A stretch of 53,067 nucleotides of DNA from Carboxydocella thermautotrophica (GTDB lineage: Bacteria; Bacillota; GCA-003054495; Carboxydocellales; Carboxydocellaceae): NCBI GenBank assembly GCA_003054495.1, contig CP028515.1, positions 1 to 53,067 of the forward strand, given 5' to 3'. This document shows, piece by piece, positions 1 through 53,067 of the stretch; positions within the stretch are counted from its first letter, which is position 1; every line of letters starts with the position of its first letter. Below the pieces are notes generated by a model, which made no database searches, was not told the origin of the DNA, and saw only the letters and a program-made list of their open reading frames with translations. The position numbers and the translations under genes were made by a program.

Positions 1-361
1 CCCCCTAAATAATTCCGTTCTCTTACTAATCATAGCATAAACATTATTAACATTACAAGTAATATATTTATTGTTAACTTAACTATTTATACTAATAATA
101 ATGCTATTGTTTTCGTTAGTATAAATGTTATTGTTAACTTTAATATAATTACTTATATTAACAACATTAACGCGCCCCGCCGGGTACCCGGTGCCCCGCA
201 GGGGCCGAGGGTCAGGAACGTAGAGCCTCTTGCTTCGGCCTGCCTTGCAGGACGGAGTTAGAGGCTCTAGTTATCGACCCGCAGCGGGTGGCGGTTAAGG
301 CGCCCAAAATAAAAAAATAAACCGCTCCAGCAAAAAAGTGGAGCGGGGGAGAGGGGGCAAA
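1..361. other. Palindrome-rich intergenic region, candidate partition site or origin
   Basis: There is no gene here. The left half is AT-rich and holds a 13 bp direct repeat, TTATTGTTAACTT, at 68-80 and 128-140, exactly 60 bp apart. It then switches abruptly to a GC-rich block with a row of inverted repeats: CCGGGTACCCGG (180-191), GCCCC/GGGGC (193-205), TAGAGCCTCT/AGAGGCTCTA (221-230 with 260-269) and ACCCGC/GCGGGT (277-289). If the contig is circular, this block lies directly upstream of parA, where centromeres and parA operators are often found. The function is inferred from position and structure only. Confidence 0.5.
322..346 (-). terminator. Rho-independent terminator of the RHH/coiled-coil gene
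   Basis: An 8 bp perfect stem (CCGCTCCA with TGGAGCGG) is followed, in leftward reading, by a T-rich run. It sits 16 bp past the stop of the gene at 362-1135. Confidence 0.8.
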
Positions 362-1135
362 CTACCTTTCAGCCCTCAAACGTAAAAGCTCTTCAAATAT
401 CTTGTTTTTTTCCGTCTCAAGTTCATGGATCCTGGCCTTCAGAGCATCCATTTCCGCATCCATTTTTCTTTTCTGCTCATCCGCAGCCGCTGTCAAAGCC
501 CTTTCCAGCTGAAACTTCTCCTTGTCATGCTCAAGCTTCAGCTTCTCAATTTCAGCCTGGTAAGCCAAAACCCTGGCTGCCAGCGTCTCATTTTCCTGCA
601 ACAACCTGGTTTTTTCCTCGCCCAGCTGTTCCAGCTCCTGCAGGCGTTGTCGAAGAACGTTATTTTCTTCATCCAGCCGGGCATTGGCCTTCTCAATCAG
701 CTCAATTGTGCGCCTGGCTTCATTGGCCGTCCGCTCATATTCCTCAGCTTTGTTCCTTTGCTCATAGTACAAACTGCGCAAAGACTGTAACTCTTGTTTC
801 AACAAATCAATTTCTTCATTCTTCTGGCGTTGCAGCATCTGTATTGACCGCTGAGCTTCCTCCCGGCAGTCACCCAGTTCATTCACCACCGCAACAAATA
901 TCTCTTCCACTCGTTTCAAATGCCTGGTCAGATCCTGAATCTCCTTGGCCTTATTAACCCCGGCCACTGCGTTATTAGCTTTATACAGGTCAATCATGGC
1001 CGCAAATAAATCCTTCTGAGACAGTCCGGCACTCTCAGCCAGCCTTTTAAACTCTTCCGCCGTTGCCTCCGTAGTGCTGACCGCAAACTTCTTGGTCCGA
1101 TCATCTTCCGGCAAAAAACCCCGTTCCTCACTCAT
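362..1135 (-). CDS. RHH-like DNA-binding protein with long coiled coil (KfrA/MobC-like)
   Basis: A 257-residue protein. Residues about 15-55 (KKFAVSTTEATAEEFKRLAE onward) look like a ribbon-helix-helix fold, a strand followed by two helices. Residues about 60-257 are almost unbroken charged heptads predicting a long coiled coil. Plasmid proteins of this shape (KfrA-like or accessory mobilisation proteins) bind DNA near partition or transfer sites and polymerise through the coil. The ATG is preceded by an AGGAGGGAG ribosome site. The upstream region has repeated GGTNAACC-type sites suggesting autoregulation. The gene has its own terminator and stands alone. The family assignment is inferred from architecture; no specific family was recognised. 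Confidence 0.6.
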   Translation of the reverse strand: MSEERGFLPEDDRTKKFAVSTTEATAEEFKRLAESAGLSQKDLFAAMIDLYKANNAVAGVNKAKEIQDLTRHLKRVEEIFVAVVNELGDCREEAQRSIQMLQRQKNEEIDLLKQELQSLRSLYYEQRNKAEEYERTANEARRTIELIEKANARLDEENNVLRQRLQELEQLGEEKTRLLQENETLAARVLAYQAEIEKLKLEHDKEKFQLERALTAAADEQKRKMDAEMDALKARIHELETEKNKIFEELLRLRAER

Positions 1136-1165
1136 CGTTTACCCAGCTCCCTCCTAATCTGAATA

Positions 1166-1266
1166 GGTTAACCATGGTTTACCGGTTCACTTAATCTAAT
1201 AATACCCTATTTTCCTTATTTCTAAAACAATTTTTCATAGTTTACTTATGTATATAATGGTAAACC
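1166..1266. promoter_or_regulatory. Candidate operator repeats upstream of the RHH/coiled-coil gene
   Basis: GGTTAACC (1166-1173) and GGTTTACC (1176-1183) form a near-palindrome centred on CCATGG. A third site, GGTAAACC, the exact reverse complement of GGTTTACC, lies at 1259-1266. Placement just upstream of a gene with an RHH-like N-terminus suggests autoregulation. This is inference. Confidence 0.4.
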
Positions 1267-1287
1267 AATAGGGGAGTGGGGGCAGCT

Positions 1288-1602
1288 CTAACTTCTGGCC
1301 TCAGCCTCCATTTTCTCAATCACTTGCTTAATAAGCAGATAGCTTGTAAAAATATTTTCCCTTTCTTCCTGGTCCAGCTTTCCTTTCAACCTGCTGTAAA
1401 GCCTGCGCCTTAGCCGCTTCAAATCCTTCAGCTGGCGTTCCTCCTCGGTCTCGCCGCTAAAATAACCCTTGATTTCCTGATACAACTGTTCCACCAACCC
1501 GTCATTCAGCTCCAGCTCCACATATTCCCCTTTATCATTCCTGCCCTTAATACAAAAACCTCCATCTGCAGCGATACATCTTTCCAGTTCCACCAGCCTC
1601 AC
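1288..1602 (-). CDS. Hypothetical protein, charged helical
   Basis: A 104-residue protein that I do not recognise. The first half is mixed alpha/beta; residues about 55-104 are rich in Arg, Lys and Glu and predict long helices. The start is GTG, preceded by GGGAGG. It overlaps the TGA stop of the upstream gene (1599-2126) in a GTGA arrangement, so the two are almost certainly one operon with coupled translation. No membrane segment or signal peptide is visible. Confidence 0.6.
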   Translation of the reverse strand: MRLVELERCIAADGGFCIKGRNDKGEYVELELNDGLVEQLYQEIKGYFSGETEEERQLKDLKRLRRRLYSRLKGKLDQEERENIFTSYLLIKQVIEKMEAEARS

Positions 1603-2126
1603 CTCAACAACCTCCCATCTAAATCAATGATCACCGTATAAAGCCCGTTCCTGAACTTCCTTTTGGTGTCCGCCCATCTATCCAATCTGCCTTTGTATCT
1701 GATGAAATAGGAGGCACAATATAACAACCTCAAAAATAAACCCCTTTCTACCGGATCCAGACCAAGTTTCCTGGCATACTCCGGCCTGATCAACAGGGAG
1801 GTAACCCTGAGCCTTTTCTGCCGCAAAACCCCGTTTCGTCTCATTTCAGAGACTTTCTGCAAAAACAAACGAAAATCCTTTGCCGGAACATAATTGCCTC
1901 GTATCTTTTCAACCCTCAAATGAACCGCTAATTCCTTATCGCTGACCATCTCCAGGTAAAAATACCGTGTAACCGGCCGCAAAACAAACCTCCCATATAT
2001 AAACCATCCCGCCGGCAACAAAACAAGTGCAACCAGGGGAGTAATGCCATTAAGAATAGCAATAACGCCCACTGCCAAAACCCCGGACCCAACCAGCAAC
2101 AACAACTTTCTGTAAGTCACAGCCAT
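1599..2126 (-). CDS. Small membrane protein, two N-terminal TM segments
   Basis: About 175 residues. Two hydrophobic segments lie close to the N-terminus (LLLLVGSGVLAVGVIAIL and LVALVLLPAGWFIYGRF), followed by a basic soluble domain of about 120 residues. The topology resembles PrgI/TcpE-type proteins of Gram-positive conjugation systems, but no sequence motif confirms it. The start is uncertain: a TTG at 2150 has no ribosome site, the ATG at 2126 has AGAGGG too close, and a GTG at 2120 has AGAGGG at good spacing. It is coupled to the downstream 104-residue gene. Confidence 0.55.
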   Translation of the reverse strand: MAVTYRKLLLLVGSGVLAVGVIAILNGITPLVALVLLPAGWFIYGRFVLRPVTRYFYLEMVSDKELAVHLRVEKIRGNYVPAKDFRLFLQKVSEMRRNGVLRQKRLRVTSLLIRPEYARKLGLDPVERGLFLRLLYCASYFIRYKGRLDRWADTKRKFRNGLYTVIIDLDGRLLR

Positions 2127-2150
2127 CCCTCTACTTTGATAATAATACAA

Positions 2151-2420
2151 TAATAATAATAATAATATTGTTATTACTATTATTTTTGCTATTGTTTTTA
2201 TTTTTGTTAATAATATTACTTAATGTATTCGCATTATTAAACAATTCCTGATTGATAACATTCTTGAATTTGCTTTAATATTCCTTCAAGCAATACACTT
2301 TCCACTTTCCGGGCTATATATTTTAATTCGAGGTGAATTTTTTAAGAATTGGGGAAAATTTTGAAAAACGATAAGAAAATTTATAGAAATTACCCAAAAC
2401 CCGCTTATGTCTTGGATTTA
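2151..2420. other. AT-rich intergenic stretch, no gene
   Basis: The first 70 bases are a run of TAA/TTA-type trinucleotides (2150-2225), which would melt easily. The rest is AT-rich with no supported gene. The stretch ends at the promoter of the hairpin-rich RNA. Confidence 0.5.
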
Positions 2421-2424
2421 CAGG

Positions 2425-2454
2425 TTGACATTGTACCGGACAATCTTTTATAAT
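2425..2454 (+). promoter_or_regulatory. Consensus sigma-A promoter for the NYN leader RNA
   Basis: TTGACA (2425-2430) and TATAAT (2449-2454), both perfect, are separated by 18 bp. Transcription would start near 2461, about 175 nt before the NYN start codon. Confidence 0.85.
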
Positions 2455-2460
2455 TGTTTC

Positions 2461-2615
2461 TGGAAGTAGAAGGTTCGGACTTCAACTTCTAGAGATTAAT
2501 GAAGGGCATCGCTCGGAGATGCTTCTTATTAAGGAAATTACGCAATCGAATATTCGGAATTCGATTGCTTAGAGAATTATAAAAAGCGCTAGCATTGGGA
2601 GCTAGCGCTTTTAGT
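2461..2615 (+). ncRNA. Structured leader RNA with four regularly spaced hairpins
   Basis: Downstream of a perfect promoter are four hairpins. Their loops carry GGA triplets at 2477-2479, 2515-2517, 2556-2558 and 2598-2600, a period of about 38-42 nt. Stems include GCAATCGAA/TTCGATTGC (2542-2550 with 2560-2568) and AAAAGCGCTAGC/GCTAGCGCTTTT (2582-2593 with 2601-2612). The last is terminator-like and lies just before the ribosome site of the NYN gene. The order promoter, repeated RNA hairpins, terminator-like stem, nuclease gene resembles type III toxin-antitoxin loci. GGA loops also recall CsrA/RsmA-binding RNAs. The RNA itself is inferred. Confidence 0.6.
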
Positions 2616-2636
2616 CATTATTAGGAGGAGAAAAAC

Positions 2637-3182
2637 GTGAAGAGAATTATGGTTTTTATTGATGGAAACAATTTTGAAAGTGCTGTTACAAGTCTTTTTA
2701 ATGGTATTCAACAGAGAATTGACTATGGAAAGTTGGCGAATTATATTGCTAACATAAGAAATGGTCAATTGCAAAGATTATATTACTATACAGCAATAAG
2801 CAGCCACGACAAAGCTAAAGCAGCTACCACAAAAAAATTTATCGATACATTAAACAAACATGTTCCATATTGTATTGCGAAAGCCGGTTATCTTAAATAT
2901 GTTGGGCAGAACACAAATGGAAAGGATATTTATATTGAAAAAGGTACTGACGTAAATATAGCTGTTGATTTAGTTTCTTTAGCTTATCATAATGCTTACG
3001 ATGAGGCAGTCCTGTTAAGTGCAGATACTGACTACGAACCAGCAATTCGTTTAGTACGGCAATTGGGTAAAAATATAGTAGTTGGAATCGTGGATCAACA
3101 AAAGGCCGGTTATTTAAAAGATCTATGTGATGATCATTTCGTTCTAAAACAAAGTGACTTTAGTCAAGTTCAACGAGAATAA
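2637..3182 (+). CDS. NYN (LabA-like PIN-fold) domain ribonuclease-like protein
   Basis: A 181-residue single-domain protein. The N-terminus MVFIDGNNFE carries the first acidic residue of the NYN/PIN active site. DVNIAVDLVSLA (about 105-116) and LLSADTDYEPAI (about 126-137) carry the further conserved Asp residues; SxDxD is the family signature. NYN proteins are predicted metal-dependent RNases acting in the cytoplasm. The GTG start has a strong AGGAGGAG ribosome site. It is the only gene behind the structured leader, and a strong hairpin follows it. On this plasmid it could be a toxin or a defence effector controlled by the leader RNA; that role is inferred, the fold is clear. Confidence 0.85.
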   Translation: MKRIMVFIDGNNFESAVTSLFNGIQQRIDYGKLANYIANIRNGQLQRLYYYTAISSHDKAKAATTKKFIDTLNKHVPYCIAKAGYLKYVGQNTNGKDIYIEKGTDVNIAVDLVSLAYHNAYDEAVLLSADTDYEPAIRLVRQLGKNIVVGIVDQQKAGYLKDLCDDHFVLKQSDFSQVQRE

Positions 3183-3252
3183 ACGGGCTGCTGATGTCCG
3201 GATCACCTAGCAGCCCGTTCTCTATGGCTGTATAGTCCCAACCTATACAGCC
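3182..3252 (+). terminator. Tandem terminator hairpins after the NYN gene
   Basis: An 11 bp perfect stem (3182-3192 with 3209-3219) overlaps the NYN stop codon. It is followed by a 10 bp perfect stem (3226-3235 with 3243-3252). Neither has a strong T run, so termination strength is uncertain. Confidence 0.6.
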
Positions 3253-3308
3253 TCATATCCATACTATGCCCCAATTTTAGAATCATTACACCTATTTCTC
3301 GTCAAAAA

Positions 3309-3336
3309 GGACTGCCAGGCACCTGCCTAGCAGTCC
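3309..3336 (-). terminator. Hairpin at the end of the ArdC-like gene
   Basis: GGACTGC/GCAGTCC, with an inner AGGC/GCCT pairing, overlaps the last codons of the leftward ArdC-like gene. On the minus strand it is followed by TTTTTGAC, fitting a terminator. Confidence 0.55.
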
Positions 3337-4157
3337 GCCTCGTGCCCCAAAATATAGTCAACCGCCTTCTGAGCGGAAGCCGCCGCCTGCACAATCAGCC
3401 TTTTATCATTCTTGAGTTTTCTTAACCAACTGGCAATATAGCTGGCTGAATTATCAATAGTGCTGTTATCTATCCTGGCCATTGCGCATAACATCGCCGC
3501 CCCTAATTCAGCTATTAATTCTTCCTTGCTGTAAGTTTCCGAAGCGAAGGCCGCAATCTCAGCAAAACCAGGGCGATTCAGCCTTTTTAAATGCCCGGTG
3601 CTGTGGACCAGCTCATGAAACAACGTGCAGTAATATTCTTCAGCTTTTCTGTAATCCTGTAACGGCGGCACTTTTATGCTATCACTATGCGGGTTATAGC
3701 TGGCCTGGCCCGACTGATACTCAATCCTGGGCGCATCCTTATAACCAGCCAGAATTTTTTCCGCTTCTTCTATAGGGTCATGCTCAAAAATTTCATCCTT
3801 GCGTCTGCTCTCCAAACCTTCACACTGCCGGTTAATCTCATACACCTTGTAATAGCGGAGGAGAGGGACCCTGTCAATCTCGCCGGTTTCCCCATCTTCC
3901 TTCTCAAGCCACTTCCAGAACACCACAATCTGAAATTTCTTTGCTTCTTCCGGCCTGACTTTGCCGCCTGCCTCCATGATTTGATTCCAGGTAGCATATT
4001 CTCCCGGCTCCAGCAAAAAGCAGTTAATTCCCCGGTAAGGTTTTTGGGTTTTCCAGTTCACAGCTATGGCATTGCGCCACGGCTGTCGCCAGGGGACCGT
4101 ACCCTGTTCCAGCTTCTTAATGATCCGCTCCGTTACAATCTCGTACACCTTGCTCAT
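3327..4157 (-). CDS. ardC: ArdC-like antirestriction protein / zincin-like ssDNA-binding protein
   Basis: A 276-residue protein. The N-terminal region (MSKVYEIVTERIIKKLEQG, then WRQPW and the YRGINCFLL segment) is the ArdC ssDNA-binding domain typical of plasmid and ICE proteins (DUF1738 family). The C-terminal zincin-like domain carries HELVHSTGH, a zinc metalloprotease HExxH motif, followed by a downstream Glu-rich stretch (SKEELIAELGAAML). ArdC proteins protect incoming plasmid DNA from host restriction. An ATG 57 codons upstream would extend the frame into the R1 repeat, but the ATG at 4157 has GGAGG nine bases ahead and matches the family start, so I use it. Its presence fits a conjugative plasmid. 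Confidence 0.85.
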   Translation of the reverse strand: MSKVYEIVTERIIKKLEQGTVPWRQPWRNAIAVNWKTQKPYRGINCFLLEPGEYATWNQIMEAGGKVRPEEAKKFQIVVFWKWLEKEDGETGEIDRVPLLRYYKVYEINRQCEGLESRRKDEIFEHDPIEEAEKILAGYKDAPRIEYQSGQASYNPHSDSIKVPPLQDYRKAEEYYCTLFHELVHSTGHLKRLNRPGFAEIAAFASETYSKEELIAELGAAMLCAMARIDNSTIDNSASYIASWLRKLKNDKRLIVQAAASAQKAVDYILGHEADC

Positions 4158-4221
4158 AACATCAGCCTCCATTCCAGCCATCCCGGAACCGGAGGTCGCC
4201 CGCCGGAGGCGCCTTTGGCTT

Positions 4222-4332
4222 CCCCTTGATCCCGAGCGGCTATAATTTTTGTCGGCCGGCGGTACCGGTGCCTTGGGTACATCCCGTGTACCGTCGGCCG
4301 CAAGGCCTGATGCAGCCGCTCGGGTCAAGGGG
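4222..4332. repeat. Long inverted repeat enclosing the left part of R1 copy 1
   Basis: Bases 4222-4241 pair with 4314-4332 (about 19 bp, one bulge). They enclose a GC-rich segment with a further hairpin, GGTACA/TGTACC. Only copy 1 of R1 has the left arm; in copy 2 it is replaced by a transposase fragment. Confidence 0.7.
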
Positions 4333-4523
4333 TCAAGCCCCGAAGCAAAAAATCCCCCGTAGAGGGGGATTTTTTGCGGAGCCCCTGGCGGCCCGATAGG
4401 GCCGGGGCTTGATTAAGACTGACCCGGACGGCGAACGGTGCCGGTTACATCCGGCACGGTTCGCTGATAAAAGGGAGCAAGACTATTTCGCCGACAGGCG
4501 GAATTGTCTTGCGGCGGGAATGC
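4259..4523. repeat. R1 structured repeat, copy 1
   Basis: A 265 bp sequence repeated nearly identically at 8047-8333 and in part at 10165-10271. It contains a 14 bp perfect terminator hairpin (4345-4358 with 4364-4377), a stem GGCCC/GGGCC around GATA (near 4390-4402), a long hairpin (4431-4444 with 4451-4464) and a final two-part stem closed by CAAGAC/GTCTTG (4478-4483 with 4506-4511). Stems vary between copies in a base-pair-preserving way, so this is likely a structured RNA or a folded DNA recombination site. I see no open reading frame in it. It could be a HEARO/omega-RNA-like element, an attC-like site or a non-autonomous mobile element; none is confirmed. Confidence 0.75.
4345..4377. terminator. 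Bidirectional terminator within R1 copy 1
   Basis: A 14 bp perfect stem (GCAAAAAATCCCCC with GGGGGATTTTTTGC) and a GTAGA loop, with A and T tracts on both sides. It should act on either strand and insulates the ArdC gene from the dynamin gene. The same hairpin recurs at 8132-8164, and a related one at 10165-10186. Confidence 0.8.
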
Positions 4524-4614
4524 CCGGGAGAGTGTTCAAAACTAAATAACCTTAAGCTATTTAAATAAACTATATAACTTATTGATCTACAGCATCTATT
4601 TAAATAAAGCGTTT

Positions 4615-4676
4615 ATGCCTTTTTGCATTTATCTAATAATCAATATGCGTTTTTGCATAATTTAATATTGATTATT
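4615..4676 (+). promoter_or_regulatory. Candidate XRE operator sites upstream of the dynamin gene
   Basis: Two 14 bp palindromic sites of form ATGC-NTTTTT-GCAT lie at 4615-4628 and 4645-4658, exactly 30 bp apart. The second overlaps one arm of a perfect 12 bp inverted repeat, AATAATCAATAT/ATATTGATTATT (4635-4646 with 4665-4676). The cluster ends about 55 bp before the start codon of a protein whose N-terminus is an XRE helix-turn-helix, so autoregulation is likely. Confidence 0.6.
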
Positions 4677-4731
4677 TGGTTTATTATGTTAAAATATGAA
4701 ATAGATAGCTTGTATAAAAGGAGTTGATATT

Positions 4732-6966
4732 ATGACACTTGATTTTAATCTTTTCGAATTCAACCTTAAGGATTTTCGGCAAAACAAATTAAAAATGACA
4801 CAAGAAGAATTAGCTAATCATCTTGGCGTACGACAGGATTATATTTCAAGACTAGAACAATCTTCGGATCAAATTCCTCTCAATCTATTAGCTAAAATTG
4901 CTAAACTTGCAGGAACAACTATCGATGAACTAGTCAGTTATAAACGCCCCACTCCAAGACCATTGAATCCAGTAAATACATGGAAGAATTGTGATCTTAC
5001 AAAACGCACAATTATAGACTATATTAATAAGCACTGCAATCACTTGGAAAAAATTTATAACAAACATATAAGCGATCTAAAAGAAAAAGTAGAAATTATG
5101 CTTTCAAAACCAAAGGTTGCAATTGTAGGTCATTCTGATGTGGGCAAAAGTAGGTTAATAAACACATTAATTGGATCAGAAAAAATGCCCGCACAATGGA
5201 CACCTACAACTTCGATTGCTGTTTATATAAAACATATCAATGATAGGCCTCAATATATTAAAGAAGAAGTCTGGGTTTTTAAAGCTCCTCCAGAGGGCGA
5301 ATTAGGTTGGGATGAAAGAAGATTATATGATGAAAATTATTGCAATTCTTGGAAACTAGCAAGCGGAAGCGCCGATATCCTTAAAGAATACGGAACAAGA
5401 CAAGGTAAATTTTTTGAAAAGGAACAAGCAGGGGCTGCCGTAATTTTTGTTGATAGTGAGATCTTAAATAATTGTGATATTATTGACCTTCCAGGTTTCG
5501 GAGTAGGCGATCGGCCCGAAGATGATGTGTTAGCTTTAAAAGCAAAGGATGTTGCAGATATTTTAATTTTCATGTCACATGCTGGCCAATTCATGCAAAA
5601 CACTAGTATTGAATATCTCAAACAAACTATTTACCCTTTAACAGTAATTGAAAACAAAAGTGCAAATAACCTTAAACCGTTAGCAAATCTATTTATCCTT
5701 GCATCCCATGCTCATACTGTTAATTATGAAGAGTTACCAAACATACTTGATAGCGGATGTAAAAGATTTCTTACAGTATTACCAGAATCTTTTTGGGATG
5801 ATAGAAAAGAAGTATCAGGATATGATTATAACTTTAATGATATAAGAGGTCGCTTTTTTACTTATACTACCGACAATGAACTTTTGAGAAAAGATTTCGA
5901 AGATGAATTTAAATCCCTAATAGAAACGCTGCCACTCATAATTTATGAAAAATCCATTAATTTCATAAAACAGTATATCAAAAATACTGGAAGTAATATT
6001 GATAAAGAAATAGAAGAATACAAAAATATTATCAACAAGCGCAATGAATATGAAGCATTATTAAAAAAAATAAAAAATAATGAACCTAATAGAGAATTAG
6101 ACAATCAAAGAAAAAGGCAAGAAATGATTGATTATATCAATAGTTTATCCACTTCTTCTGTTAAATCTTTTGAAGAAAAATACAACCAAATTATGTCCGT
6201 AGATAATATTGTATCAATAATCGAGAAAAAAAGATTTAAGAAAAATAAAAATGATTTTCAGTTACTTGTAAGCCACATTATTTCGTTATTAGAAAATGAA
6301 ATGAATAAAATAATTAAAAGGAATAATGTTGACATTAAAAATAAGATCGATATGTATCTTGAAGAATTCGGAAAAGACTACTCTGTTGATTTAAATTTCT
6401 CAACTAATTTTTCATTTGATGCAAAAAGAGCCTTTACTGCTGGTTTAGCAGGTGTGGCAACTCTCGGTGGACTAGCATTTTGGGCCTCTGCAATGGGAAA
6501 TTTAGGCGGTTATATTCTGGTTGCTAAAGGAGTTAGCCTTTTATCAGCAATCGGAATATCAGTCTCAGGTGGTACAGCAGGTGCAATAACGGCCGTATCA
6601 TCAATTGGCGGACCAGCTGTATTAGCCATAGCTTTAGCTATTCTCGCAGCAGTTTCAGTATATTCACTTCTATCATTAAACTGGGAAAAGAGGTTGGCTA
6701 AACATATCATTAATGAATTTGACAAAAGGAAGGTTTTGTATACATTTGTTTCTGTCATAAAAAAATATTGGGAAGATACTATAAAAGCTTTTAATCGTGC
6801 AACTGATAACTTGGAACATGAATGGAAAAAATATTTGGCTAATCTTGAAGAAATGGTAAACTCAAATGATATTGATGATATAAATCGCAAGATTGAAGCT
6901 GCTGAGGAGTTTAAAAATTTTATTTTAGGCATCCCTCTATCAAAAGATGGCTATAATTTAATTTAA
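4732..6966 (+). CDS. XRE helix-turn-helix fused to a dynamin-like GTPase
   Basis: A 744-residue protein. Residues 12-66 are an XRE/Cro-type HTH (MTQEELANHLGVRQDYISRL). Residues about 125-400 form a dynamin-family GTPase: G1 GHSDVGKS (133-140), G2 Thr near 159-160, G3 DLPGFG (252-257). Residues 400-560 are Lys/Glu-rich helices. About 565-650 is a long Gly/Ala-rich hydrophobic stretch able to enter membranes, followed by a helical tail, the layout of bacterial dynamin-like proteins. These proteins remodel membranes, and some delay phage lysis. The HTH fusion is unusual and suggests that the GTPase controls its own expression or senses DNA. It is paired with the downstream 198-residue gene, has a strong AAGGAG site, and is more AT-rich than its neighbours, suggesting separate acquisition. 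Confidence 0.85.
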   Translation: MTLDFNLFEFNLKDFRQNKLKMTQEELANHLGVRQDYISRLEQSSDQIPLNLLAKIAKLAGTTIDELVSYKRPTPRPLNPVNTWKNCDLTKRTIIDYINKHCNHLEKIYNKHISDLKEKVEIMLSKPKVAIVGHSDVGKSRLINTLIGSEKMPAQWTPTTSIAVYIKHINDRPQYIKEEVWVFKAPPEGELGWDERRLYDENYCNSWKLASGSADILKEYGTRQGKFFEKEQAGAAVIFVDSEILNNCDIIDLPGFGVGDRPEDDVLALKAKDVADILIFMSHAGQFMQNTSIEYLKQTIYPLTVIENKSANNLKPLANLFILASHAHTVNYEELPNILDSGCKRFLTVLPESFWDDRKEVSGYDYNFNDIRGRFFTYTTDNELLRKDFEDEFKSLIETLPLIIYEKSINFIKQYIKNTGSNIDKEIEEYKNIINKRNEYEALLKKIKNNEPNRELDNQRKRQEMIDYINSLSTSSVKSFEEKYNQIMSVDNIVSIIEKKRFKKNKNDFQLLVSHIISLLENEMNKIIKRNNVDIKNKIDMYLEEFGKDYSVDLNFSTNFSFDAKRAFTAGLAGVATLGGLAFWASAMGNLGGYILVAKGVSLLSAIGISVSGGTAGAITAVSSIGGPAVLAIALAILAAVSVYSLLSLNWEKRLAKHIINEFDKRKVLYTFVSVIKKYWEDTIKAFNRATDNLEHEWKKYLANLEEMVNSNDIDDINRKIEAAEEFKNFILGIPLSKDGYNLI

Positions 6967-7013
6967 ATAAGAGGGATGCCTAAAATCACAAAATCAAGAA
7001 AGGGGTATAAAAA

Positions 7014-7610
7014 ATGGGCATTATAAACGTTCCTTTTGAAATACCAAGCTGGGTTGAAAAAGGATTAAATGATGGGACTCTAATAAGAATAGGTGGGTTA
7101 GTGAGAAATGTTAATGGTGAGATTATATATCATCTAAAAGAAGCAAACAAAGCAACAGCCAAATCTATTAATCCAAAAAAAACTGTAGCAGCACTTGTTA
7201 TTGCTGGCAGTGCTATTGCTGTTACTGCTATCGTATATAGTCGTAAGTTTAAAAAACTCAAAAAATTGGAAGAAGAAATTAATAATTTGTTTGAAACTTA
7301 TATAAATAATGTAAAACAAAACAATTTAAATGTTAATAAAATAGAACAACTAGAACAAAAATGTGATGAAATATTGAGTTTAATAAATGAAATTAATTCT
7401 AATAATATAAAAATCAATCAACAAGATTTTGAAAAAATAAATACTATTATCGATTTGATAAGAAATTATATTGAACAATTAAATGAGGCTAATAATACAA
7501 ACAAGCTGATCCCAACCCCTATAAATAATGCATCAATAAAAGATAATATAATCGTTTTTAGAAAATATTTAAGCATTCAAAAAGAGATATTTAAACAAAA
7601 AGGATCTTAA
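7014..7610 (+). CDS. Single-pass membrane coiled-coil protein, dynamin partner
   Basis: A 198-residue protein that I do not recognise. Residues 1-55 form a small soluble part. One membrane segment (TVAALVIAGSAIAVTAIVYS, about 57-76) is followed by about 120 residues of Asn/Lys/Glu-rich coiled coil. It starts 47 bp after the dynamin gene with an AAAGGGG ribosome site and shares its AT-rich composition, so the two form an operon. Bacterial dynamin-like proteins often work with a second membrane or coiled-coil protein encoded next door; this one may anchor or recruit the GTPase. Function is inferred from context alone. Confidence 0.65.
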   Translation: MGIINVPFEIPSWVEKGLNDGTLIRIGGLVRNVNGEIIYHLKEANKATAKSINPKKTVAALVIAGSAIAVTAIVYSRKFKKLKKLEEEINNLFETYINNVKQNNLNVNKIEQLEQKCDEILSLINEINSNNIKINQQDFEKINTIIDLIRNYIEQLNEANNTNKLIPTPINNASIKDNIIVFRKYLSIQKEIFKQKGS

Positions 7611-7660
7611 GTACAAGAACACATCTTATCAAATATATTAAGATATAAAAAGTAACCGCT

Positions 7661-7698
7661 TACAAAAACGGTGCCGGCAACATTCGGCATCGTTTTTT
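7661..7698 (+). terminator. Terminator after the dynamin pair
   Basis: AAAACGGTGCCG pairs with CGGCATCGTTTT around a short loop, followed by T residues. Its stem resembles the hairpin in R1 but the flanks do not match. Confidence 0.65.
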
Positions 7699-7771
7699 AT
7701 AAGCCTTAGAATTTGGTTATTGTTAACAGGAGAATGTTTAGGGTTTTGTGCAAATGGTTAATAATACCATA

Positions 7772-8046
7772 AAGATGAGGCATTGAAATCACTTTTTGCA
7801 GACACAATCCAACAAATGCTTGAAGCCGAATTGGAGCAACACTTAGGTTATGAGAAACATTCTCCTGCTAGGATTAATTCCGGAAACAGTCGTAATGGTT
7901 ATAGCAAAAGACCCTTAAAACCAGAATGGGAAACACAGAAATTTTAGTCCCCAGAGACCGTAACGGGGAGTTTGTACCCCAAGTTATCGGCAAGTATCAA
8001 ACTACTGCAAATGAGATCGAATCACAGGTTATTGCAATGTACGCAA
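7772..8046 (+). pseudogene. IS256-family (mutator-type) transposase remnant
   Basis: The translation reads KSLFADTIQQMLEAELEQHL and GYEKHSPARINSGNSRNGYS, then, after a one-base frameshift near 7918-7925, ILVPRDRNGEFVPQVIGKYQ and a final MYASG. This is the N-terminal third of an IS256-like transposase. It lacks a start and all of the DDE catalytic region. The right end breaks off exactly where R1 copy 2 begins, so R1 inserted into or recombined with an old IS256-type element. Confidence 0.8.
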
Positions 8047-8333
8047 GCGGTACCGGTACCTTGGGTACATCCCGTGTACCGTCAGCCGCAAGGCCTGATG
8101 CAGCCGCTCGGGTCAAGGGGACAAGCCCCGAAGCAAAAAATCCCCCGTAGAGGGGGATTTTTTGCGAAGCCCCTGGCGGCCCGATAGGGCCGGGGCTTGA
8201 TTAAGACTGACCCGGACGGCGAACGGTGCCGGTTACATCCGGCACGGTTCGCTGATAAAAGGGGAGCAAGACTATTTCGCCCGCTTTCCCTGGATTTTAC
8301 TTGCCGGGCGGAATTGTCTTGCGGCGGGAATGC
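8047..8333. repeat. R1 structured repeat, copy 2
   Basis: Nearly identical to 4259-4523 for 287 bp. The differences are informative: the last hairpin is CGCCCG/CGGGCG (8278-8283 with 8305-8310) with a 21-base loop, against CGCC/GGCG with a four-base loop in copy 1, so the stem is kept while the loop expands. The outer CAAGAC/GTCTTG stem and the terminator hairpin (8132-8164) are unchanged. The left junction abuts the IS256-like remnant. It lies about 110 bp upstream of the lipoprotein gene at 8444. Confidence 0.8.
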
Positions 8334-8443
8334 TTTTAAATCCTTAAACCAAAAAAACAATGCGAAAGGATATTGTTTATATGTGTAGAATATGGTTATT
8401 AATGGTTGTTTAATCCAAAAAATGTTTCATTAGGAGGTGTACT

Positions 8444-8734
8444 ATGAAAAATCTTAAGCAAACCCGCAGGTATTTTGCCGCCTTTTTAATGGTCTTGTTT
8501 ATGTTAATTCCAATTCTTAATGGATGCAGTACACAGTCAAATCAGCCAGTATCTTCGCCCCAGCAAAAAGCAACATATCAGTTTGTAGGATCAGTAAAAA
8601 GCAATAAATACCATTATCCAACTTGTGAATGGGCACTAAAAATTAAACCAGATAATGAGATTTGGTTCACAGACCCTAAAGATGCCCAAAGCAAAGGATA
8701 TGTACCCTGCAAAGTCTGTGATCCTCCATATTAA
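8444..8734 (+). CDS. Lipoprotein with Ada-like zinc-binding domain
   Basis: A 96-residue protein. The signal peptide has a lipobox (LNGC, Cys about 28), so it is probably anchored on the outer face of the membrane. The mature part (VGSVKSNKYHYPTCEWA, then KGYVPCKVCDPP) matches the small zinc-binding domain found at the ends of many secreted SNase-like and metallo-beta-lactamase-like nucleases: a Cys after HYP and a C-x2-C pair at the end. The same domain ends the next protein. The ribosome site is AGGAGG. It is the first gene of a three-gene cluster with the thermonuclease. A role in binding extracellular DNA is inferred. Confidence 0.75.
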   Translation: MKNLKQTRRYFAAFLMVLFMLIPILNGCSTQSNQPVSSPQQKATYQFVGSVKSNKYHYPTCEWALKIKPDNEIWFTDPKDAQSKGYVPCKVCDPPY

Positions 8735-8756
8735 TATTTAAGGGATGGGATAAGTT

Positions 8757-9581
8757 ATGTATAAGAAATTAATTGCAATAGCTGTAATTTGTTGCACTCT
8801 ACTTATCAATATCGGTTGCAGCAATACTTCTCAAACAGAAGAAAAATCTTCTAATCAAATAAAGCAGCAAATTCAAACAGAGCCACAGGTAAAAAAAGAA
8901 CAGCCACCTACAAACCAAAACCCTATAAATGCAAAAAAACAAAACAGCTTTGCTGCTCCAGTTAAGGTGTTATCAGTAATTGACGGCGATACAATACAAG
9001 TCAATTTAAACGGTGTTGAAGAAAAGGTAAGGCTTATCGGAGTAAATACTCCAGAAACTCATCATCCCAGCAAGCCGGTAGAACCTTATGGACCAGAAGC
9101 AGAAAAGTTTACCCGCTCTCAACTGACTGGAAAGCAGGTTTACCTGGAAAAAGATGTCCAGGAAAGGGACAAATACGGTCGTTTATTGGCATATGTCTGG
9201 CTGGAAAAACCGGTAAACAAGTCTGAAAAAGAGATACGCGCTAAGTTATTTAATGCAAAGCTGTTAATTGACGGATATGCTCAAGTAATGACTATTCCGC
9301 CTAATGTTAAATACTCTGACCTTTTTGTAAAACTGCAGCGTGAAGCCCGTGAAAACAATAGAGGTCTATGGGGAATAGAAATAAATAATTCAAGCTCGGC
9401 TGCCCAAAAAATTGCGGAAGATTATTTTGTAGGCTCAATTAAGAGCAATAAATATCATTACCCCGATTGCCGCTGGGCTAAAAAGATATTGCCTGGCAAT
9501 TTAATTAAATTTGATAGCCCAAAAGATGCAAGAAAAAAAGGTTATGAGCCGTGTGGTGTATGTAACCCGCCTTTAGATTAG
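8757..9581 (+). CDS. Surface-anchored thermonuclease (SNase) with C-terminal zinc domain
   Basis: A 274-residue lipoprotein (lipobox NIGC near residue 21) with a Gln/Lys/Pro-rich spacer, then an SNase/TNase domain at about 65-210: VLSVIDGDTIQV, VRLIGVNTPE with the catalytic Arg, and RDKYGRLLAYVW with the catalytic Glu/Arg region. It ends in a zinc-binding domain (SIKSNKYHYPDCRWA, GYEPCGVCNPP) like that of the preceding gene. SNases cleave DNA and RNA using calcium; here the activity would be on the cell surface. It follows the lipoprotein by 22 bp, so the two are an operon. Its last ~50 bases recur at the end of the next gene. Confidence 0.9.
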   Translation: MYKKLIAIAVICCTLLINIGCSNTSQTEEKSSNQIKQQIQTEPQVKKEQPPTNQNPINAKKQNSFAAPVKVLSVIDGDTIQVNLNGVEEKVRLIGVNTPETHHPSKPVEPYGPEAEKFTRSQLTGKQVYLEKDVQERDKYGRLLAYVWLEKPVNKSEKEIRAKLFNAKLLIDGYAQVMTIPPNVKYSDLFVKLQREARENNRGLWGIEINNSSSAAQKIAEDYFVGSIKSNKYHYPDCRWAKKILPGNLIKFDSPKDARKKGYEPCGVCNPPLD

Positions 9582-9604
9582 AAAAAATAAGTGAGGTTTA
9601 TGAG

Positions 9605-10165
9605 ATGAAAAAGCCTTGGATTATTCCAGCATTAATATCTTTGCTCTTATTATTAGCATGGCCTTTTCGATGGGAAAAGGGGCCTACTCAAACAACACCT
9701 CAATATGCGATAGTTTATCTAAAAGATCGGTGGACCGGGCAAGAATGGATAAAAATATATAGCCCAACAAAAAAAATTCGCGAAATCCCTAATATAGAAA
9801 AAAAAGAAGTTGAGGCTAGAGTAAATGAAATTTTATTAAAAAGCCCAGATATGGCGAATATCCGAAGCAAGATTGAGCAGATGAGTAAAGACCCAAGGTA
9901 CACACCTGGACCAAGTAAATTTTCTTTAAGTCTTTTATGGAGCTTATCAGAGTACGGTTTCGATACATCAAAATATTATAATCAAGCTAAAGAAAAAGCA
10001 TTAAACGAAATAATTAACGAAACTATGTTATATCGCAATATAGCTACATGGGTTTGGAGCAGTTTATTGTTAATATCTCTAATAACTTTATTTTATATAA
10101 AATTTAAAGAGACCAGAAAAAAGGGTTATGAGCCGTGCGGTGTATGTAACCCGCCTTTAGACTAA
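9605..10165 (+). CDS. Membrane protein with a copied zinc-domain tail
   Basis: A 186-residue protein that I do not recognise. There are two membrane segments, at about 6-22 and near 150-168, with a soluble part between them. The last 16 residues (RKKGYEPCGVCNPPLD) are identical to the end of the SNase protein, and the DNA matches over about 50 bp with few mismatches. The upstream half of the zinc domain is missing, so the tail cannot fold as in the SNase. The original C-terminus was probably replaced by recombination between repeats, giving a chimeric gene. R1 copy 3 begins at its stop codon. Confidence 0.65.
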   Translation: MKKPWIIPALISLLLLLAWPFRWEKGPTQTTPQYAIVYLKDRWTGQEWIKIYSPTKKIREIPNIEKKEVEARVNEILLKSPDMANIRSKIEQMSKDPRYTPGPSKFSLSLLWSLSEYGFDTSKYYNQAKEKALNEIINETMLYRNIATWVWSSLLLISLITLFYIKFKETRKKGYEPCGVCNPPLD

Positions 10166-10271
10166 CCCCCCGCAAAGGGGGATTTTTTGTGCCCTGCGGC
10201 CCGATAGGGCCGGGGCTTGATTAAGACTGACCCGGACGGCAAAAGGTGCCGGATAAACTGGCACCTTTTGC
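10165..10271. repeat. R1 structured repeat, partial copy 3
   Basis: Matches the middle of R1: a CCCCC/GGGGG terminator hairpin, then 45 identical bases at 10196-10240, then the long hairpin. That hairpin reads GCAAAAGGTGCC/GGCACCTTTTGC (10239-10250 with 10260-10271), whereas copies 1 and 2 have GCGAAC at the same place paired with GTTCGC. Both sides changed together, so the pairing is conserved while the sequence is not. The last part of R1 is degenerate here. Confidence 0.75.
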
Positions 10272-10541
10272 TGAAAAGAGAACAAGAACGGTCTAAGTTA
10301 TAATGGAGTCTGCCGATATTGAACATAATACTATTTCCTCTACTTCTCATTTTTCATTTACCGTCCTTATTATCTTGTCTTTTTTTCTCCATAATAAATA
10401 TCTATCGTTTCCCCATCATCACCAGGAGAAGGAAGACCTTAGGATGATAAACTTAGAACCCCCTCGACTGATATTTTCTTTATGTTTAAACTATCAAGAC
10501 CATTTATATATACATATAAAAACTAATAACAGAGTACCTTT
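10272..10541. other. Intergenic, no supported gene
   Basis: AT-rich sequence between R1 copy 3 and the end of the leftward lipoprotein gene. Short frames here lack ribosome sites and recognisable motifs. The decayed right end of R1 copy 3 is probably included. Confidence 0.4.
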
Positions 10542-11264
10542 TTAATTATCTACTGAAAAACTATGAATTTGTTGGCCTTTCTTTCTTACGATAACCAAAA
10601 CAGCAACAATTACAATCAGGATAACAGCAGCAACGGCGATCCCTGTATTTCTTGTATTAAGTACTTTGGCTTCCAGAATTATTTCGTTATTTTTTCCTGG
10701 TATAAGGTTCCACACATAAGTTCTACCATCGTCAATTACCATGGAAGCATTGTGGTATTCGGCTTTTACCGGCAAAGTCATAGCTAAATCAAATTTGATC
10801 TGGTTTAACATAGCCCGTTGCATGGCCTTTTCTTCTTCCGTTGCGTTCTGATCAACAGCTAATGATGTCATATCCATAAATGTCTTAATATTGTATGTAT
10901 CAAAAAACAATCCCTTTTTTATGCTAAAATTACCTTTATCTGCTCTGATTTTGTTGTTTAGTAAAGCCCCCTGGTCAAAGCTATCCTTAATATTCTCAAA
11001 ATGTTTCTTAGCTTGAAAGCCCATTAGTTCGCCTTCATTAAATCTGGATACCGTATAACCTTCCTTTTCAGCATTTTTTATCATTTCATCAAAGGGATCA
11101 CCCCCTTCTCCTGCTAGTGCAACAAGCGTCGAATTCATACCCATTCTAATTGCTACATCTCCACTTCCATCTTCGTTAACCGTAATATGGATTTTACCTT
11201 GTACACATCCAGACAGAGCCAAAACCAGGGTAATCAAAAAAAATGCTATAATGCTTTTTTTCAT
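10542..11264 (-). CDS. LppM-like lipoprotein
   Basis: About 240 residues. Signal peptide with lipobox (LSGC near residue 18), a beta-rich domain starting GKIHITVNEDGSGDVAIRM, and a C-terminal membrane segment (IAVAAVILIVIVAVLVIV) with a basic tail. This layout and the opening motif match the LppM/DUF3153-type lipoproteins of Firmicutes and Actinobacteria, of uncertain function at the cell surface. I use the ATG at 11264, preceded by GGGAGG, rather than a TTG six codons upstream that contains the ribosome site. It appears to be a single-gene unit. Confidence 0.7.
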   Translation of the reverse strand: MKKSIIAFFLITLVLALSGCVQGKIHITVNEDGSGDVAIRMGMNSTLVALAGEGGDPFDEMIKNAEKEGYTVSRFNEGELMGFQAKKHFENIKDSFDQGALLNNKIRADKGNFSIKKGLFFDTYNIKTFMDMTSLAVDQNATEEEKAMQRAMLNQIKFDLAMTLPVKAEYHNASMVIDDGRTYVWNLIPGKNNEIILEAKVLNTRNTGIAVAAVILIVIVAVLVIVRKKGQQIHSFSVDN

Positions 11265-11628
11265 TAATATAACCTCCCTCAATAAGATTTAAATTTCTCC
11301 TTTTTTCTCGCTTAATCTCAGAATTTCACTTTAACAATAATTTAGCTGATTATAACGGCAGTGCATAATTTGGGATGAATATGGGTAACTACAACCAGAC
11401 CGCTTATTTTTTACAATACCTGGTCGGTAGGATTCCATATATTCTCCAGTGGCAACTTTCCCATGTCTACATGGTCTTAGCCCGAGCTGCATGTCTTCTA
11501 ATCTTTAAATTATTTTTTATTCGACATAATGGTTCTATTTCCCTTTTTTATGCAAAAATAACCAAAGTTAATTTTTAGGCTTGGGCTTATATTCGTTAGG
11601 CACGTTTTCCTTTGCTTAAGGTTAAACC
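11265..11628. other. Intergenic, no recognised feature
   Basis: It holds the upstream region of the LppM-like gene. I see no reliable gene and no known RNA. A perfect 17-base palindrome, TTAAGGTT-A-AACCTTAA, at 11616-11632 overlaps the stop codon of the recombinase gene. Confidence 0.4.
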
Positions 11629-12630
11629 TTAATCCCAGGCAATCTTTTCAACTGCTGCTAACAAATCAGCTTCCCCTGGCTGGGTATAGATTATCGTAGA
11701 CTTTAGATTAGGCATTCCTCCAGAAGTAAAATGGCCGGCTAATATGGCCACCTGATCCAGGGGAACACCTGCATCTATCAGGTTTTTACAAAATGTATGT
11801 CTTAACCTGTGGCAGGTTAAATCCTGAATTCTGGCCTTATAACCAAGGTCCGCAATTACATGCTGAATAGCCCGGGTGCTTAATTTCTCCGATCTTTGAC
11901 TGACAAAGAACCACTTGCTCTCTGAGTCCCTTACTTTCAAGTACGCCAACATTGCCTCCCGCAAATCTTTATTCAATGGAATTACACGGCCTTTATCAAA
12001 TTTGCTGTATTGTACCTCTATGGTGCCTTTTCTTTCAGAGATAGAAACATCGCTTAAGCGCAGATCACTTACTTCCTGCACCCGCAAACCGGCATGAAGC
12101 ATGACCATAACTAAGGCATAATTTCTGGGTGAATCTTTTTCAGCAACCCGGATAAGCCGGTATTGTTCTTTGCGGTCCAGCCATTTAGGCAGTCCTCGTT
12201 GCACCGGCACAAAACCTATCCTCTCCCCTGGATTGCTTTCTATATAACCCTGAGCTACAGCCCACTTGCAGAAATTCTTCAGGGAAGCCACCGCTTTGTT
12301 AACTGTGGTGGGCTTTTTTGTTTGCATCAGGTGTTCCCGGTACTGTTTTAAATCAATTGGGGTTATTTCCTGGGGGTGAAATTTGCGTTCAGCATTCTCT
12401 TCAAACCAGGCTGCAAATTTCAGCAATTCATTGTAATAGGTTTTGATAGATTTTTCCTTGAAACCCAATTTTCGATCCTGTATAAATTCTTCAATCCAGT
12501 TTCGTTCCAAAGCTATCACCGCCAAAAATATTCTACGACAAGTTTTTTGGGAGATAATGAAACGGTCTTTCAAAGTTTTCCCCTTTTCATTATACCTGTT
12601 TTCGTCGTAGAACGGTATATTCTGTGACAA
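11629..12630 (-). CDS. Tyrosine recombinase (XerC/D-like integrase)
   Basis: Up to 333 residues. The SAM-like N-terminal core-binding domain (about 45-140) precedes the catalytic domain with all key residues: Arg in HAGLRVQE, Lys in KFDKGRVIPL, HRLRHTF (His-x2-Arg), a Gly-His pair (LAGHFT) and the nucleophile Tyr in STIIYTQP. It catalyses site-specific recombination, such as plasmid dimer resolution or element integration. The start is uncertain: the TTG at 12630 lacks a ribosome site, and an internal start before LERNWIEEF would give a protein of usual Xer size. It is 15 bp from the Gabija-like helicase gene and in the same direction. Confidence 0.85.
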   Translation of the reverse strand: MSQNIPFYDENRYNEKGKTLKDRFIISQKTCRRIFLAVIALERNWIEEFIQDRKLGFKEKSIKTYYNELLKFAAWFEENAERKFHPQEITPIDLKQYREHLMQTKKPTTVNKAVASLKNFCKWAVAQGYIESNPGERIGFVPVQRGLPKWLDRKEQYRLIRVAEKDSPRNYALVMVMLHAGLRVQEVSDLRLSDVSISERKGTIEVQYSKFDKGRVIPLNKDLREAMLAYLKVRDSESKWFFVSQRSEKLSTRAIQHVIADLGYKARIQDLTCHRLRHTFCKNLIDAGVPLDQVAILAGHFTSGGMPNLKSTIIYTQPGEADLLAAVEKIAWD

Positions 12631-12645
12631 TTTTCATTTATTATA

Positions 12646-14376
12646 TTATCTTAAAATTATATCTTTAAAAACCTCTGATTTTGTATTATTGCACCAAATC
12701 TCTTTGAGATGATGATTAGTTTCATAAGTATTACCCTTTTGAGTATAACGACCACTTTCTGAAATCAAATAAATATTTCTTTTTGCACGAGAACAAATAA
12801 CATATAATAATTTTTTTGATATACATTCAGAGTATTCATTAGAACAATTAATTATATCATCCCAGTGAGGAATAAACCCCCATAAAAGACCAAATGCAAT
12901 TACAGTATCATATTCTAACCCCTTACAGCTATGGACTGTTGTAAATACCACCCCTTGATTATTTCTAAATGCTTGCCGAAAATAATGAATAGAAGATTCA
13001 ATATTTCTTTCTTTTATGCGCGCTCGACACCCATCCATAAAAGAATTTAATGATTGTTCAAGTTGTTTATAATCCGAATATTGGATACCAAGTACAGATT
13101 CTATATACTTAAAACCTTGTTCAAGATAGTTCAATCCATCTATCTCATCACAAGAAAATTTATTTATTATCCTTAGTAACACTTTTCCATTTGGAACAAT
13201 ATTAATAATATTTGGAATTACTGTTTCTAGTTTTTTAAGCAAAGAATTTGCCCACTTTATTCGCAAAGTAATTAAATCAGGCGATGGTGTAACCAAAAAA
13301 AGTCGAGCAAAATGAAAAAAAATATTATTCTCATCTTTTACAATAGGTAATAAACCTGGTACATCTAATGGAATACTAGGAAAATTTTGGTGAATTGCTC
13401 TAGCTACTTCAATAAGATTATTCCATTTCGAGGCAATAACACAAATCTCATTATAAGGAATATTATTTTTGTGTAATTCATTAATTAAGTTACCTATATA
13501 TACTGGAAGTTTATCTTTCGAAATTGTTTGATCTTCAAATTTAATAATAGAATTACTTTCACTATACTTCCCTATAGCTTCTGTGTTTTTCCCAATAATT
13601 TGAAAAAACTTAAAAAAATTGACAATATTTTTTGAAGAACGATAATTACCAGTAAGAAACTTTTCCTCTACTTCGTATCCTCCAATACAATCCTTAATTT
13701 CATCTTTTTGTTTAGCTACACCTCCTAAAGAGCCAAAAATAGCTTGATTAGGGTCCCCCACAAACATAATCTTAGTTGTATTTTCACGAGATTTAATTAT
13801 TTCTCCAATAATTAAATACTGCAATTCCTTAGTATCTTGATACTCATCAACTAGTATCCATTGAAATATAGTTGAAATGTTTTTTGCTATATGTAGATTT
13901 TTTTTTAATATTTCCAAAGAATAAACTAATATTAATTCAAAATCAACATATCGAAGTTCTCTTAATCGTTTTTTATACTCCCTATTTATTTCATTTTCAA
14001 CTTTAATATTTTTACTTATTTCATCTTTAATTTTTTTACTTTTTTCATCATCAATAATTACATACCCATAACGAGTTTCCTCAAGTAAGCCAGCAAAAGG
14101 ATGTAAAATCCACTGCAAGCAAAATGAATGTATTGTTCCTGCCCAATAACTGTTTTCATCTACACCTAACTCTTCTAAGCGCGAAGATATCTCGTTTGCA
14201 GCATTGTTTGTATATGTAATAGCTGCAATCTTAGTGTTAAATGGAATTCTATTAGCTTCATAAGCAATCTTTGCAACCAGGGTTCTTGTCTTTCCACTTC
14301 CAGGACAAGCAATAACTAAACAATTACCATTAAATTCAACTATTTCTTTTTGCTCCTGTGAAAGATCTCTTAGCAC
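12646..14376 (-). CDS. gajB: UvrD/Rep-like helicase, GajB-like Gabija subunit
   Basis: A 576-residue superfamily 1A helicase. Walker A ACPGSGKTRT (23-32), motif Ia AITYTNNAA, Walker B VDEYQD (175-180), motif III FVGDPNQAIFG, and motif V/VI TVHSCKGLEYD near 478 with the later SRAKRNIYL. It follows an OLD-family nuclease gene by 13 bp on the same strand. That order, nuclease then helicase, is the Gabija anti-phage pair, in which GajB acts with GajA on phage DNA after nucleotide depletion. It is larger than the Bacillus GajB reference, so this is a Gabija-like variant. GTG start with AAGGGG. AT-rich like its partner. Confidence 0.8.
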   Translation of the reverse strand: MLRDLSQEQKEIVEFNGNCLVIACPGSGKTRTLVAKIAYEANRIPFNTKIAAITYTNNAANEISSRLEELGVDENSYWAGTIHSFCLQWILHPFAGLLEETRYGYVIIDDEKSKKIKDEISKNIKVENEINREYKKRLRELRYVDFELILVYSLEILKKNLHIAKNISTIFQWILVDEYQDTKELQYLIIGEIIKSRENTTKIMFVGDPNQAIFGSLGGVAKQKDEIKDCIGGYEVEEKFLTGNYRSSKNIVNFFKFFQIIGKNTEAIGKYSESNSIIKFEDQTISKDKLPVYIGNLINELHKNNIPYNEICVIASKWNNLIEVARAIHQNFPSIPLDVPGLLPIVKDENNIFFHFARLFLVTPSPDLITLRIKWANSLLKKLETVIPNIINIVPNGKVLLRIINKFSCDEIDGLNYLEQGFKYIESVLGIQYSDYKQLEQSLNSFMDGCRARIKERNIESSIHYFRQAFRNNQGVVFTTVHSCKGLEYDTVIAFGLLWGFIPHWDDIINCSNEYSECISKKLLYVICSRAKRNIYLISESGRYTQKGNTYETNHHLKEIWCNNTKSEVFKDIILR

Positions 14377-14389
14377 TATAACAACCCCT

Positions 14390-16474
14390 TTAGAAAATTA
14401 ATTTTTCTGGGTGTTGCTGATAATATACTTTTACTAATTCTTCTATTGTATAGTCATTACCGTATATATCCTCTGTACTTTTTTTGAGTTTTTCAAATTT
14501 CTCGTTACCCAAACGGTATTTTATTATTTCAATCTTTTGTAATTCATTTAGATCTGAAACAAATCTTAGTGCATTTAATATATATTCAGGAATTTTTGTA
14601 TCTTTAGTAACATGATCTGAAATCATTAATGCTAACCAACCTTTTCCTACCTTTTCAGCAAGACGTAAAATCTCTTTTCCAGATACCGTAAGATTAGCGT
14701 CCATAATCTTATTTATAGAATCATTTATATATGAATCCTGAGAATAAATTTCTTTACAAACTTCAGTAATTATTTGTTGATTTCCTGCACGAAGAAACTC
14801 AACCTCAAAAGTATAATCAGCATAAAAAACTTTAATAAAATCATTATTTTGGACATAAAGATCTAGTTTCTCTTTTCTTGACTTACCCGATTCTTCTACT
14901 CTCTTACATCTTTTTTGAAATTCCTCGTCATCATAAGTATCCTGCTTTAATGGAACTATAGATAAATCATTGTCAGTAATAATAGCACATTTTCGATGTA
15001 ACCGGTTAGGACCAAATACATTTGCAATATTTTGAAACTGTGTGCCACCAATATTAATAAGACTTATTCCTATTTCATCTAAAGATACACCAAACACTTT
15101 TTTTACTAATAAAGGAATAAGAATCATTTCAGCGTCGCCTTCAACAAGAATAATAGATTTTGCAAAAAGAAGAGTTGCTCTAGTTGCATCAAGATAACGC
15201 TCTAATCTTTTTACTTCAATCGAGTCAATGCCTTCAGCAGGTTGGCTAACCACAGTCTCGTTGCCTTCTTGATATAGAACGTTTATTTGATTAAGTGAAC
15301 ATGAAGACGAAATGTGACTCGAATGGGTAGAAAGAATTATTTGGGTATTATTATCATAATCGTGGTACTTCTGAAATAAAGTTTTTTGAACATGAGGGTG
15401 AAGATGAGCTTCTGGCTCTTCAATAAGCAAAAAATGCATAATTTTGTTTTTATTGTGATCTATCCTTTTATACTCTTCAATTTTTAATGCTAAGTAAATT
15501 AAATTAGCTCCACCAAGACTAAGCTCTCGAAGATCTCCACGATAATTTTTATCATTAAGTTCTCCAGCCTGTAAACTTAAAGATTTTAATGCTTGTCGTA
15601 CGTCCTCAGATAAGTTTGAATTAATCTCTATATATGGAGCATAAGTAAATCCTGCTGTTTTTTGTAATGAATTACTAATACCTTGAGATATATCGTTAAT
15701 CTCTGGTAGATTTTTAATTTTACTATTTAAATTACGGATCATTTCTGATATTTCTATAGAATCATCATTTCTAATTTCAACATTATTTAATAATCTTAAT
15801 AAAGGAGAATAGCGACTATTTTTCATTTCGCCAACAACATCTCTCAGAGCTTTTGCAAAAGTACAAGCAAAATCATTTTTGAAACTTATATTTGTTTGAA
15901 CACCTATAATTTTTTTATCCTCTTCTTCCGGATTTGGGAACAGATAATTTTGAAAATCTCCAACGACTGTTTTATAAACATTATCGTCATAAAAGTTAGC
16001 AGTTCCTTTCCCAACAATAACAGGTTCATAATCATTAATTGTAATCTGATTTAGTCGATCTATTATCTCTTCTTTTCTTCTTTCAAAATCATTTATCCTT
16101 GATAATTCAAATAATTCTTTCCTGACAGTTTTATTAGGACGAAAATATAAACTTAAACTACCCTGCCCTGGCCCAGAATTACTATTATGATAAAACAATG
16201 CCTGAGCTGGTTCATCTTCTTTAAGCTCATTAAAATGTAGAGAAATAATAATCCAATGCCCCTTCCAATTTCCTAACGAACGATTAAAATCAGATTCTAA
16301 AAGGAAAATAGCATTTCGAGGTAAATCATCATCCAATAATAAACGTAAAGCTTGAAAAGCATTGGTTTTTCCTGTTCCGTTCGCACCTATTAAAACATTT
16401 ACGCCTTTATTAAAAATAAATTTCACATTACGGAAATTGCGAAAATTACGTATATACAATTCCTTAAGATACAT
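14390..16474 (-). CDS. gajA: OLD-family ATPase-TOPRIM nuclease, GajA-like Gabija subunit
   Basis: A 694-residue protein. The N-terminal ABC-type ATPase has Walker A GANGTGKT (30-37), a signature near LSLGGANLIYLA, Walker B IEEPEAHLHP (350-359) and a switch His in STHSSH. The C-terminal TOPRIM nuclease domain has VEGDAE (443-448) and TDND (499-502), the metal-binding acidic residues. OLD-family proteins with a UvrD partner next door are Gabija GajA: they bind nucleotides and nick DNA when phage replication lowers nucleotide pools. It is longer than canonical GajA, with an extended C-terminus. The ATG has a good GAGGTGA site. The apparent promoter lies in the adjacent IS end. Confidence 0.8.
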   Translation of the reverse strand: MYLKELYIRNFRNFRNVKFIFNKGVNVLIGANGTGKTNAFQALRLLLDDDLPRNAIFLLESDFNRSLGNWKGHWIIISLHFNELKEDEPAQALFYHNSNSGPGQGSLSLYFRPNKTVRKELFELSRINDFERRKEEIIDRLNQITINDYEPVIVGKGTANFYDDNVYKTVVGDFQNYLFPNPEEEDKKIIGVQTNISFKNDFACTFAKALRDVVGEMKNSRYSPLLRLLNNVEIRNDDSIEISEMIRNLNSKIKNLPEINDISQGISNSLQKTAGFTYAPYIEINSNLSEDVRQALKSLSLQAGELNDKNYRGDLRELSLGGANLIYLALKIEEYKRIDHNKNKIMHFLLIEEPEAHLHPHVQKTLFQKYHDYDNNTQIILSTHSSHISSSCSLNQINVLYQEGNETVVSQPAEGIDSIEVKRLERYLDATRATLLFAKSIILVEGDAEMILIPLLVKKVFGVSLDEIGISLINIGGTQFQNIANVFGPNRLHRKCAIITDNDLSIVPLKQDTYDDEEFQKRCKRVEESGKSRKEKLDLYVQNNDFIKVFYADYTFEVEFLRAGNQQIITEVCKEIYSQDSYINDSINKIMDANLTVSGKEILRLAEKVGKGWLALMISDHVTKDTKIPEYILNALRFVSDLNELQKIEIIKYRLGNEKFEKLKKSTEDIYGNDYTIEELVKVYYQQHPEKLIF

Positions 16475-16523
16475 TAATAAATCACCTCTTTACAATGAAG
16501 AATGTAGTTTCTCGGAAACTCCC

Positions 16524-16546
16524 AAACCAGTTGTTTCAACTGGTTT
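16524..16546. terminator. Perfect hairpin in the leader of the GajA-like gene
   Basis: AAACCAGTTG/CAACTGGTTT pair around a three-base loop. Rightward it is followed by TTTCTTTT, like a terminator. Leftward it lies in the untranslated leader of the nuclease gene, where it could modulate expression. Confidence 0.5.
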
Positions 16547-16610
16547 TTCTTTTGGGTAGGACTGGTTCACCCCCAACCTAAACCCCAAACTTCACATAGC
16601 AAAAATAGCC

Positions 16611-16616
16611 ATTATA
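16611..16616 (-). promoter_or_regulatory. Outward extended -10 promoter at the IS left end
   Basis: Read leftward, TGTTATAAT forms an extended -10 element overlapping the inner edge of the inverted repeat. A transcript would begin near 16604 and run about 130 nt to the GajA-like start codon. The -35 region is weak, as is usual for extended -10 promoters. Confidence 0.45.
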
Positions 16617-16743
16617 ACAAATTGATCATATTTATTACCATATTGCTCCGATTATCTCTTATTATCTACCATAATTTAAACTTGACTTTTTCAAAATCGC
16701 CCCATAATCGCGTTGGAGGCATTTTTCCCCTCTAATTCGATTG

Positions 16744-18246
16744 ATGGAGGCGATTTCTTTGTTAGGTTTCTGGCGTTCTCATGCAGATTATCAGGTCTGG
16801 TTAAAATCTAAACTTCAGTCTCTAGTTCCTGAGCATGAACCCCAAATCCGCTACTATCATTCTCTCATCGAAAAACTCTATGTCCTTGACCTTGACCCAC
16901 TGAAAGAGGTTATTGCCCCTTTATATCCTCCGCTTGGACGACCGGCCCAGAATCAGCCTGAGCTTTTTAGGATACTTGTTGCTATGGTTCATTGCAAAAT
17001 TGAAGACCCAACCAAATTTGTCCATCTCCTGAAATCTAATCCTGTTCTCGCCACTATCTGCGGTTTTGATCTGCACACTCCAGGGGTTGGTACTATTTAT
17101 GATTTCCTCAACCGTTTATGGCTGGAATATGCTCCGCAAAAGGCTGTTCAAAAACCAAAACCCAAAGGCCGCAAACGTCCCAAATCCGGAGAAAAATTGG
17201 TTCCAAAACATCCTGGAATTGTGAAAAAACTTGTTAACCAAGTGTTAAATGGCAGGGTCCTTAATAAACAACCGCAGAGAATTTTGAAGATGATATTAAA
17301 AGAGTGTGCCGTCAAACCATCGTCCAAACTAGGCCTGCTTGGCGACCCAGATAATGTAGCTGTGGCCGCCGACGGAGCCCCACTCCTAACCGGTGCCAGT
17401 CCCTATGGTAAAAAGCTGTGCGAATGCCACTCCAAAGGCATTTTTCGCTGCAACTGCAAACGCTCTTTTACCGACCCCAACGCTAACTGGGGATGGGACA
17501 GCTATCATGAACAATGGTTTTATGGACACACCCTATACTCTATTACTTCGGCAAATAGCCCAAATGACCTGCCTCTACTTTTAAATTTAGTACAGGGTTC
17601 TCGTCATGATAGCGTTACTTTCGTTTTCGCCTGGGCAGAATTACTGGACTTATATCCTGAATTTAGGTTTACAAAAGCCATTTTAGATTCTGCTCATGAC
17701 GTTTACGATATTTACCGGTTACTTGCTGCCAATAATACTGAGGCTTTTATTGATCTTAATAAGCGGGCTAAAGGCAAATCTTCCTATCCCTGTGCAGTGT
17801 CTGTTAACGACAATGGAGTACCTATCTGTCCAGCAGGCTTGCCTATGGTTAACTGGGGCTTTCAACAGGACAGATGCCGGATTAAATGGCGCTGCCCTAA
17901 TTACATGAAACTTGATCTATGCCCTAATCATGACAACTGCTCTCCCAGTAAATATGGCCGTGTAATTTATACTAAACCCAACTGGGATCTCCGCCTCTTT
18001 ACCCCCACTCCCCGTGGTTCTCAAGAGTGGAAAAAAACCTATGCCCGCAGAACCAGCGTGGAACGAACTCTCAAGAGAATTCTCGTTGATTACAAAATTG
18101 AACAGGCCAGAGCTCGTAGCAAGAAACGTTGGTTTTGGCAAGCGTTACTAGCTGCTATCAACCAGCACCTTGATGCTCAGATTTCTGTAATAAAACCCAA
18201 TATTCTACCCGAGATTGGTTTATCTGATTTTCAACAAGTTGCCTAA
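16744..18246 (+). CDS. DDE transposase, IS4/ISNCY-like
   Basis: About 500 residues. Likely catalytic acids: Asp in AAVADGAPLL-like AADGAPLL (near 213), Asp in AILDSAHD (near 317), and Glu in RTSVERTLKR (near 442), followed by the Y-x-x-E-like downstream segment. A basic linker (PKPKGRKRPKSG, about 135-150) precedes the catalytic domain, and Cys-rich segments (CECHSKGIFRCNCK; CPNYMKLDLCPNHDNC) suggest zinc binding. It appears intact, so the IS could still move. The start is uncertain among TTG 16741, ATG 16744 and a TTG at 16759 that has GGAGG upstream. The family name is from memory of general features. Confidence 0.75.
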   Translation: MEAISLLGFWRSHADYQVWLKSKLQSLVPEHEPQIRYYHSLIEKLYVLDLDPLKEVIAPLYPPLGRPAQNQPELFRILVAMVHCKIEDPTKFVHLLKSNPVLATICGFDLHTPGVGTIYDFLNRLWLEYAPQKAVQKPKPKGRKRPKSGEKLVPKHPGIVKKLVNQVLNGRVLNKQPQRILKMILKECAVKPSSKLGLLGDPDNVAVAADGAPLLTGASPYGKKLCECHSKGIFRCNCKRSFTDPNANWGWDSYHEQWFYGHTLYSITSANSPNDLPLLLNLVQGSRHDSVTFVFAWAELLDLYPEFRFTKAILDSAHDVYDIYRLLAANNTEAFIDLNKRAKGKSSYPCAVSVNDNGVPICPAGLPMVNWGFQQDRCRIKWRCPNYMKLDLCPNHDNCSPSKYGRVIYTKPNWDLRLFTPTPRGSQEWKKTYARRTSVERTLKRILVDYKIEQARARSKKRWFWQALLAAINQHLDAQISVIKPNILPEIGLSDFQQVA

Positions 18247-18445
18247 TTAGCTAAGCTCTTTTATTAAACAGGCTTAACTTCCGGTTGTTGTTAAAACTTC
18301 TGCTAACTACCGGTCTCTTTCCTATATCCTTTTTTAGGAAAGCGATGCTTTCTTTATGGCTACCTTTGCTATGTGAAGTTGTCAAGGTTCGATTTGGAAG
18401 TAATTATCCAGCATTACCCATTTCAATCATCGACTTTCCGAGATG

Positions 18446-18628
18446 CTACTGAAGAATATTACCAATCCACTTATCTTCATAAAGTCCCTTAGTATGATCC
18501 GATATAATTACAAGACAATTTGTTTTCTTTGAAAACCTCATTCCACCACTATTACCACATTTAAAAATATTCATCAGCTCTTCATTATTAATAACATCTC
18601 CTATTTTCAATCCTGGATCAAAACTCAT
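18446..18628 (-). pseudogene. N-terminal fragment of an McrA-like HNH restriction nuclease
   Basis: A 60-residue frame with good ribosome site and ATG. The segments IGDVINNEELMNIFKCGNSG, GMRFSKKTNCLVIISDHTKG and LYEDKWIGNIL match the start of large HNH endonucleases of the ScoMcrA/modified-DNA restriction type, which normally run on into HYTGMG and an HNH domain. Here a stop follows at once, and the IS end lies 65 bp further on. The gene was truncated, probably during IS insertion or a later deletion. It is an N-terminal recognition-domain remnant, possibly still translated. Confidence 0.65.
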
Positions 18629-18670
18629 AACAACTCCCCTTTCTGCTTTCTAACCGCTAATAAAGACCTA

Positions 18671-20317
18671 TCAAATCTCTACCCACCTGACCCTTATATT
18701 CACCACACTAAACTCCGGCGTTTTCTTAATCAGAATAGCCCTGCCGGTGCTGAGCCGCTTAATCTTATCTGGATGAACTACAAAGCTTTTATCCTTTTTC
18801 ACTGTTCCCACACCAGTTTCCCTAACCCCATCAACCTGCATGGTAGCTGTATAGCTGTCAACGGTGCCGGCTGATTCAGCAATAAAGGCGGCTGAATCAG
18901 GTACATCCTGACGGTGAATTATCTTGACGTTGGTATTGCCAAAGACTTGCTCCATCAGAACAGTGCTGCCATTCACTCTGAGGTCAGCCAGCTCCTGGGT
19001 GCTTAGAATGTTATGAAAACCGGCTTCCCTGGATTTGTTTATCAGATCTGTTACCTGAGGACCGGCAAACACTCCAAACTCGTCCAAAATGTTATATACC
19101 TTCTTATTCTCCTCCAACATCCTGGATGCTACTGTCTTAAGGTCATTGACGATCATTTTGCCTAAAGCCCGTGAAAACTCAGAAAACCTGAGGCTATCCA
19201 TGGACATGACCACTACCGCATGCTCACTGATGGCTTTATAGAGGTCAATAACTACCGGTGACTTGCTGGTAAGTTTATGGCCAATATCCGATTCGGCGAA
19301 AATTGCCAGGCGGTTTATTAGCCCTTTGACTCCTTTTTCATCCAGTTCATCTATAATTGCGGCGTATCTTTCTTGTTTCTGTTCGGGAAGTTTTTTCAGA
19401 AGAGCACTCAATGCGGTTGGTGTCAGCCACTCCGTAACATTCACTACATCGACTTTATGGCCAACTTCTCTGAAAATCTGGAAGGCTGTTTGCAGGTATC
19501 TTTCACATATCGCCTTATAATGCGGCTCGGTCCATTCACTGATTGAGATGAGCTTGTCCTTCAGTTCAGTGGGGTCACCGTTAACCATAGGGTTGTAATT
19601 ATGGCTCTGCCCTGTCATGGAGAAATAATAGAACTTGCGCCCGTACTTCTGAGCCAGTTTCATGCACCTGGCAGCCTGTTTTTTGGAACCTTTGCCATCT
19701 ACAAAAATAACCGGTATTCCTCTCTGACAACAGCTCTCGATTATGTTGTTGATAGTGGTGGTTTTGCCGCCGCCGGTAGCTCCTAAGATCAAGCCACCGC
19801 TGTTGAATTCCTCATCCGTAATTACTACCGGTTTGGCCTGTTCATTAACTCCAAGCAGAACACCATCTTCCGGGTGAGCCGTTGAAGTCAATTTCGTGAG
19901 AACCCTTTCATACCTCGGTCCTCTGAAATCCACTTCCCTTTCCGGCTCTTTCTGCTTTACCCAGGCAGGTCTGGTTTGATACCAGATCTCCAATCCAGCC
20001 CCTAAGACCGGACCAATAACCAACCCCAGCAGGAGCATTGATAACCAATCAAAATCGGCATAGGTCTGGTACTTGATTAAAGCCTTTATGCTGTCAAAAT
20101 AGCCGATAAAGCTTTTGTGGATTATAACCGCCAGTAATCCCAAACCGATGACAACAGCGGCATGAACCCGGATTTTCAGATTTAATCGCCTCGTTACGTT
20201 ACTATAAACCAGGCCAACAATAATCGCAGGCAAAGCGGCTACGGTTGCTGCTGCAATCAATAAAGCCAAGTAAAACCTTGAGGTTACATCTCTGTCTTTT
20301 TTGTAGCCATAGTTCAA
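18671..20317 (-). CDS. Type IV coupling protein (VirD4/TraG-like ATPase)
   Basis: A 548-residue protein. N-terminal membrane segments at about 13-38, 53-70 and 93-112, then an ATPase domain with Walker A GATGGGKTTT (179-188) and Walker B NILDEFGVFAG (near 408). This is the coupling-protein layout: it links the relaxed plasmid DNA to the secretion channel at the membrane. The TTG start overlaps the stop of the upstream Replic_Relax-like gene, so both are one operon. It is encoded away from the channel operon, next to the candidate oriT. Confidence 0.85.
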   Translation of the reverse strand: MNYGYKKDRDVTSRFYLALLIAAATVAALPAIIVGLVYSNVTRRLNLKIRVHAAVVIGLGLLAVIIHKSFIGYFDSIKALIKYQTYADFDWLSMLLLGLVIGPVLGAGLEIWYQTRPAWVKQKEPEREVDFRGPRYERVLTKLTSTAHPEDGVLLGVNEQAKPVVITDEEFNSGGLILGATGGGKTTTINNIIESCCQRGIPVIFVDGKGSKKQAARCMKLAQKYGRKFYYFSMTGQSHNYNPMVNGDPTELKDKLISISEWTEPHYKAICERYLQTAFQIFREVGHKVDVVNVTEWLTPTALSALLKKLPEQKQERYAAIIDELDEKGVKGLINRLAIFAESDIGHKLTSKSPVVIDLYKAISEHAVVVMSMDSLRFSEFSRALGKMIVNDLKTVASRMLEENKKVYNILDEFGVFAGPQVTDLINKSREAGFHNILSTQELADLRVNGSTVLMEQVFGNTNVKIIHRQDVPDSAAFIAESAGTVDSYTATMQVDGVRETGVGTVKKDKSFVVHPDKIKRLSTGRAILIKKTPEFSVVNIRVRWVEI

Positions 20318-20937
20318 AGGCTTTCCACCTCTTTCAGATCAAAGATTTTCACTATCGACTTGACTCTCTGATCCATGTTCCGCAAGAGGTGTTGCCGTAT
20401 ATTTTCATCCCCCACCAAATACCAAACCTGGCTGTAATCCGTTGATCGCAGATGCTGCATGAAGATCTTCTTCAACCGCTCTTTCCCTTTCCTGGTCAGT
20501 TCCACCTCTATGCCGACATACTCATCCCCTATCCTGGTTATGCCGTCAGGGATATGTAGTTGAACCCCAAACCCGGTTATGCCCTTCTCACTCCGGATCT
20601 CTCTCTCACTTTTCCAGTAACCATACTTCTTCTCGAAGTGAAGAGCTACATCCACCACTTTCAGGTCATGCTCATACTCTACCAGATTAACCCTGGCCGG
20701 AGACAGAACATCCCCTGCAGCACTTACTCCTTTATGGGTCGGGTAATAAACACCCGGTTGTGCATAGAAGATCTGCTCATGCACCAGGTAACCGTTGTCC
20801 ACCAGCCTTTTCAGGCGACGATAGACGTTCTGATGGCATACTCCCAGGTATTGGGCCATCTGGTAAGCCGTAGCCCGCTTATACTTGTTGATCCAGCGGA
20901 TCAGCATCAAATCTGCCGCAGTAAGACGCAAGCGCAA
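20314..20937 (-). CDS. Replic_Relax-like winged-helix protein (plasmid DNA processing)
   Basis: A 207-residue protein. The N-terminal winged helix-turn-helix (LTAADLMLIRWINKYKRATA onward, then CHQNVYRRLKRLVDNGYLV) is followed by a compact domain (VNLVEYEHDLKVVDVALHFE) with conserved His/Asp and several acidic residues. This is the pattern of the replication-relaxation family of Firmicutes plasmids and ICEs, linked to plasmid DNA relaxation and commonly next to coupling-protein genes. It is directly downstream of iteron-like repeats and a nested palindrome, its likely binding site. It may stand in for a classical relaxase, none of which is found here; that is inference. Confidence 0.7.
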   Translation of the reverse strand: MRLRLTAADLMLIRWINKYKRATAYQMAQYLGVCHQNVYRRLKRLVDNGYLVHEQIFYAQPGVYYPTHKGVSAAGDVLSPARVNLVEYEHDLKVVDVALHFEKKYGYWKSEREIRSEKGITGFGVQLHIPDGITRIGDEYVGIEVELTRKGKERLKKIFMQHLRSTDYSQVWYLVGDENIRQHLLRNMDQRVKSIVKIFDLKEVESL

Positions 20938-20975
20938 CCACCTTCCCCCACCCCAAAATTTACACTTGCTTCGCT

Positions 20976-21081
20976 AAGACCCAGGAGAAAGACTAATCAT
21001 AGGACCCAGAAGAAAAGCTAATCCAGGACCCAAGAGAGAAGCTCAGATAAGGACCCCAGAGGAATACCCGGAGAGGAATAC
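20976..21081. repeat. Iteron-like direct repeats, candidate origin of transfer or replication
   Basis: AGGACCC-type units (the first reads AAGACCC) begin at 20976, 21001, 21025 and 21050, spaced 25, 24 and 25 bp. The shared unit is about GGACCCAGAAGAAAAGCTAA. Two further GAGGAATAC copies follow at 21059 and 21073. The array lies between the Replic_Relax-like gene and a large palindrome. Confidence 0.75.
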
Positions 21082-21105
21082 TGGGAGAAAAGCAACTGCT
21101 GTTAA

Positions 21106-21255
21106 GGCCCCGCCGCGCCCAAAGCGGAGACAGCGCCCCGGTTCCTGACCTCGGCCTTGCTCTGCGATGATGCAAGGGCGAGGTCAGGAAATTTTGGAGG
21201 CTTTGCCGACAAAATAGGGGCGCGTGTCATAGGGGAAATAAGGCGCGGCGGGGCC
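21106..21255. repeat. Nested 150 bp palindromic structure beside the iterons
   Basis: There are three nested inverted repeats: outer 14 bp GGCCCCGCCGCGCC (21106-21119 with 21242-21255), middle 7 bp GCGCCCC (21133-21139 with 21217-21223), and inner 12 bp TTCCTGACCTCG (21142-21153 with 21179-21190) extended by GCCTTGC/GCAAGGG. All are perfect except the extension. The whole could extrude as a cruciform or fold as a single strand, as expected of an oriT or a single- or double-strand origin. It does not encode a recognisable protein. Confidence 0.75.
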
Positions 21256-21494
21256 ATTTTTCCCCAATACCAAGCAGATTTTATAGCTACAACCTTTTCT
21301 ACAAGTTTTACAATACAGTTAAATTATATCTTATATACCATGTAATAGCAATGCCAGACCAGATATCTCCATTATAGGCAAGAAAAGAATAAAGACAAGA
21401 GAAAAGAGATACCCTAGTTATTAAAACAGGGTAGCATTACCCCGACACCGCTCACGGCGACGGCTATAGGGTGTTTGCGATTTTGCACCATTAG
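21256..21494. other. AT-rich segment between palindrome and rep gene
   Basis: The DNA is AT-rich at 21290-21345 and could be the melting region of an origin. A short direct-repeat-poor stretch leads to the end of the primase-like gene. No gene is supported. Confidence 0.4.
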
Positions 21495-22838
21495 TTAGCC
21501 TGTGTCTGGCCCACGATTATGGGGTGGCGATTTACTGCTGTAAAATATCCATTCTCCGTTTACGACCTCTAAAGTCAGTTGATATGGCGTTGTTAACTTC
21601 TGCTGGGCCTGGTGGCTATTCCTCTTCTTGGCGGTTACGACTTTATTGCGGGCGGCTGCAGTCAATCTGTATTCAGTTTTAGCGGCTCTGCCTTGGCCGG
21701 TTGTTTTTTGTTCTATTACCCCCTCTTCTTTTAATGCTTGCAGAGCTTTTTTGACGCTCCTGAGCGGTGCCTTTATTTTTTCAGCCAGTTTGGCCTGGGA
21801 GATCTGAATAATGCCGCCGTTTCCTCTGAGCAGGTTAAGGATATCCTGTTTGATCTCATCCAAATGCAGATACTTTCTTTCTTCCCGGGTTTTCTTTTTG
21901 CTGACTAACCGGTAGTGAAACGGAATGCCGGTAAGCTTCTGGACCCACTTGGCTGATGGTCCTCTGTATTTGTCTTTATAGGCACTCCGGATTTTGGTCT
22001 TGAGGTCAGCTATGGTTAAGGGGTCCTCTTGGGTGTTGCGTTTATTCCAGTCCATCAGGATTTCCAGGGCTTGTTCTTCGGAATATCCTTCTACTTTCAT
22101 AGCCAGTGCGAGGGTAAAGGCGGCATGATCCCTGTACCCGACAAAATCATAGCCCTGCAGCATCTTCTTGAAGGCAGGATGCTTTAGTATTCCTTTGGGC
22201 AAAATGCAGACAGCGGCCCCAGGCTTGTCCTCTATGACTTCAGTCTGGTTGATGTCCCGCCAGTCCAGGAAAAGGCTCAGGTTGTAGATATTGGGTTCAA
22301 AGAACAGTACATTCTTGGGGATGCGAAGATATCTCTCTGCACCCACTGCATTAGTGTCGGCGTTAATGGCCTGGGCAACGGCTTCGGTGAGGGCGTTATA
22401 TAAGCCGATGGCTTTCGGGGTAGCCCATACCGGCTCAATTTTCCAGTAAACATGGTAGCCATTGGGGCTTTTATTGATGATGGTGGGGACCGGCAGGCCG
22501 GCAGCATCAACCGCTTCCAGGATGTCAATAAGGGTTGTTTCCGGGTCATCAATGTCTACAAAGATTGCATTAAGCCAGCGGAGTGCCTGCCGGTCCCGGC
22601 GGTCATTGCGGTAAAAGGCGTTGGGGGTGAAATAGGTCGCCCTTTCTATTTGCTTGTAGAGACTGTTAAAGGTCTTGTAAGACCGATGGTAAACCAGGGT
22701 GTTGTTCATCAGGTCGGCAAGAAAGATATGGCCGGGTTTCCAGTTTTCTTTGCCCGTATCGATAAGGCTTTCCTTGAGGAGGAAGTGAAGAGCTTCCTGC
22801 GCAGATATTTCGGATCTGTATTGAGCTGGCAGATTCAC
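21495..22838 (-). CDS. Primase-like plasmid replication protein (AEP-type) with C-terminal winged helix
   Basis: A 447-residue protein. Residues about 70-200 resemble an archaeo-eukaryotic primase catalytic core: FVDIDDP (93-99) gives the DxD metal site and INKSPNGYHVYW (121-132) the Gly-x-His motif. Residues about 215-300 form a helical linker (PriCT-like). About 326-395 is a winged helix (LAEKIKAPLRSVKKALQALK) with a basic tail. Such proteins initiate replication of plasmids or prime transfer synthesis. The GTG start has an AGGAGGGG site. The iterons and palindrome lie just downstream, so they and this gene probably form the replicon. Confidence 0.75.
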   Translation of the reverse strand: MNLPAQYRSEISAQEALHFLLKESLIDTGKENWKPGHIFLADLMNNTLVYHRSYKTFNSLYKQIERATYFTPNAFYRNDRRDRQALRWLNAIFVDIDDPETTLIDILEAVDAAGLPVPTIINKSPNGYHVYWKIEPVWATPKAIGLYNALTEAVAQAINADTNAVGAERYLRIPKNVLFFEPNIYNLSLFLDWRDINQTEVIEDKPGAAVCILPKGILKHPAFKKMLQGYDFVGYRDHAAFTLALAMKVEGYSEEQALEILMDWNKRNTQEDPLTIADLKTKIRSAYKDKYRGPSAKWVQKLTGIPFHYRLVSKKKTREERKYLHLDEIKQDILNLLRGNGGIIQISQAKLAEKIKAPLRSVKKALQALKEEGVIEQKTTGQGRAAKTEYRLTAAARNKVVTAKKRNSHQAQQKLTTPYQLTLEVVNGEWIFYSSKSPPHNRGPDTG

Positions 22839-22912
22839 TCTTTACCCCTCCTTTCGGCAAAGTTAAAGCCAAAATTTTTTTAGATTCGTCAAAATTTGTT
22901 TTTTTTAACCTC

Positions 22913-22940
22913 TTGCACAGTCAGAGAAAATTGTTATAAT
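22913..22940 (+). promoter_or_regulatory. Promoter of the candidate stand-alone RNA
   Basis: TTGCAC (22913-22918) and TATAAT (22935-22940) with 16 bp between. It faces away from the primase-like gene, so the transcript would not be antisense to it. Confidence 0.65.
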
Positions 22941-22946
22941 AAAAGG

Positions 22947-23177
22947 TGAACAACCAAAAAAGGCAATAGGAAAGCAGGGTTAATGGCTTTATTTTTTTGA
23001 ACCATTAACCGTTGTTTTGGGCAATAGGAAACCAGGGGGTAATGGCTTCTTAATTTTTCCAAAACCCTGCCCTTATGCCTGGTGGTTATAAATTGTTGGC
23101 AGCAATTTATAACCCGATATTTGGTTGTTGTTTTCCCTTGAAAATTTTCCTGCGATTTAGCAGGAAATTTTATTTTT
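22947..23177 (+). ncRNA. Candidate stand-alone structured RNA with internal repeats
   Basis: The RNA has a promoter, a closing helix of its own (AACAACCAAA 22950-22959 with TTTGGTTGTT 23121-23130), internal hairpins GGTTAATGG/CCATTAACC (22978-22986 with 23002-23010) and GGTTATAAATTG/CAATTTATAACC (23084-23095 with 23103-23114), and a terminator (TTTTCCTGC/GCAGGAAA near 23145-23168 followed by T residues). Two related segments beginning GGCAATAGGAAA at 22962 and 23020 lie 58 bp apart. GTTTTGG (23014) with CCAAAAC (23059) and ACCAGG (23031) with CCTGGT (23078) would cross as a pseudoknot. No protein frame is supported and no known family was recognised. Confidence 0.65.
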
Positions 23178-23233
23178 GCGTAGAATAGGTATTACAAAAG
23201 CGTATACTGCTCCCCTTGTAAATGAGGGGTTGG

Positions 23234-23281
23234 AGAGAGAAAACCTTCCGCGGCGGCCAAACCAGGGGAGGTTTTCTCTCT
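23234..23281. terminator. Long hairpin between the RNA and the small gene
   Basis: AGAGAGAAAACCT (23234-23246) pairs perfectly with 23269-23281, followed rightward by TTT. It ends just before the stop codon of the leftward small gene and may serve both strands. Confidence 0.6.
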
Positions 23282-23282
23282 T

Positions 23283-23516
23283 TTATGAGCAGTTCTTCAT
23301 CCATTCGTTTAATGTGATTTGATCGAATTGCCGGGCTTCGTCCAGTTTGATATATTGCTCGATCAGGTCAGGACGATCTTTTGCCAGCCTTAAGGCTGCT
23401 CTTAAGATTACTGATTGATCTTCACAGCTTTCTAGAAAATCAATAATATCCTGATGAAAAAGGGGCTGTAAACGGACAGTCTTAATCCAAGGTTCAGGCA
23501 GTTTTTTCCTCGCCAT
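23283..23516 (-). CDS. Small hypothetical basic/helical protein
   Basis: A 77-residue protein with an Arg/Lys-rich N-terminus (MARKKLPEPWIKTVRL) and a helical remainder (ILRAALRLAKDRPDLIEQYI). It resembles short plasmid DNA-binding or antitoxin-like proteins, but no family was recognised. I take the ATG at 23516, with GGGGGG at good spacing, rather than a TTG two codons upstream. It lies alone between the stand-alone RNA and the type I RM locus. Confidence 0.5.
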   Translation of the reverse strand: MARKKLPEPWIKTVRLQPLFHQDIIDFLESCEDQSVILRAALRLAKDRPDLIEQYIKLDEARQFDQITLNEWMKNCS

Positions 23517-23657
23517 TCTCAACCCCCCTTTTTTTCAGTGTTTAAATTCATATTATGATATTCGTTGTTGAATGAAATTTTCCTGCTGATTGGTAAAAAA
23601 AATTCATGTAATTCTGCAGGTCCGCATATAATGGTTTGATGTGGTACTGCAAGAGAA

Positions 23658-23687
23658 AACCCGGCTATATGAAAACATAGCCGGGTT
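23658..23687 (-). terminator. Terminator of the type I RM operon
   Basis: An 11 bp perfect stem (AACCCGGCTAT with ATAGCCGGGTT), followed leftward by TTTTCTCTT, 28 bp past the hsdM stop. A near copy of this hairpin occurs at 32115-32144. Confidence 0.8.
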
Positions 23688-23714
23688 ATGTTTCGCCTGG
23701 GGGGGAGGTAATAA

Positions 23715-25250
23715 TTAATTTATTCTTCTTAAAACCGATAATGCTTCTACTATCTCACGGCCCTTAGCTTCAATAATATCTAGCAGTTCCTCAGGTGTAC
23801 GTGTGTCCTCTTCAGTTTTAGCATGTGGATTCACGGCTTTTAAGTCATAGTTTTTTTCCTCAATTGCTTTCCTTGTCACTGTCCAGCTGCGTTCACTGTC
23901 GGCACGTTCAGGCAGCAATCGGAAAAACTCTTCAAAGTGTTCTTCTGTTAATGGATTCTTTTTGGTTACTTTAATATCAGATAAGTCATAGTACCAGATT
24001 TTTTCTGTTGGTTTTCCTTTAGTAAAGAAAAGCAGGTTAGTTTTTACACCAGCTCCTGCTGTAACAAATACTCCAGGCGGAAGACTAACAATACACCAAA
24101 CATCACAGTCATCCAACAATTTTTGTTTAGTCTGAACAAAAGCGTTCTCATTGGTGCGGAAAAGAACCCCTTCGTCAAGTACTATTCCACATTTGCCACC
24201 AGGCTTCAAGCTTTTTATAACATGTTGCAGGAAAAGTACCTGCGTTGAACTGGTCTTGAAATCAAACTGGGTTTGAGCATCTTTCCCTTCTTTGCCACCA
24301 AAAGGCGGGTTGGTTAAGATTATGTCGTAAAGGCCTGGAGCATCCTGAAAAAGACCGCCGTAAATTTCACCGCCTGTTAGCGTATTGCCATGCCATAAGT
24401 TAGGCTGGTCAATGCCGTGAAGTACCAAATTTGCTAAAGCAATAGGGTATATCAGATTTTCTTTTTCCCGACCATAAAAGGTCTTTGTTTTAAGGGTTTC
24501 TATCTGTTCAGGAGTTATATCTTCTCCTAATTTTCCCATTATATATTCATATGCTTGAGCTAAAAAACCTCCAGTACCACAACAGGGATCATACACCGTC
24601 TGGCCAGGTTGTGGATCTATTATCTTAACCATTGTTTTGATGACCTGACGCGGTGTAAAGAACTGCCCTCCGTCATTTCCCTTTTCTCCCATCTTCAAAA
24701 GTAAACCTTCATATACCTGGGATAAGGTAAACATATGAGTAGTATCAACATTATCTAATCTAATTTCATGTACTTTATCCAGGACATCGAGCATATTTCG
24801 TTCAGTATCAATACGCACTCGCTCTACACCAGACATTATCTCACTTATTACTTTTTGCCTTGGAGTAGCATTTGGTTGTTCCTTAAGGCTTTTAAGGTAA
24901 GGCAACAGCTCCCCGTTAACAAAGTTGAAGAATGCCCCTAATGCTCCCTCCTGCAGTTCCTTGCGCTTGGCACCATTCGGAGCTGCCCAGTCCTGCCACC
25001 TATATGGTGGCTTTAAGGAAGGGGTAAACTCCAGGCCCACTGCTTCAGCTTCTTCTGCCTCAATCATTTCCCGTTGGTCAAGGATGCGTAAAAATAAAAT
25101 CCAGGTTAGTTCCGGAACGTACTGCAACGCACCTGCACAATTGGACCGGCGCATAATATCGCATATGTTTTTAATGGCTGTGTTTAAAGCCTGTTGAGAA
25201 TTGAAGTTTTTGCCGTTACCATTGCCGTTTCCGTTTTTCTTTCTAGCCAT
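23715..25250 (-). CDS. hsdM: Type I restriction-modification methyltransferase subunit HsdM
   Basis: A 511-residue protein. The N-terminal HsdM helical domain (about 15-170) precedes the N6-adenine methylase core, with motif I TVYDPCCGTGGFL (221-228 core) and catalytic motif IV NPPFGG (314-319). It uses SAM to methylate adenine in the target set by HsdS, protecting self DNA. It is the last gene of the operon, 29 bp after hsdS. A run of Asn/Gly/Lys (residues 5-15) lies at the very N-terminus. All key residues are present, so it is probably active. Confidence 0.95.
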   Translation of the reverse strand: MARKKNGNGNGNGKNFNSQQALNTAIKNICDIMRRSNCAGALQYVPELTWILFLRILDQREMIEAEEAEAVGLEFTPSLKPPYRWQDWAAPNGAKRKELQEGALGAFFNFVNGELLPYLKSLKEQPNATPRQKVISEIMSGVERVRIDTERNMLDVLDKVHEIRLDNVDTTHMFTLSQVYEGLLLKMGEKGNDGGQFFTPRQVIKTMVKIIDPQPGQTVYDPCCGTGGFLAQAYEYIMGKLGEDITPEQIETLKTKTFYGREKENLIYPIALANLVLHGIDQPNLWHGNTLTGGEIYGGLFQDAPGLYDIILTNPPFGGKEGKDAQTQFDFKTSSTQVLFLQHVIKSLKPGGKCGIVLDEGVLFRTNENAFVQTKQKLLDDCDVWCIVSLPPGVFVTAGAGVKTNLLFFTKGKPTEKIWYYDLSDIKVTKKNPLTEEHFEEFFRLLPERADSERSWTVTRKAIEEKNYDLKAVNPHAKTEEDTRTPEELLDIIEAKGREIVEALSVLRRIN

Positions 25251-25279
25251 TTTTATCCTCCGTTTATGTTATTTGTTTA

Positions 25280-26536
25280 TTATAACTCTCCACTAAAAGC
25301 TTTCTGCAGCAATGCCGCCGGGAGTTTATTGATTGTTTCAAGTTGCTCTTCCAAGGATTTACGCAGCTTTTCTGCTTCTGCCATTTGTTCTTTGAGAATA
25401 GCTGTAATGCGTTTTTGTTCAGGGAGTGGAGGGAGAGGGATTTGTAAGTTTTCAAATTGCGATAACCGTAGGTTTTGTATGTTGGCTCCTCGCGCTTGAT
25501 TATCCCTCCATTGAATAAAAAAAGGTGAACGCAACCATAAAGCAATATAATTTGCCTGTTCTTTAATCTTTGGCCGAATTATACCACAAAAAGCACCAAC
25601 AGAAGCATTAACCGTTTTCATTACCTGAGCAGACTTACCTACAACGTTTGCACTCCCTGAAGACATACTAATAACAATATCGCCCAATCTTAAAAACTGT
25701 TCTGGCCTAATTTTTTCCCTAGAAACCCATATTAAGTCATCTTCAAAATCAAGCTCATATTTTATATTTCCTGCTCTAAGTATGCAAACGAGTTCGTCCC
25801 CAGGGACAGTACTAACTTCTGAAGCGCTGAAACTTACGCCTCTAATAAATTCACATATTTCCCCCAGCCTCACCCATTTCCAACCTTCAGGCAGTTTTTT
25901 TCCTTTATCTTGTGGAAATACTTCCCGCAAATAAGCTGCCGGTAAAGCCTTAGCAGCCTCTAACTGTGCTTCCGCTGCAGCCTTTGCTTTTTCTACTGTT
26001 GCCATTTGTTCTTTGAGAATAGCTGTAATGCGTTTTTGTTCAGGGAGTGGAGGGAGAGGGATTTGTAAGTTTTCTAAAAAACTTGCGGGAACTCTTTGCT
26101 GGCCAACAGCACCCGTGAAATAGGCCATAGCTTCTTTTAAAACAGAAGGTTGTCTTATAAATGCATGTATCCAATCAGAAATAACTTTATTTGTAGGCCG
26201 AATAACATGAAACTCTGTAGAACCAAATCCTATTTTATCAATAAGATTTCGTGCTACAGCATGTTTTCCATTTTGCATACAAGGCGTAATCTTAGCAAAC
26301 AAAACATCATTTTCTCTAAAAAAGGTATACCCCTTTTTGACTTCGGAATAAGGTTTTATCTCCGATCTACTAATAACTCCTTTTTGCTCGTCAATAGCTT
26401 GCATTGGAATAAATGTCGTTGGAGTATTTTCGTTTCTTGTATTAAAATCCCGCTTTGGATTTATTTCACAAACTTCCCCTAACCTCACCCATTTCCAACC
26501 TTCAGGTAGTTTTCTTTCCTCTTTTGCTATCATCAT
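25280..26536 (-). CDS. hsdS: Type I specificity subunit HsdS
   Basis: A 418-residue protein with two target-recognition domains, each introduced by KLPEGWKWVRLGE (residues about 8 and 215) and each followed by NLQIPLPPLPEQKRITAILK and a coiled-coil spacer. The DNA for this spacer is identical over 73 bp in the two halves (25380-25452 and 26001-26073). HsdS sets the bipartite recognition sequence of the complex. The ATG directly follows the hsdR stop. The long internal repeats would allow the halves to recombine. Confidence 0.95.
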   Translation of the reverse strand: MMIAKEERKLPEGWKWVRLGEVCEINPKRDFNTRNENTPTTFIPMQAIDEQKGVISRSEIKPYSEVKKGYTFFRENDVLFAKITPCMQNGKHAVARNLIDKIGFGSTEFHVIRPTNKVISDWIHAFIRQPSVLKEAMAYFTGAVGQQRVPASFLENLQIPLPPLPEQKRITAILKEQMATVEKAKAAAEAQLEAAKALPAAYLREVFPQDKGKKLPEGWKWVRLGEICEFIRGVSFSASEVSTVPGDELVCILRAGNIKYELDFEDDLIWVSREKIRPEQFLRLGDIVISMSSGSANVVGKSAQVMKTVNASVGAFCGIIRPKIKEQANYIALWLRSPFFIQWRDNQARGANIQNLRLSQFENLQIPLPPLPEQKRITAILKEQMAEAEKLRKSLEEQLETINKLPAALLQKAFSGEL

Positions 26537-28897
26537 TTATGCTACAAACATCCTTTCCTTAGTTTCACGTAATATATCTGCTGGTTTACCTAATGCCTTA
26601 AGAGCGTCTAAACCGCCAGCTTTTTTAACCTCAGGAGTCCTAAATATATGAGGATTCTCCAAAGCTTCTGTACCCGCTTTGGCAAACTGAGCCGCCAAAG
26701 CCTTTACTGTTTCAGCAGCAGCTTCTGGCATACTTGATAGCCAGCTGCGATTCTTATATGTAAAGGCCCCGGCACGCTCCATCCTTGTTTTTGGCGCCAG
26801 ACCGTAACCTAATTCAGCTAATACATCATATAAGTCGTATTCGTTCATATCTTCCAGGGAGCGTATCAATATTGCAGATTTTCCTGCTTCAGGTAAGCTA
26901 AGTAACAATTGTTGCCGCTGAACTGGATCAACCCAGCGAATGCGAAATTCTTCTAAAGTCGGCGCTTCTTCTACTAACTTGGCTGCCAATATTTGTTTGT
27001 ATTCTTCCACAGTGACAGGCATTGCTTTACCATCTACCATAGTTAAAATATACCGTCCTGCATCGGTAACCCGCACATCAAAACCTTCAACCTGAATTAT
27101 TGGTTCTTGCGGCCTTGGCCCTTTATCTCCTTCTTCGCCTGTCTCTTTTTTCGGAGTAAACTTGGTTATAAATTCTTTTCCAAAAAGTCTGGTAGCATCA
27201 GTGTAATCATAAATCCTAAACATTAACTTCCCTGTTGCAGGGTCCAGCCTGGTTCCCCGGCCAACCATCTGATAGAAGGAAATTGGTGAACGAACATACT
27301 TAAAGAATACCACATTTCGCAAAACTGGTACATCTACTCCAGTAGTAAGCAGGTCTACAGTCGTTGCAATAAAATAGTTCCGGTTGTTTCCTTTGAAGTT
27401 TGAAAGATAATTAGAACCTCCACTAGCAGCAGTACACTTAAAGGCATAGTTTTGTACCGGTTGTTTACCGTTTTCCCGGCACCAATTGGCATACAGGTTG
27501 TTCATTGCTGCTGCGACATCATCAGCATGACGGTCACGAACACAGAAGATGATAGTCTTTTGTTCCGGCCCGCCTGTTTCCAAAAGGTAATTAAACAGGT
27601 CCTGCGTCATAGCCATGACCCGGTCAGGTAGCAGTATTCTGCTTTCATAATCAGTTTTCTCATACAGTTCCTTAAGTTGTTCTTCCGTAATCGGTTCACC
27701 GGTATTAGCGTCTATTGGGTTTCTGGCCAGGATATCATCGATTGTTATACCGGTATCATCAATATTAACACGGCCTTTTTGAATTTCACAAGCGGCCAGA
27801 TACCCGTCTTCAATTCCCTGGCCCATGTCATATTCGTATACCGGTTCGCCAAAATATTTAATGTTATCGGCACTTATCTTTTGGTCTAACTCCGCCTCTT
27901 TGCTATCCTCAGGGAATTCAAGCTGTCTAGGTGTTGCTGTAAGTCCAATCTGTACGGCTTCGTAGTTTCTTGTCAGTACTATTGACCATTTGCCCCAGGC
28001 AGATCTGTGGCATTCATCTATAATAATGTGGCTGAAATAGTTTTCCGGGTAATTTTTTATTAGGAAGTTAGCATCATCGTCGTCTTTATCTACATTAAGG
28101 GTTTGGTATGTAGCAACAAGGACCCTAGCATTCTTCTGAGGATTATTCCCTGTAACTTCTGCAGCATCAGCTCCAAAGACATTTTGGAAAGCGGCTATAC
28201 CCTGGTTCCTTAGTTCATCACGGTCACAGATAAACAGCGCCCTGCGTAACTGTCCAGCATCAGCAATACGCTTCAAGAGGTTAACGGCAATAAAGGTTTT
28301 TCCAGCCCCTGTTGCCAAAGATAATAAAGCGCGCTTTTCTCCCCTGGCAAGTTTTTCGAGAACAGCACGAATCGCCGCATCCTGGTAGTAACGTCGGGTA
28401 GCTTCACCACCTGCATATCGCGTAAGTAACGGTTTTGCCTTCTCGTCTTCCAAACTGAATCCCAGGCCTTGTTCGTAACGTTTTTTTAACTCCTGGGGTG
28501 TCGGAAACTGAGATAAGGGCTTTGGTTCTGAAGTGATACCAGTGAAACGATCAAATTCTACGTAAAGATGGCCGTTGGTAGAAAATACAAAGGGTACATT
28601 CAGCCTTCTACAGTCGGCATAAAGTTTAGCTTGTTCCAGACCATGATTTGGAGGCAAGTGCTCTGCCTTTGCCTCTATTAATGCGACCGCTACTGGCTGG
28701 GTATCTTTATTTACTTTTATTCGCAAAGTATAATCTGTACGGCCTTTTGAACGTCTACGGGCTTTACCTGCTATAATTTCTATTGCTCCTGCAGTTTCCT
28801 CACGTTTAATCATGTCTTCTGTCCAGCCCCGGGCATAAAGAGCTGGATCTATTAATTTTGCACGGGTATCAGCTTCAGAGAGAGACATTTTTCCCAT
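26537..28897 (-). CDS. hsdR: Type I restriction endonuclease subunit HsdR
   Basis: A 786-residue protein. The N-terminal PD-(D/E)xK nuclease has TDYTLRI and ALIEAKAEH (Glu-x-Lys near 76). The SF2 helicase motor has Walker A LATGAGKTF (about 196-204), IIDECHRSAWG for motif II, TATPRQL for motif III and MVGRGTRLDP for motif VI. It translocates and cuts unmodified DNA as part of the HsdR-M-S complex. An ATG three codons in, with AAGGGG at better spacing, may be the real start. All catalytic motifs are intact, so the system is predicted functional. Confidence 0.9.
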   Translation of the reverse strand: MGKMSLSEADTRAKLIDPALYARGWTEDMIKREETAGAIEIIAGKARRRSKGRTDYTLRIKVNKDTQPVAVALIEAKAEHLPPNHGLEQAKLYADCRRLNVPFVFSTNGHLYVEFDRFTGITSEPKPLSQFPTPQELKKRYEQGLGFSLEDEKAKPLLTRYAGGEATRRYYQDAAIRAVLEKLARGEKRALLSLATGAGKTFIAVNLLKRIADAGQLRRALFICDRDELRNQGIAAFQNVFGADAAEVTGNNPQKNARVLVATYQTLNVDKDDDDANFLIKNYPENYFSHIIIDECHRSAWGKWSIVLTRNYEAVQIGLTATPRQLEFPEDSKEAELDQKISADNIKYFGEPVYEYDMGQGIEDGYLAACEIQKGRVNIDDTGITIDDILARNPIDANTGEPITEEQLKELYEKTDYESRILLPDRVMAMTQDLFNYLLETGGPEQKTIIFCVRDRHADDVAAAMNNLYANWCRENGKQPVQNYAFKCTAASGGSNYLSNFKGNNRNYFIATTVDLLTTGVDVPVLRNVVFFKYVRSPISFYQMVGRGTRLDPATGKLMFRIYDYTDATRLFGKEFITKFTPKKETGEEGDKGPRPQEPIIQVEGFDVRVTDAGRYILTMVDGKAMPVTVEEYKQILAAKLVEEAPTLEEFRIRWVDPVQRQQLLLSLPEAGKSAILIRSLEDMNEYDLYDVLAELGYGLAPKTRMERAGAFTYKNRSWLSSMPEAAAETVKALAAQFAKAGTEALENPHIFRTPEVKKAGGLDALKALGKPADILRETKERMFVA

Positions 28898-28993
28898 CCC
28901 CTTACCTTACTAAGTAGTTGCTATAAAATGTAATAATTGATATATTTTCTACTTCAACCCGTTTTTATCCTTCAAATTTTTTGTTTTTTATAA

Positions 28994-30406
28994 CTATTTA
29001 TTTAGTTGTTTTAGCAATGCATCTATCTTCGTTGCATATTTATCAGCTACAGTCTGCCACTCAGATAATTTTTCAAACACAGCTCCAAAATCAATTTTTT
29101 CGTCTTTCTCTTCTTTCTCAATATATAAAGATACATTCAGCGGTTTACTGCTTACTACAATATCTCTTACATCAACTACATTGGAAAAACCACTTTCTTT
29201 GCGGAATTCCTTATAAACTTTAACTATCTTGTTTCTTCCTTCCTTTGTTAAGTACATACGGCGCTTGCGTTTCTCAAAACATTCGCTTGCATCAATGAAC
29301 AACGCCTTATAACGCCTATTTTCCGGTTTGTTTTTATTAAACACAACAATTGCTGTCGCCAGACTTATATTATTAAACACGTTATTGGGTAACCCTATTA
29401 CCGCTTCAACCAAATCATCCTGAAGTATTCTATTCCGGATCTTTTCTTCAACACCACCTCGGATTAACGGACCATAAGTTAACACCATCGCCGCTTTTCC
29501 TTCATCATTTAAACTAGCCAATACATGCTGGATTACTAAAAAATCCATGTTATTAAGCGATTTCCCATAAATAAACCGGCCATACTCATCACTTTCTATA
29601 AAACTTGATTTCCACCCCCAGGGCGGAACAGTAGCTATCCTATCAAACCTGGCCAATCGCCCTTCTTCGAGCAAGGGGGTCTTAATTGGATTTGTATTTA
29701 TAATCTCTGCCTCCTTTGTTCCAGTAAGGAGTAAATAAATATGACACAAGCTCCAAAGTAACCGACTCATTTCATTCCCATATAACTTGCAATAACTCCT
29801 CTGGGCAAACTCTCTCAGAATATATCCAATTCTAGCAAACGGTTCATAAACAGACATATTTTCTTCAGGTTCCACTAAGTCAATAATCAGTTTTCTGAGA
29901 TTTAACTCTGTAAATAGATATCCACTTTCATTTCGCAGAGGACCTTCAGACATAATTTCTAATAGTTCCTCCAAAAACGCATTAAACTCTTCTTGTCCCC
30001 CTAATGTCTTATTACTTAAGTCTAATTCACTTATTTGGAAAATTAACCTTCTCAACCGCACATCGCTTTTATCTTCAGCGATTAAGCGATTAAAATCTAT
30101 CTCAGAAAAAATCCCTTCAGGTAAAAAGTCGTTAGCTACCTCCAATTCTTTAAAACAACTATTAAGTTTCTCACCGAGATCTTGGCTTGTTTTTTTTATT
30201 TCAACCCACCTTAAAGACTCCGGTACAACTAGCATTACCTTATGTCCATTTTCTCTAGCCTCATCATATAGGTCAGATATCCTTTTTAAGAAGAGCAACA
30301 TCAATATATACTGGAATTGTTCAGAAGCCGGTAGTACACCTCTAATCTCATCAATACATTGCCAAATTACTTGAATATATTTCTCCTTGAAATCACGTTT
30401 CATCAC
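28994..30406 (-). CDS. HsdM-like protein with degenerate methylase motifs
   Basis: A 470-residue protein with the overall HsdM plan: an N-terminal helical domain (MLLFLKRISDLYDEARENGH) and a methylase fold. However, motif I reads VYEPFARIGY (186-195) rather than DPxxGxGG, and motif IV reads TVPPWGW (259-265) rather than NPP(F/Y). SAM binding and catalysis are therefore doubtful. It is 12 bp from a half-size HsdS-like gene and lies upstream of hsdR. It may be a regulatory or decoy modification subunit, or have altered chemistry. Confidence 0.8.
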   Translation of the reverse strand: MMKRDFKEKYIQVIWQCIDEIRGVLPASEQFQYILMLLFLKRISDLYDEARENGHKVMLVVPESLRWVEIKKTSQDLGEKLNSCFKELEVANDFLPEGIFSEIDFNRLIAEDKSDVRLRRLIFQISELDLSNKTLGGQEEFNAFLEELLEIMSEGPLRNESGYLFTELNLRKLIIDLVEPEENMSVYEPFARIGYILREFAQRSYCKLYGNEMSRLLWSLCHIYLLLTGTKEAEIINTNPIKTPLLEEGRLARFDRIATVPPWGWKSSFIESDEYGRFIYGKSLNNMDFLVIQHVLASLNDEGKAAMVLTYGPLIRGGVEEKIRNRILQDDLVEAVIGLPNNVFNNISLATAIVVFNKNKPENRRYKALFIDASECFEKRKRRMYLTKEGRNKIVKVYKEFRKESGFSNVVDVRDIVVSSKPLNVSLYIEKEEKDEKIDFGAVFEKLSEWQTVADKYATKIDALLKQLNK

Positions 30407-30417
30407 GATTCAACCTC

Positions 30418-31002
30418 CTACACAAACAATTTATTAATTGTTTCTTGAATAAGCATTTGCCTTAAGTTCATTGCTTCTTTCGCAGCCTTGAAATACTCGT
30501 TGCGCAATTTAGTTAGCTTTACCAGATTATCATGGTCATCTTTGTTCGGAATCGGAATTTCTAACTCCATTACCGATGACTTAGTAAGAGATAGCATGAA
30601 CGCAGATGACCTTGAAATACTTTGAATGTTCTTCTGGCCAAGTTTACTTTCAAAGTAAGCTTGGAGGACATGAGGGTGAATTTCTGCACCAGGCCTTAAT
30701 CTTATAGCGATAAGATTGCCGCTAATCAAACACCCCTCGCATTCTTTGGTTGCCACTGCTGATTTGATCACAGTTCCTCTGGCCGTAATAATCACATCTC
30801 CCTCTTTTACCATAAACTGATTAACCTTATCCAAACTTTCAACTACTTCTTCTGCTAAATTGGCGGTATCAACCACTCCGTCTACTAAATCCTTAATATT
30901 GATAACCTTAACCTTATACTCCCCTTTTCCCAGCGGTGTTCTTCCAGCCGATGGTACCCCGGCAAAAACCTTTTCTGCCAATTCAGATATTCTCTTGCGC
31001 AT
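30418..31002 (-). CDS. Half-size HsdS-like specificity protein
   Basis: A 194-residue protein with one target-recognition domain (KVINIKDLVDGVVDTANLAE, then VKEGDVIITARGTVIKSA) ending in a helical spacer (LVKLTKLRNEYFKAAKEAM). Standard HsdS carries two such units; half-length forms act as homodimers reading a symmetric site. It pairs with the adjacent degenerate HsdM-like gene. The ATG has a good AAGGAGC site. It lies first in the operon, so it could exchange with or influence the complete specificity subunit. Confidence 0.75.
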   Translation of the reverse strand: MRKRISELAEKVFAGVPSAGRTPLGKGEYKVKVINIKDLVDGVVDTANLAEEVVESLDKVNQFMVKEGDVIITARGTVIKSAVATKECEGCLISGNLIAIRLRPGAEIHPHVLQAYFESKLGQKNIQSISRSSAFMLSLTKSSVMELEIPIPNKDDHDNLVKLTKLRNEYFKAAKEAMNLRQMLIQETINKLFV

Positions 31003-31178
31003 TCTAACCAGCTCCTTCCTTTGAGTTTTACCATCATTACCATTTCTTTCTTTGATTATTATTCTATACTTAATACGTTACTTTATCAATACTAACATTG
31101 TTATTATTTTGTAATGTTTTTATATGTATCCGTTAATAGCACAAAGAAATACATCCAAGGGCTAAAAGTCTCAAAAGC
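31003..31178. other. Upstream region of the type I-like operon
   Basis: AT-rich; probably contains the operon promoter. No convincing -35/-10 pair was pinned down. Confidence 0.35.
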
Positions 31179-31433
31179 TCATTCCTCTTCACTGACCAGA
31201 ACCCAGATAGGTTTTAGTGGCAATTCTGCCTGAAGTTCCTCTGGTAATTTGTTATAGTTATTAAGTATGGCTTTTACAAGATCACTGGCATCTCAGATAT
31301 CCGCCCCAGGCCACAAGCAGTCCATTTTCAGCCCGGAAGTTTTTATATATTGTGTTATCTCCAAATTTGACCTGAACCACCAGCCGAGGTAGGGAGTATT
31401 TTCATGGGGATGTAGAGAGATATCATATGCTTG
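31179..31433 (-). pseudogene. C-terminal gene remnant with an internal stop
   Basis: A leftward frame reads SLHPHENTPYLGWWFRSNLE, then TQYIKTSGLKMDCLWPGADI, then a stop (31293-31295), then DASDLVKAILNNYNKLPEEL and LKPIWVLVSEEE to a final stop at 31179-31181. The remainder upstream is lost at a stop. The sequence is clearly protein-like, but I do not recognise the family. It is a decayed fragment between the RM locus and the next gene. Confidence 0.55.
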
Positions 31434-31488
31434 ATTTAGGTACTATACATATAATGGTTCGCCGTGGAGACGGGTTCATTTTAGAGGA

Positions 31489-31860
31489 ATGCTAGTTTAT
31501 GCTATAGTTGCTGGGGAGGAGCATAAACGATCGCATATTGAAGGCAGCCCTTTTAATATAGTAAATGCTTGTCGCCATATGGCATTAGTTATTTGTGGCT
31601 ATGAAAAAGAGGTTTTTGTGAATGCTATGATAGAAGAACTCCTAAAAGAAAATGGGGATTATTTTGCACGTTTGTTAGAATCTAACATTGGAAAAATACT
31701 TCCTAAAGTTACAGATGAGCAAAAATCATATATTATTGAGAATGCTCGCAAGATTGATTTTGGCCCTGAACTTGTAATAGGAAATATAATCGAAAACACT
31801 TACGGTCCCGCAGAAGCAGCGCGTTATGTAGTCGCTGTTCTTACTCGTCAAGCGCATTAA
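31489..31860 (+). CDS. Hypothetical protein
   Basis: A 123-residue soluble, mostly helical protein (GEEHKRSHIEGSPFNIVNAC; later KVTDEQKSYIIENARKIDFG) that I do not recognise. The ATG lies just past an AGAGG, too close for a strong ribosome site, and a short frame ends in the same codons (ATGCTAG), so the 5' end may be frameshifted. It lies among gene remnants, so it may be a partial gene. Confidence 0.4.
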   Translation: MLVYAIVAGEEHKRSHIEGSPFNIVNACRHMALVICGYEKEVFVNAMIEELLKENGDYFARLLESNIGKILPKVTDEQKSYIIENARKIDFGPELVIGNIIENTYGPAEAARYVVAVLTRQAH

Positions 31861-32265
31861 AAACTTGACTTGGTAGATGAGCCATAATTTCGGTTCGAAC
31901 ATTAAGTTCCTAAAGGTGTTATTCCGAGGGATTTCTTTAAGTCCAAATGATAGGGGCAGTACGCATAGTGAATGAAAGAAAAGCAAGGGAAATATGATTT
32001 GGATACCTTGAGGTATATGGGAGTATTTAGAGTGATTAGTGATAAAGAAAACCATTGCCAGCACCCCTCAAAAACTGTACCCTTTAGTTGACAAAGTGCA
32101 TACCCAAAAAACAATACCCGGCTATATAAAAACATAGCCGGGTAATCTATGCTATCCAAAGGGAAGTTACCTTAACTAATCTCCTAACCTTTTTATCAAA
32201 AATAATGCTATAATAAAATACTGAAAAAGCTAGCTACTTGCATCTACCTTCAGGAAGGTGATCCA
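31861..32265. other. Intergenic; remnants, a terminator and a promoter
   Basis: No intact gene. A hairpin at 32115-32144 (TACCCGGCTAT with ATAGCCGGGTA) is a near copy of the RM operon terminator, facing left with no gene in front of it. A TATAAT at 32209-32214 is a candidate -10 for the DUF3800 gene. Confidence 0.45.
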
Positions 32266-32847
32266 ATGTATTTTTTTATTGACGAATCCGGATATAATGG
32301 AGACTATATCTTTACGGCAGTATGTGTTAAAGACCCTGCCATAGCCAAAAGTATTATTAAAAAATGGCGGGACTGGATGAAAAAACGTAAAAAAGGATTC
32401 TGCCAAAATGAATATCATGATACAAAAGCCAATGATGATGAAAGAAGAAAAATCTTAAATACCATTGCTGAATACACACCGGAAGAGCTAAGGTATTGGG
32501 CTGTGCTAAGGGTTGGCTATAATGGCAAGCACAAAGAACTATATGTGCCTACTATTATCGAGCTGCTACAACATTGCGGAATCACTGAGAATGATGTAGT
32601 TATAGCTGTAGATAACGTGGAAAAAAATCAAAAACATATGGACAAGCATATAAGGAATATCAAAAAAGGTCTTGGAATGCCCAGATTAAATATTTGCGGT
32701 TCTAATTCGGAAAAAGAAAAAGGGCTTCAGGTGGCAGATGCTATCGCAGGTTCCCTTTGCAGAGAATATGTCCCGCGTCCGAGTACACCCTCCTACCTGG
32801 AGAAAATAATTCACCTGATGGCCGATGATATCAAAATAATCCGCTGA
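32266..32847 (+). CDS. DUF3800-family protein
   Basis: A 193-residue protein. It opens with MYFFIDESGYNGDYIFTAVC and has LQVADAIAGSLCREY near 155-170. The FIDESG and LQVADAIAG motifs, with several acidic residues, define DUF3800, an RNase H-like fold often found near mobile elements and defence genes, of unknown function. ATG with an AGGAAGGTGAT site. It stands alone, rightward, beside RM remnants. A nuclease role is plausible but unproven. Confidence 0.8.
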   Translation: MYFFIDESGYNGDYIFTAVCVKDPAIAKSIIKKWRDWMKKRKKGFCQNEYHDTKANDDERRKILNTIAEYTPEELRYWAVLRVGYNGKHKELYVPTIIELLQHCGITENDVVIAVDNVEKNQKHMDKHIRNIKKGLGMPRLNICGSNSEKEKGLQVADAIAGSLCREYVPRPSTPSYLEKIIHLMADDIKIIR

Positions 32848-32902
32848 TTTTTTGTGACCAAAAAATATAAAATAACTATGAAAAACGGTTAAAAAAATCA
32901 AA

Positions 32903-32989
32903 ACAGCATGGCCGTTGTGTCACAGGCGCCAAATCGTGTTTGGACTTACCCTGCACCTCTGCCCGGTTCCACCAGGCTGGCCATGCTGT
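32903..32989 (-). terminator. Large hairpin at the end of the transfer operon, possibly a structured RNA
   Basis: ACAGCATGGCC (32903-32913) pairs perfectly with GGCCATGCTGT (32979-32989) around a 65-base loop that can form more pairs. Leftward it is followed by TTTTGATTTTTTT, fitting termination of the 15 kb transfer operon. The loop is longer and more complex than a simple terminator needs. Confidence 0.6.
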
Positions 32990-33125
32990 CTACTTTAGTT
33001 TATTTCATTATAACCGTATCTATACCATGTTTGCAAACTCTATATTAGAGTTATATATAAAGAAAATCCTTCTCTACAAAGGAATTTTTGTGCTTTTTAT
33101 TCATCTAATAATTATTTTCTCCTTA

Positions 33126-33728
33126 TTAAAAAGTTTTAAACATTAATTTCTTTCTACCAGCAAATAATTTCTCTATCTGGTTCAAAAAAGGCAAAGGGTC
33201 AATCCACCTGCCACCCTCTTTAATCCCAAAATGCAGATGCGGTCCGGTAGATCTTCCGGTGTTGCCGCTGTAACCTATCACCTGACCACTGCTAACCATC
33301 ATCCCTTCTTTAATGCCTGGCGCATATTCGTTGAGATGAGCGTAATAATACCAGCGGCCATCATCTCCCATAATCCCAATAGCAATCCCGCCGTTCCCTT
33401 CAGTGCTCAAGTAGTTTATTACCCCATCCTTTACCGCATACAACGGGCTTCCAATCGGTACCGCCATATCTACCCCTTCATGAAAGTTATCGCCCCTGTC
33501 CTCGCCAAATAGGCTTGTATATCGAAACGGCACTCCCAGGGGAAAGGAGTATCCTCCGGCAAATACCGGATTCCGGGGATTAGTTACATCATAATTGCCA
33601 AAGATAATCGAAATCCCATAAGCCATCATAGCTACGGACAAGATCAGAAAAACCAATAACCAGAGAACCAGCTTAATAATAGCTCTGAAGTTGCGCAACA
33701 CAAAAAGTATAACCTGAGCCGTTTCCAT
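33126..33728 (-). CDS. M23 peptidoglycan peptidase of the transfer system (VirB1-like role)
   Basis: A 200-residue protein with one N-terminal membrane segment (about 20-42) and an external M23/LytM domain: HEGVDMAVPIGSPLY gives the first zinc ligands (His-x3-Asp), YAHLNEYAPG follows, and GPHLHFGI gives the His-x-His ligand. It cleaves peptide cross-links to open the wall for the channel or pilus. It overlaps the VirB4-like gene by one base at the end of the operon. Both zinc motifs are intact. Confidence 0.85.
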   Translation of the reverse strand: METAQVILFVLRNFRAIIKLVLWLLVFLILSVAMMAYGISIIFGNYDVTNPRNPVFAGGYSFPLGVPFRYTSLFGEDRGDNFHEGVDMAVPIGSPLYAVKDGVINYLSTEGNGGIAIGIMGDDGRWYYYAHLNEYAPGIKEGMMVSSGQVIGYSGNTGRSTGPHLHFGIKEGGRWIDPLPFLNQIEKLFAGRKKLMFKTF

Positions 33729-35992
33729 TAGCCTTCAACTCCCAGTTCCCGCAAGCGGTTGGGGTCAGTGACTATCAACCTTTCCAGCTCAGGTGCGGCT
33801 ATTACCTCCACTTTGGCATACTTTCCGCCGGATTTAATCAGCCCTTCTCCCCGGCCGCTGCTGGTAAGGTAATCTTTAGCCTTGGCAGATAAGCTCACTA
33901 TCTCTTTATCAATGGTTTCTATGTTTCTCTTTTTCTGTTCAAACAGCAAAATGCTGTTCGGAATTGTAATCAGCGCCTTGGCAATGGCGTTATCCAAAGC
34001 ATCATCAATGTCCTGGGTAATCGGAATAACCGCCGTGTTATAATGCCTGAAAGACTTAATCATGGCTTGTAGAAACAAGGCAAACGGCTCATACTCCTTC
34101 TTTCCCTGGAAATAGCGGTAGTACTCGTCTACCACAAAAATGGCAGGGTTTTTGTCCTTTGTTAAGATCCCCTCAACTTTAGCCATAATGTTAAATAAAA
34201 ATAGCGGAGCAATAGCTTCCTCCAGATTCCTGGTGCTTATCCCTACCAGCTTTGAAGAGAAATTAATATTGGTCTGGCCATTGAAAAGCACTGAATAAGT
34301 CCCTCTCGTCAGCCTTTCCAGGCTGTCTGCCAGGTCTTTCGACTTTAGCCTGTATAACTCATCCTGCACCTCTGCCGGTAACGGCGGCTCGTTATGCATG
34401 GTCTTGGGATCATCAGTAATGCCTCTTTTTTCAAATGCCCTGTATAAAGCTTTATCCAGGTCATTGGCTTCTTTGGGAGTCAACGGCCTGCCAGCTGCCA
34501 TGGAGTAGAAAGAATGCAGTCTCAATACCGTGGATCGAAGTGAACCAGGCAATTTTATTAATGGCAGGTCATTAGGGTTAATGCAAAAATCCGAACTTAC
34601 AGTAGCATCAATATATTGGCCCCCCATCGCCTCGCAATACCTTTTATGAGCATGTAAAGGCTCCACTATAATCGCCGGAACTCCTTTAAGCAAATAGCGG
34701 TGAATAATAGTGTCTACCGCAAAGGTTTTGCCCGCTCCTGATTCGGCAAGAACAGATAAATGCGGGTTGGTTTGAGAAAACAAATCTATGGTAACTAAAG
34801 CTTTGGTATCCGGATCCACGCCCAGAATTACTCCTTTTTCATCAGCCATGGCCGATGATCTGAACGGAAACATCCTGGCCACTACCTGGGTCGGCAAAAT
34901 CCGTTCCTGACCCCTGGGTTTTAGATAGCAGTCCCTGCCAATTGGCAAAATGCTTTTAAACCCTTCTTCGGGATAAAAAGTGGCAGGGTATGCCTCCATC
35001 ATTAGTCCGTTTAACTTGGTAGTAACCAGTTTTGTAACCCTGTCCAGCTCTTTTAATGTTCTTGCCCTGATACCGATATAGACAGATACGCCAAATAACT
35101 TAAAGCGGCCTGAACCCCTGCCCATGGCCAGAGCATCTTCCCTTTGGTCTAACTGCTCCTCATCAGCTTCACCTTTCATGTATGTGTGCCAGCCCAGCTC
35201 CCGTTTAAGCTTTTGAGCCGCTTTCCTGACATGTTTTTCATAGTGCCCATCCCTGGACGGATGAATATGAAACGAAAAGCAGACCGTTTCTTGTATATCA
35301 AAAAGGCTGTCTATCCAATCAAATCCCACCATATCGGGATAGCCGCTTTCTTCATCCAAATACAAAGTCCTGAAGTAGGTATCATCACACTTGATATAAT
35401 CCCGGCCAATCTCAATTACGCCAGGGGTGCACCGGTCCAGAAAAGTCCGGCCTTTGCCATTCCCCTGGTGCATCTCGATTAAAAGCTTCTCCAGCTTTGC
35501 TCCGGTTAAGCGTTTAGCCTGCAAGCCGTTCTTTTCTAACTCCTTGATCTGATGCTCTGTTTTAGTTTTCAGTTCTGCTCTGGCAATATCAATGGCATCG
35601 TTCTTATGGCCAACAATAACGTAAAACTTTTGGTCCAGGGTATTCTGGGATTCCAGCAACTCCTTGGTAAACTTCAGCTCCGCCAATGCCAGAGGGTTAT
35701 TTATCATGCCGCTTTTGGTATAGGACTCATGCTGAGCAACCAGATATTTGTTAACATTAATCTTTGAAAAGACAACCAACACCTGTGAGTAATAATAAAG
35801 GGAATTTAAGAGCCTGCTGTACCGGCTGATAACACTGGCCTGCTCATCCTCATTCAAAAGCGGAAAATTCAGTGGCGTTACCTCAAGAATTGCCCTGGTT
35901 TCCCCATTTCTGAGCACAAAATAGTCCTCTTTACAATCCACTGCCTCCACAAACTCCTGCGCAGGTTTAACTTTCTTGCCCAACAGACTCAT
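33728..35992 (-). CDS. VirB4-like type IV secretion ATPase
   Basis: A 754-residue protein. The N-terminal part (1-400) matches the VirB4/ConE family. The ATPase domain has Walker A AESGAGKTF (417-424 core) and Walker B IFVVDEYYRYF (near 597), with the downstream LLFEQKKRN region. VirB4 powers substrate transfer and pilus assembly at the cytoplasmic face. It is the best marker of a conjugative channel in the operon. It sits between Tad-type genes upstream and the M23 peptidase downstream. Confidence 0.9.
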   Translation of the reverse strand: MSLLGKKVKPAQEFVEAVDCKEDYFVLRNGETRAILEVTPLNFPLLNEDEQASVISRYSRLLNSLYYYSQVLVVFSKINVNKYLVAQHESYTKSGMINNPLALAELKFTKELLESQNTLDQKFYVIVGHKNDAIDIARAELKTKTEHQIKELEKNGLQAKRLTGAKLEKLLIEMHQGNGKGRTFLDRCTPGVIEIGRDYIKCDDTYFRTLYLDEESGYPDMVGFDWIDSLFDIQETVCFSFHIHPSRDGHYEKHVRKAAQKLKRELGWHTYMKGEADEEQLDQREDALAMGRGSGRFKLFGVSVYIGIRARTLKELDRVTKLVTTKLNGLMMEAYPATFYPEEGFKSILPIGRDCYLKPRGQERILPTQVVARMFPFRSSAMADEKGVILGVDPDTKALVTIDLFSQTNPHLSVLAESGAGKTFAVDTIIHRYLLKGVPAIIVEPLHAHKRYCEAMGGQYIDATVSSDFCINPNDLPLIKLPGSLRSTVLRLHSFYSMAAGRPLTPKEANDLDKALYRAFEKRGITDDPKTMHNEPPLPAEVQDELYRLKSKDLADSLERLTRGTYSVLFNGQTNINFSSKLVGISTRNLEEAIAPLFLFNIMAKVEGILTKDKNPAIFVVDEYYRYFQGKKEYEPFALFLQAMIKSFRHYNTAVIPITQDIDDALDNAIAKALITIPNSILLFEQKKRNIETIDKEIVSLSAKAKDYLTSSGRGEGLIKSGGKYAKVEVIAAPELERLIVTDPNRLRELGVEG

Positions 35993-36013
35993 TAAACTCC
36001 CCCTCCATCCTCT

Positions 36014-36739
36014 CTAATAACCGGCTGCCGCTGCTGCCCCCAGCGTAAAACCAGGAGTATTCACCGGCTTATAATCCCTGGGATTTACTGCAACAAAAAT
36101 TTTGCCGACTTCCGAATATAAAGCGATCTTCTCAGCCTGATCGGGCTTAACCGCAACCACAATAGCGCCAGGCACCTTCTTTTGATTGGTGGCAATAATC
36201 TTGCCTTCTTCATCCTTCTTGACAGCCCCCAGTTGGTTTGCATCCGGGTCCCGTACGTCTATGACAGGAATATGCTGCAGAAAAAGCTTGGCTGAGCTTG
36301 GTCCATTGTTTGACTTCAAAATAACGATTAAATCCACATAATCGCCCTTTTTTACAGTCCCGCCGGCAGATTTGGTCAAATCCGTGGGAATAGCCACTAT
36401 CCGATCTTCCGGCTTTATCGTATATAAATAACCCTGGGGAACCTCGTTAATATCGCTGATCTTGCCTGGCAGAATCAGGTCCCCCGGGATCAGTTTAGTG
36501 GTAGTGTATTTGCCTATTAGCTGTTTGCTGTCCTTGATTACATTAGCATCCAGGCCATTAGCACCCACCGTTTTTGTGGTAAGCATATCCTGAGTAATTT
36601 GAGTATAGGCCGGTATCTCCTGTTTAACGGTGACAACCTCAACCTCTTTTAAGTTGGCTTTTACGTATCTATTGGCACCGAAAACCCCTATTAATGCCAA
36701 CAACAATCCCCCTAAGGCAACCAATATCCTTTTATTCAA
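36014..36739 (-). CDS. cpaB: CpaB/RcpC-like SAF-domain pilus assembly protein
   Basis: A 241-residue protein. It has an N-terminal membrane anchor (LVALGGLLLALIGVFGANRY), then a SAF domain (EVVTVKQEIPAYTQITQDML), a PEDRIVAIPTD segment and KGDYVDLIVILK, the order typical of Flp pilus CpaB/RcpC. In Gram-negatives it stabilises the secretin; here, in a monoderm without a secretin, it probably guides the pilus through the wall. TTG start after GGGGGG. It lies between the large surface protein and the VirB4-like gene. Confidence 0.85.
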   Translation of the reverse strand: MNKRILVALGGLLLALIGVFGANRYVKANLKEVEVVTVKQEIPAYTQITQDMLTTKTVGANGLDANVIKDSKQLIGKYTTTKLIPGDLILPGKISDINEVPQGYLYTIKPEDRIVAIPTDLTKSAGGTVKKGDYVDLIVILKSNNGPSSAKLFLQHIPVIDVRDPDANQLGAVKKDEEGKIIATNQKKVPGAIVVAVKPDQAEKIALYSEVGKIFVAVNPRDYKPVNTPGFTLGAAAAAGY

Positions 36740-36751
36740 GGTTTCGCCCCC

Positions 36752-39052
36752 CTACTGCGTAATTCTGCTGCCTACATCATCGTAAATACCGCCCTCAACT
36801 ATCACCACCACAGAAGTCTTAGCCGTAAATTCCCCGTTATCTCCGGCACCCTCGGCCACAATCTTGGTTATAAATTCACCATCGGGAGTGTCTTTGGGTA
36901 TATATTTCTTGCGGAGCTTCTGCGGTGACCTGGGGTTAGGCGGCAACTGCCAGGTATTAGAGGCCGGTCTTCCTGGAGTGCTTCTTTCCAGCTCCACGGA
37001 ATTGCCATCGGCAAAATAAGCTATTACCCTTTGCGGACCTGGGCAGGGTCGGCTTTTTCTAACTCCATCCTCATACCAGACATAATCATCCGTCCAGGTA
37101 TTGACCGTAAGGCTAAACCCCCATCCTGCCCTGGTTTTAGCAGGACTAACCGAAGCCGATATATGCAACTGGCCTCCTTCCTGCCTTTCCATGCTGTCAT
37201 TGATATACACCGGTTCCGATACATAGTTGTTGTTATAATTAGTTTCCGGAATAGTTCTGTCAGGATTGACCGCTGCGGCTATCGTAATTCTTCCTTTTGC
37301 GGCAGGAGCTTTCCAGGAGAAATGTACCGTAGTCGAGGCATTAGGACCGAGGCTTGCAATGACGCGCCTGGTGCCGGGAATTTCCGCCTTGCCCTTATAG
37401 AATTTGACCACCACGTTATTTACAGTTACAGCCAGGTTGTTTTTAACTACAACCGAACCGTTGTAGGTGTTATTGACAAAGAAAGGCGTTGTACCCGGAT
37501 TTAGATTGGTAACAGTTAAGTCAGTCGATTGATAGAGTTCAACCCGCTTGGTGTTGTTTGCCCAGTTCAAGTCCTTATTGAGAATCGGTTTTTGCGGCCA
37601 GATTTTAGCGATTAAAGTGCTTTTTCCGTCCTGGCCATACCAGACAAACGGCAAAGTCATGGTTTCCCCGGGATTAAGGGTAATTGTTTTTCCATCTACC
37701 CCTGAAACTGGCCAACCGTTATGGGTCAAGCCTAATTTAACTTCTGCTGGTTCCGGAAAATTCTCTGCCAGCCCGTAAGTTACCGTTCCATGATACTCCT
37801 TGCCCTTCTCCGGGTTATTGGTACCGGGGTTAAGACTTTGCACATAGGCATCAGGGATAGGCTTTACCTTAATCGTTGCGCTGGCAACATTATCGGCATA
37901 TTCAAGCCCTGTTTCCCCTTCGTAAAGATAGCCGTAACCAGGCCAGGCATTTATCCCGGCCATTAAACTTTTGGATTCCGGCTGGGCAGTCCAGCGGAAC
38001 GTTGCCACTATTTCTGCCTTATTTGCATTAAACTTAACTGTCTGATACTTATACCCCGCTGGCGCTCCCCAGGGATAGGCACTGATTAGGCCGCCAATTG
38101 CCCCGGGTCCTGACTTGTAAGCCAGATTGGCCTTATAATAACTCTCTTTCACTTGATGAGCTGCACCGATAAAGATGGGAATATCTGCGGGAGGTCTGGT
38201 AATCCAGGCATTATCAGCATTGATTCCGAAGGTTACAGTGGCAGTGTAAGTGGTAAAGGGCTCAGCGACGAAAACTCTCTTTCCGGTCTCAGGGTCCTGT
38301 TCTGCCGGAGTGCCGGGATCGAAGTCTTTTACGTACAAATTGGGAACCCATTTAACAAATACCGATTCTGGAGCAATGGGAATGCTTCTGTAAAGAATGG
38401 TGCCATTTTCTTTATGCCAGGCCCGTCCCCACCCCCAGCCCCAGAAGGTAGGGGGTTGCAGGACATGCACATATCTCTCCCATTCTACGTTCTCATCCCC
38501 GCGAAATTCAGTGGAATGCATCAGTTTTAAGCCCCACCAGATGTTGCGTCTCAGCTCTGGTTTGCCATCCAGTTTTTCATTCCAGACCATCGTTTCGCCT
38601 CTATTTTTCATCCATTTAGCAATATCTTCTCTTTGCCATGGAGCTGGAAGCCAGTTATTCTGTTCCAGGTATTGATGGACAGGCTCGACATCATTGGGAA
38701 ACCGGATATTAGGCAGGTTTTCCCCCACATCATTAACTCCTGTATATCGGTACTCGCCGTTATCGCCTTTATCCCCGTGCGGTCCCCCGTAAAATAAGAG
38801 ATGGGTATTATTGAACTCCGGATATTGCTCCATATTGATGGCAAGTTTCAAAGCAGGGTTATAACTGACAAAATAGTCCTTGCCAAATTTCTTCATTTCC
38901 AGATATCTGTTATCATCAGCCATAGCTGCATCTTTGCTCAAAGGCGGGGTTTTGGGCGGGACATAATCTTTTGTAAGCTCAGCCCCTGAATACCCTGTAA
39001 AACCAGAAAATAAGGCTAATACAATGAGAAATACCGTTATTCTCTTCCGCAA
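36752..39052 (-). CDS. Large secreted protein with CARDB-like repeats, possible pilus-tip or adhesin
   Basis: A 766-residue protein. It has a signal peptide (about 1-24) and an aromatic-rich N-terminal region (PTFWGWGWGRAWHKENGTIL). Three or more beta-sandwich units of CARDB type follow, such as DLTVTNLNPGTTPFFVNNTY with the SLGPNASTTVHFSWKAP and IPETNYNNNYVSEP segments. It would lie outside the membrane. Its place in the middle of the pilus genes suggests a surface adhesin or pilus-associated tip component. The TTG start directly follows the upstream stop, so translation is coupled. No specific ligand can be named. Confidence 0.7.
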   Translation of the reverse strand: MRKRITVFLIVLALFSGFTGYSGAELTKDYVPPKTPPLSKDAAMADDNRYLEMKKFGKDYFVSYNPALKLAINMEQYPEFNNTHLLFYGGPHGDKGDNGEYRYTGVNDVGENLPNIRFPNDVEPVHQYLEQNNWLPAPWQREDIAKWMKNRGETMVWNEKLDGKPELRRNIWWGLKLMHSTEFRGDENVEWERYVHVLQPPTFWGWGWGRAWHKENGTILYRSIPIAPESVFVKWVPNLYVKDFDPGTPAEQDPETGKRVFVAEPFTTYTATVTFGINADNAWITRPPADIPIFIGAAHQVKESYYKANLAYKSGPGAIGGLISAYPWGAPAGYKYQTVKFNANKAEIVATFRWTAQPESKSLMAGINAWPGYGYLYEGETGLEYADNVASATIKVKPIPDAYVQSLNPGTNNPEKGKEYHGTVTYGLAENFPEPAEVKLGLTHNGWPVSGVDGKTITLNPGETMTLPFVWYGQDGKSTLIAKIWPQKPILNKDLNWANNTKRVELYQSTDLTVTNLNPGTTPFFVNNTYNGSVVVKNNLAVTVNNVVVKFYKGKAEIPGTRRVIASLGPNASTTVHFSWKAPAAKGRITIAAAVNPDRTIPETNYNNNYVSEPVYINDSMERQEGGQLHISASVSPAKTRAGWGFSLTVNTWTDDYVWYEDGVRKSRPCPGPQRVIAYFADGNSVELERSTPGRPASNTWQLPPNPRSPQKLRKKYIPKDTPDGEFITKIVAEGAGDNGEFTAKTSVVVIVEGGIYDDVGSRITQ

Positions 39053-39796
39053 CTACTTCACCCCCGGCAACCATACTATAACCTGGACCGTATAGCCGCC
39101 AGCATTAGATGCGACCCTTATTTTCTGGTTGTTAATTATCCAGTATTTTTCAGGAACCTCTGACCAACGATCTTTCTTTAAACGAACATGGTCGGTTATT
39201 TCCCTGGCCGCTTTCTCACCAAACTTGCTGGCCAGGATGTTATATAAGTCCGTGAATTGTTTTTCCAAATCATCCTCTACAGAAATAGCAATATTGATAT
39301 CCACGTTGTTAACGTTATTAGGCGGATAGAGTTCAACTGTTAAATCCGTTTTTTCCGGAAGAGTATAGCCATTATCCATGCTAACCTTTACGGTATAGGT
39401 TTTGTTATCCCACGTAACCCGTGCCCCTAACGCCTCGGTAATAAACCTCAACGGCACCATTGTTCTTTTGTTTTTCAGTATGGCTTTGGTGTCAAAAGTC
39501 TTGGCCTTGCCATTAACCATGGCTTTGCTCTCGCCTATTTTCAGCTTAATGGTATTTGCCCGATGCTTTATTGTCACTGTCTGGGTACGGCCATCCCAGT
39601 CCACCGTTGCTCCCAAAGCTTCACTGACAAACCGGACCGGCACCAGGGTGCGGGCTTTATTATCCAGAAACGGCTTCTGGTCCGGAAAGCTTATTTTCCT
39701 CCCATTGACGTAAACCATAATCTCAGGCTGTGCCAGCGCACTTGTGGTTATAAAAAACGAAAGCACCACAGCCATAACGCTTATAAACCTTGTCAT
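39053..39796 (-). CDS. Secreted protein with two copper-amine-oxidase-N domains
   Basis: A 247-residue protein with a signal peptide (to about residue 22) and two tandem stalk-like repeats: ARTLVPVRFVSEALGATVDW with QTVTIKHRANTIKLKIGES, and KRTMVPLRFITEALGARVTW. These domains are common in Clostridia secreted proteins and are thought to attach to the cell wall. The last 80 residues are different and helical (DDLEKQFTDLYNILASKFGE). It probably supports the pilus at the surface. It lies between the prepilin peptidase and the large surface protein. Confidence 0.8.
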   Translation of the reverse strand: MTRFISVMAVVLSFFITTSALAQPEIMVYVNGRKISFPDQKPFLDNKARTLVPVRFVSEALGATVDWDGRTQTVTIKHRANTIKLKIGESKAMVNGKAKTFDTKAILKNKRTMVPLRFITEALGARVTWDNKTYTVKVSMDNGYTLPEKTDLTVELYPPNNVNNVDINIAISVEDDLEKQFTDLYNILASKFGEKAAREITDHVRLKKDRWSEVPEKYWIINNQKIRVASNAGGYTVQVIVWLPGVK

Positions 39797-39811
39797 CTCC
39801 TAACCCCCACT

Positions 39812-40300
39812 TCAAATTGCCAATATAACCGCTCCCAGCGCTAACGCTACCCCATAGGGTATGCCGGGATTGGCCTCGCTTTCTTGAGCTATATCAGCCC
39901 ACCGCCTCCGTCCGGTTAAGTAATAGAGCATCTGCTTCAGGGTTTCCCAGAAAAGCTTTTTCTTGATTAAAACAGTTACTGCCATAACTCCGCCGATTAA
40001 AGCACCCAGCACTGCAGTCCCTAAAACAAATTCCGGACCGGCCACCGCTCCTATTGCGGCCATTAATTTCAGGTCACCGGCACCAAGCCCGCCTAAAAGA
40101 AAGGGCACTAAAAATATCCCTGCACCTGTAATAAAGCCATATAAAGAGTGCCAGAAACCAGCCTGGCCATTATAAACACTGTTGAGCGCAAATCCGGCCA
40201 GCATAGCTGGAAAAACAAACCTGTTACGGATTTTTCGGTACTTCAAATCCGTGTAAATAGTAGTTGCCGCCAAAAAAATCAGGGTTAACTTAAATAACAG
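39812..40300 (-). CDS. tadV: Prepilin peptidase (TadV/CpaA, A24 family)
   Basis: About 162 residues, wholly membrane-embedded. Catalytic Asp residues: TIYTDLKYRKI near the start and the family signature GLGAGDLKL (GxGD). It cleaves the leader of Flp and TadE-like proteins. The usual N-terminus of this family (LFKLTLIFLAATTIYTDLKY) is encoded only if translation begins at a CTG at 40300, which has GGAGAGGG seven bases ahead; the TTG at 40273 lacks a ribosome site. I therefore favour the rare CTG start. Confidence 0.85.
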   Translation of the reverse strand: MLFKLTLIFLAATTIYTDLKYRKIRNRFVFPAMLAGFALNSVYNGQAGFWHSLYGFITGAGIFLVPFLLGGLGAGDLKLMAAIGAVAGPEFVLGTAVLGALIGGVMAVTVLIKKKLFWETLKQMLYYLTGRRRWADIAQESEANPGIPYGVALALGAVILAI

Positions 40301-40317
40301 GACTTACCCTCTCCTTC

Positions 40318-40345
40318 CTAAAACCCGGGATGTAAAAACATTCCG
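40318..40345 (-). terminator. Internal hairpin in the transfer operon
   Basis: AACCCGG and CCGGGTT frame a short loop at the gap between the TadE-like genes and tadV. It may attenuate transcription or set RNA end points within the operon. Confidence 0.4.
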
Positions 40346-40371
40346 GGTTCATTTCTCACCTGCGGGGAAAA

Positions 40372-40836
40372 TCAGCGGAAAACTTCCTCAACCGCTTCCC
40401 CTTTTACGATCATGTCTTCATCACCAAGAAAGTGCATGATAGTGGTTTTGATCGGCACTCTGACCACCACATACATGGCCGGCGGCCCCGATTCCCTAAT
40501 ATCCAAAGTCTCAATCCGGATAGGACCGTTAATAGTGGAATCAGCATTGCCTGGAGCCAGATTGTCATTAAGGCCCATATTTTCTTTGAACAGCCGGTAA
40601 AAATTATCCCTGGCCGTATTGACGTCAATTTTTATTTCAGTGCTTTCGTCCAGCAAACTTTCTTCAATTACCGCTGAATCTATGGCCGAAGTAGCCGCAG
40701 CATCCAGGCTGGTTTGAACCGCCCGATTGACTATATACATTGCTCCCAGGTCTGTAATTAATCCTAAAATCAAAAAAAATACCGGCAATAACAAGGCTGT
40801 CCAGATGAGGACATCACCCTTCTGCTCTTTTAGCAT
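40372..40836 (-). CDS. TadE/TadG-like pseudopilin
   Basis: A 154-residue protein starting MLKEQKGDVLIWTALLLPVF, a type IV prepilin-like processing site (EQKG then a hydrophobic helix) that TadV should cleave. The remainder is a periplasm/wall-side domain with VTARDNF-like NTARDNFYRLF. TadE and TadG proteins are minor pilins needed for pilus assembly. It is next to a second TadE-like gene and the Flp pilin; all three share the E-x-KG-x2-LI signature. Confidence 0.8.
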   Translation of the reverse strand: MLKEQKGDVLIWTALLLPVFFLILGLITDLGAMYIVNRAVQTSLDAAATSAIDSAVIEESLLDESTEIKIDVNTARDNFYRLFKENMGLNDNLAPGNADSTINGPIRIETLDIRESGPPAMYVVVRVPIKTTIMHFLGDEDMIVKGEAVEEVFR

Positions 40837-40848
40837 TCAAAAACCCCC

Positions 40849-41274
40849 TTACGGCCGGAAGTATTTTTCACTCATAGCTACCCCCTTGGCCGTGAGGTTA
40901 ATATTAAACCCTATATTCGACCCCTTGGCGCCAAACAGGACAAAACGGTAAGGATATGTGAATTCCACCTCCACCATTTCGTTTCTTTGCACCGGCTCCC
41001 AGGTGGCGCGAATAGTTACCTCAGCCGGGTCTATACCAGCAGTCCTCAGCTGATCCTGAACCCAGGCCAGGATGGTATCATTCATGCCGCCATTTTTGGC
41101 CATTGCCCTGATGGTGGTGCCCTTAATATCATGGAGGGCATCCCAGTATGAGTTAACTATCCCCAGCTCAAAGATTCCGGTTATTAACGCTAAAAGAACC
41201 GGCATTACTAATGCCATCTGGATCAGACTTACTCCCTTTTGCTCTTTTACCAGTCTATTTAATACCCGTTTCAA
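40849..41274 (-). CDS. TadE-like pseudopilin
   Basis: A 141-residue protein, with KEQKGVSLIQMALVMPVLLA as the prepilin processing site and membrane helix and a beta-rich C-terminal domain (EVTIRATWEPVQRNEMVEVE). It belongs to the TadE family of minor pilins processed by TadV. It lies directly upstream of the other pseudopilin and downstream of the Flp pilin, in operon order. Confidence 0.8.
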   Translation of the reverse strand: MKRVLNRLVKEQKGVSLIQMALVMPVLLALITGIFELGIVNSYWDALHDIKGTTIRAMAKNGGMNDTILAWVQDQLRTAGIDPAEVTIRATWEPVQRNEMVEVEFTYPYRFVLFGAKGSNIGFNINLTAKGVAMSEKYFRP

Positions 41275-41288
41275 GGACAGTCACACCC

Positions 41289-41501
41289 TTACGGCGTAGG
41301 TCTGGTCCCGTTAAACTTGGCGCGAATCACTTCATAATAGGCGGTAATATCCGTTCCTAAGGCGCTCAGCACCGCAATAGAGGCTAGGACAATCAGGGCA
41401 GTTATAATGGCCATTTGAATGAGTTCTGTCCCTTTTTCCTCTTTGCCAATGCGGCTGACCAGATTTTGTCCTTTCACATACAAACTTAACAATCTTTTCA
41501 T
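41289..41501 (-). CDS. flp: Flp-type major pilin
   Basis: About 70 residues. GKEEKGTELIQMAIITALIV matches the Flp prepilin pattern: a short basic leader, a Gly cleavage site, then a hydrophobic helix with an early Glu, and a small tail. It would be the main pilus subunit after TadV cleavage. The ATG at 41501 has GGGAGGAG ahead; an upstream ATG at 41522 would place that ribosome site inside the coding region, so it is not used. Confidence 0.85.
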   Translation of the reverse strand: MKRLLSLYVKGQNLVSRIGKEEKGTELIQMAIITALIVLASIAVLSALGTDITAYYEVIRAKFNGTRPTP

Positions 41502-41546
41502 TTTTTTCTCCTCCCACTTCAAAATAACTTACATAACCGAAGTCCT

Positions 41547-42482
41547 CTATTTCAGGAAACCTCCCCTTACTGCAAACATGGCGTACAGAGGCGGTGTCCC
41601 GAGAATCAAGAGAATGTTGATAAATAACATCACCCCCACTAAAGCCAGGTAAACCGGCCTTTTCTTTATTTCCCGTTTCAGGGTATTCTTTGTTCTCTCC
41701 CGGAGCAGAGCGCTCTGGGTTATAAAGATCTGTTTGAAATCAATGCCTGACTTAATCCCCTGCTCCAGCATGGTAACGATGTATTTAACATCAGCCAGGC
41801 CGCATCTGTCGGCAAATCTCCTTAGAGCCTTTATTTCATCATTGAACACTTCCAAATCGGTTTTGAGTTTCTGGACATTTTCTCTTAAGCCAGGACCTGT
41901 AATGGGGATGATCTGGGTAACGGCCTGCCTCAGGGTCAAACCCGCTGAAAGGTAAGTCCTGATGGCATCTATGAAATCCGGAAGTTCGGCGCTCATCAGC
42001 AACTGCCTGCTCTTTGCCCTGGCCTTAACAATCTCCCCGGGGCTGAAATAAGCGATAAATAAAGCCAGGATAAAAGTAATGAAGGTTGTGTTTGTCGGCC
42101 GGAGCAGATACAGAAATCCAAAAAAACCCCCTATTGCTAAAACAGCTAAATACTTAATGGCAATAAACTGGACCGGTGTCATCACCTGGTTAGGGATTAA
42201 CCTTAAATCGGCCTGTTCCAGCAGCAGTTCCAGCTTTCGCCTGCTTCCCTCCTTCAGGCTTACTTTGGAGACTATAAACACATACAAGGGAGCGACTAAC
42301 CTAATCAGTAACGGCAATTCCTCCAGCTCCCTTTCAGCTTTAGTTCGTCCTATGTTCTGCACCAGCTGTATCTGTCTTAACGCATGATTGCTGGGCGGTT
42401 TAAGCAGCAGGGATAAGATACTGGTGGCCAATATTAATAGCCCCGTAAAAAGCATTAAGTTATAAAACACCATCTGCTCCAT
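41547..42482 (-). CDS. tadC: Tad pilus platform protein TadC
   Basis: A 311-residue GspF-domain membrane protein. It has N-terminal helices and a cytoplasmic GspF region (FIDAIRTYLSAGLTLRQAVT, later EQGIKSGIDFKQIFITQSAL) with a C-terminal hydrophobic helix. With TadB it forms the inner platform on which the TadA ATPase acts. It follows tadB by 4 bp in the operon. Confidence 0.85.
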   Translation of the reverse strand: MEQMVFYNLMLFTGLLILATSILSLLLKPPSNHALRQIQLVQNIGRTKAERELEELPLLIRLVAPLYVFIVSKVSLKEGSRRKLELLLEQADLRLIPNQVMTPVQFIAIKYLAVLAIGGFFGFLYLLRPTNTTFITFILALFIAYFSPGEIVKARAKSRQLLMSAELPDFIDAIRTYLSAGLTLRQAVTQIIPITGPGLRENVQKLKTDLEVFNDEIKALRRFADRCGLADVKYIVTMLEQGIKSGIDFKQIFITQSALLRERTKNTLKREIKKRPVYLALVGVMLFINILLILGTPPLYAMFAVRGGFLK

Positions 42483-42486
42483 CCCC

Positions 42487-43416
42487 TCAGACTGGCTTGC
42501 TAATTTTCTCTATCAGCCACAAACTGCCTATGCAGATTACAGCTACAATGGTGGTTACAACCTTGCCGGTCATGGTGTCTGTAAGAATCATGGCAAAATC
42601 AGGCCGCATGAGCTTGTAAAGCAAAAAGATCAGCGGCGTGCCGGAGAAAAGTATCCAGCCCTGAAATTTAAGGCCCGAAAGCTCGGTAAACAGTTCATCT
42701 CTAAGGGATTTCCTCTCCCTGATGGTATCAGGTATCTGCAACATTAGTTCCCTGGTTTCTCCGCCAATTTCTGTGGCCAACAGGGCTATCTTTACCCAGA
42801 AATCAAAGTCTTTGTTATTGAGCCTGACAGATAAGCTCATTAGAGCCTCTGCCAGGGTCATCCCGGCCACTTTCATGTCTGCTAAAGTCTTTTGGAACTC
42901 CTCTTTGAGAGGTGAAGGCATACTGGGTATCGCTTCCTCAATGGCCTTCTCCAGACTGCCTATTGTCCCGTACACATTCCCGATCTGGGTAAGCACCGCC
43001 TCCATGTGCTCGTCAATTTCCTCCTGCTTTCTCTTGGCCATGTATTCCAGAATAATAAAGGGCAACTTATATCCGATGTACAAAGCTACCAGGGTTATCA
43101 AAGGATTCTTGAAGGTAGCCTGAGCAATATACCCGGCCCCCATAATCGCAAGGATGTTGAGGAAAATGAACTCATTAAAGCGAATATTAACCCCCGTTCG
43201 CAATAAAAGCCGCTCTGCAGTAAGCCTGTAATTCTTGCTGTAGTCTTTCGCTGCAAATTCCTCTACAAATTTCAGTTTGGCCAGTTTGTCCAGGTCATTT
43301 AGATAATCGGGCCGGACAGCCTGCCTAAGCCTCAGCCAATCGCTTTTTTCAATCTTCAAGAAGGCGGCTGTAAACAGTAACATCCCCAAAAAGATGGGTA
43401 AATAGATCTGGATCAT
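42487..43416 (-). CDS. tadB: Tad pilus platform protein TadB
   Basis: A 309-residue GspF-domain protein. N-terminal hydrophobic segments, then GspF signature areas (EEAIPSMPSPLKEEFQKTLA and LIWLATEIGG-like KIALLATEIGGETRELMLQI), and C-terminal membrane helices. It pairs with TadC as the platform. The ATG overlaps the tadA stop (ATGA), so its expression is coupled to tadA and may be affected by the tadA frameshift. Confidence 0.85.
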   Translation of the reverse strand: MIQIYLPIFLGMLLFTAAFLKIEKSDWLRLRQAVRPDYLNDLDKLAKLKFVEEFAAKDYSKNYRLTAERLLLRTGVNIRFNEFIFLNILAIMGAGYIAQATFKNPLITLVALYIGYKLPFIILEYMAKRKQEEIDEHMEAVLTQIGNVYGTIGSLEKAIEEAIPSMPSPLKEEFQKTLADMKVAGMTLAEALMSLSVRLNNKDFDFWVKIALLATEIGGETRELMLQIPDTIRERKSLRDELFTELSGLKFQGWILFSGTPLIFLLYKLMRPDFAMILTDTMTGKVVTTIVAVICIGSLWLIEKISKPV

Positions 43417-44838
43417 CCCGCCACCCCTTCTTCCCTGACAAACCTGTCAATTTTCTCCTTAGGGGCACCGGCAAGCATCAACTTTTCAATTTTCCTGGGC
43501 GAAAGTCCGCCCACTTGTTTGAAGAATCCCTGGATTTTGCCATCAATCACTCCTGTAACAATAAACTCAAATATCGGCTTTATAATCGGCTGTTTTCTCT
43601 CATGGTCATAACCATCCACCTGGGCAATCTCAACTATCTTGCGGCTGCCGTCAATCATCCGCCTCTGATTGATGATATAATCCACTGTGTTGCTGATAAC
43701 TTCCCTGGCAATCTGATACTCCAAACCGCCGCGCTGGAGCATGATCGCCAGCCTGGTTATGGCATCATCGGTCCCATTGGCGTGGAAGGTTGAGCCCGAT
43801 CCTTCATGGCCTGTATTCATGGCCTGTATTCATGGCCTCAATCATCTCCAGTGCTTCCGGTCCCCGCACTTCTCCCACTATGATCCGGTCCGGTCTTTGT
43901 CTTAAGGCATTTTTCAGCAGGTCATAGAGAGTAACCGGATTTTGCCTGGATTTTCTGGCTTCATGGCTGATCACATGCCGGTTCGGATTGGCCGCCTTTA
44001 ATCGAAGTTCTTCCACATCCTCAATAGTTACCAGCCGTTCATTGGCCGGGATATAATTAGTCAAAAATTTCAGCGTGCTGGTTTTGCCGGAACCGGTGCC
44101 CCCAATGACAAAAAAGTTCCCCTTGTACCGGACAATCAGTTCAAGAAACTCCAGCATCTCTTCCGAACAAGTCCCCAGGTCAAGCAATTCCTGGGCGGTA
44201 AAATCTATCTTCACGAATTTCCGGATCGTCAGATTCGTCCCTTGCAAGGCAATCGGCTGCAGCACAGCATTTACCCGGCTGCCTCCCGGCAGTTTAGCGT
44301 CAACGTAAGGTTCTGAGAGGTCAATATTCCGCCCAATGGGAGCCAGGATTTTTCTGATGATATTGACCAGCTGCTCATCTGACTGAAACTTAATATCCGT
44401 AAGCTCCAGTTTGCCGTTCTTCTCCACATACACTTCCTGATAACTATTCACCATTATCTCGCTGACTTCAGGGTCCTTTAACGGCGGATCCAGGGGACCG
44501 AATCCGCAAATCTCTGTCTGGCAGTATTCAATCAGCTCATCTAAGGCCATGCTGGGAAGGGAAATCTGGTTTTCATTGATATACCCCTGTATAATCCCCT
44601 TAACCCGGTCCTTGACCTCCGCATCCAGCACCGACTGCCCAAAAACATTGCCGTGATAATCCGCCAGATAAACCTTGATCTCTTCTACAATCCGCCTGGC
44701 CTCCTGATCCACAACTCCGGCGGCTGTATCCTCTTGCTTTAAGCCGTAGGAAACCGTCTGTTTGGACCTCTCCTGTTGCGACTGGTAAATCAGCTCATTC
44801 AGGTCAACCCTGCTCAACTGGCTCTCCCCCTCAACCAT
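43413..44838 (-). pseudogene. tadA: Tad pilus ATPase TadA/CpaF, split by a 13 bp tandem duplication
   Basis: There are two overlapping frames. The first (44838 or, better, the TTG at 44817, to 43804) holds Walker A GGTGSGKTS (246-254 of the longer form), TIEDVEEL and Walker B IIVGEVRG. It ends in a foreign GHEYRP after EAMNT. The second frame (from 43820) resumes with [16 protein letters not shown], the His-box region, and runs to 43413. The break is a tandem copy of CATGGCCTGTATT (43805-43817 and 43818-43830). Removing one unit gives a continuous protein of about 470 residues, the normal TadA size. As written, the ATPase lacks its C-terminal His-box and is probably inactive; slippage could restore it. 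Confidence 0.9.
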
Positions 44839-46334
44839 TTCTTGAGAAAAGCAAAAAAGGTCTCTTTTTCCGGCGGTTTGGGGCCTGCTATATAGGGGTA
44901 AATATCAGCCGCAAGTTTCACCAGGGCATCTCTTATCTGCTGGGTAGCCGGAGTGTTGTACAGCATAATTGGTTTTGAATCAAAAATGCTCTCCGTGACC
45001 TTTTCGTAGGCATTGGGAATTACGTTATCTATCATGATGCCAAGGGATTTCTCCACTATTTCCTTGTTAACCTTATTGCTGGGAAAATCTTTGTTAAGGA
45101 CATAGCAAAACTTGTTCTCGGCAATATTGATCTTTTTCAGCAGGTCCAGGTATTTTTTCGTGTTGAAGGTAACGGTATGGTCAAGGGAGGTTACTACTAA
45201 CACCTTGTTAGCTGTTTTCAGTGCCTCGTAGGTGGTCAAAAAGGTGGGATCTGTTGCCGTATCGATGAGAATTACATCGTAATGTTCCCGCAAGGTGTTT
45301 ATTATCCTGGCCATGGACCCGGCAGCAAAACCGGTGTAGTTCTCAGGCCGGCATATCTCCGACCCTGAAATTACATATAGGTTTGGTATTTTAGGATGCT
45401 GCAGCAAATAGTCCTTGATCTTCAGGGGGTTAGTCTCCTTGAGGGCCTTTTCCAGGGTCTGATTCATGTCCATCAGGTTTAAGTGAATCCCTACCGAAAG
45501 GTTTAATATATCCCCGTCAATAATGACCGTTTTAAAGCCAGCCTGGGCATATATAACGCCTAAATTTACCGTGATAAAGGTTTTGCCAATGCCCGGTTTG
45601 GCAGACCAGACCGCAGCCACCAGTTGCCGGGCAATTTTAACCCTGGTTTCTGCTGGTTGTTTTTCCTGTTCATCTTGTTTTGCTTTATCTGCTCCCAGGC
45701 TTTCTTCTTTGATCTGCGACAATACTTCAGCCTTAATTCGCGAAATTAGTTCTTCTTCATCCTGCAGCTCTGGCCGCTTGATGTTTTGCTCAATCCATTT
45801 CTCGGCTTCTGCTCTGGCATTATTGCTCTGTTCCAAAGTTTCCTTGCTCTTTCCGTTCTCAACATTCCAGATTTGTTCTAATTCTGCCAGCATTTCATTG
45901 TGCACTTCTTCGGTTATCGGGATTAAATCATCCTGAATTACTGCAGAATTGTCACTTTCCTGCTCCTCCGGTTCCTGTTTTTTAATGGGTTCCTTTTTCT
46001 TTCTGGTTTTGCTGATTGACGGCTTCTCAGGGGGTGTTGCCAGTTTATCTTTTACCGCCTCCTTGACAGCTTCTTCAGTCACAGGCTTTACCAGATCTTC
46101 ACCAATCTTGATTAGCGGCATTTTCCGCCTGTTGACCAGCTTTACTACTGAATCTGCATCTTTTAAGTCAATATCAATTGCCACCAGGTCGAAAGCATTT
46201 TCTTTATCCTGGAGCAAAGTCTTGGCCGCCAGTGCCGAGCTTATTTTCATCGGCTCAATTCCCAGAGCTTCCTGAAAAATTTTGAAGATGCTTCTGTCCT
46301 GGGTTATCACCACATACTTTTCCACTGCTCTCAC
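44814..46334 (-). CDS. tadZ: TadZ/CpaE-like ATPase
   Basis: A 506-residue protein. It has an N-terminal receiver-like domain (about 1-85), a long charged linker (100-225), then a MinD/ParA-type ATPase with a deviant Walker A SAKPGIGKTF (244-253), VIIDGDIL and ILIDTATDPTF. TadZ marks the cell site where the Tad machine assembles. The stop overlaps the tadA start (TTGA), giving tight coupling. It is longer than usual because of the linker. Confidence 0.85.
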   Translation of the reverse strand: MRAVEKYVVITQDRSIFKIFQEALGIEPMKISSALAAKTLLQDKENAFDLVAIDIDLKDADSVVKLVNRRKMPLIKIGEDLVKPVTEEAVKEAVKDKLATPPEKPSISKTRKKKEPIKKQEPEEQESDNSAVIQDDLIPITEEVHNEMLAELEQIWNVENGKSKETLEQSNNARAEAEKWIEQNIKRPELQDEEELISRIKAEVLSQIKEESLGADKAKQDEQEKQPAETRVKIARQLVAAVWSAKPGIGKTFITVNLGVIYAQAGFKTVIIDGDILNLSVGIHLNLMDMNQTLEKALKETNPLKIKDYLLQHPKIPNLYVISGSEICRPENYTGFAAGSMARIINTLREHYDVILIDTATDPTFLTTYEALKTANKVLVVTSLDHTVTFNTKKYLDLLKKINIAENKFCYVLNKDFPSNKVNKEIVEKSLGIMIDNVIPNAYEKVTESIFDSKPIMLYNTPATQQIRDALVKLAADIYPYIAGPKPPEKETFFAFLKKWLRGRAS

Positions 46335-46990
46335 CCCCTTAGCTCTTTTTGCTTAAAGCTTTTTTCGATGAAACTCTCCAGGGTTAATAACAACCTGGAA
46401 GCGTCTGCATACTCTAAGCTTTTATCCCGTTTCACTTCCTCTTGCCACTCATAAAAAAAATGAACGTTAAGTATCCCTTTTATCTGTTCCTCAATCTCAT
46501 CCAGCTCAAAATCCGCCTCAAAAGTGGAAAAAACCTCATCCTCAGTTTCCTCTTCCGGCTGGAGCGGTTCAGCTTTTTGGGAGAAATATTTCTCAAATAA
46601 ACCGCCGAAAAACGGAATTGTGCACAGCAACTGCTCCCACCAAACCCGGTTTTGCTTGGAAGGCTTTTGCGGCAAGGTAAATTTATAGTCTTTCGCCAAA
46701 ACCAGTTTGTTGCAGTTCCAGGTTTTGAGCTTGAACAGAAGGAAATCGAAAAACCAGCGGTCAAAGTTCCTGCCCTTAAACCTGTGAAAGGTGAAAATAA
46801 ACCCGATAAACAGAATCACACCGAAAACAAAGGTATTGAAAATCAGACCCAGAGGCAGTCTCGTGCTCAAGAGAGATAAGCCCAGGAATATGCTCAAATA
46901 TAAAGTTTCTCTTTTGGTAAACAGCCCTACAAAACTTTCCCGTATTTTCGGCTGTTTCGGCACATCTACCACATCATCAAACAGTTCCAT
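46331..46990 (-). CDS. PrgI/VirB3-like membrane protein
   Basis: A 219-residue protein with two N-terminal membrane helices (about 33-75) and a charged soluble C-terminus that includes an acidic stretch (EETEDEVFSTFEADFELDEI). The order and topology match the PrgI family of Gram-positive conjugation systems, which fill the VirB3 place beside VirB4. It overlaps both neighbours. The family call rests on topology and position, not on a clear motif. Confidence 0.6.
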   Translation of the reverse strand: MELFDDVVDVPKQPKIRESFVGLFTKRETLYLSIFLGLSLLSTRLPLGLIFNTFVFGVILFIGFIFTFHRFKGRNFDRWFFDFLLFKLKTWNCNKLVLAKDYKFTLPQKPSKQNRVWWEQLLCTIPFFGGLFEKYFSQKAEPLQPEEETEDEVFSTFEADFELDEIEEQIKGILNVHFFYEWQEEVKRDKSLEYADASRLLLTLESFIEKSFKQKELRG

Positions 46991-48002
46991 TATGGTTCAC
47001 CTTCTTAGGCGCACTGAAGAATTTTTTCACGTTGGTAACCATGCTGACGGTATTCCTGACTCTGCCTGATGCGCCGCTCATCAGTGCCAGATTGATCAGC
47101 ATCCCGGGGATGACATACATCAGGACAACCATAGCCAGAGACATAAACATCTCATAAGTTCCGCCTTCTATCTGCATCTTGAAAAAAGCCTTGATAATAC
47201 CAGCATGGATGAATTTCAGGAGCAACAAACCCAGCAATATATTAAAAGCAACCCTGGCTATTTTTTCGGTTTGAGGTATAACCCAGGCCACGATAAAAAA
47301 GGGGGAATAGGCTATCAAGTACCACAGAGCGGCATCCCGGATGGCATAGATGACTCCCAGTATCAGTGTTAAAATGCCAATGAGCAAAAACATCAGTGCC
47401 AGGCCAATGCCGGAGGTTCCGGAATCCGTTAAACCCGTTCCCGGCAGAAAAGCTGACCAGACATTGAAATCCTTAACCGTTACCCCCTGCCCCATAATCC
47501 ACCGGGTTATTCCGCTGGAAAACTCCAGCATCCATTCGGCAATTTCCAGGGATAAAGAAGCGGCAACAAAAGCGGCCACAGTTCTGGTAGCGATCTCCCT
47601 CAAGCTGAATAGGTCCAAATCCAGCAATTCACGCAAAGGTGCTGAAGCTGTCCCGATCAAGAAGAAGATCAGCAACACTCCATAACTGACTTTAAGGTTA
47701 TCGCTCCAGGTCGCCTTTAATCCCTGCTGTTTGGTGAAATCAGTATCGGAAAACAGGGTTTCGCCTAACACATCCATAGTTTTGTTAATCAGGTCGCTGG
47801 CCAGGTTGTTAAAAAAACCTTGTATGCCTTCTGTAAAAAGCTGTTTGACTGTGCCTGCAGGGTCACTTATTACATCAGCAACACCACTGCTGTTTTCCGG
47901 CTGTACAGCAGAATCCTGTGGCCCAGCCTGCTCTGCCAGCACCGGGGTAACTGAAGCTGATAGCCAAAATAACACTACTGCCAATAACCAAAACCTTTTC
48001 AT
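46977..48002 (-). CDS. VirB6/TrbL-like polytopic membrane protein
   Basis: A 341-residue protein with a signal-like N-terminus (MKRFWLLAVVLFWLSASVTP) and about six membrane segments, including YGVLLIFFLIGTASAPLREL and LMFLLIGILTLILGVIYAI, with conserved-looking aromatic and Gly positions. VirB6/TrbL proteins form the membrane part of the conjugation channel. It is followed by the PrgI-like gene and preceded by the pilin-like gene, as in type IV secretion operons. Confidence 0.75.
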   Translation of the reverse strand: MKRFWLLAVVLFWLSASVTPVLAEQAGPQDSAVQPENSSGVADVISDPAGTVKQLFTEGIQGFFNNLASDLINKTMDVLGETLFSDTDFTKQQGLKATWSDNLKVSYGVLLIFFLIGTASAPLRELLDLDLFSLREIATRTVAAFVAASLSLEIAEWMLEFSSGITRWIMGQGVTVKDFNVWSAFLPGTGLTDSGTSGIGLALMFLLIGILTLILGVIYAIRDAALWYLIAYSPFFIVAWVIPQTEKIARVAFNILLGLLLLKFIHAGIIKAFFKMQIEGGTYEMFMSLAMVVLMYVIPGMLINLALMSGASGRVRNTVSMVTNVKKFFSAPKKVNHNGTV

Positions 48003-48012
48003 CTCGAATCCC

Positions 48013-48312
48013 CTATTGCAAAAACCACTGATAGATCTGCACGCCTACGGCAAGCACCAGGCCGGAAACTACCGCCATGGTTGCTCCTTTTTTGCCTTTG
48101 GCAATAACACTTTCGTCGCCCAGCGACAGGGAAGATATAACCCAGCTGGCCAGGAACCCCAGCATTGCAATCCCTATTCCCAATCCCTTAATTTTGCTGG
48201 CAGTCTTATTGATAATCCCGCCTGGGTCATCCCAGGTTGCCGCCAGGGCAATGCTTTCAAAGCCAAAAACAAGCAAAAAAGCAATTCCTAATATCAGCAA
48301 TACTTTTTTCAC
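48013..48312 (-). CDS. VirB2/TrbC-like conjugative pilin
   Basis: A 99-residue protein with a signal peptide (to the SIALA site near residue 24) and two hydrophobic helices separated by a short basic loop (GDESVIAKGKKG). This is the size and layout of VirB2/TrbC pilins. It is separate from the Flp-type pilin later in the operon, so the operon encodes two different kinds of pilin. GTG start overlapping the upstream stop (GTGA). Confidence 0.7.
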   Translation of the reverse strand: MKKVLLILGIAFLLVFGFESIALAATWDDPGGIINKTASKIKGLGIGIAMLGFLASWVISSLSLGDESVIAKGKKGATMAVVSGLVLAVGVQIYQWFLQ

Positions 48313-48545
48313 TTCGACTCCCCCTTTTTCCCCAGGATATAGGTGTTATACAAAAACTCTATCACTTCAAGACCCAACGGCCCTTCCATCCTGATGCCAT
48401 TTTTGCGAAACCCTTCAAAGCTTTCAGTGGTCACATAGTATCTCAGGTCCAGAATCAGCTCATTTTTTCTGTTGATGCCTTCCTGGATAACAATGTCTAC
48501 TGAGTTCGATTTTTTGAATCTCTTTACCTCAGTAACAACCTGCAC
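48309..48545 (-). CDS. First gene of the transfer operon, small basic protein
   Basis: About 78 residues from a GTG at 48545 with AGGAGG nine bases ahead; an ATG at 48566 would include the ribosome site and is less likely. Beta-rich (VDIVIQEGINRKNELILDLR, YYVTTESFEGFRKNGIRMEG). The middle resembles the PC4-like single-strand DNA-binding fold, but this is weak. As the first gene after the promoter it could regulate the operon or bind transferred DNA. Confidence 0.5.
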   Translation of the reverse strand: MQVVTEVKRFKKSNSVDIVIQEGINRKNELILDLRYYVTTESFEGFRKNGIRMEGPLGLEVIEFLYNTYILGKKGESK

Positions 48546-48574
48546 AATTCCCGGCCTCCTCCCCATACGGTTTG

Positions 48575-48632
48575 TATATGCTTTTTATATGCTTTATATA
48601 TACATTGTATATATTATGGTAATCAATGTCAA
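48575..48632 (-). promoter_or_regulatory. Promoter and operator of the transfer operon
   Basis: Leftward TTGACA (48632-48627), a 17 bp gap, and TACAAT (48609-48604). A palindrome, TATATACATTGTATATA (48597-48613), covers the -10. Two TATATGCTTT direct repeats (48575-48584, 48586-48595) lie 11 bp apart just downstream, one helical turn, the spacing used by RHH repressors. The divergent RHH gene starts 64 bp from the -35. Confidence 0.75.
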
Positions 48633-48666
48633 CACCTCCTGTATGGTCCATTTATAAAAATTAAGT

Positions 48667-48672
48667 TATAAT
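48667..48672 (+). promoter_or_regulatory. -10 box of the RHH regulator gene
   Basis: TATAAT lies 24 bp before the start codon. The matching -35 is weak (near 48644), suggesting low or regulated expression. Confidence 0.5.
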
Positions 48673-48695
48673 AGACTTGATTAGGGGGTATGACA

Positions 48696-48866
48696 ATGCC
48701 GAAAAAATTGATGAATTTCAACGATGAACTATGGGAAGTAATCCAGCAATATAAAAAGGACTTCAAATTCAGCGATGATGCGGAAGCAATCCGGGACCTG
48801 ATCCGCAAGGCCCTTATTGCAGAAAAATATTTGCAGAATAGTAATCCGGTCAAGGAAAACAAATGA
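48696..48866 (+). CDS. Small RHH (CopG/Arc-like) regulator, divergent from the transfer operon
   Basis: A 56-residue protein: MPKKLMNFNDELWEVIQQYK, then SDDAEAIRDLIRKALIAEKY. This is a strand followed by two helices, the ribbon-helix-helix fold of Arc/CopG repressors. ATG with AGGGGG ahead. It starts 150 bp from the first gene of the transfer operon, facing the other way, and the region between holds paired operator-like repeats. It most likely represses the operon and itself. Confidence 0.75.
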   Translation: MPKKLMNFNDELWEVIQQYKKDFKFSDDAEAIRDLIRKALIAEKYLQNSNPVKENK

Positions 48867-49114
48867 CGAAGAGCTGTCTTCGTGCACAATTTTATATATA
48901 ATATTTTAGAATATTTTGTATATTTTCGTTGTTTTTTCCTTTTACCCTGCTGCTTGTACATAAATTTTTTCCAACAAATACCGACAAATTATTCGAAATT
49001 ACTACATGTAAAAAGTAAAACCGGCTAACCGTAAAAACGGTTGCCGGTTATTTTCTTCTGGCCAAAAGTATTATCCCATTTATTCCCATGGTAATTTATA
49101 ACTTTTTATATAAA
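48867..49114. other. Intergenic with terminators between two units
   Basis: A small ACGAAG/CTTCGT hairpin directly follows the RHH gene. A stronger one at 49018-49048 (ACCGGC-AACCG stem) is followed by TATTTTCTTCT and recurs at 51764-51792. No gene is supported. Confidence 0.55.
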
Positions 49115-49894
49115 CTATGTAAAATTATTAATTTTATTCTCAATTTGTTTTCTCATAGTTGGATCGATTGTCCCCTTATGATTTTCAATAAAATGTAGTA
49201 ATACATCGGATTTTATAACCGGAATTGTTGAATGTTCACTTCCTTCAATAATAGCCCCTTTGTTTGCAATCACAACTACGTCTACTATAGGCACATGCCC
49301 TCCTAATAATTCTTCTAATACTCTTCTATGCCTTAATACCTGAAAAGAAGGATTTTCTAACCCCTCAGTTTTACCTTCCTTTTCTCTAACCCAATTGCCA
49401 TTTGGATAAATCACTATCTTTCCACTATAATTCTTTGTTTCTATATGGAATACTCCGTTATCTCCTACAACGATATGATCAAATTGTTGAGTCTCGTAAC
49501 CATTTACTTTTAATGCTATGTCATTGTAGACTTTATACTTATCCCCAGGTAACCACTTAAGAACGTAAGAAACTTCAGCTTCGCCCTGTTCTCCTGCCCT
49601 AATAATCGCCTCTTCTGAGTCATTATAAATATATTCTCTACGTCTTTTTCTCTTGCCTAATAATTCAAATATTATCTCATCACCTTCTGCTGTTAATACA
49701 CGATAGAGATTTACTAACGCAACTCCTAATAAACCTAACCCAAAAATTAATAAAAAGAAGACACCAATTGGATCCAGAGGACCTTCTTTTATTATATGTG
49801 CAATTAAAATTAATATAAAACCCCCAAAAAATGCAAGTAAACCAAAGACCAATGAAAAAATTAATTTAATAATTAAAGCAAATAGTCTCTTCAT
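49115..49894 (-). CDS. NERD-domain membrane protein
   Basis: A 259-residue protein. It has two N-terminal membrane helices (about 8-65), a basic linker, then a NERD (nuclease-related) domain at about 105-220: QFDHIVVGDNGVFHIETKNY contains the Asp-x-n-Glu-x-Lys nuclease signature. NERD proteins are predicted nucleases of unknown substrate, often in mobile elements. ATG with GGAGGAAG. It stands alone and is AT-rich. An active nuclease is possible; the domain call is firm. Confidence 0.85.
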   Translation of the reverse strand: MKRLFALIIKLIFSLVFGLLAFFGGFILILIAHIIKEGPLDPIGVFFLLIFGLGLLGVALVNLYRVLTAEGDEIIFELLGKRKRRREYIYNDSEEAIIRAGEQGEAEVSYVLKWLPGDKYKVYNDIALKVNGYETQQFDHIVVGDNGVFHIETKNYSGKIVIYPNGNWVREKEGKTEGLENPSFQVLRHRRVLEELLGGHVPIVDVVVIANKGAIIEGSEHSTIPVIKSDVLLHFIENHKGTIDPTMRKQIENKINNFT

Positions 49895-49957
49895 TGCTTC
49901 CTCCTGTGAAAATCAGATTTTGTTTTGTATAATAAACAATTCCCCTAAATTTTTTAA

Positions 49958-51292
49958 TTAGTTACTATTTATAGTAACCGTTCTGGTTCTTTCATCCCAT
50001 TGAACCTGGCAATTTAATGCTTCACTAATAAAACGCAATGGCACCAGAGTTCTACCCTTAATAATTTGCGGTTCAACATCAAGAGATATTTCAATGTCGT
50101 TTATGTAAGCTTTTTTCTGCCCGATTACCAGTTTAATTATTATATCTCCTCTATTCCCAGTAACCATTCTCGATTCTGGATCCCACGTTACTGTTGCTCC
50201 CAAAGCTTCAAAAATAGCTCGCACTGGTACCAGAGTACGACCATTTTTGATTATCGGTTCGCTATCAAAATTAATGGTTTTACCATTAACAATTACTTTG
50301 ATTGCACTATTGTTTGATATGTTATTACTTGTATCGTTTTTCAATTCGTTTAATATATCTACATAGTCTTTTTTCTTCATTTCGTTTATTAAAAGTTGAG
50401 ATTTTGAACTTGAATAATATTCTTTTAAACTTATGCCTTTATTGCCTATCCATAAACCCCCATTACGCTCATAAATGTTTTTATACTTATAAAGAATTAC
50501 TTTTTTCTTTACATCAATGTTACTTATTAAGTCAAAATATAATTTATCAATTTTATTAAAAGCCAGCTTAAATTCCTTATTGTTGATAATATCATTATAA
50601 ATGTTTGGATAATATTTTTTTGCATAAAGTAAATATTTTAATATAAAAAACTTAAATTCCGCGTAAGCAGTATATGTACCATACACACCTTTAAAATAAT
50701 CAAATGTTTTGTTATCAATATATTTGGAAAAATAATAGTTGTAGAGTTCGTAGGCTGCTTTTGTCCCTTGATAATAGGCATTAAACTCATCTAACAAACC
50801 ATAAATACCCTCAATTTGAGAACCTAAATTAGGAGTATTATCATTATTGAGTATGTATAATCCAAATCTATAAGTTCTAAGATTTTGTGGAATATCTTTA
50901 GCTATTTCCAAACTATTAAAAACAGGTGTGTGTTTAACTAAAATAATTTCTTTATTACTAATATAAAAAGCACTGTATCGATTATAATATGACTCTTTTC
51001 CTAAAAGCTTATATGGCATTTTATATGTAAATCCATGATTTAACTCATGTACAATTGTATTTATACTTCCAGCAACATTCCCAGGTTCAATATAATTTTT
51101 AAATTGACTCTTATCATTTACTGCTTTCTCATATTCATTAACAATATAATTGCCATCAGGACAATATTTTTGCAGGATCATTCGAAGATTTGCTTCACTT
51201 GTTTCATCGTTATTAGCTGCATAAGCAAAAGATTCAAATAAAAAATTAAATAACATCATAACCAGTAATATTTGTGCTAATCTTTTCTGCAA
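49958..51292 (-). CDS. Secreted metallopeptidase-like protein with copper-amine-oxidase-N repeats
   Basis: A 444-residue protein with a signal peptide (to AYA near residue 25) and an N-terminal domain with HELNHGFTYK (about 87-96), a possible zincin HExxH-like motif with Asn in place of the usual hydrophobic residue, followed by helical segments. Two C-terminal stalk domains at about 315-440 contain GRTLVPVRAIFEALGATVTW and GRTLVPLRFISEALNCQVQW. It would be attached to the cell surface. TTG start with GGGAGGGAG ahead. The gene is AT-rich. Confidence 0.7.
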   Translation of the reverse strand: MQKRLAQILLVMMLFNFLFESFAYAANNDETSEANLRMILQKYCPDGNYIVNEYEKAVNDKSQFKNYIEPGNVAGSINTIVHELNHGFTYKMPYKLLGKESYYNRYSAFYISNKEIILVKHTPVFNSLEIAKDIPQNLRTYRFGLYILNNDNTPNLGSQIEGIYGLLDEFNAYYQGTKAAYELYNYYFSKYIDNKTFDYFKGVYGTYTAYAEFKFFILKYLLYAKKYYPNIYNDIINNKEFKLAFNKIDKLYFDLISNIDVKKKVILYKYKNIYERNGGLWIGNKGISLKEYYSSSKSQLLINEMKKKDYVDILNELKNDTSNNISNNSAIKVIVNGKTINFDSEPIIKNGRTLVPVRAIFEALGATVTWDPESRMVTGNRGDIIIKLVIGQKKAYINDIEISLDVEPQIIKGRTLVPLRFISEALNCQVQWDERTRTVTINSN

Positions 51293-51499
51293 AATTAACT
51301 CCCTCCCACCGATTGTTTATAATTATATCTAAATTTAGAATTAAATAACTACTAACTTTATTTTTACCATAATAATAAATTTTTTGTCAATTATTTTACA
51401 AAATATAATTTGATTTTTTAGCAAAAAATTGAATTAAAAGAAAACTCGTCCTCCTTCCTGTAGATCCTGGACATACAACAAGTATTCAACCTTTCCTAA

Positions 51500-51752
51500 A
51501 ACTTGAAAATCGAGTAGAATCTGATTCCTACTCCTCTCGGCAGCCTTCGGTAGCAAGGACTTCGCTTTGTATTGCAAGCTCATCCAACTGCCGCTAGCCT
51601 CTTATGTGGTTTCTGTTCGTCGGGCCGGAGGTTTGCCGCCGACTTCCTTCAGATTCCACCTCACGGTGGACACCCTTGTCTTAAGCTACGGCTACTGCTA
51701 CCTTCGCCGTTCGGGACTTCCACCCTATAGACAACGCCCATGCCGGGCGCAC
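51500..51752 (-). mobile_element. Group II intron 5' remnant (domain I)
   Basis: Read leftward from 51752, the sequence begins GTGCGCCCGGCATGGGCG, the consensus start of bacterial group II introns. GGTGGAAGTCC follows near 51726, and GTCGGCGGCAAACC and GACGAACAGAAACC further on, features of domain I. There is no reverse-transcriptase gene and no domain V/VI, so it is a truncated remnant. The right end is cut by the partner gene's terminator region, the left end is unclear. Confidence 0.7.
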
Positions 51753-51763
51753 ACAAAAACCGG

Positions 51764-51792
51764 CTAACCGTAAAAACGGTTGCCGGTTGTCT
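51764..51792. terminator. Terminator hairpin after the partition operon
   Basis: ACCGGCTAACCG/CGGTTGCCGGT is a copy of the hairpin at 49018-49048, followed rightward by TGTCTTATTT. It lies 25 bp past the partition partner gene and is intact on both strands. Confidence 0.65.
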
Positions 51793-51817
51793 TATTTCTA
51801 ACCAAGAGGAATAATAT

Positions 51818-52273
51818 TTACTTCCCCTGGTCCTTATACTTCTTCACTGCAAACCACAATGCCGCGTTGTAGAACTGGGTCTTAAACCCTTTGGGTTTGC
51901 CTTCAAAGATCTTATCCAGCTCAGCTTTCAGCTCATTTTCCAGCCAGATATTTTCCTGGCTGTGGGTTTCAACAAACTTGGCCCGTTTTGGCACTACGAA
52001 AAACCCGTCATTCTGTTCCGTTTGCTCCTGGACTTGTTCAACCTTTACCTCTGCTTCTTTCTTCTCCTGCTTCTGATTCTTTGCCTTTTTCTCTGCCTGT
52101 TCTTTTGGTGCCGGTTTTGGGGTTGCAGTTTTTTCTTGCTCTTTTTTCTTGGGCGGCTCTTGCTGTTTTAGTTCTTGCTTTTTGCTGTCTTCCTTTGGCT
52201 TTTTATCCTCAATCTCCTTGGGAGCCGTTGGAAACATCAGATCCAGATCATCCAAACCTTGTATCTTACTCAA
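51818..52273 (-). CDS. Partition partner protein, charged linker with small C-terminal domain
   Basis: About 151 residues from a TTG at 52273, where TTGAGTAA overlaps the parA stop; AAAGGAGG lies ahead of it. The middle (residues about 20-90) is Lys/Glu/Pro-rich and disordered (PPKKKEQEKTATPKPAPKEQ). The C-terminus (FVETHSQENIWLENELKAEL, DKIFEGKPKGFKTQFYNAAL) is compact and helical and could bind DNA. It has no ParB family motif, but its place directly after parA and translational coupling suggest the ParB role. An ATG at 52372 exists in this frame but overlaps parA. Confidence 0.6.
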   Translation of the reverse strand: MSKIQGLDDLDLMFPTAPKEIEDKKPKEDSKKQELKQQEPPKKKEQEKTATPKPAPKEQAEKKAKNQKQEKKEAEVKVEQVQEQTEQNDGFFVVPKRAKFVETHSQENIWLENELKAELDKIFEGKPKGFKTQFYNAALWFAVKKYKDQGK

Positions 52274-53057
52274 GGTCGAAAACCTCCTTTGCCAGGGTTC
52301 TGTACTGCTGCACCAGCTCGTTTTTCTCAAACACCAGCACCGATGGCAGGCCCCTTCCCGGCGCCTCAGCATGCTTAACGCATTTGCTTATGGTGGTGTT
52401 ATACACCTTAATTCCGGCCCTTTCCCCTATCTGCCTTACTTTCTGCATTACTTCAGCCGACAGGTTGGTCCTGGCGTCAAACAGGGTACCAAAGATACCT
52501 TTTACTTTAAGCCCGGGGTTACCCTTTTTGGTCCGCTCGATGTTTTCCAGCAACAGCCTTAGTCCGGTAAGGGAGAATATATCGCAACCCAGAGGTATCA
52601 GTACCGAATCCGACGCTATAAAAGCATTTATAGTGAGCATTCCCAGCGACGGCGGACAGTCTATAAATATATAATCATAATCATCCCGAATCGGTTGCAG
52701 TTTTTCTTTAAGTTTGAAGGTCAAGTCAGCGATAGTATAACCTTCGCTCATCAGCCGGTAAAACTTCATTTCTGCGGCATACAGATTCTCATGGCTGAAA
52801 ATAATGTCTATTCCCGATTTGGTCTCTTTTATCAGATCTGAGTAATCAATCTCATCCTCGAACAAGAAGTTATATACGGACTTCCCTTCTGCAGTTATCG
52901 GGTTTATGCCCAATGCATAAGAAAGATTCGCCTGGGGATCAATGTCAATTACAAGTACTTTCTTGCCGTACTGGACCAGTACAGCGGCTAAATTAGCCGT
53001 TGATGTTGATTTGGCCACCCCGCCCTTTTGCATGGCCACACTGATTACCTCGGCCAC
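52266..53057 (-). CDS. parA: ParA/Soj-type partition ATPase
   Basis: A 263-residue protein. The deviant Walker A is QKGGVAKST (normally KGGVGKT), Walker A' is VLVIDIDPQANLS, and Walker B is YDYIFIDCPPSLG. It positions plasmid copies using ATP and its partner protein. The GTG start is 10 bases from the window end; the ribosome site would be supplied by the window start (AGGGGGG) if the plasmid is circular. The last codons overlap the partner gene. Confidence 0.9.
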   Translation of the reverse strand: MAEVISVAMQKGGVAKSTSTANLAAVLVQYGKKVLVIDIDPQANLSYALGINPITAEGKSVYNFLFEDEIDYSDLIKETKSGIDIIFSHENLYAAEMKFYRLMSEGYTIADLTFKLKEKLQPIRDDYDYIFIDCPPSLGMLTINAFIASDSVLIPLGCDIFSLTGLRLLLENIERTKKGNPGLKVKGIFGTLFDARTNLSAEVMQKVRQIGERAGIKVYNTTISKCVKHAEAPGRGLPSVLVFEKNELVQQYRTLAKEVFDLE

Positions 53058-53067
53058 AGCCTAATCC

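Follow-up and report, generated by a model that had tools for sequence, protein, structure and literature searches.

What a pilus locus is doing inside a set of conjugation genes is the question raised by a plasmid of the thermophile Carboxydocella thermautotrophica 41T. This 53,067-bp plasmid is the window, that is, the whole stretch of DNA that was analysed, and in it a leftward gene string (48566-33126) mixes T4SS genes with Tad pilus genes. Little is understood of the way in which monoderm bacteria that lack conjugative pili find recipients and keep hold of them, and a T4SS-Tad module offers a testable answer.

Gene content and layout of the operon

The string reads pilin, VirB6 and PrgI, then TadZ, TadA, TadB, TadC, Flp, two TadE-like proteins, prepilin peptidase, two surface proteins and CpaB, and finally VirB4 and an M23 peptidase. 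ORF and family searches agreed with an earlier note on this DNA as to gene content, order, strand and coordinates, and also as to the nesting of the Tad set, with the VirB6 and PrgI genes parted from the VirB4 gene by the Tad block. The intergenic gaps are mostly -25 to +24 nt, with one of 98 nt before the A24 prepilin peptidase gene. The first gene is preceded at a distance of 38 bp by the region's best promoter-like site, TTGACA-17-TACAAT (48604..48632; 11/12, a consensus match only), which is overlapped by an imperfect 11-bp repeat (3.8 copies, 48571-48612), and terminator-like sites within the operon occur at chance level only. The gene spacing and this one promoter-like site are what supports the single operon and promoter that the note had also claimed; from them we infer transcription as one unit.

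All features described here, including the promoter-like site, lie on the minus strand. The first gene encodes a small basic protein of 85 aa (48309..48566) with no Pfam or NCBIfam match. It is followed by a candidate VirB2-like T4SS pilin of 99 aa (48013..48312; PF18895, E 0.0014, under the gathering score), which precedes VirB6 as it does in a chromosomal copy of the operon. The VirB6/TrbL-like channel protein (46977..48002) matches PF19597 (TrbL_4) at 1e-5, under the gathering score in a single-sequence Pfam search, and is matched by a profile that was started from the VirB6 of another plasmid (1e-16, hhalign probability 96%). The PrgI/VirB3-like protein, which has a long C-terminal extension (46331..46990), is a weak assignment supported by position (PF12666 at 0.003, under the gathering score; PrgI profile at 1e-4, hhalign aligning no more than 26 residues). 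Beyond the Tad block lie the VirB4 ATPase (33728..35992; NF045971, CD1110 family, 1e-61, under the curated cut-off; PF19044), whose Walker A and Walker B columns are conserved in the VirB4 alignment, and a membrane-anchored M23 peptidase with a putative VirB1-like role (33126..33728; PF01551, about 5e-26). The features of T4SS membership present are VirB4 with Walker motifs, VirB6, PrgI (weak), the M23 hydrolase and a VirD4 on the plasmid. No VirB8-like protein, a fold that is hard to see by sequence, was recognised among the window ORFs searched.

The Tad block opens with a TadZ/CpaE-like ATPase (44814..46334; AAA_31, 7e-14) and the motor ATPase TadA, followed by the platform proteins TadB (42487..43416; T2SSF, 2e-8) and TadC (41547..42482; T2SSF, 1e-5). 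The Flp-type prepilin (41289..41522; G^TELIQMAI) has no Pfam match and is assigned from its position and type IV prepilin-like N-terminus; its profile is common to the plasmid, chromosomal and same-order loci. Next come a TadE-like pseudopilin of the DUF4320 family (40849..41274; PF14208, 6e-10; TadE, 3e-7), a second TadE/TadF-like pseudopilin (40372..40836; PF13400, 2e-6) and a TadV-like A24 prepilin peptidase (39812..40273; PF01478, 3e-18). A secreted stalk-domain protein (39053..39796; PF07833, Cu_amine_oxidN1, 6e-40), a large CARDB/Athe_2463-domain surface protein (36752..39052; PF07705, 1e-11; NF047340, 2e-16, above cut-off) and the CpaB/RcpC pilus assembly protein (36014..36739; TIGR03177, 4e-32, above cut-off) complete the block. 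The features of Tad membership present are thus TadB/TadC, TadZ, CpaB, the prepilin peptidase, TadE/DUF4320 (from Pfam) and Flp (from motif and position).

The split TadA gene

The earlier note had taken TadA for one intact gene, and this did not hold. The N-terminal part, with Walker A and Walker B (43804..44838; T2SSE, 6e-45; TIGR03819, 4e-63, under cut-off), has 64% identity to the TadA of a same-order genome (G003). The C-terminal part (43413..43820), in another frame, can be aligned to the C-terminus of the intact TadA proteins encoded at loci L073 and L075. The frame changes just past Walker B at a 13-bp tandem repeat (2.8 perfect copies, 43803..43838); it runs uninterrupted in the chromosomal copy and in the same-order one. 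A simple sequencing error is unlikely, the genome paper giving a coverage of 247x on average, with the plasmid covered 3.5 times more (PMC6085454). With its TadA frame-shifted, the plasmid pilus is probably off, switched by slippage of the repeat, or supplied in trans with TadA from the T4SS-linked operon of the chromosome.

VirB11 profiles match TadA as well (3e-50), as might be expected of a chimeric machine in which TadA stands in for VirB11, which monoderm T4SS lack, and in which the Tad platform or the pilus is physically part of the DNA conduit. PAPI-1, whose type IV pilus is essential and whose only clear T4SS components are VirB4 and VirD4, is a precedent for such a machine (PMC12857230). 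Several Bacillales plasmids, in which Tad occurs with VirD4 but without VirB4 within 20 kb, point the same way. However, a full pilus set here lies beside a full channel set, more than would be required if TadA simply took the place of VirB11, and many monoderm T4SS function without VirB11. We consider the chimeric machine quite unlikely.

Coupling protein and relaxase candidates

A VirD4-type coupling protein (18671..20317; TrwB_AAD_bind, 2e-10; TraG-D_C, 7e-10) is encoded away from the operon, in a separate pair with an overlapping gene for a replication-relaxation-like protein (20314..20937; PF13814, 0.005, weak). The latter is a possible DNA-processing partner or relaxase candidate. Many related plasmids have annotated genes of this replication-relaxation type close to the one for the coupling protein, and the predicted structure of the window protein (pLDDT 44) is too low in confidence for use. 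No relaxase of a MOB family was found among the window ORFs searched.

Linkage of Tad and T4SS genes across the phylum

The pairing was surveyed in 398 genomes of the phylum, with linkage defined as a VirB4 within 25 kb of the Tad locus. Such a VirB4 accompanies 24/50 DUF4320-type Tad loci but none of the 60 control Tad loci (Fisher p ~1e-10; 2e-9 with one locus per genome), and these controls rule out a chance neighbourhood. In the TadA tree, the free-standing TadA proteins (n=20, including this organism's own) form one clade without any linked TadA, and the window TadA falls outside this free-standing lineage of the phylum. The tree rules out the idea that a housekeeping Tad operon was inserted late into a T4SS. 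VirB4 and TadA distances correlate (rho 0.43; 0/2000 permutations as high). Tad and T4SS genes are co-stranded in 18/18 fetched loci having both, a few of which overlap or are near-copies. The nested order recurs in at least three loci (L092, L097 and L099); others have T4SS then Tad, or Tad then T4SS, and the core order D4-B6-PrgI-B4-M23 is found in many Clostridia. A TadA scan of contigs returned mostly ordinary Tad loci, with VirB4 within 10 kb in 1/80 (the same-order genome), and no viral contig matched the VirB4 pattern.

Recurrence in related plasmids and loci rules out a one-plasmid curiosity. Related elements carrying Tad as an unlinked insertion, which the earlier note had named as counter-evidence, were looked for, and both plasmids and integrated elements of Bacillota were found to retain the pairing, in varying order. 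At the level of gene neighbourhoods, comparison shows that T4SS and Tad are repeatedly co-encoded and co-oriented, and that the pairing is not a random Tad insertion.

These data also bear on whether the Tad pilus could be adhesion or colonisation cargo, co-expressed with the T4SS as another cell-surface project and dispensable for DNA transfer. Tad pili elsewhere do serve adhesion (PMC5696575), 11/38 genomes with DUF4320-type Tad yielded no VirB4 at E 1e-25, and the modules are apart on some plasmids. By contrast, VirB4 is absent near the control loci, free-standing TadA forms a separate clade, and the occurrence of linked Tad inside or beside T4SS in many unrelated elements goes beyond what cargo would lead one to expect; we consider this reading unlikely.

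Mobile relatives and the chromosomal copy

A hybrid element in which a MobP3 relaxase, VirD4 and serine recombinases are encoded next to Tad and VirB4 occurs in genomes of three families (G071, G090 and G175). Its ~34 kb lie in collinear blocks with 99.2-100% identity between G071 and G090, and 98.4-99.4% for G175; it starts at the tmRNA 3' end in G071 and at tRNA-Asp in G090. With ~99% identity in three families and different RNA-gene starts in two, the comparison shows a T4SS-Tad module that travels with conjugative elements, one of which, judged from these alignments, moved between families. Between G071 and G090, identity falls to 76% in the VirD4 region, indicating a separate history for it. 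A MobQ relaxase, VirD4, Tad and VirB4 all run in one direction on the Parageobacillus thermoglucosidasius plasmid NZ_CP063416 and on P. larvae pPLP1. On Alicyclobacillus mengziensis and B. brevis plasmids, T4SS and Tad form separate blocks at least 16 kb apart. Most related plasmids inspected are typed 'non-mobilizable' in PLSDB; together with the recurrence of a mobile module, this suggests that plasmid mobility is underestimated.

The C. thermautotrophica chromosome contains a second T4SS-linked Tad operon, unforeseen in the earlier note, with the T4SS genes first and the Tad genes after them. The same composite is present in a conspecific genome (G001) and, split over two contigs, in the same-order genome; gene order in all three differs from that of the plasmid. 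In both conspecific genomes the operon is surrounded by chromosomal genes and has a CO dehydrogenase-like gene as its neighbour, and a single-sequence search found no VirD4 homologue outside the plasmid in the C. thermautotrophica genome. This setting would suit a composite serving mainly protein secretion, DNA release or DNA uptake, with the chromosomal copy as a domesticated form. The plasmid and integrated relatives, however, carry relaxases and VirD4, and one moved between families; we hold this reading to be very unlikely.

A proposed mating apparatus

We think it probable that the operon encodes a composite mating apparatus, in which a minimal monoderm conjugative T4SS core is joined by a dedicated DUF4320-lineage Tad pilus for mating contact. 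The core would consist of the pilin, VirB6, PrgI/VirB3, VirB4 and the M23 hydrolase, plus the plasmid VirD4. TadA, TadB and TadC would build a surface pilus from Flp and TadE subunits after their processing by the A24 peptidase; the pilus, with the stalk and CARDB proteins, would touch and draw in recipient cells, the M23 enzyme would open the wall, and DNA would be passed by VirB4, VirB6, PrgI and VirD4. The pilus function in mating, DNA as the substrate and co-transcription are predictions. A role of Tad in mating-pair contact, as proposed in the earlier note, stays conjectural, and is favoured by the elements with relaxase and VirD4, including the one that moved between families.

Counting against the composite mating apparatus are the split TadA, the lack of a recognised relaxase or VirB8 among the window ORFs searched, the DUF4320-Tad genomes without VirB4 at E 1e-25, the separated modules on some plasmids, the chromosomal copy without a VirD4 detected by single-sequence search, and the separate history of the VirD4 region in G071/G090. 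A broader proposal, namely a phylum-wide class of monoderm conjugation machines in which Tad is obligate, TadA serves for VirB11, the pilus base is joined to VirB4/VirB6, and pilus extension and retraction are coupled to DNA transfer, seems to us distinctly improbable. The recurrence of the T4SS-Tad mix on Bacillota plasmids and elements suggests a widespread, barely described mode of mating in Gram-positive-type bacteria, for which DUF4320 provides a handle for finding further elements.

Comparison with known systems

A T4SS-Tad composite class is not named in the T4SS review or papers searched, save for a note on a Cutibacterium acnes plasmid, and a literature search for DUF4320 gave no match. 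In C. acnes linear plasmids of the p15.1.R1 type, the tad locus adjoins FtsK-like, VirB4-family and TcpC-like genes, and a conjugative nature was suggested by the authors (PMC5696575). These are actinomycete plasmids with an FtsK/TraB-like translocase, described as having neighbouring loci rather than a conserved composite class.

In IncI (R64, thin pilus) transfer is helped by a type IV pilus, and PAPI-1 cannot be transferred without one; in both, the pilus works in conjugation alongside T4SS ATPases (PMC12857230). Those are Gram-negative type IV pili, encoded for IncI in a separate cluster, whereas here the Tad genes lie inside a monoderm T4SS operon; the window operon falls outside that class, and the comparison is one of working principle only.

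The Gram-positive conjugative T4SS of the CD1110/CD1115 type shares VirB4, VirB6, PrgI, the M23 hydrolase and VirD4 with the system described here, which differs in its built-in Tad operon and in having no VirB8 recognised among the window ORFs searched. Tad/Flp (type IVc) systems share TadZ, TadA, TadB, TadC, Flp, TadE-like pseudopilins, the prepilin peptidase and CpaB. By contrast with these, the window operon has no secretin (as expected in a monoderm), a DUF4320 pseudopilin and a TadA of separate lineage, and its order TadZ-A-B-C-Flp-TadE differs from the Flp-A24-TadE-CpaB-TadZ-A-B-C of free-standing Tad loci.

Gene content of the predicted composite operon

The leftward gene string of the plasmid (window 48566 to 33126) comprises 17 genes but 18 open frames, the TadA gene being divided in two. 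Pfam and NCBIfam matches back the M23 peptidase, VirB4, CpaB, CARDB/Athe_2463 protein, Cu-amine-oxidase-N (stalk) protein, A24 prepilin peptidase, two TadE-like pseudopilins (one DUF4320, PF14208), TadC, TadB, TadA and TadZ. Pfam matches for the pilin, VirB6 and PrgI are sub-threshold; the VirB6 protein is matched at 1e-16 by a VirB6 profile seeded with a Parageobacillus plasmid protein, the PrgI profile match is no better than 1e-4, and Flp, which lacks a Pfam match, was recognized from its position and prepilin-like N-terminus. The content, order and strand given in the earlier note are confirmed, apart from TadA, listed there as one gene but in fact lying in two frames.

The TadA frame changes at a perfect tandem repeat of a 13-bp unit (2.8 copies, window 43803-43838), shortly past Walker B; the N-terminal fragment finishes in a short tail of foreign residues, and the C-terminal fragment carries on in another frame. 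The TadA homologues of the chromosomal composite and of a genome of the same order (G003) have open frames. In the plasmid copy, the sequence would fit a pilus motor that is off, repeat switching by slippage, or help from the chromosomal T4SS-linked TadA, which belongs to the same clade.

Intergenic spacing in the string is -25 to +24 nt with a single exception of 98 nt, the region's best promoter-like site sits directly in front of the first gene, and sites resembling terminators within the string are no more frequent than by chance, making the predicted single operon a reasonable reading. An imperfect 11-bp repeat (3.8 copies, window 48571-48612) overlaps the promoter-like site, and is a possible regulator site.

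The plasmid and its chromosomal counterpart

Carboxydocella thermautotrophica 41T, a thermophilic carboxydotroph, has one plasmid, the circular CP028515, whose copy number is estimated at 3-5 per cell (PMC6085454); the window is the whole of this 53,067-base contig, which accompanies a chromosome of 2,690,058 bases. The few published lines on the plasmid regard it as possibly a selfish mobile element, citing its IS1182 element together with a restriction system; the text of that paper contains no word starting conjugat-, nor pilus, nor secretion (PMC6085454). The plasmid also carries a Gabija defence pair (window 12646-16474; PADLOC, GajB 3e-198, GajA 3e-260), type I restriction-modification genes (23715-31002) with an extra methyltransferase-like gene (28994-30406) and an extra specificity-like gene, an HTH and GTPase protein weakly matching LeoBC dynamin-like models (4732-6966, 2e-16), and a group II intron domain D1-D4-3 (51519-51670, minus strand; Rfam RF02001, 85.6 bits) with no evident adjoining reverse transcriptase ORF. 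Nuclease-like secreted proteins with a short Cys-rich C-terminal motif, YHYPxC...CKVC, are encoded on the plasmid (8757-9581) and chromosome (G000:C1:1930007), and the motif also occurs by itself at window 8444-8734. A Replic_Relax-like gene (20314-20937) overlaps the coupling-protein gene; genes of this type are found close to VirD4 on many related plasmids without a recognised relaxase, and the protein is a candidate DNA-processing partner.

A second composite lies on one strand of the chromosome (G000:C1:1913000-1923700; loci L073, L133), in the T4SS-then-Tad order pilin-VirB6-PrgI-VirB4-M23-CpaB-TadZ-TadA-TadB-TadC-Flp-TadE-TadE, adjoined by a CO dehydrogenase-like gene. It is shared with a conspecific genome at 99.86% identity across 19.8 kb and is therefore perhaps domesticated; the plasmid's VirB4 is absent from that genome. 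Neither coupling protein nor relaxase was detected in its surroundings, and a single-sequence search with the plasmid's coupling protein gave no further homologue on the chromosome. The same arrangement, spread over two contigs, is found in G003 (MAG SKS3.bin89). The chromosome additionally carries a free-standing Tad locus (L141) with its genes in the usual order.

Linkage of Tad and VirB4 across the phylum

Searching 398 genomes of the phylum for DUF4320 gives 50 loci, spread over 38 genomes. VirB4, searched with our own profile, lies on the same contig within 25 kb of 24 of these loci (23 on the same strand), and several of the others sit on short contigs. By contrast, none of 60 control Tad loci (best CpaB matches in genomes without DUF4320) has VirB4 within 25 kb, 17 of those genomes having it elsewhere (Fisher p 1e-10, or 2e-9 with one locus per genome, both still including relatedness). 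Eleven DUF4320-bearing genomes have no VirB4 match at E 1e-25, so the tie between this Tad lineage and a T4SS is not universal.

In a rapid maximum-likelihood tree of TadA, a branch with support 100 sets apart all 20 free-standing copies, including those from genomes also holding a linked one, and no linked TadA lies among them. The window TadA clusters with the chromosomal T4SS-linked and G003 TadA (support 99); several linked rows form long branches, leaving relations among linked TadA unsure. VirB4 and TadA distances correlate over 25 linked loci (rho 0.43; 0 of 2000 permutations as high), for which shared host phylogeny may be partly responsible.

Gene order and movement

The nesting described in the earlier note, with VirB6/PrgI, then Tad, then VirB4, holds for the window and for three loci in two other genera (L092, L097, L099). 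Other plasmids differ in order. Parageobacillus thermoglucosidasius NZ_CP063416 and Paenibacillus larvae pPLP1 carry the same set in one direction (MobQ, VirD4, CpaB/SAF, TadA-B-C, pseudopilins, TrbL/VirB6, VirB4, hydrolase), and the set is also rearranged on plasmids of Cytobacillus gottheilii, P. polymyxa (pSC2), Geobacillus (pGspE55-1), Aneurinibacillus, Alicyclobacillus and Brevibacillus brevis, with at least 16 kb between the Tad and T4SS modules in A. mengziensis and B. brevis. Most of these plasmids are typed non-mobilizable by MOB-suite. At five Bacillales plasmid loci (L271, L272, L274, L275, L276) a Tad cluster accompanies a Replic_Relax protein and a VirD4-like coupling protein, and a VirB4 was not detected within about 20 kb; these loci are possibly a different Tad-dependent transfer type.

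One composite element is nearly identical in genomes labelled as three different families, with 99.2-100% identity over ~34 kb in collinear blocks between G071 (C1:744551-778399) and G090 (C1:183421-220769), and 98.4-99.4% in G175. The shared block starts within the tmRNA gene 3' end in G071 and within a tRNA-Asp gene in G090. Just past it in G071 are a MobP3 relaxase (422 bits, cut-off 150) and a CD1115-type VirD4, with serine recombinases further out, indicating that composite modules travel between families together with conjugation genes. This movement does not establish a need for Tad.

Proposed function and precedents

Judged by the comparative evidence, a composite T4SS and Tad class is almost certainly real. 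It would most likely work by pilus-assisted conjugation, in which the Tad pilus would make and tighten cell contact and the T4SS would move DNA. The earlier note's interpretation is supported in part: of the joint functions first suggested, a role of the pilus in mating contact is likely, and a fused Tad/T4SS machine is possible but improbable. Precedents for pilus-assisted conjugation involve a type IV pilus, which, according to a review, helps IncI plasmids in liquid and is essential for PAPI-1 alongside VirB4 and VirD4 (PMC12857230); none of Tad pil-, TadA, Flp or tight adherence appears as a term in that review. Among open-licence papers, the nearest published remark found on Tad beside T4SS-type genes concerns Cutibacterium acnes plasmids, in which a tad locus adjoins VirB4-, TcpC- and FtsK-like genes (PMC5696575).
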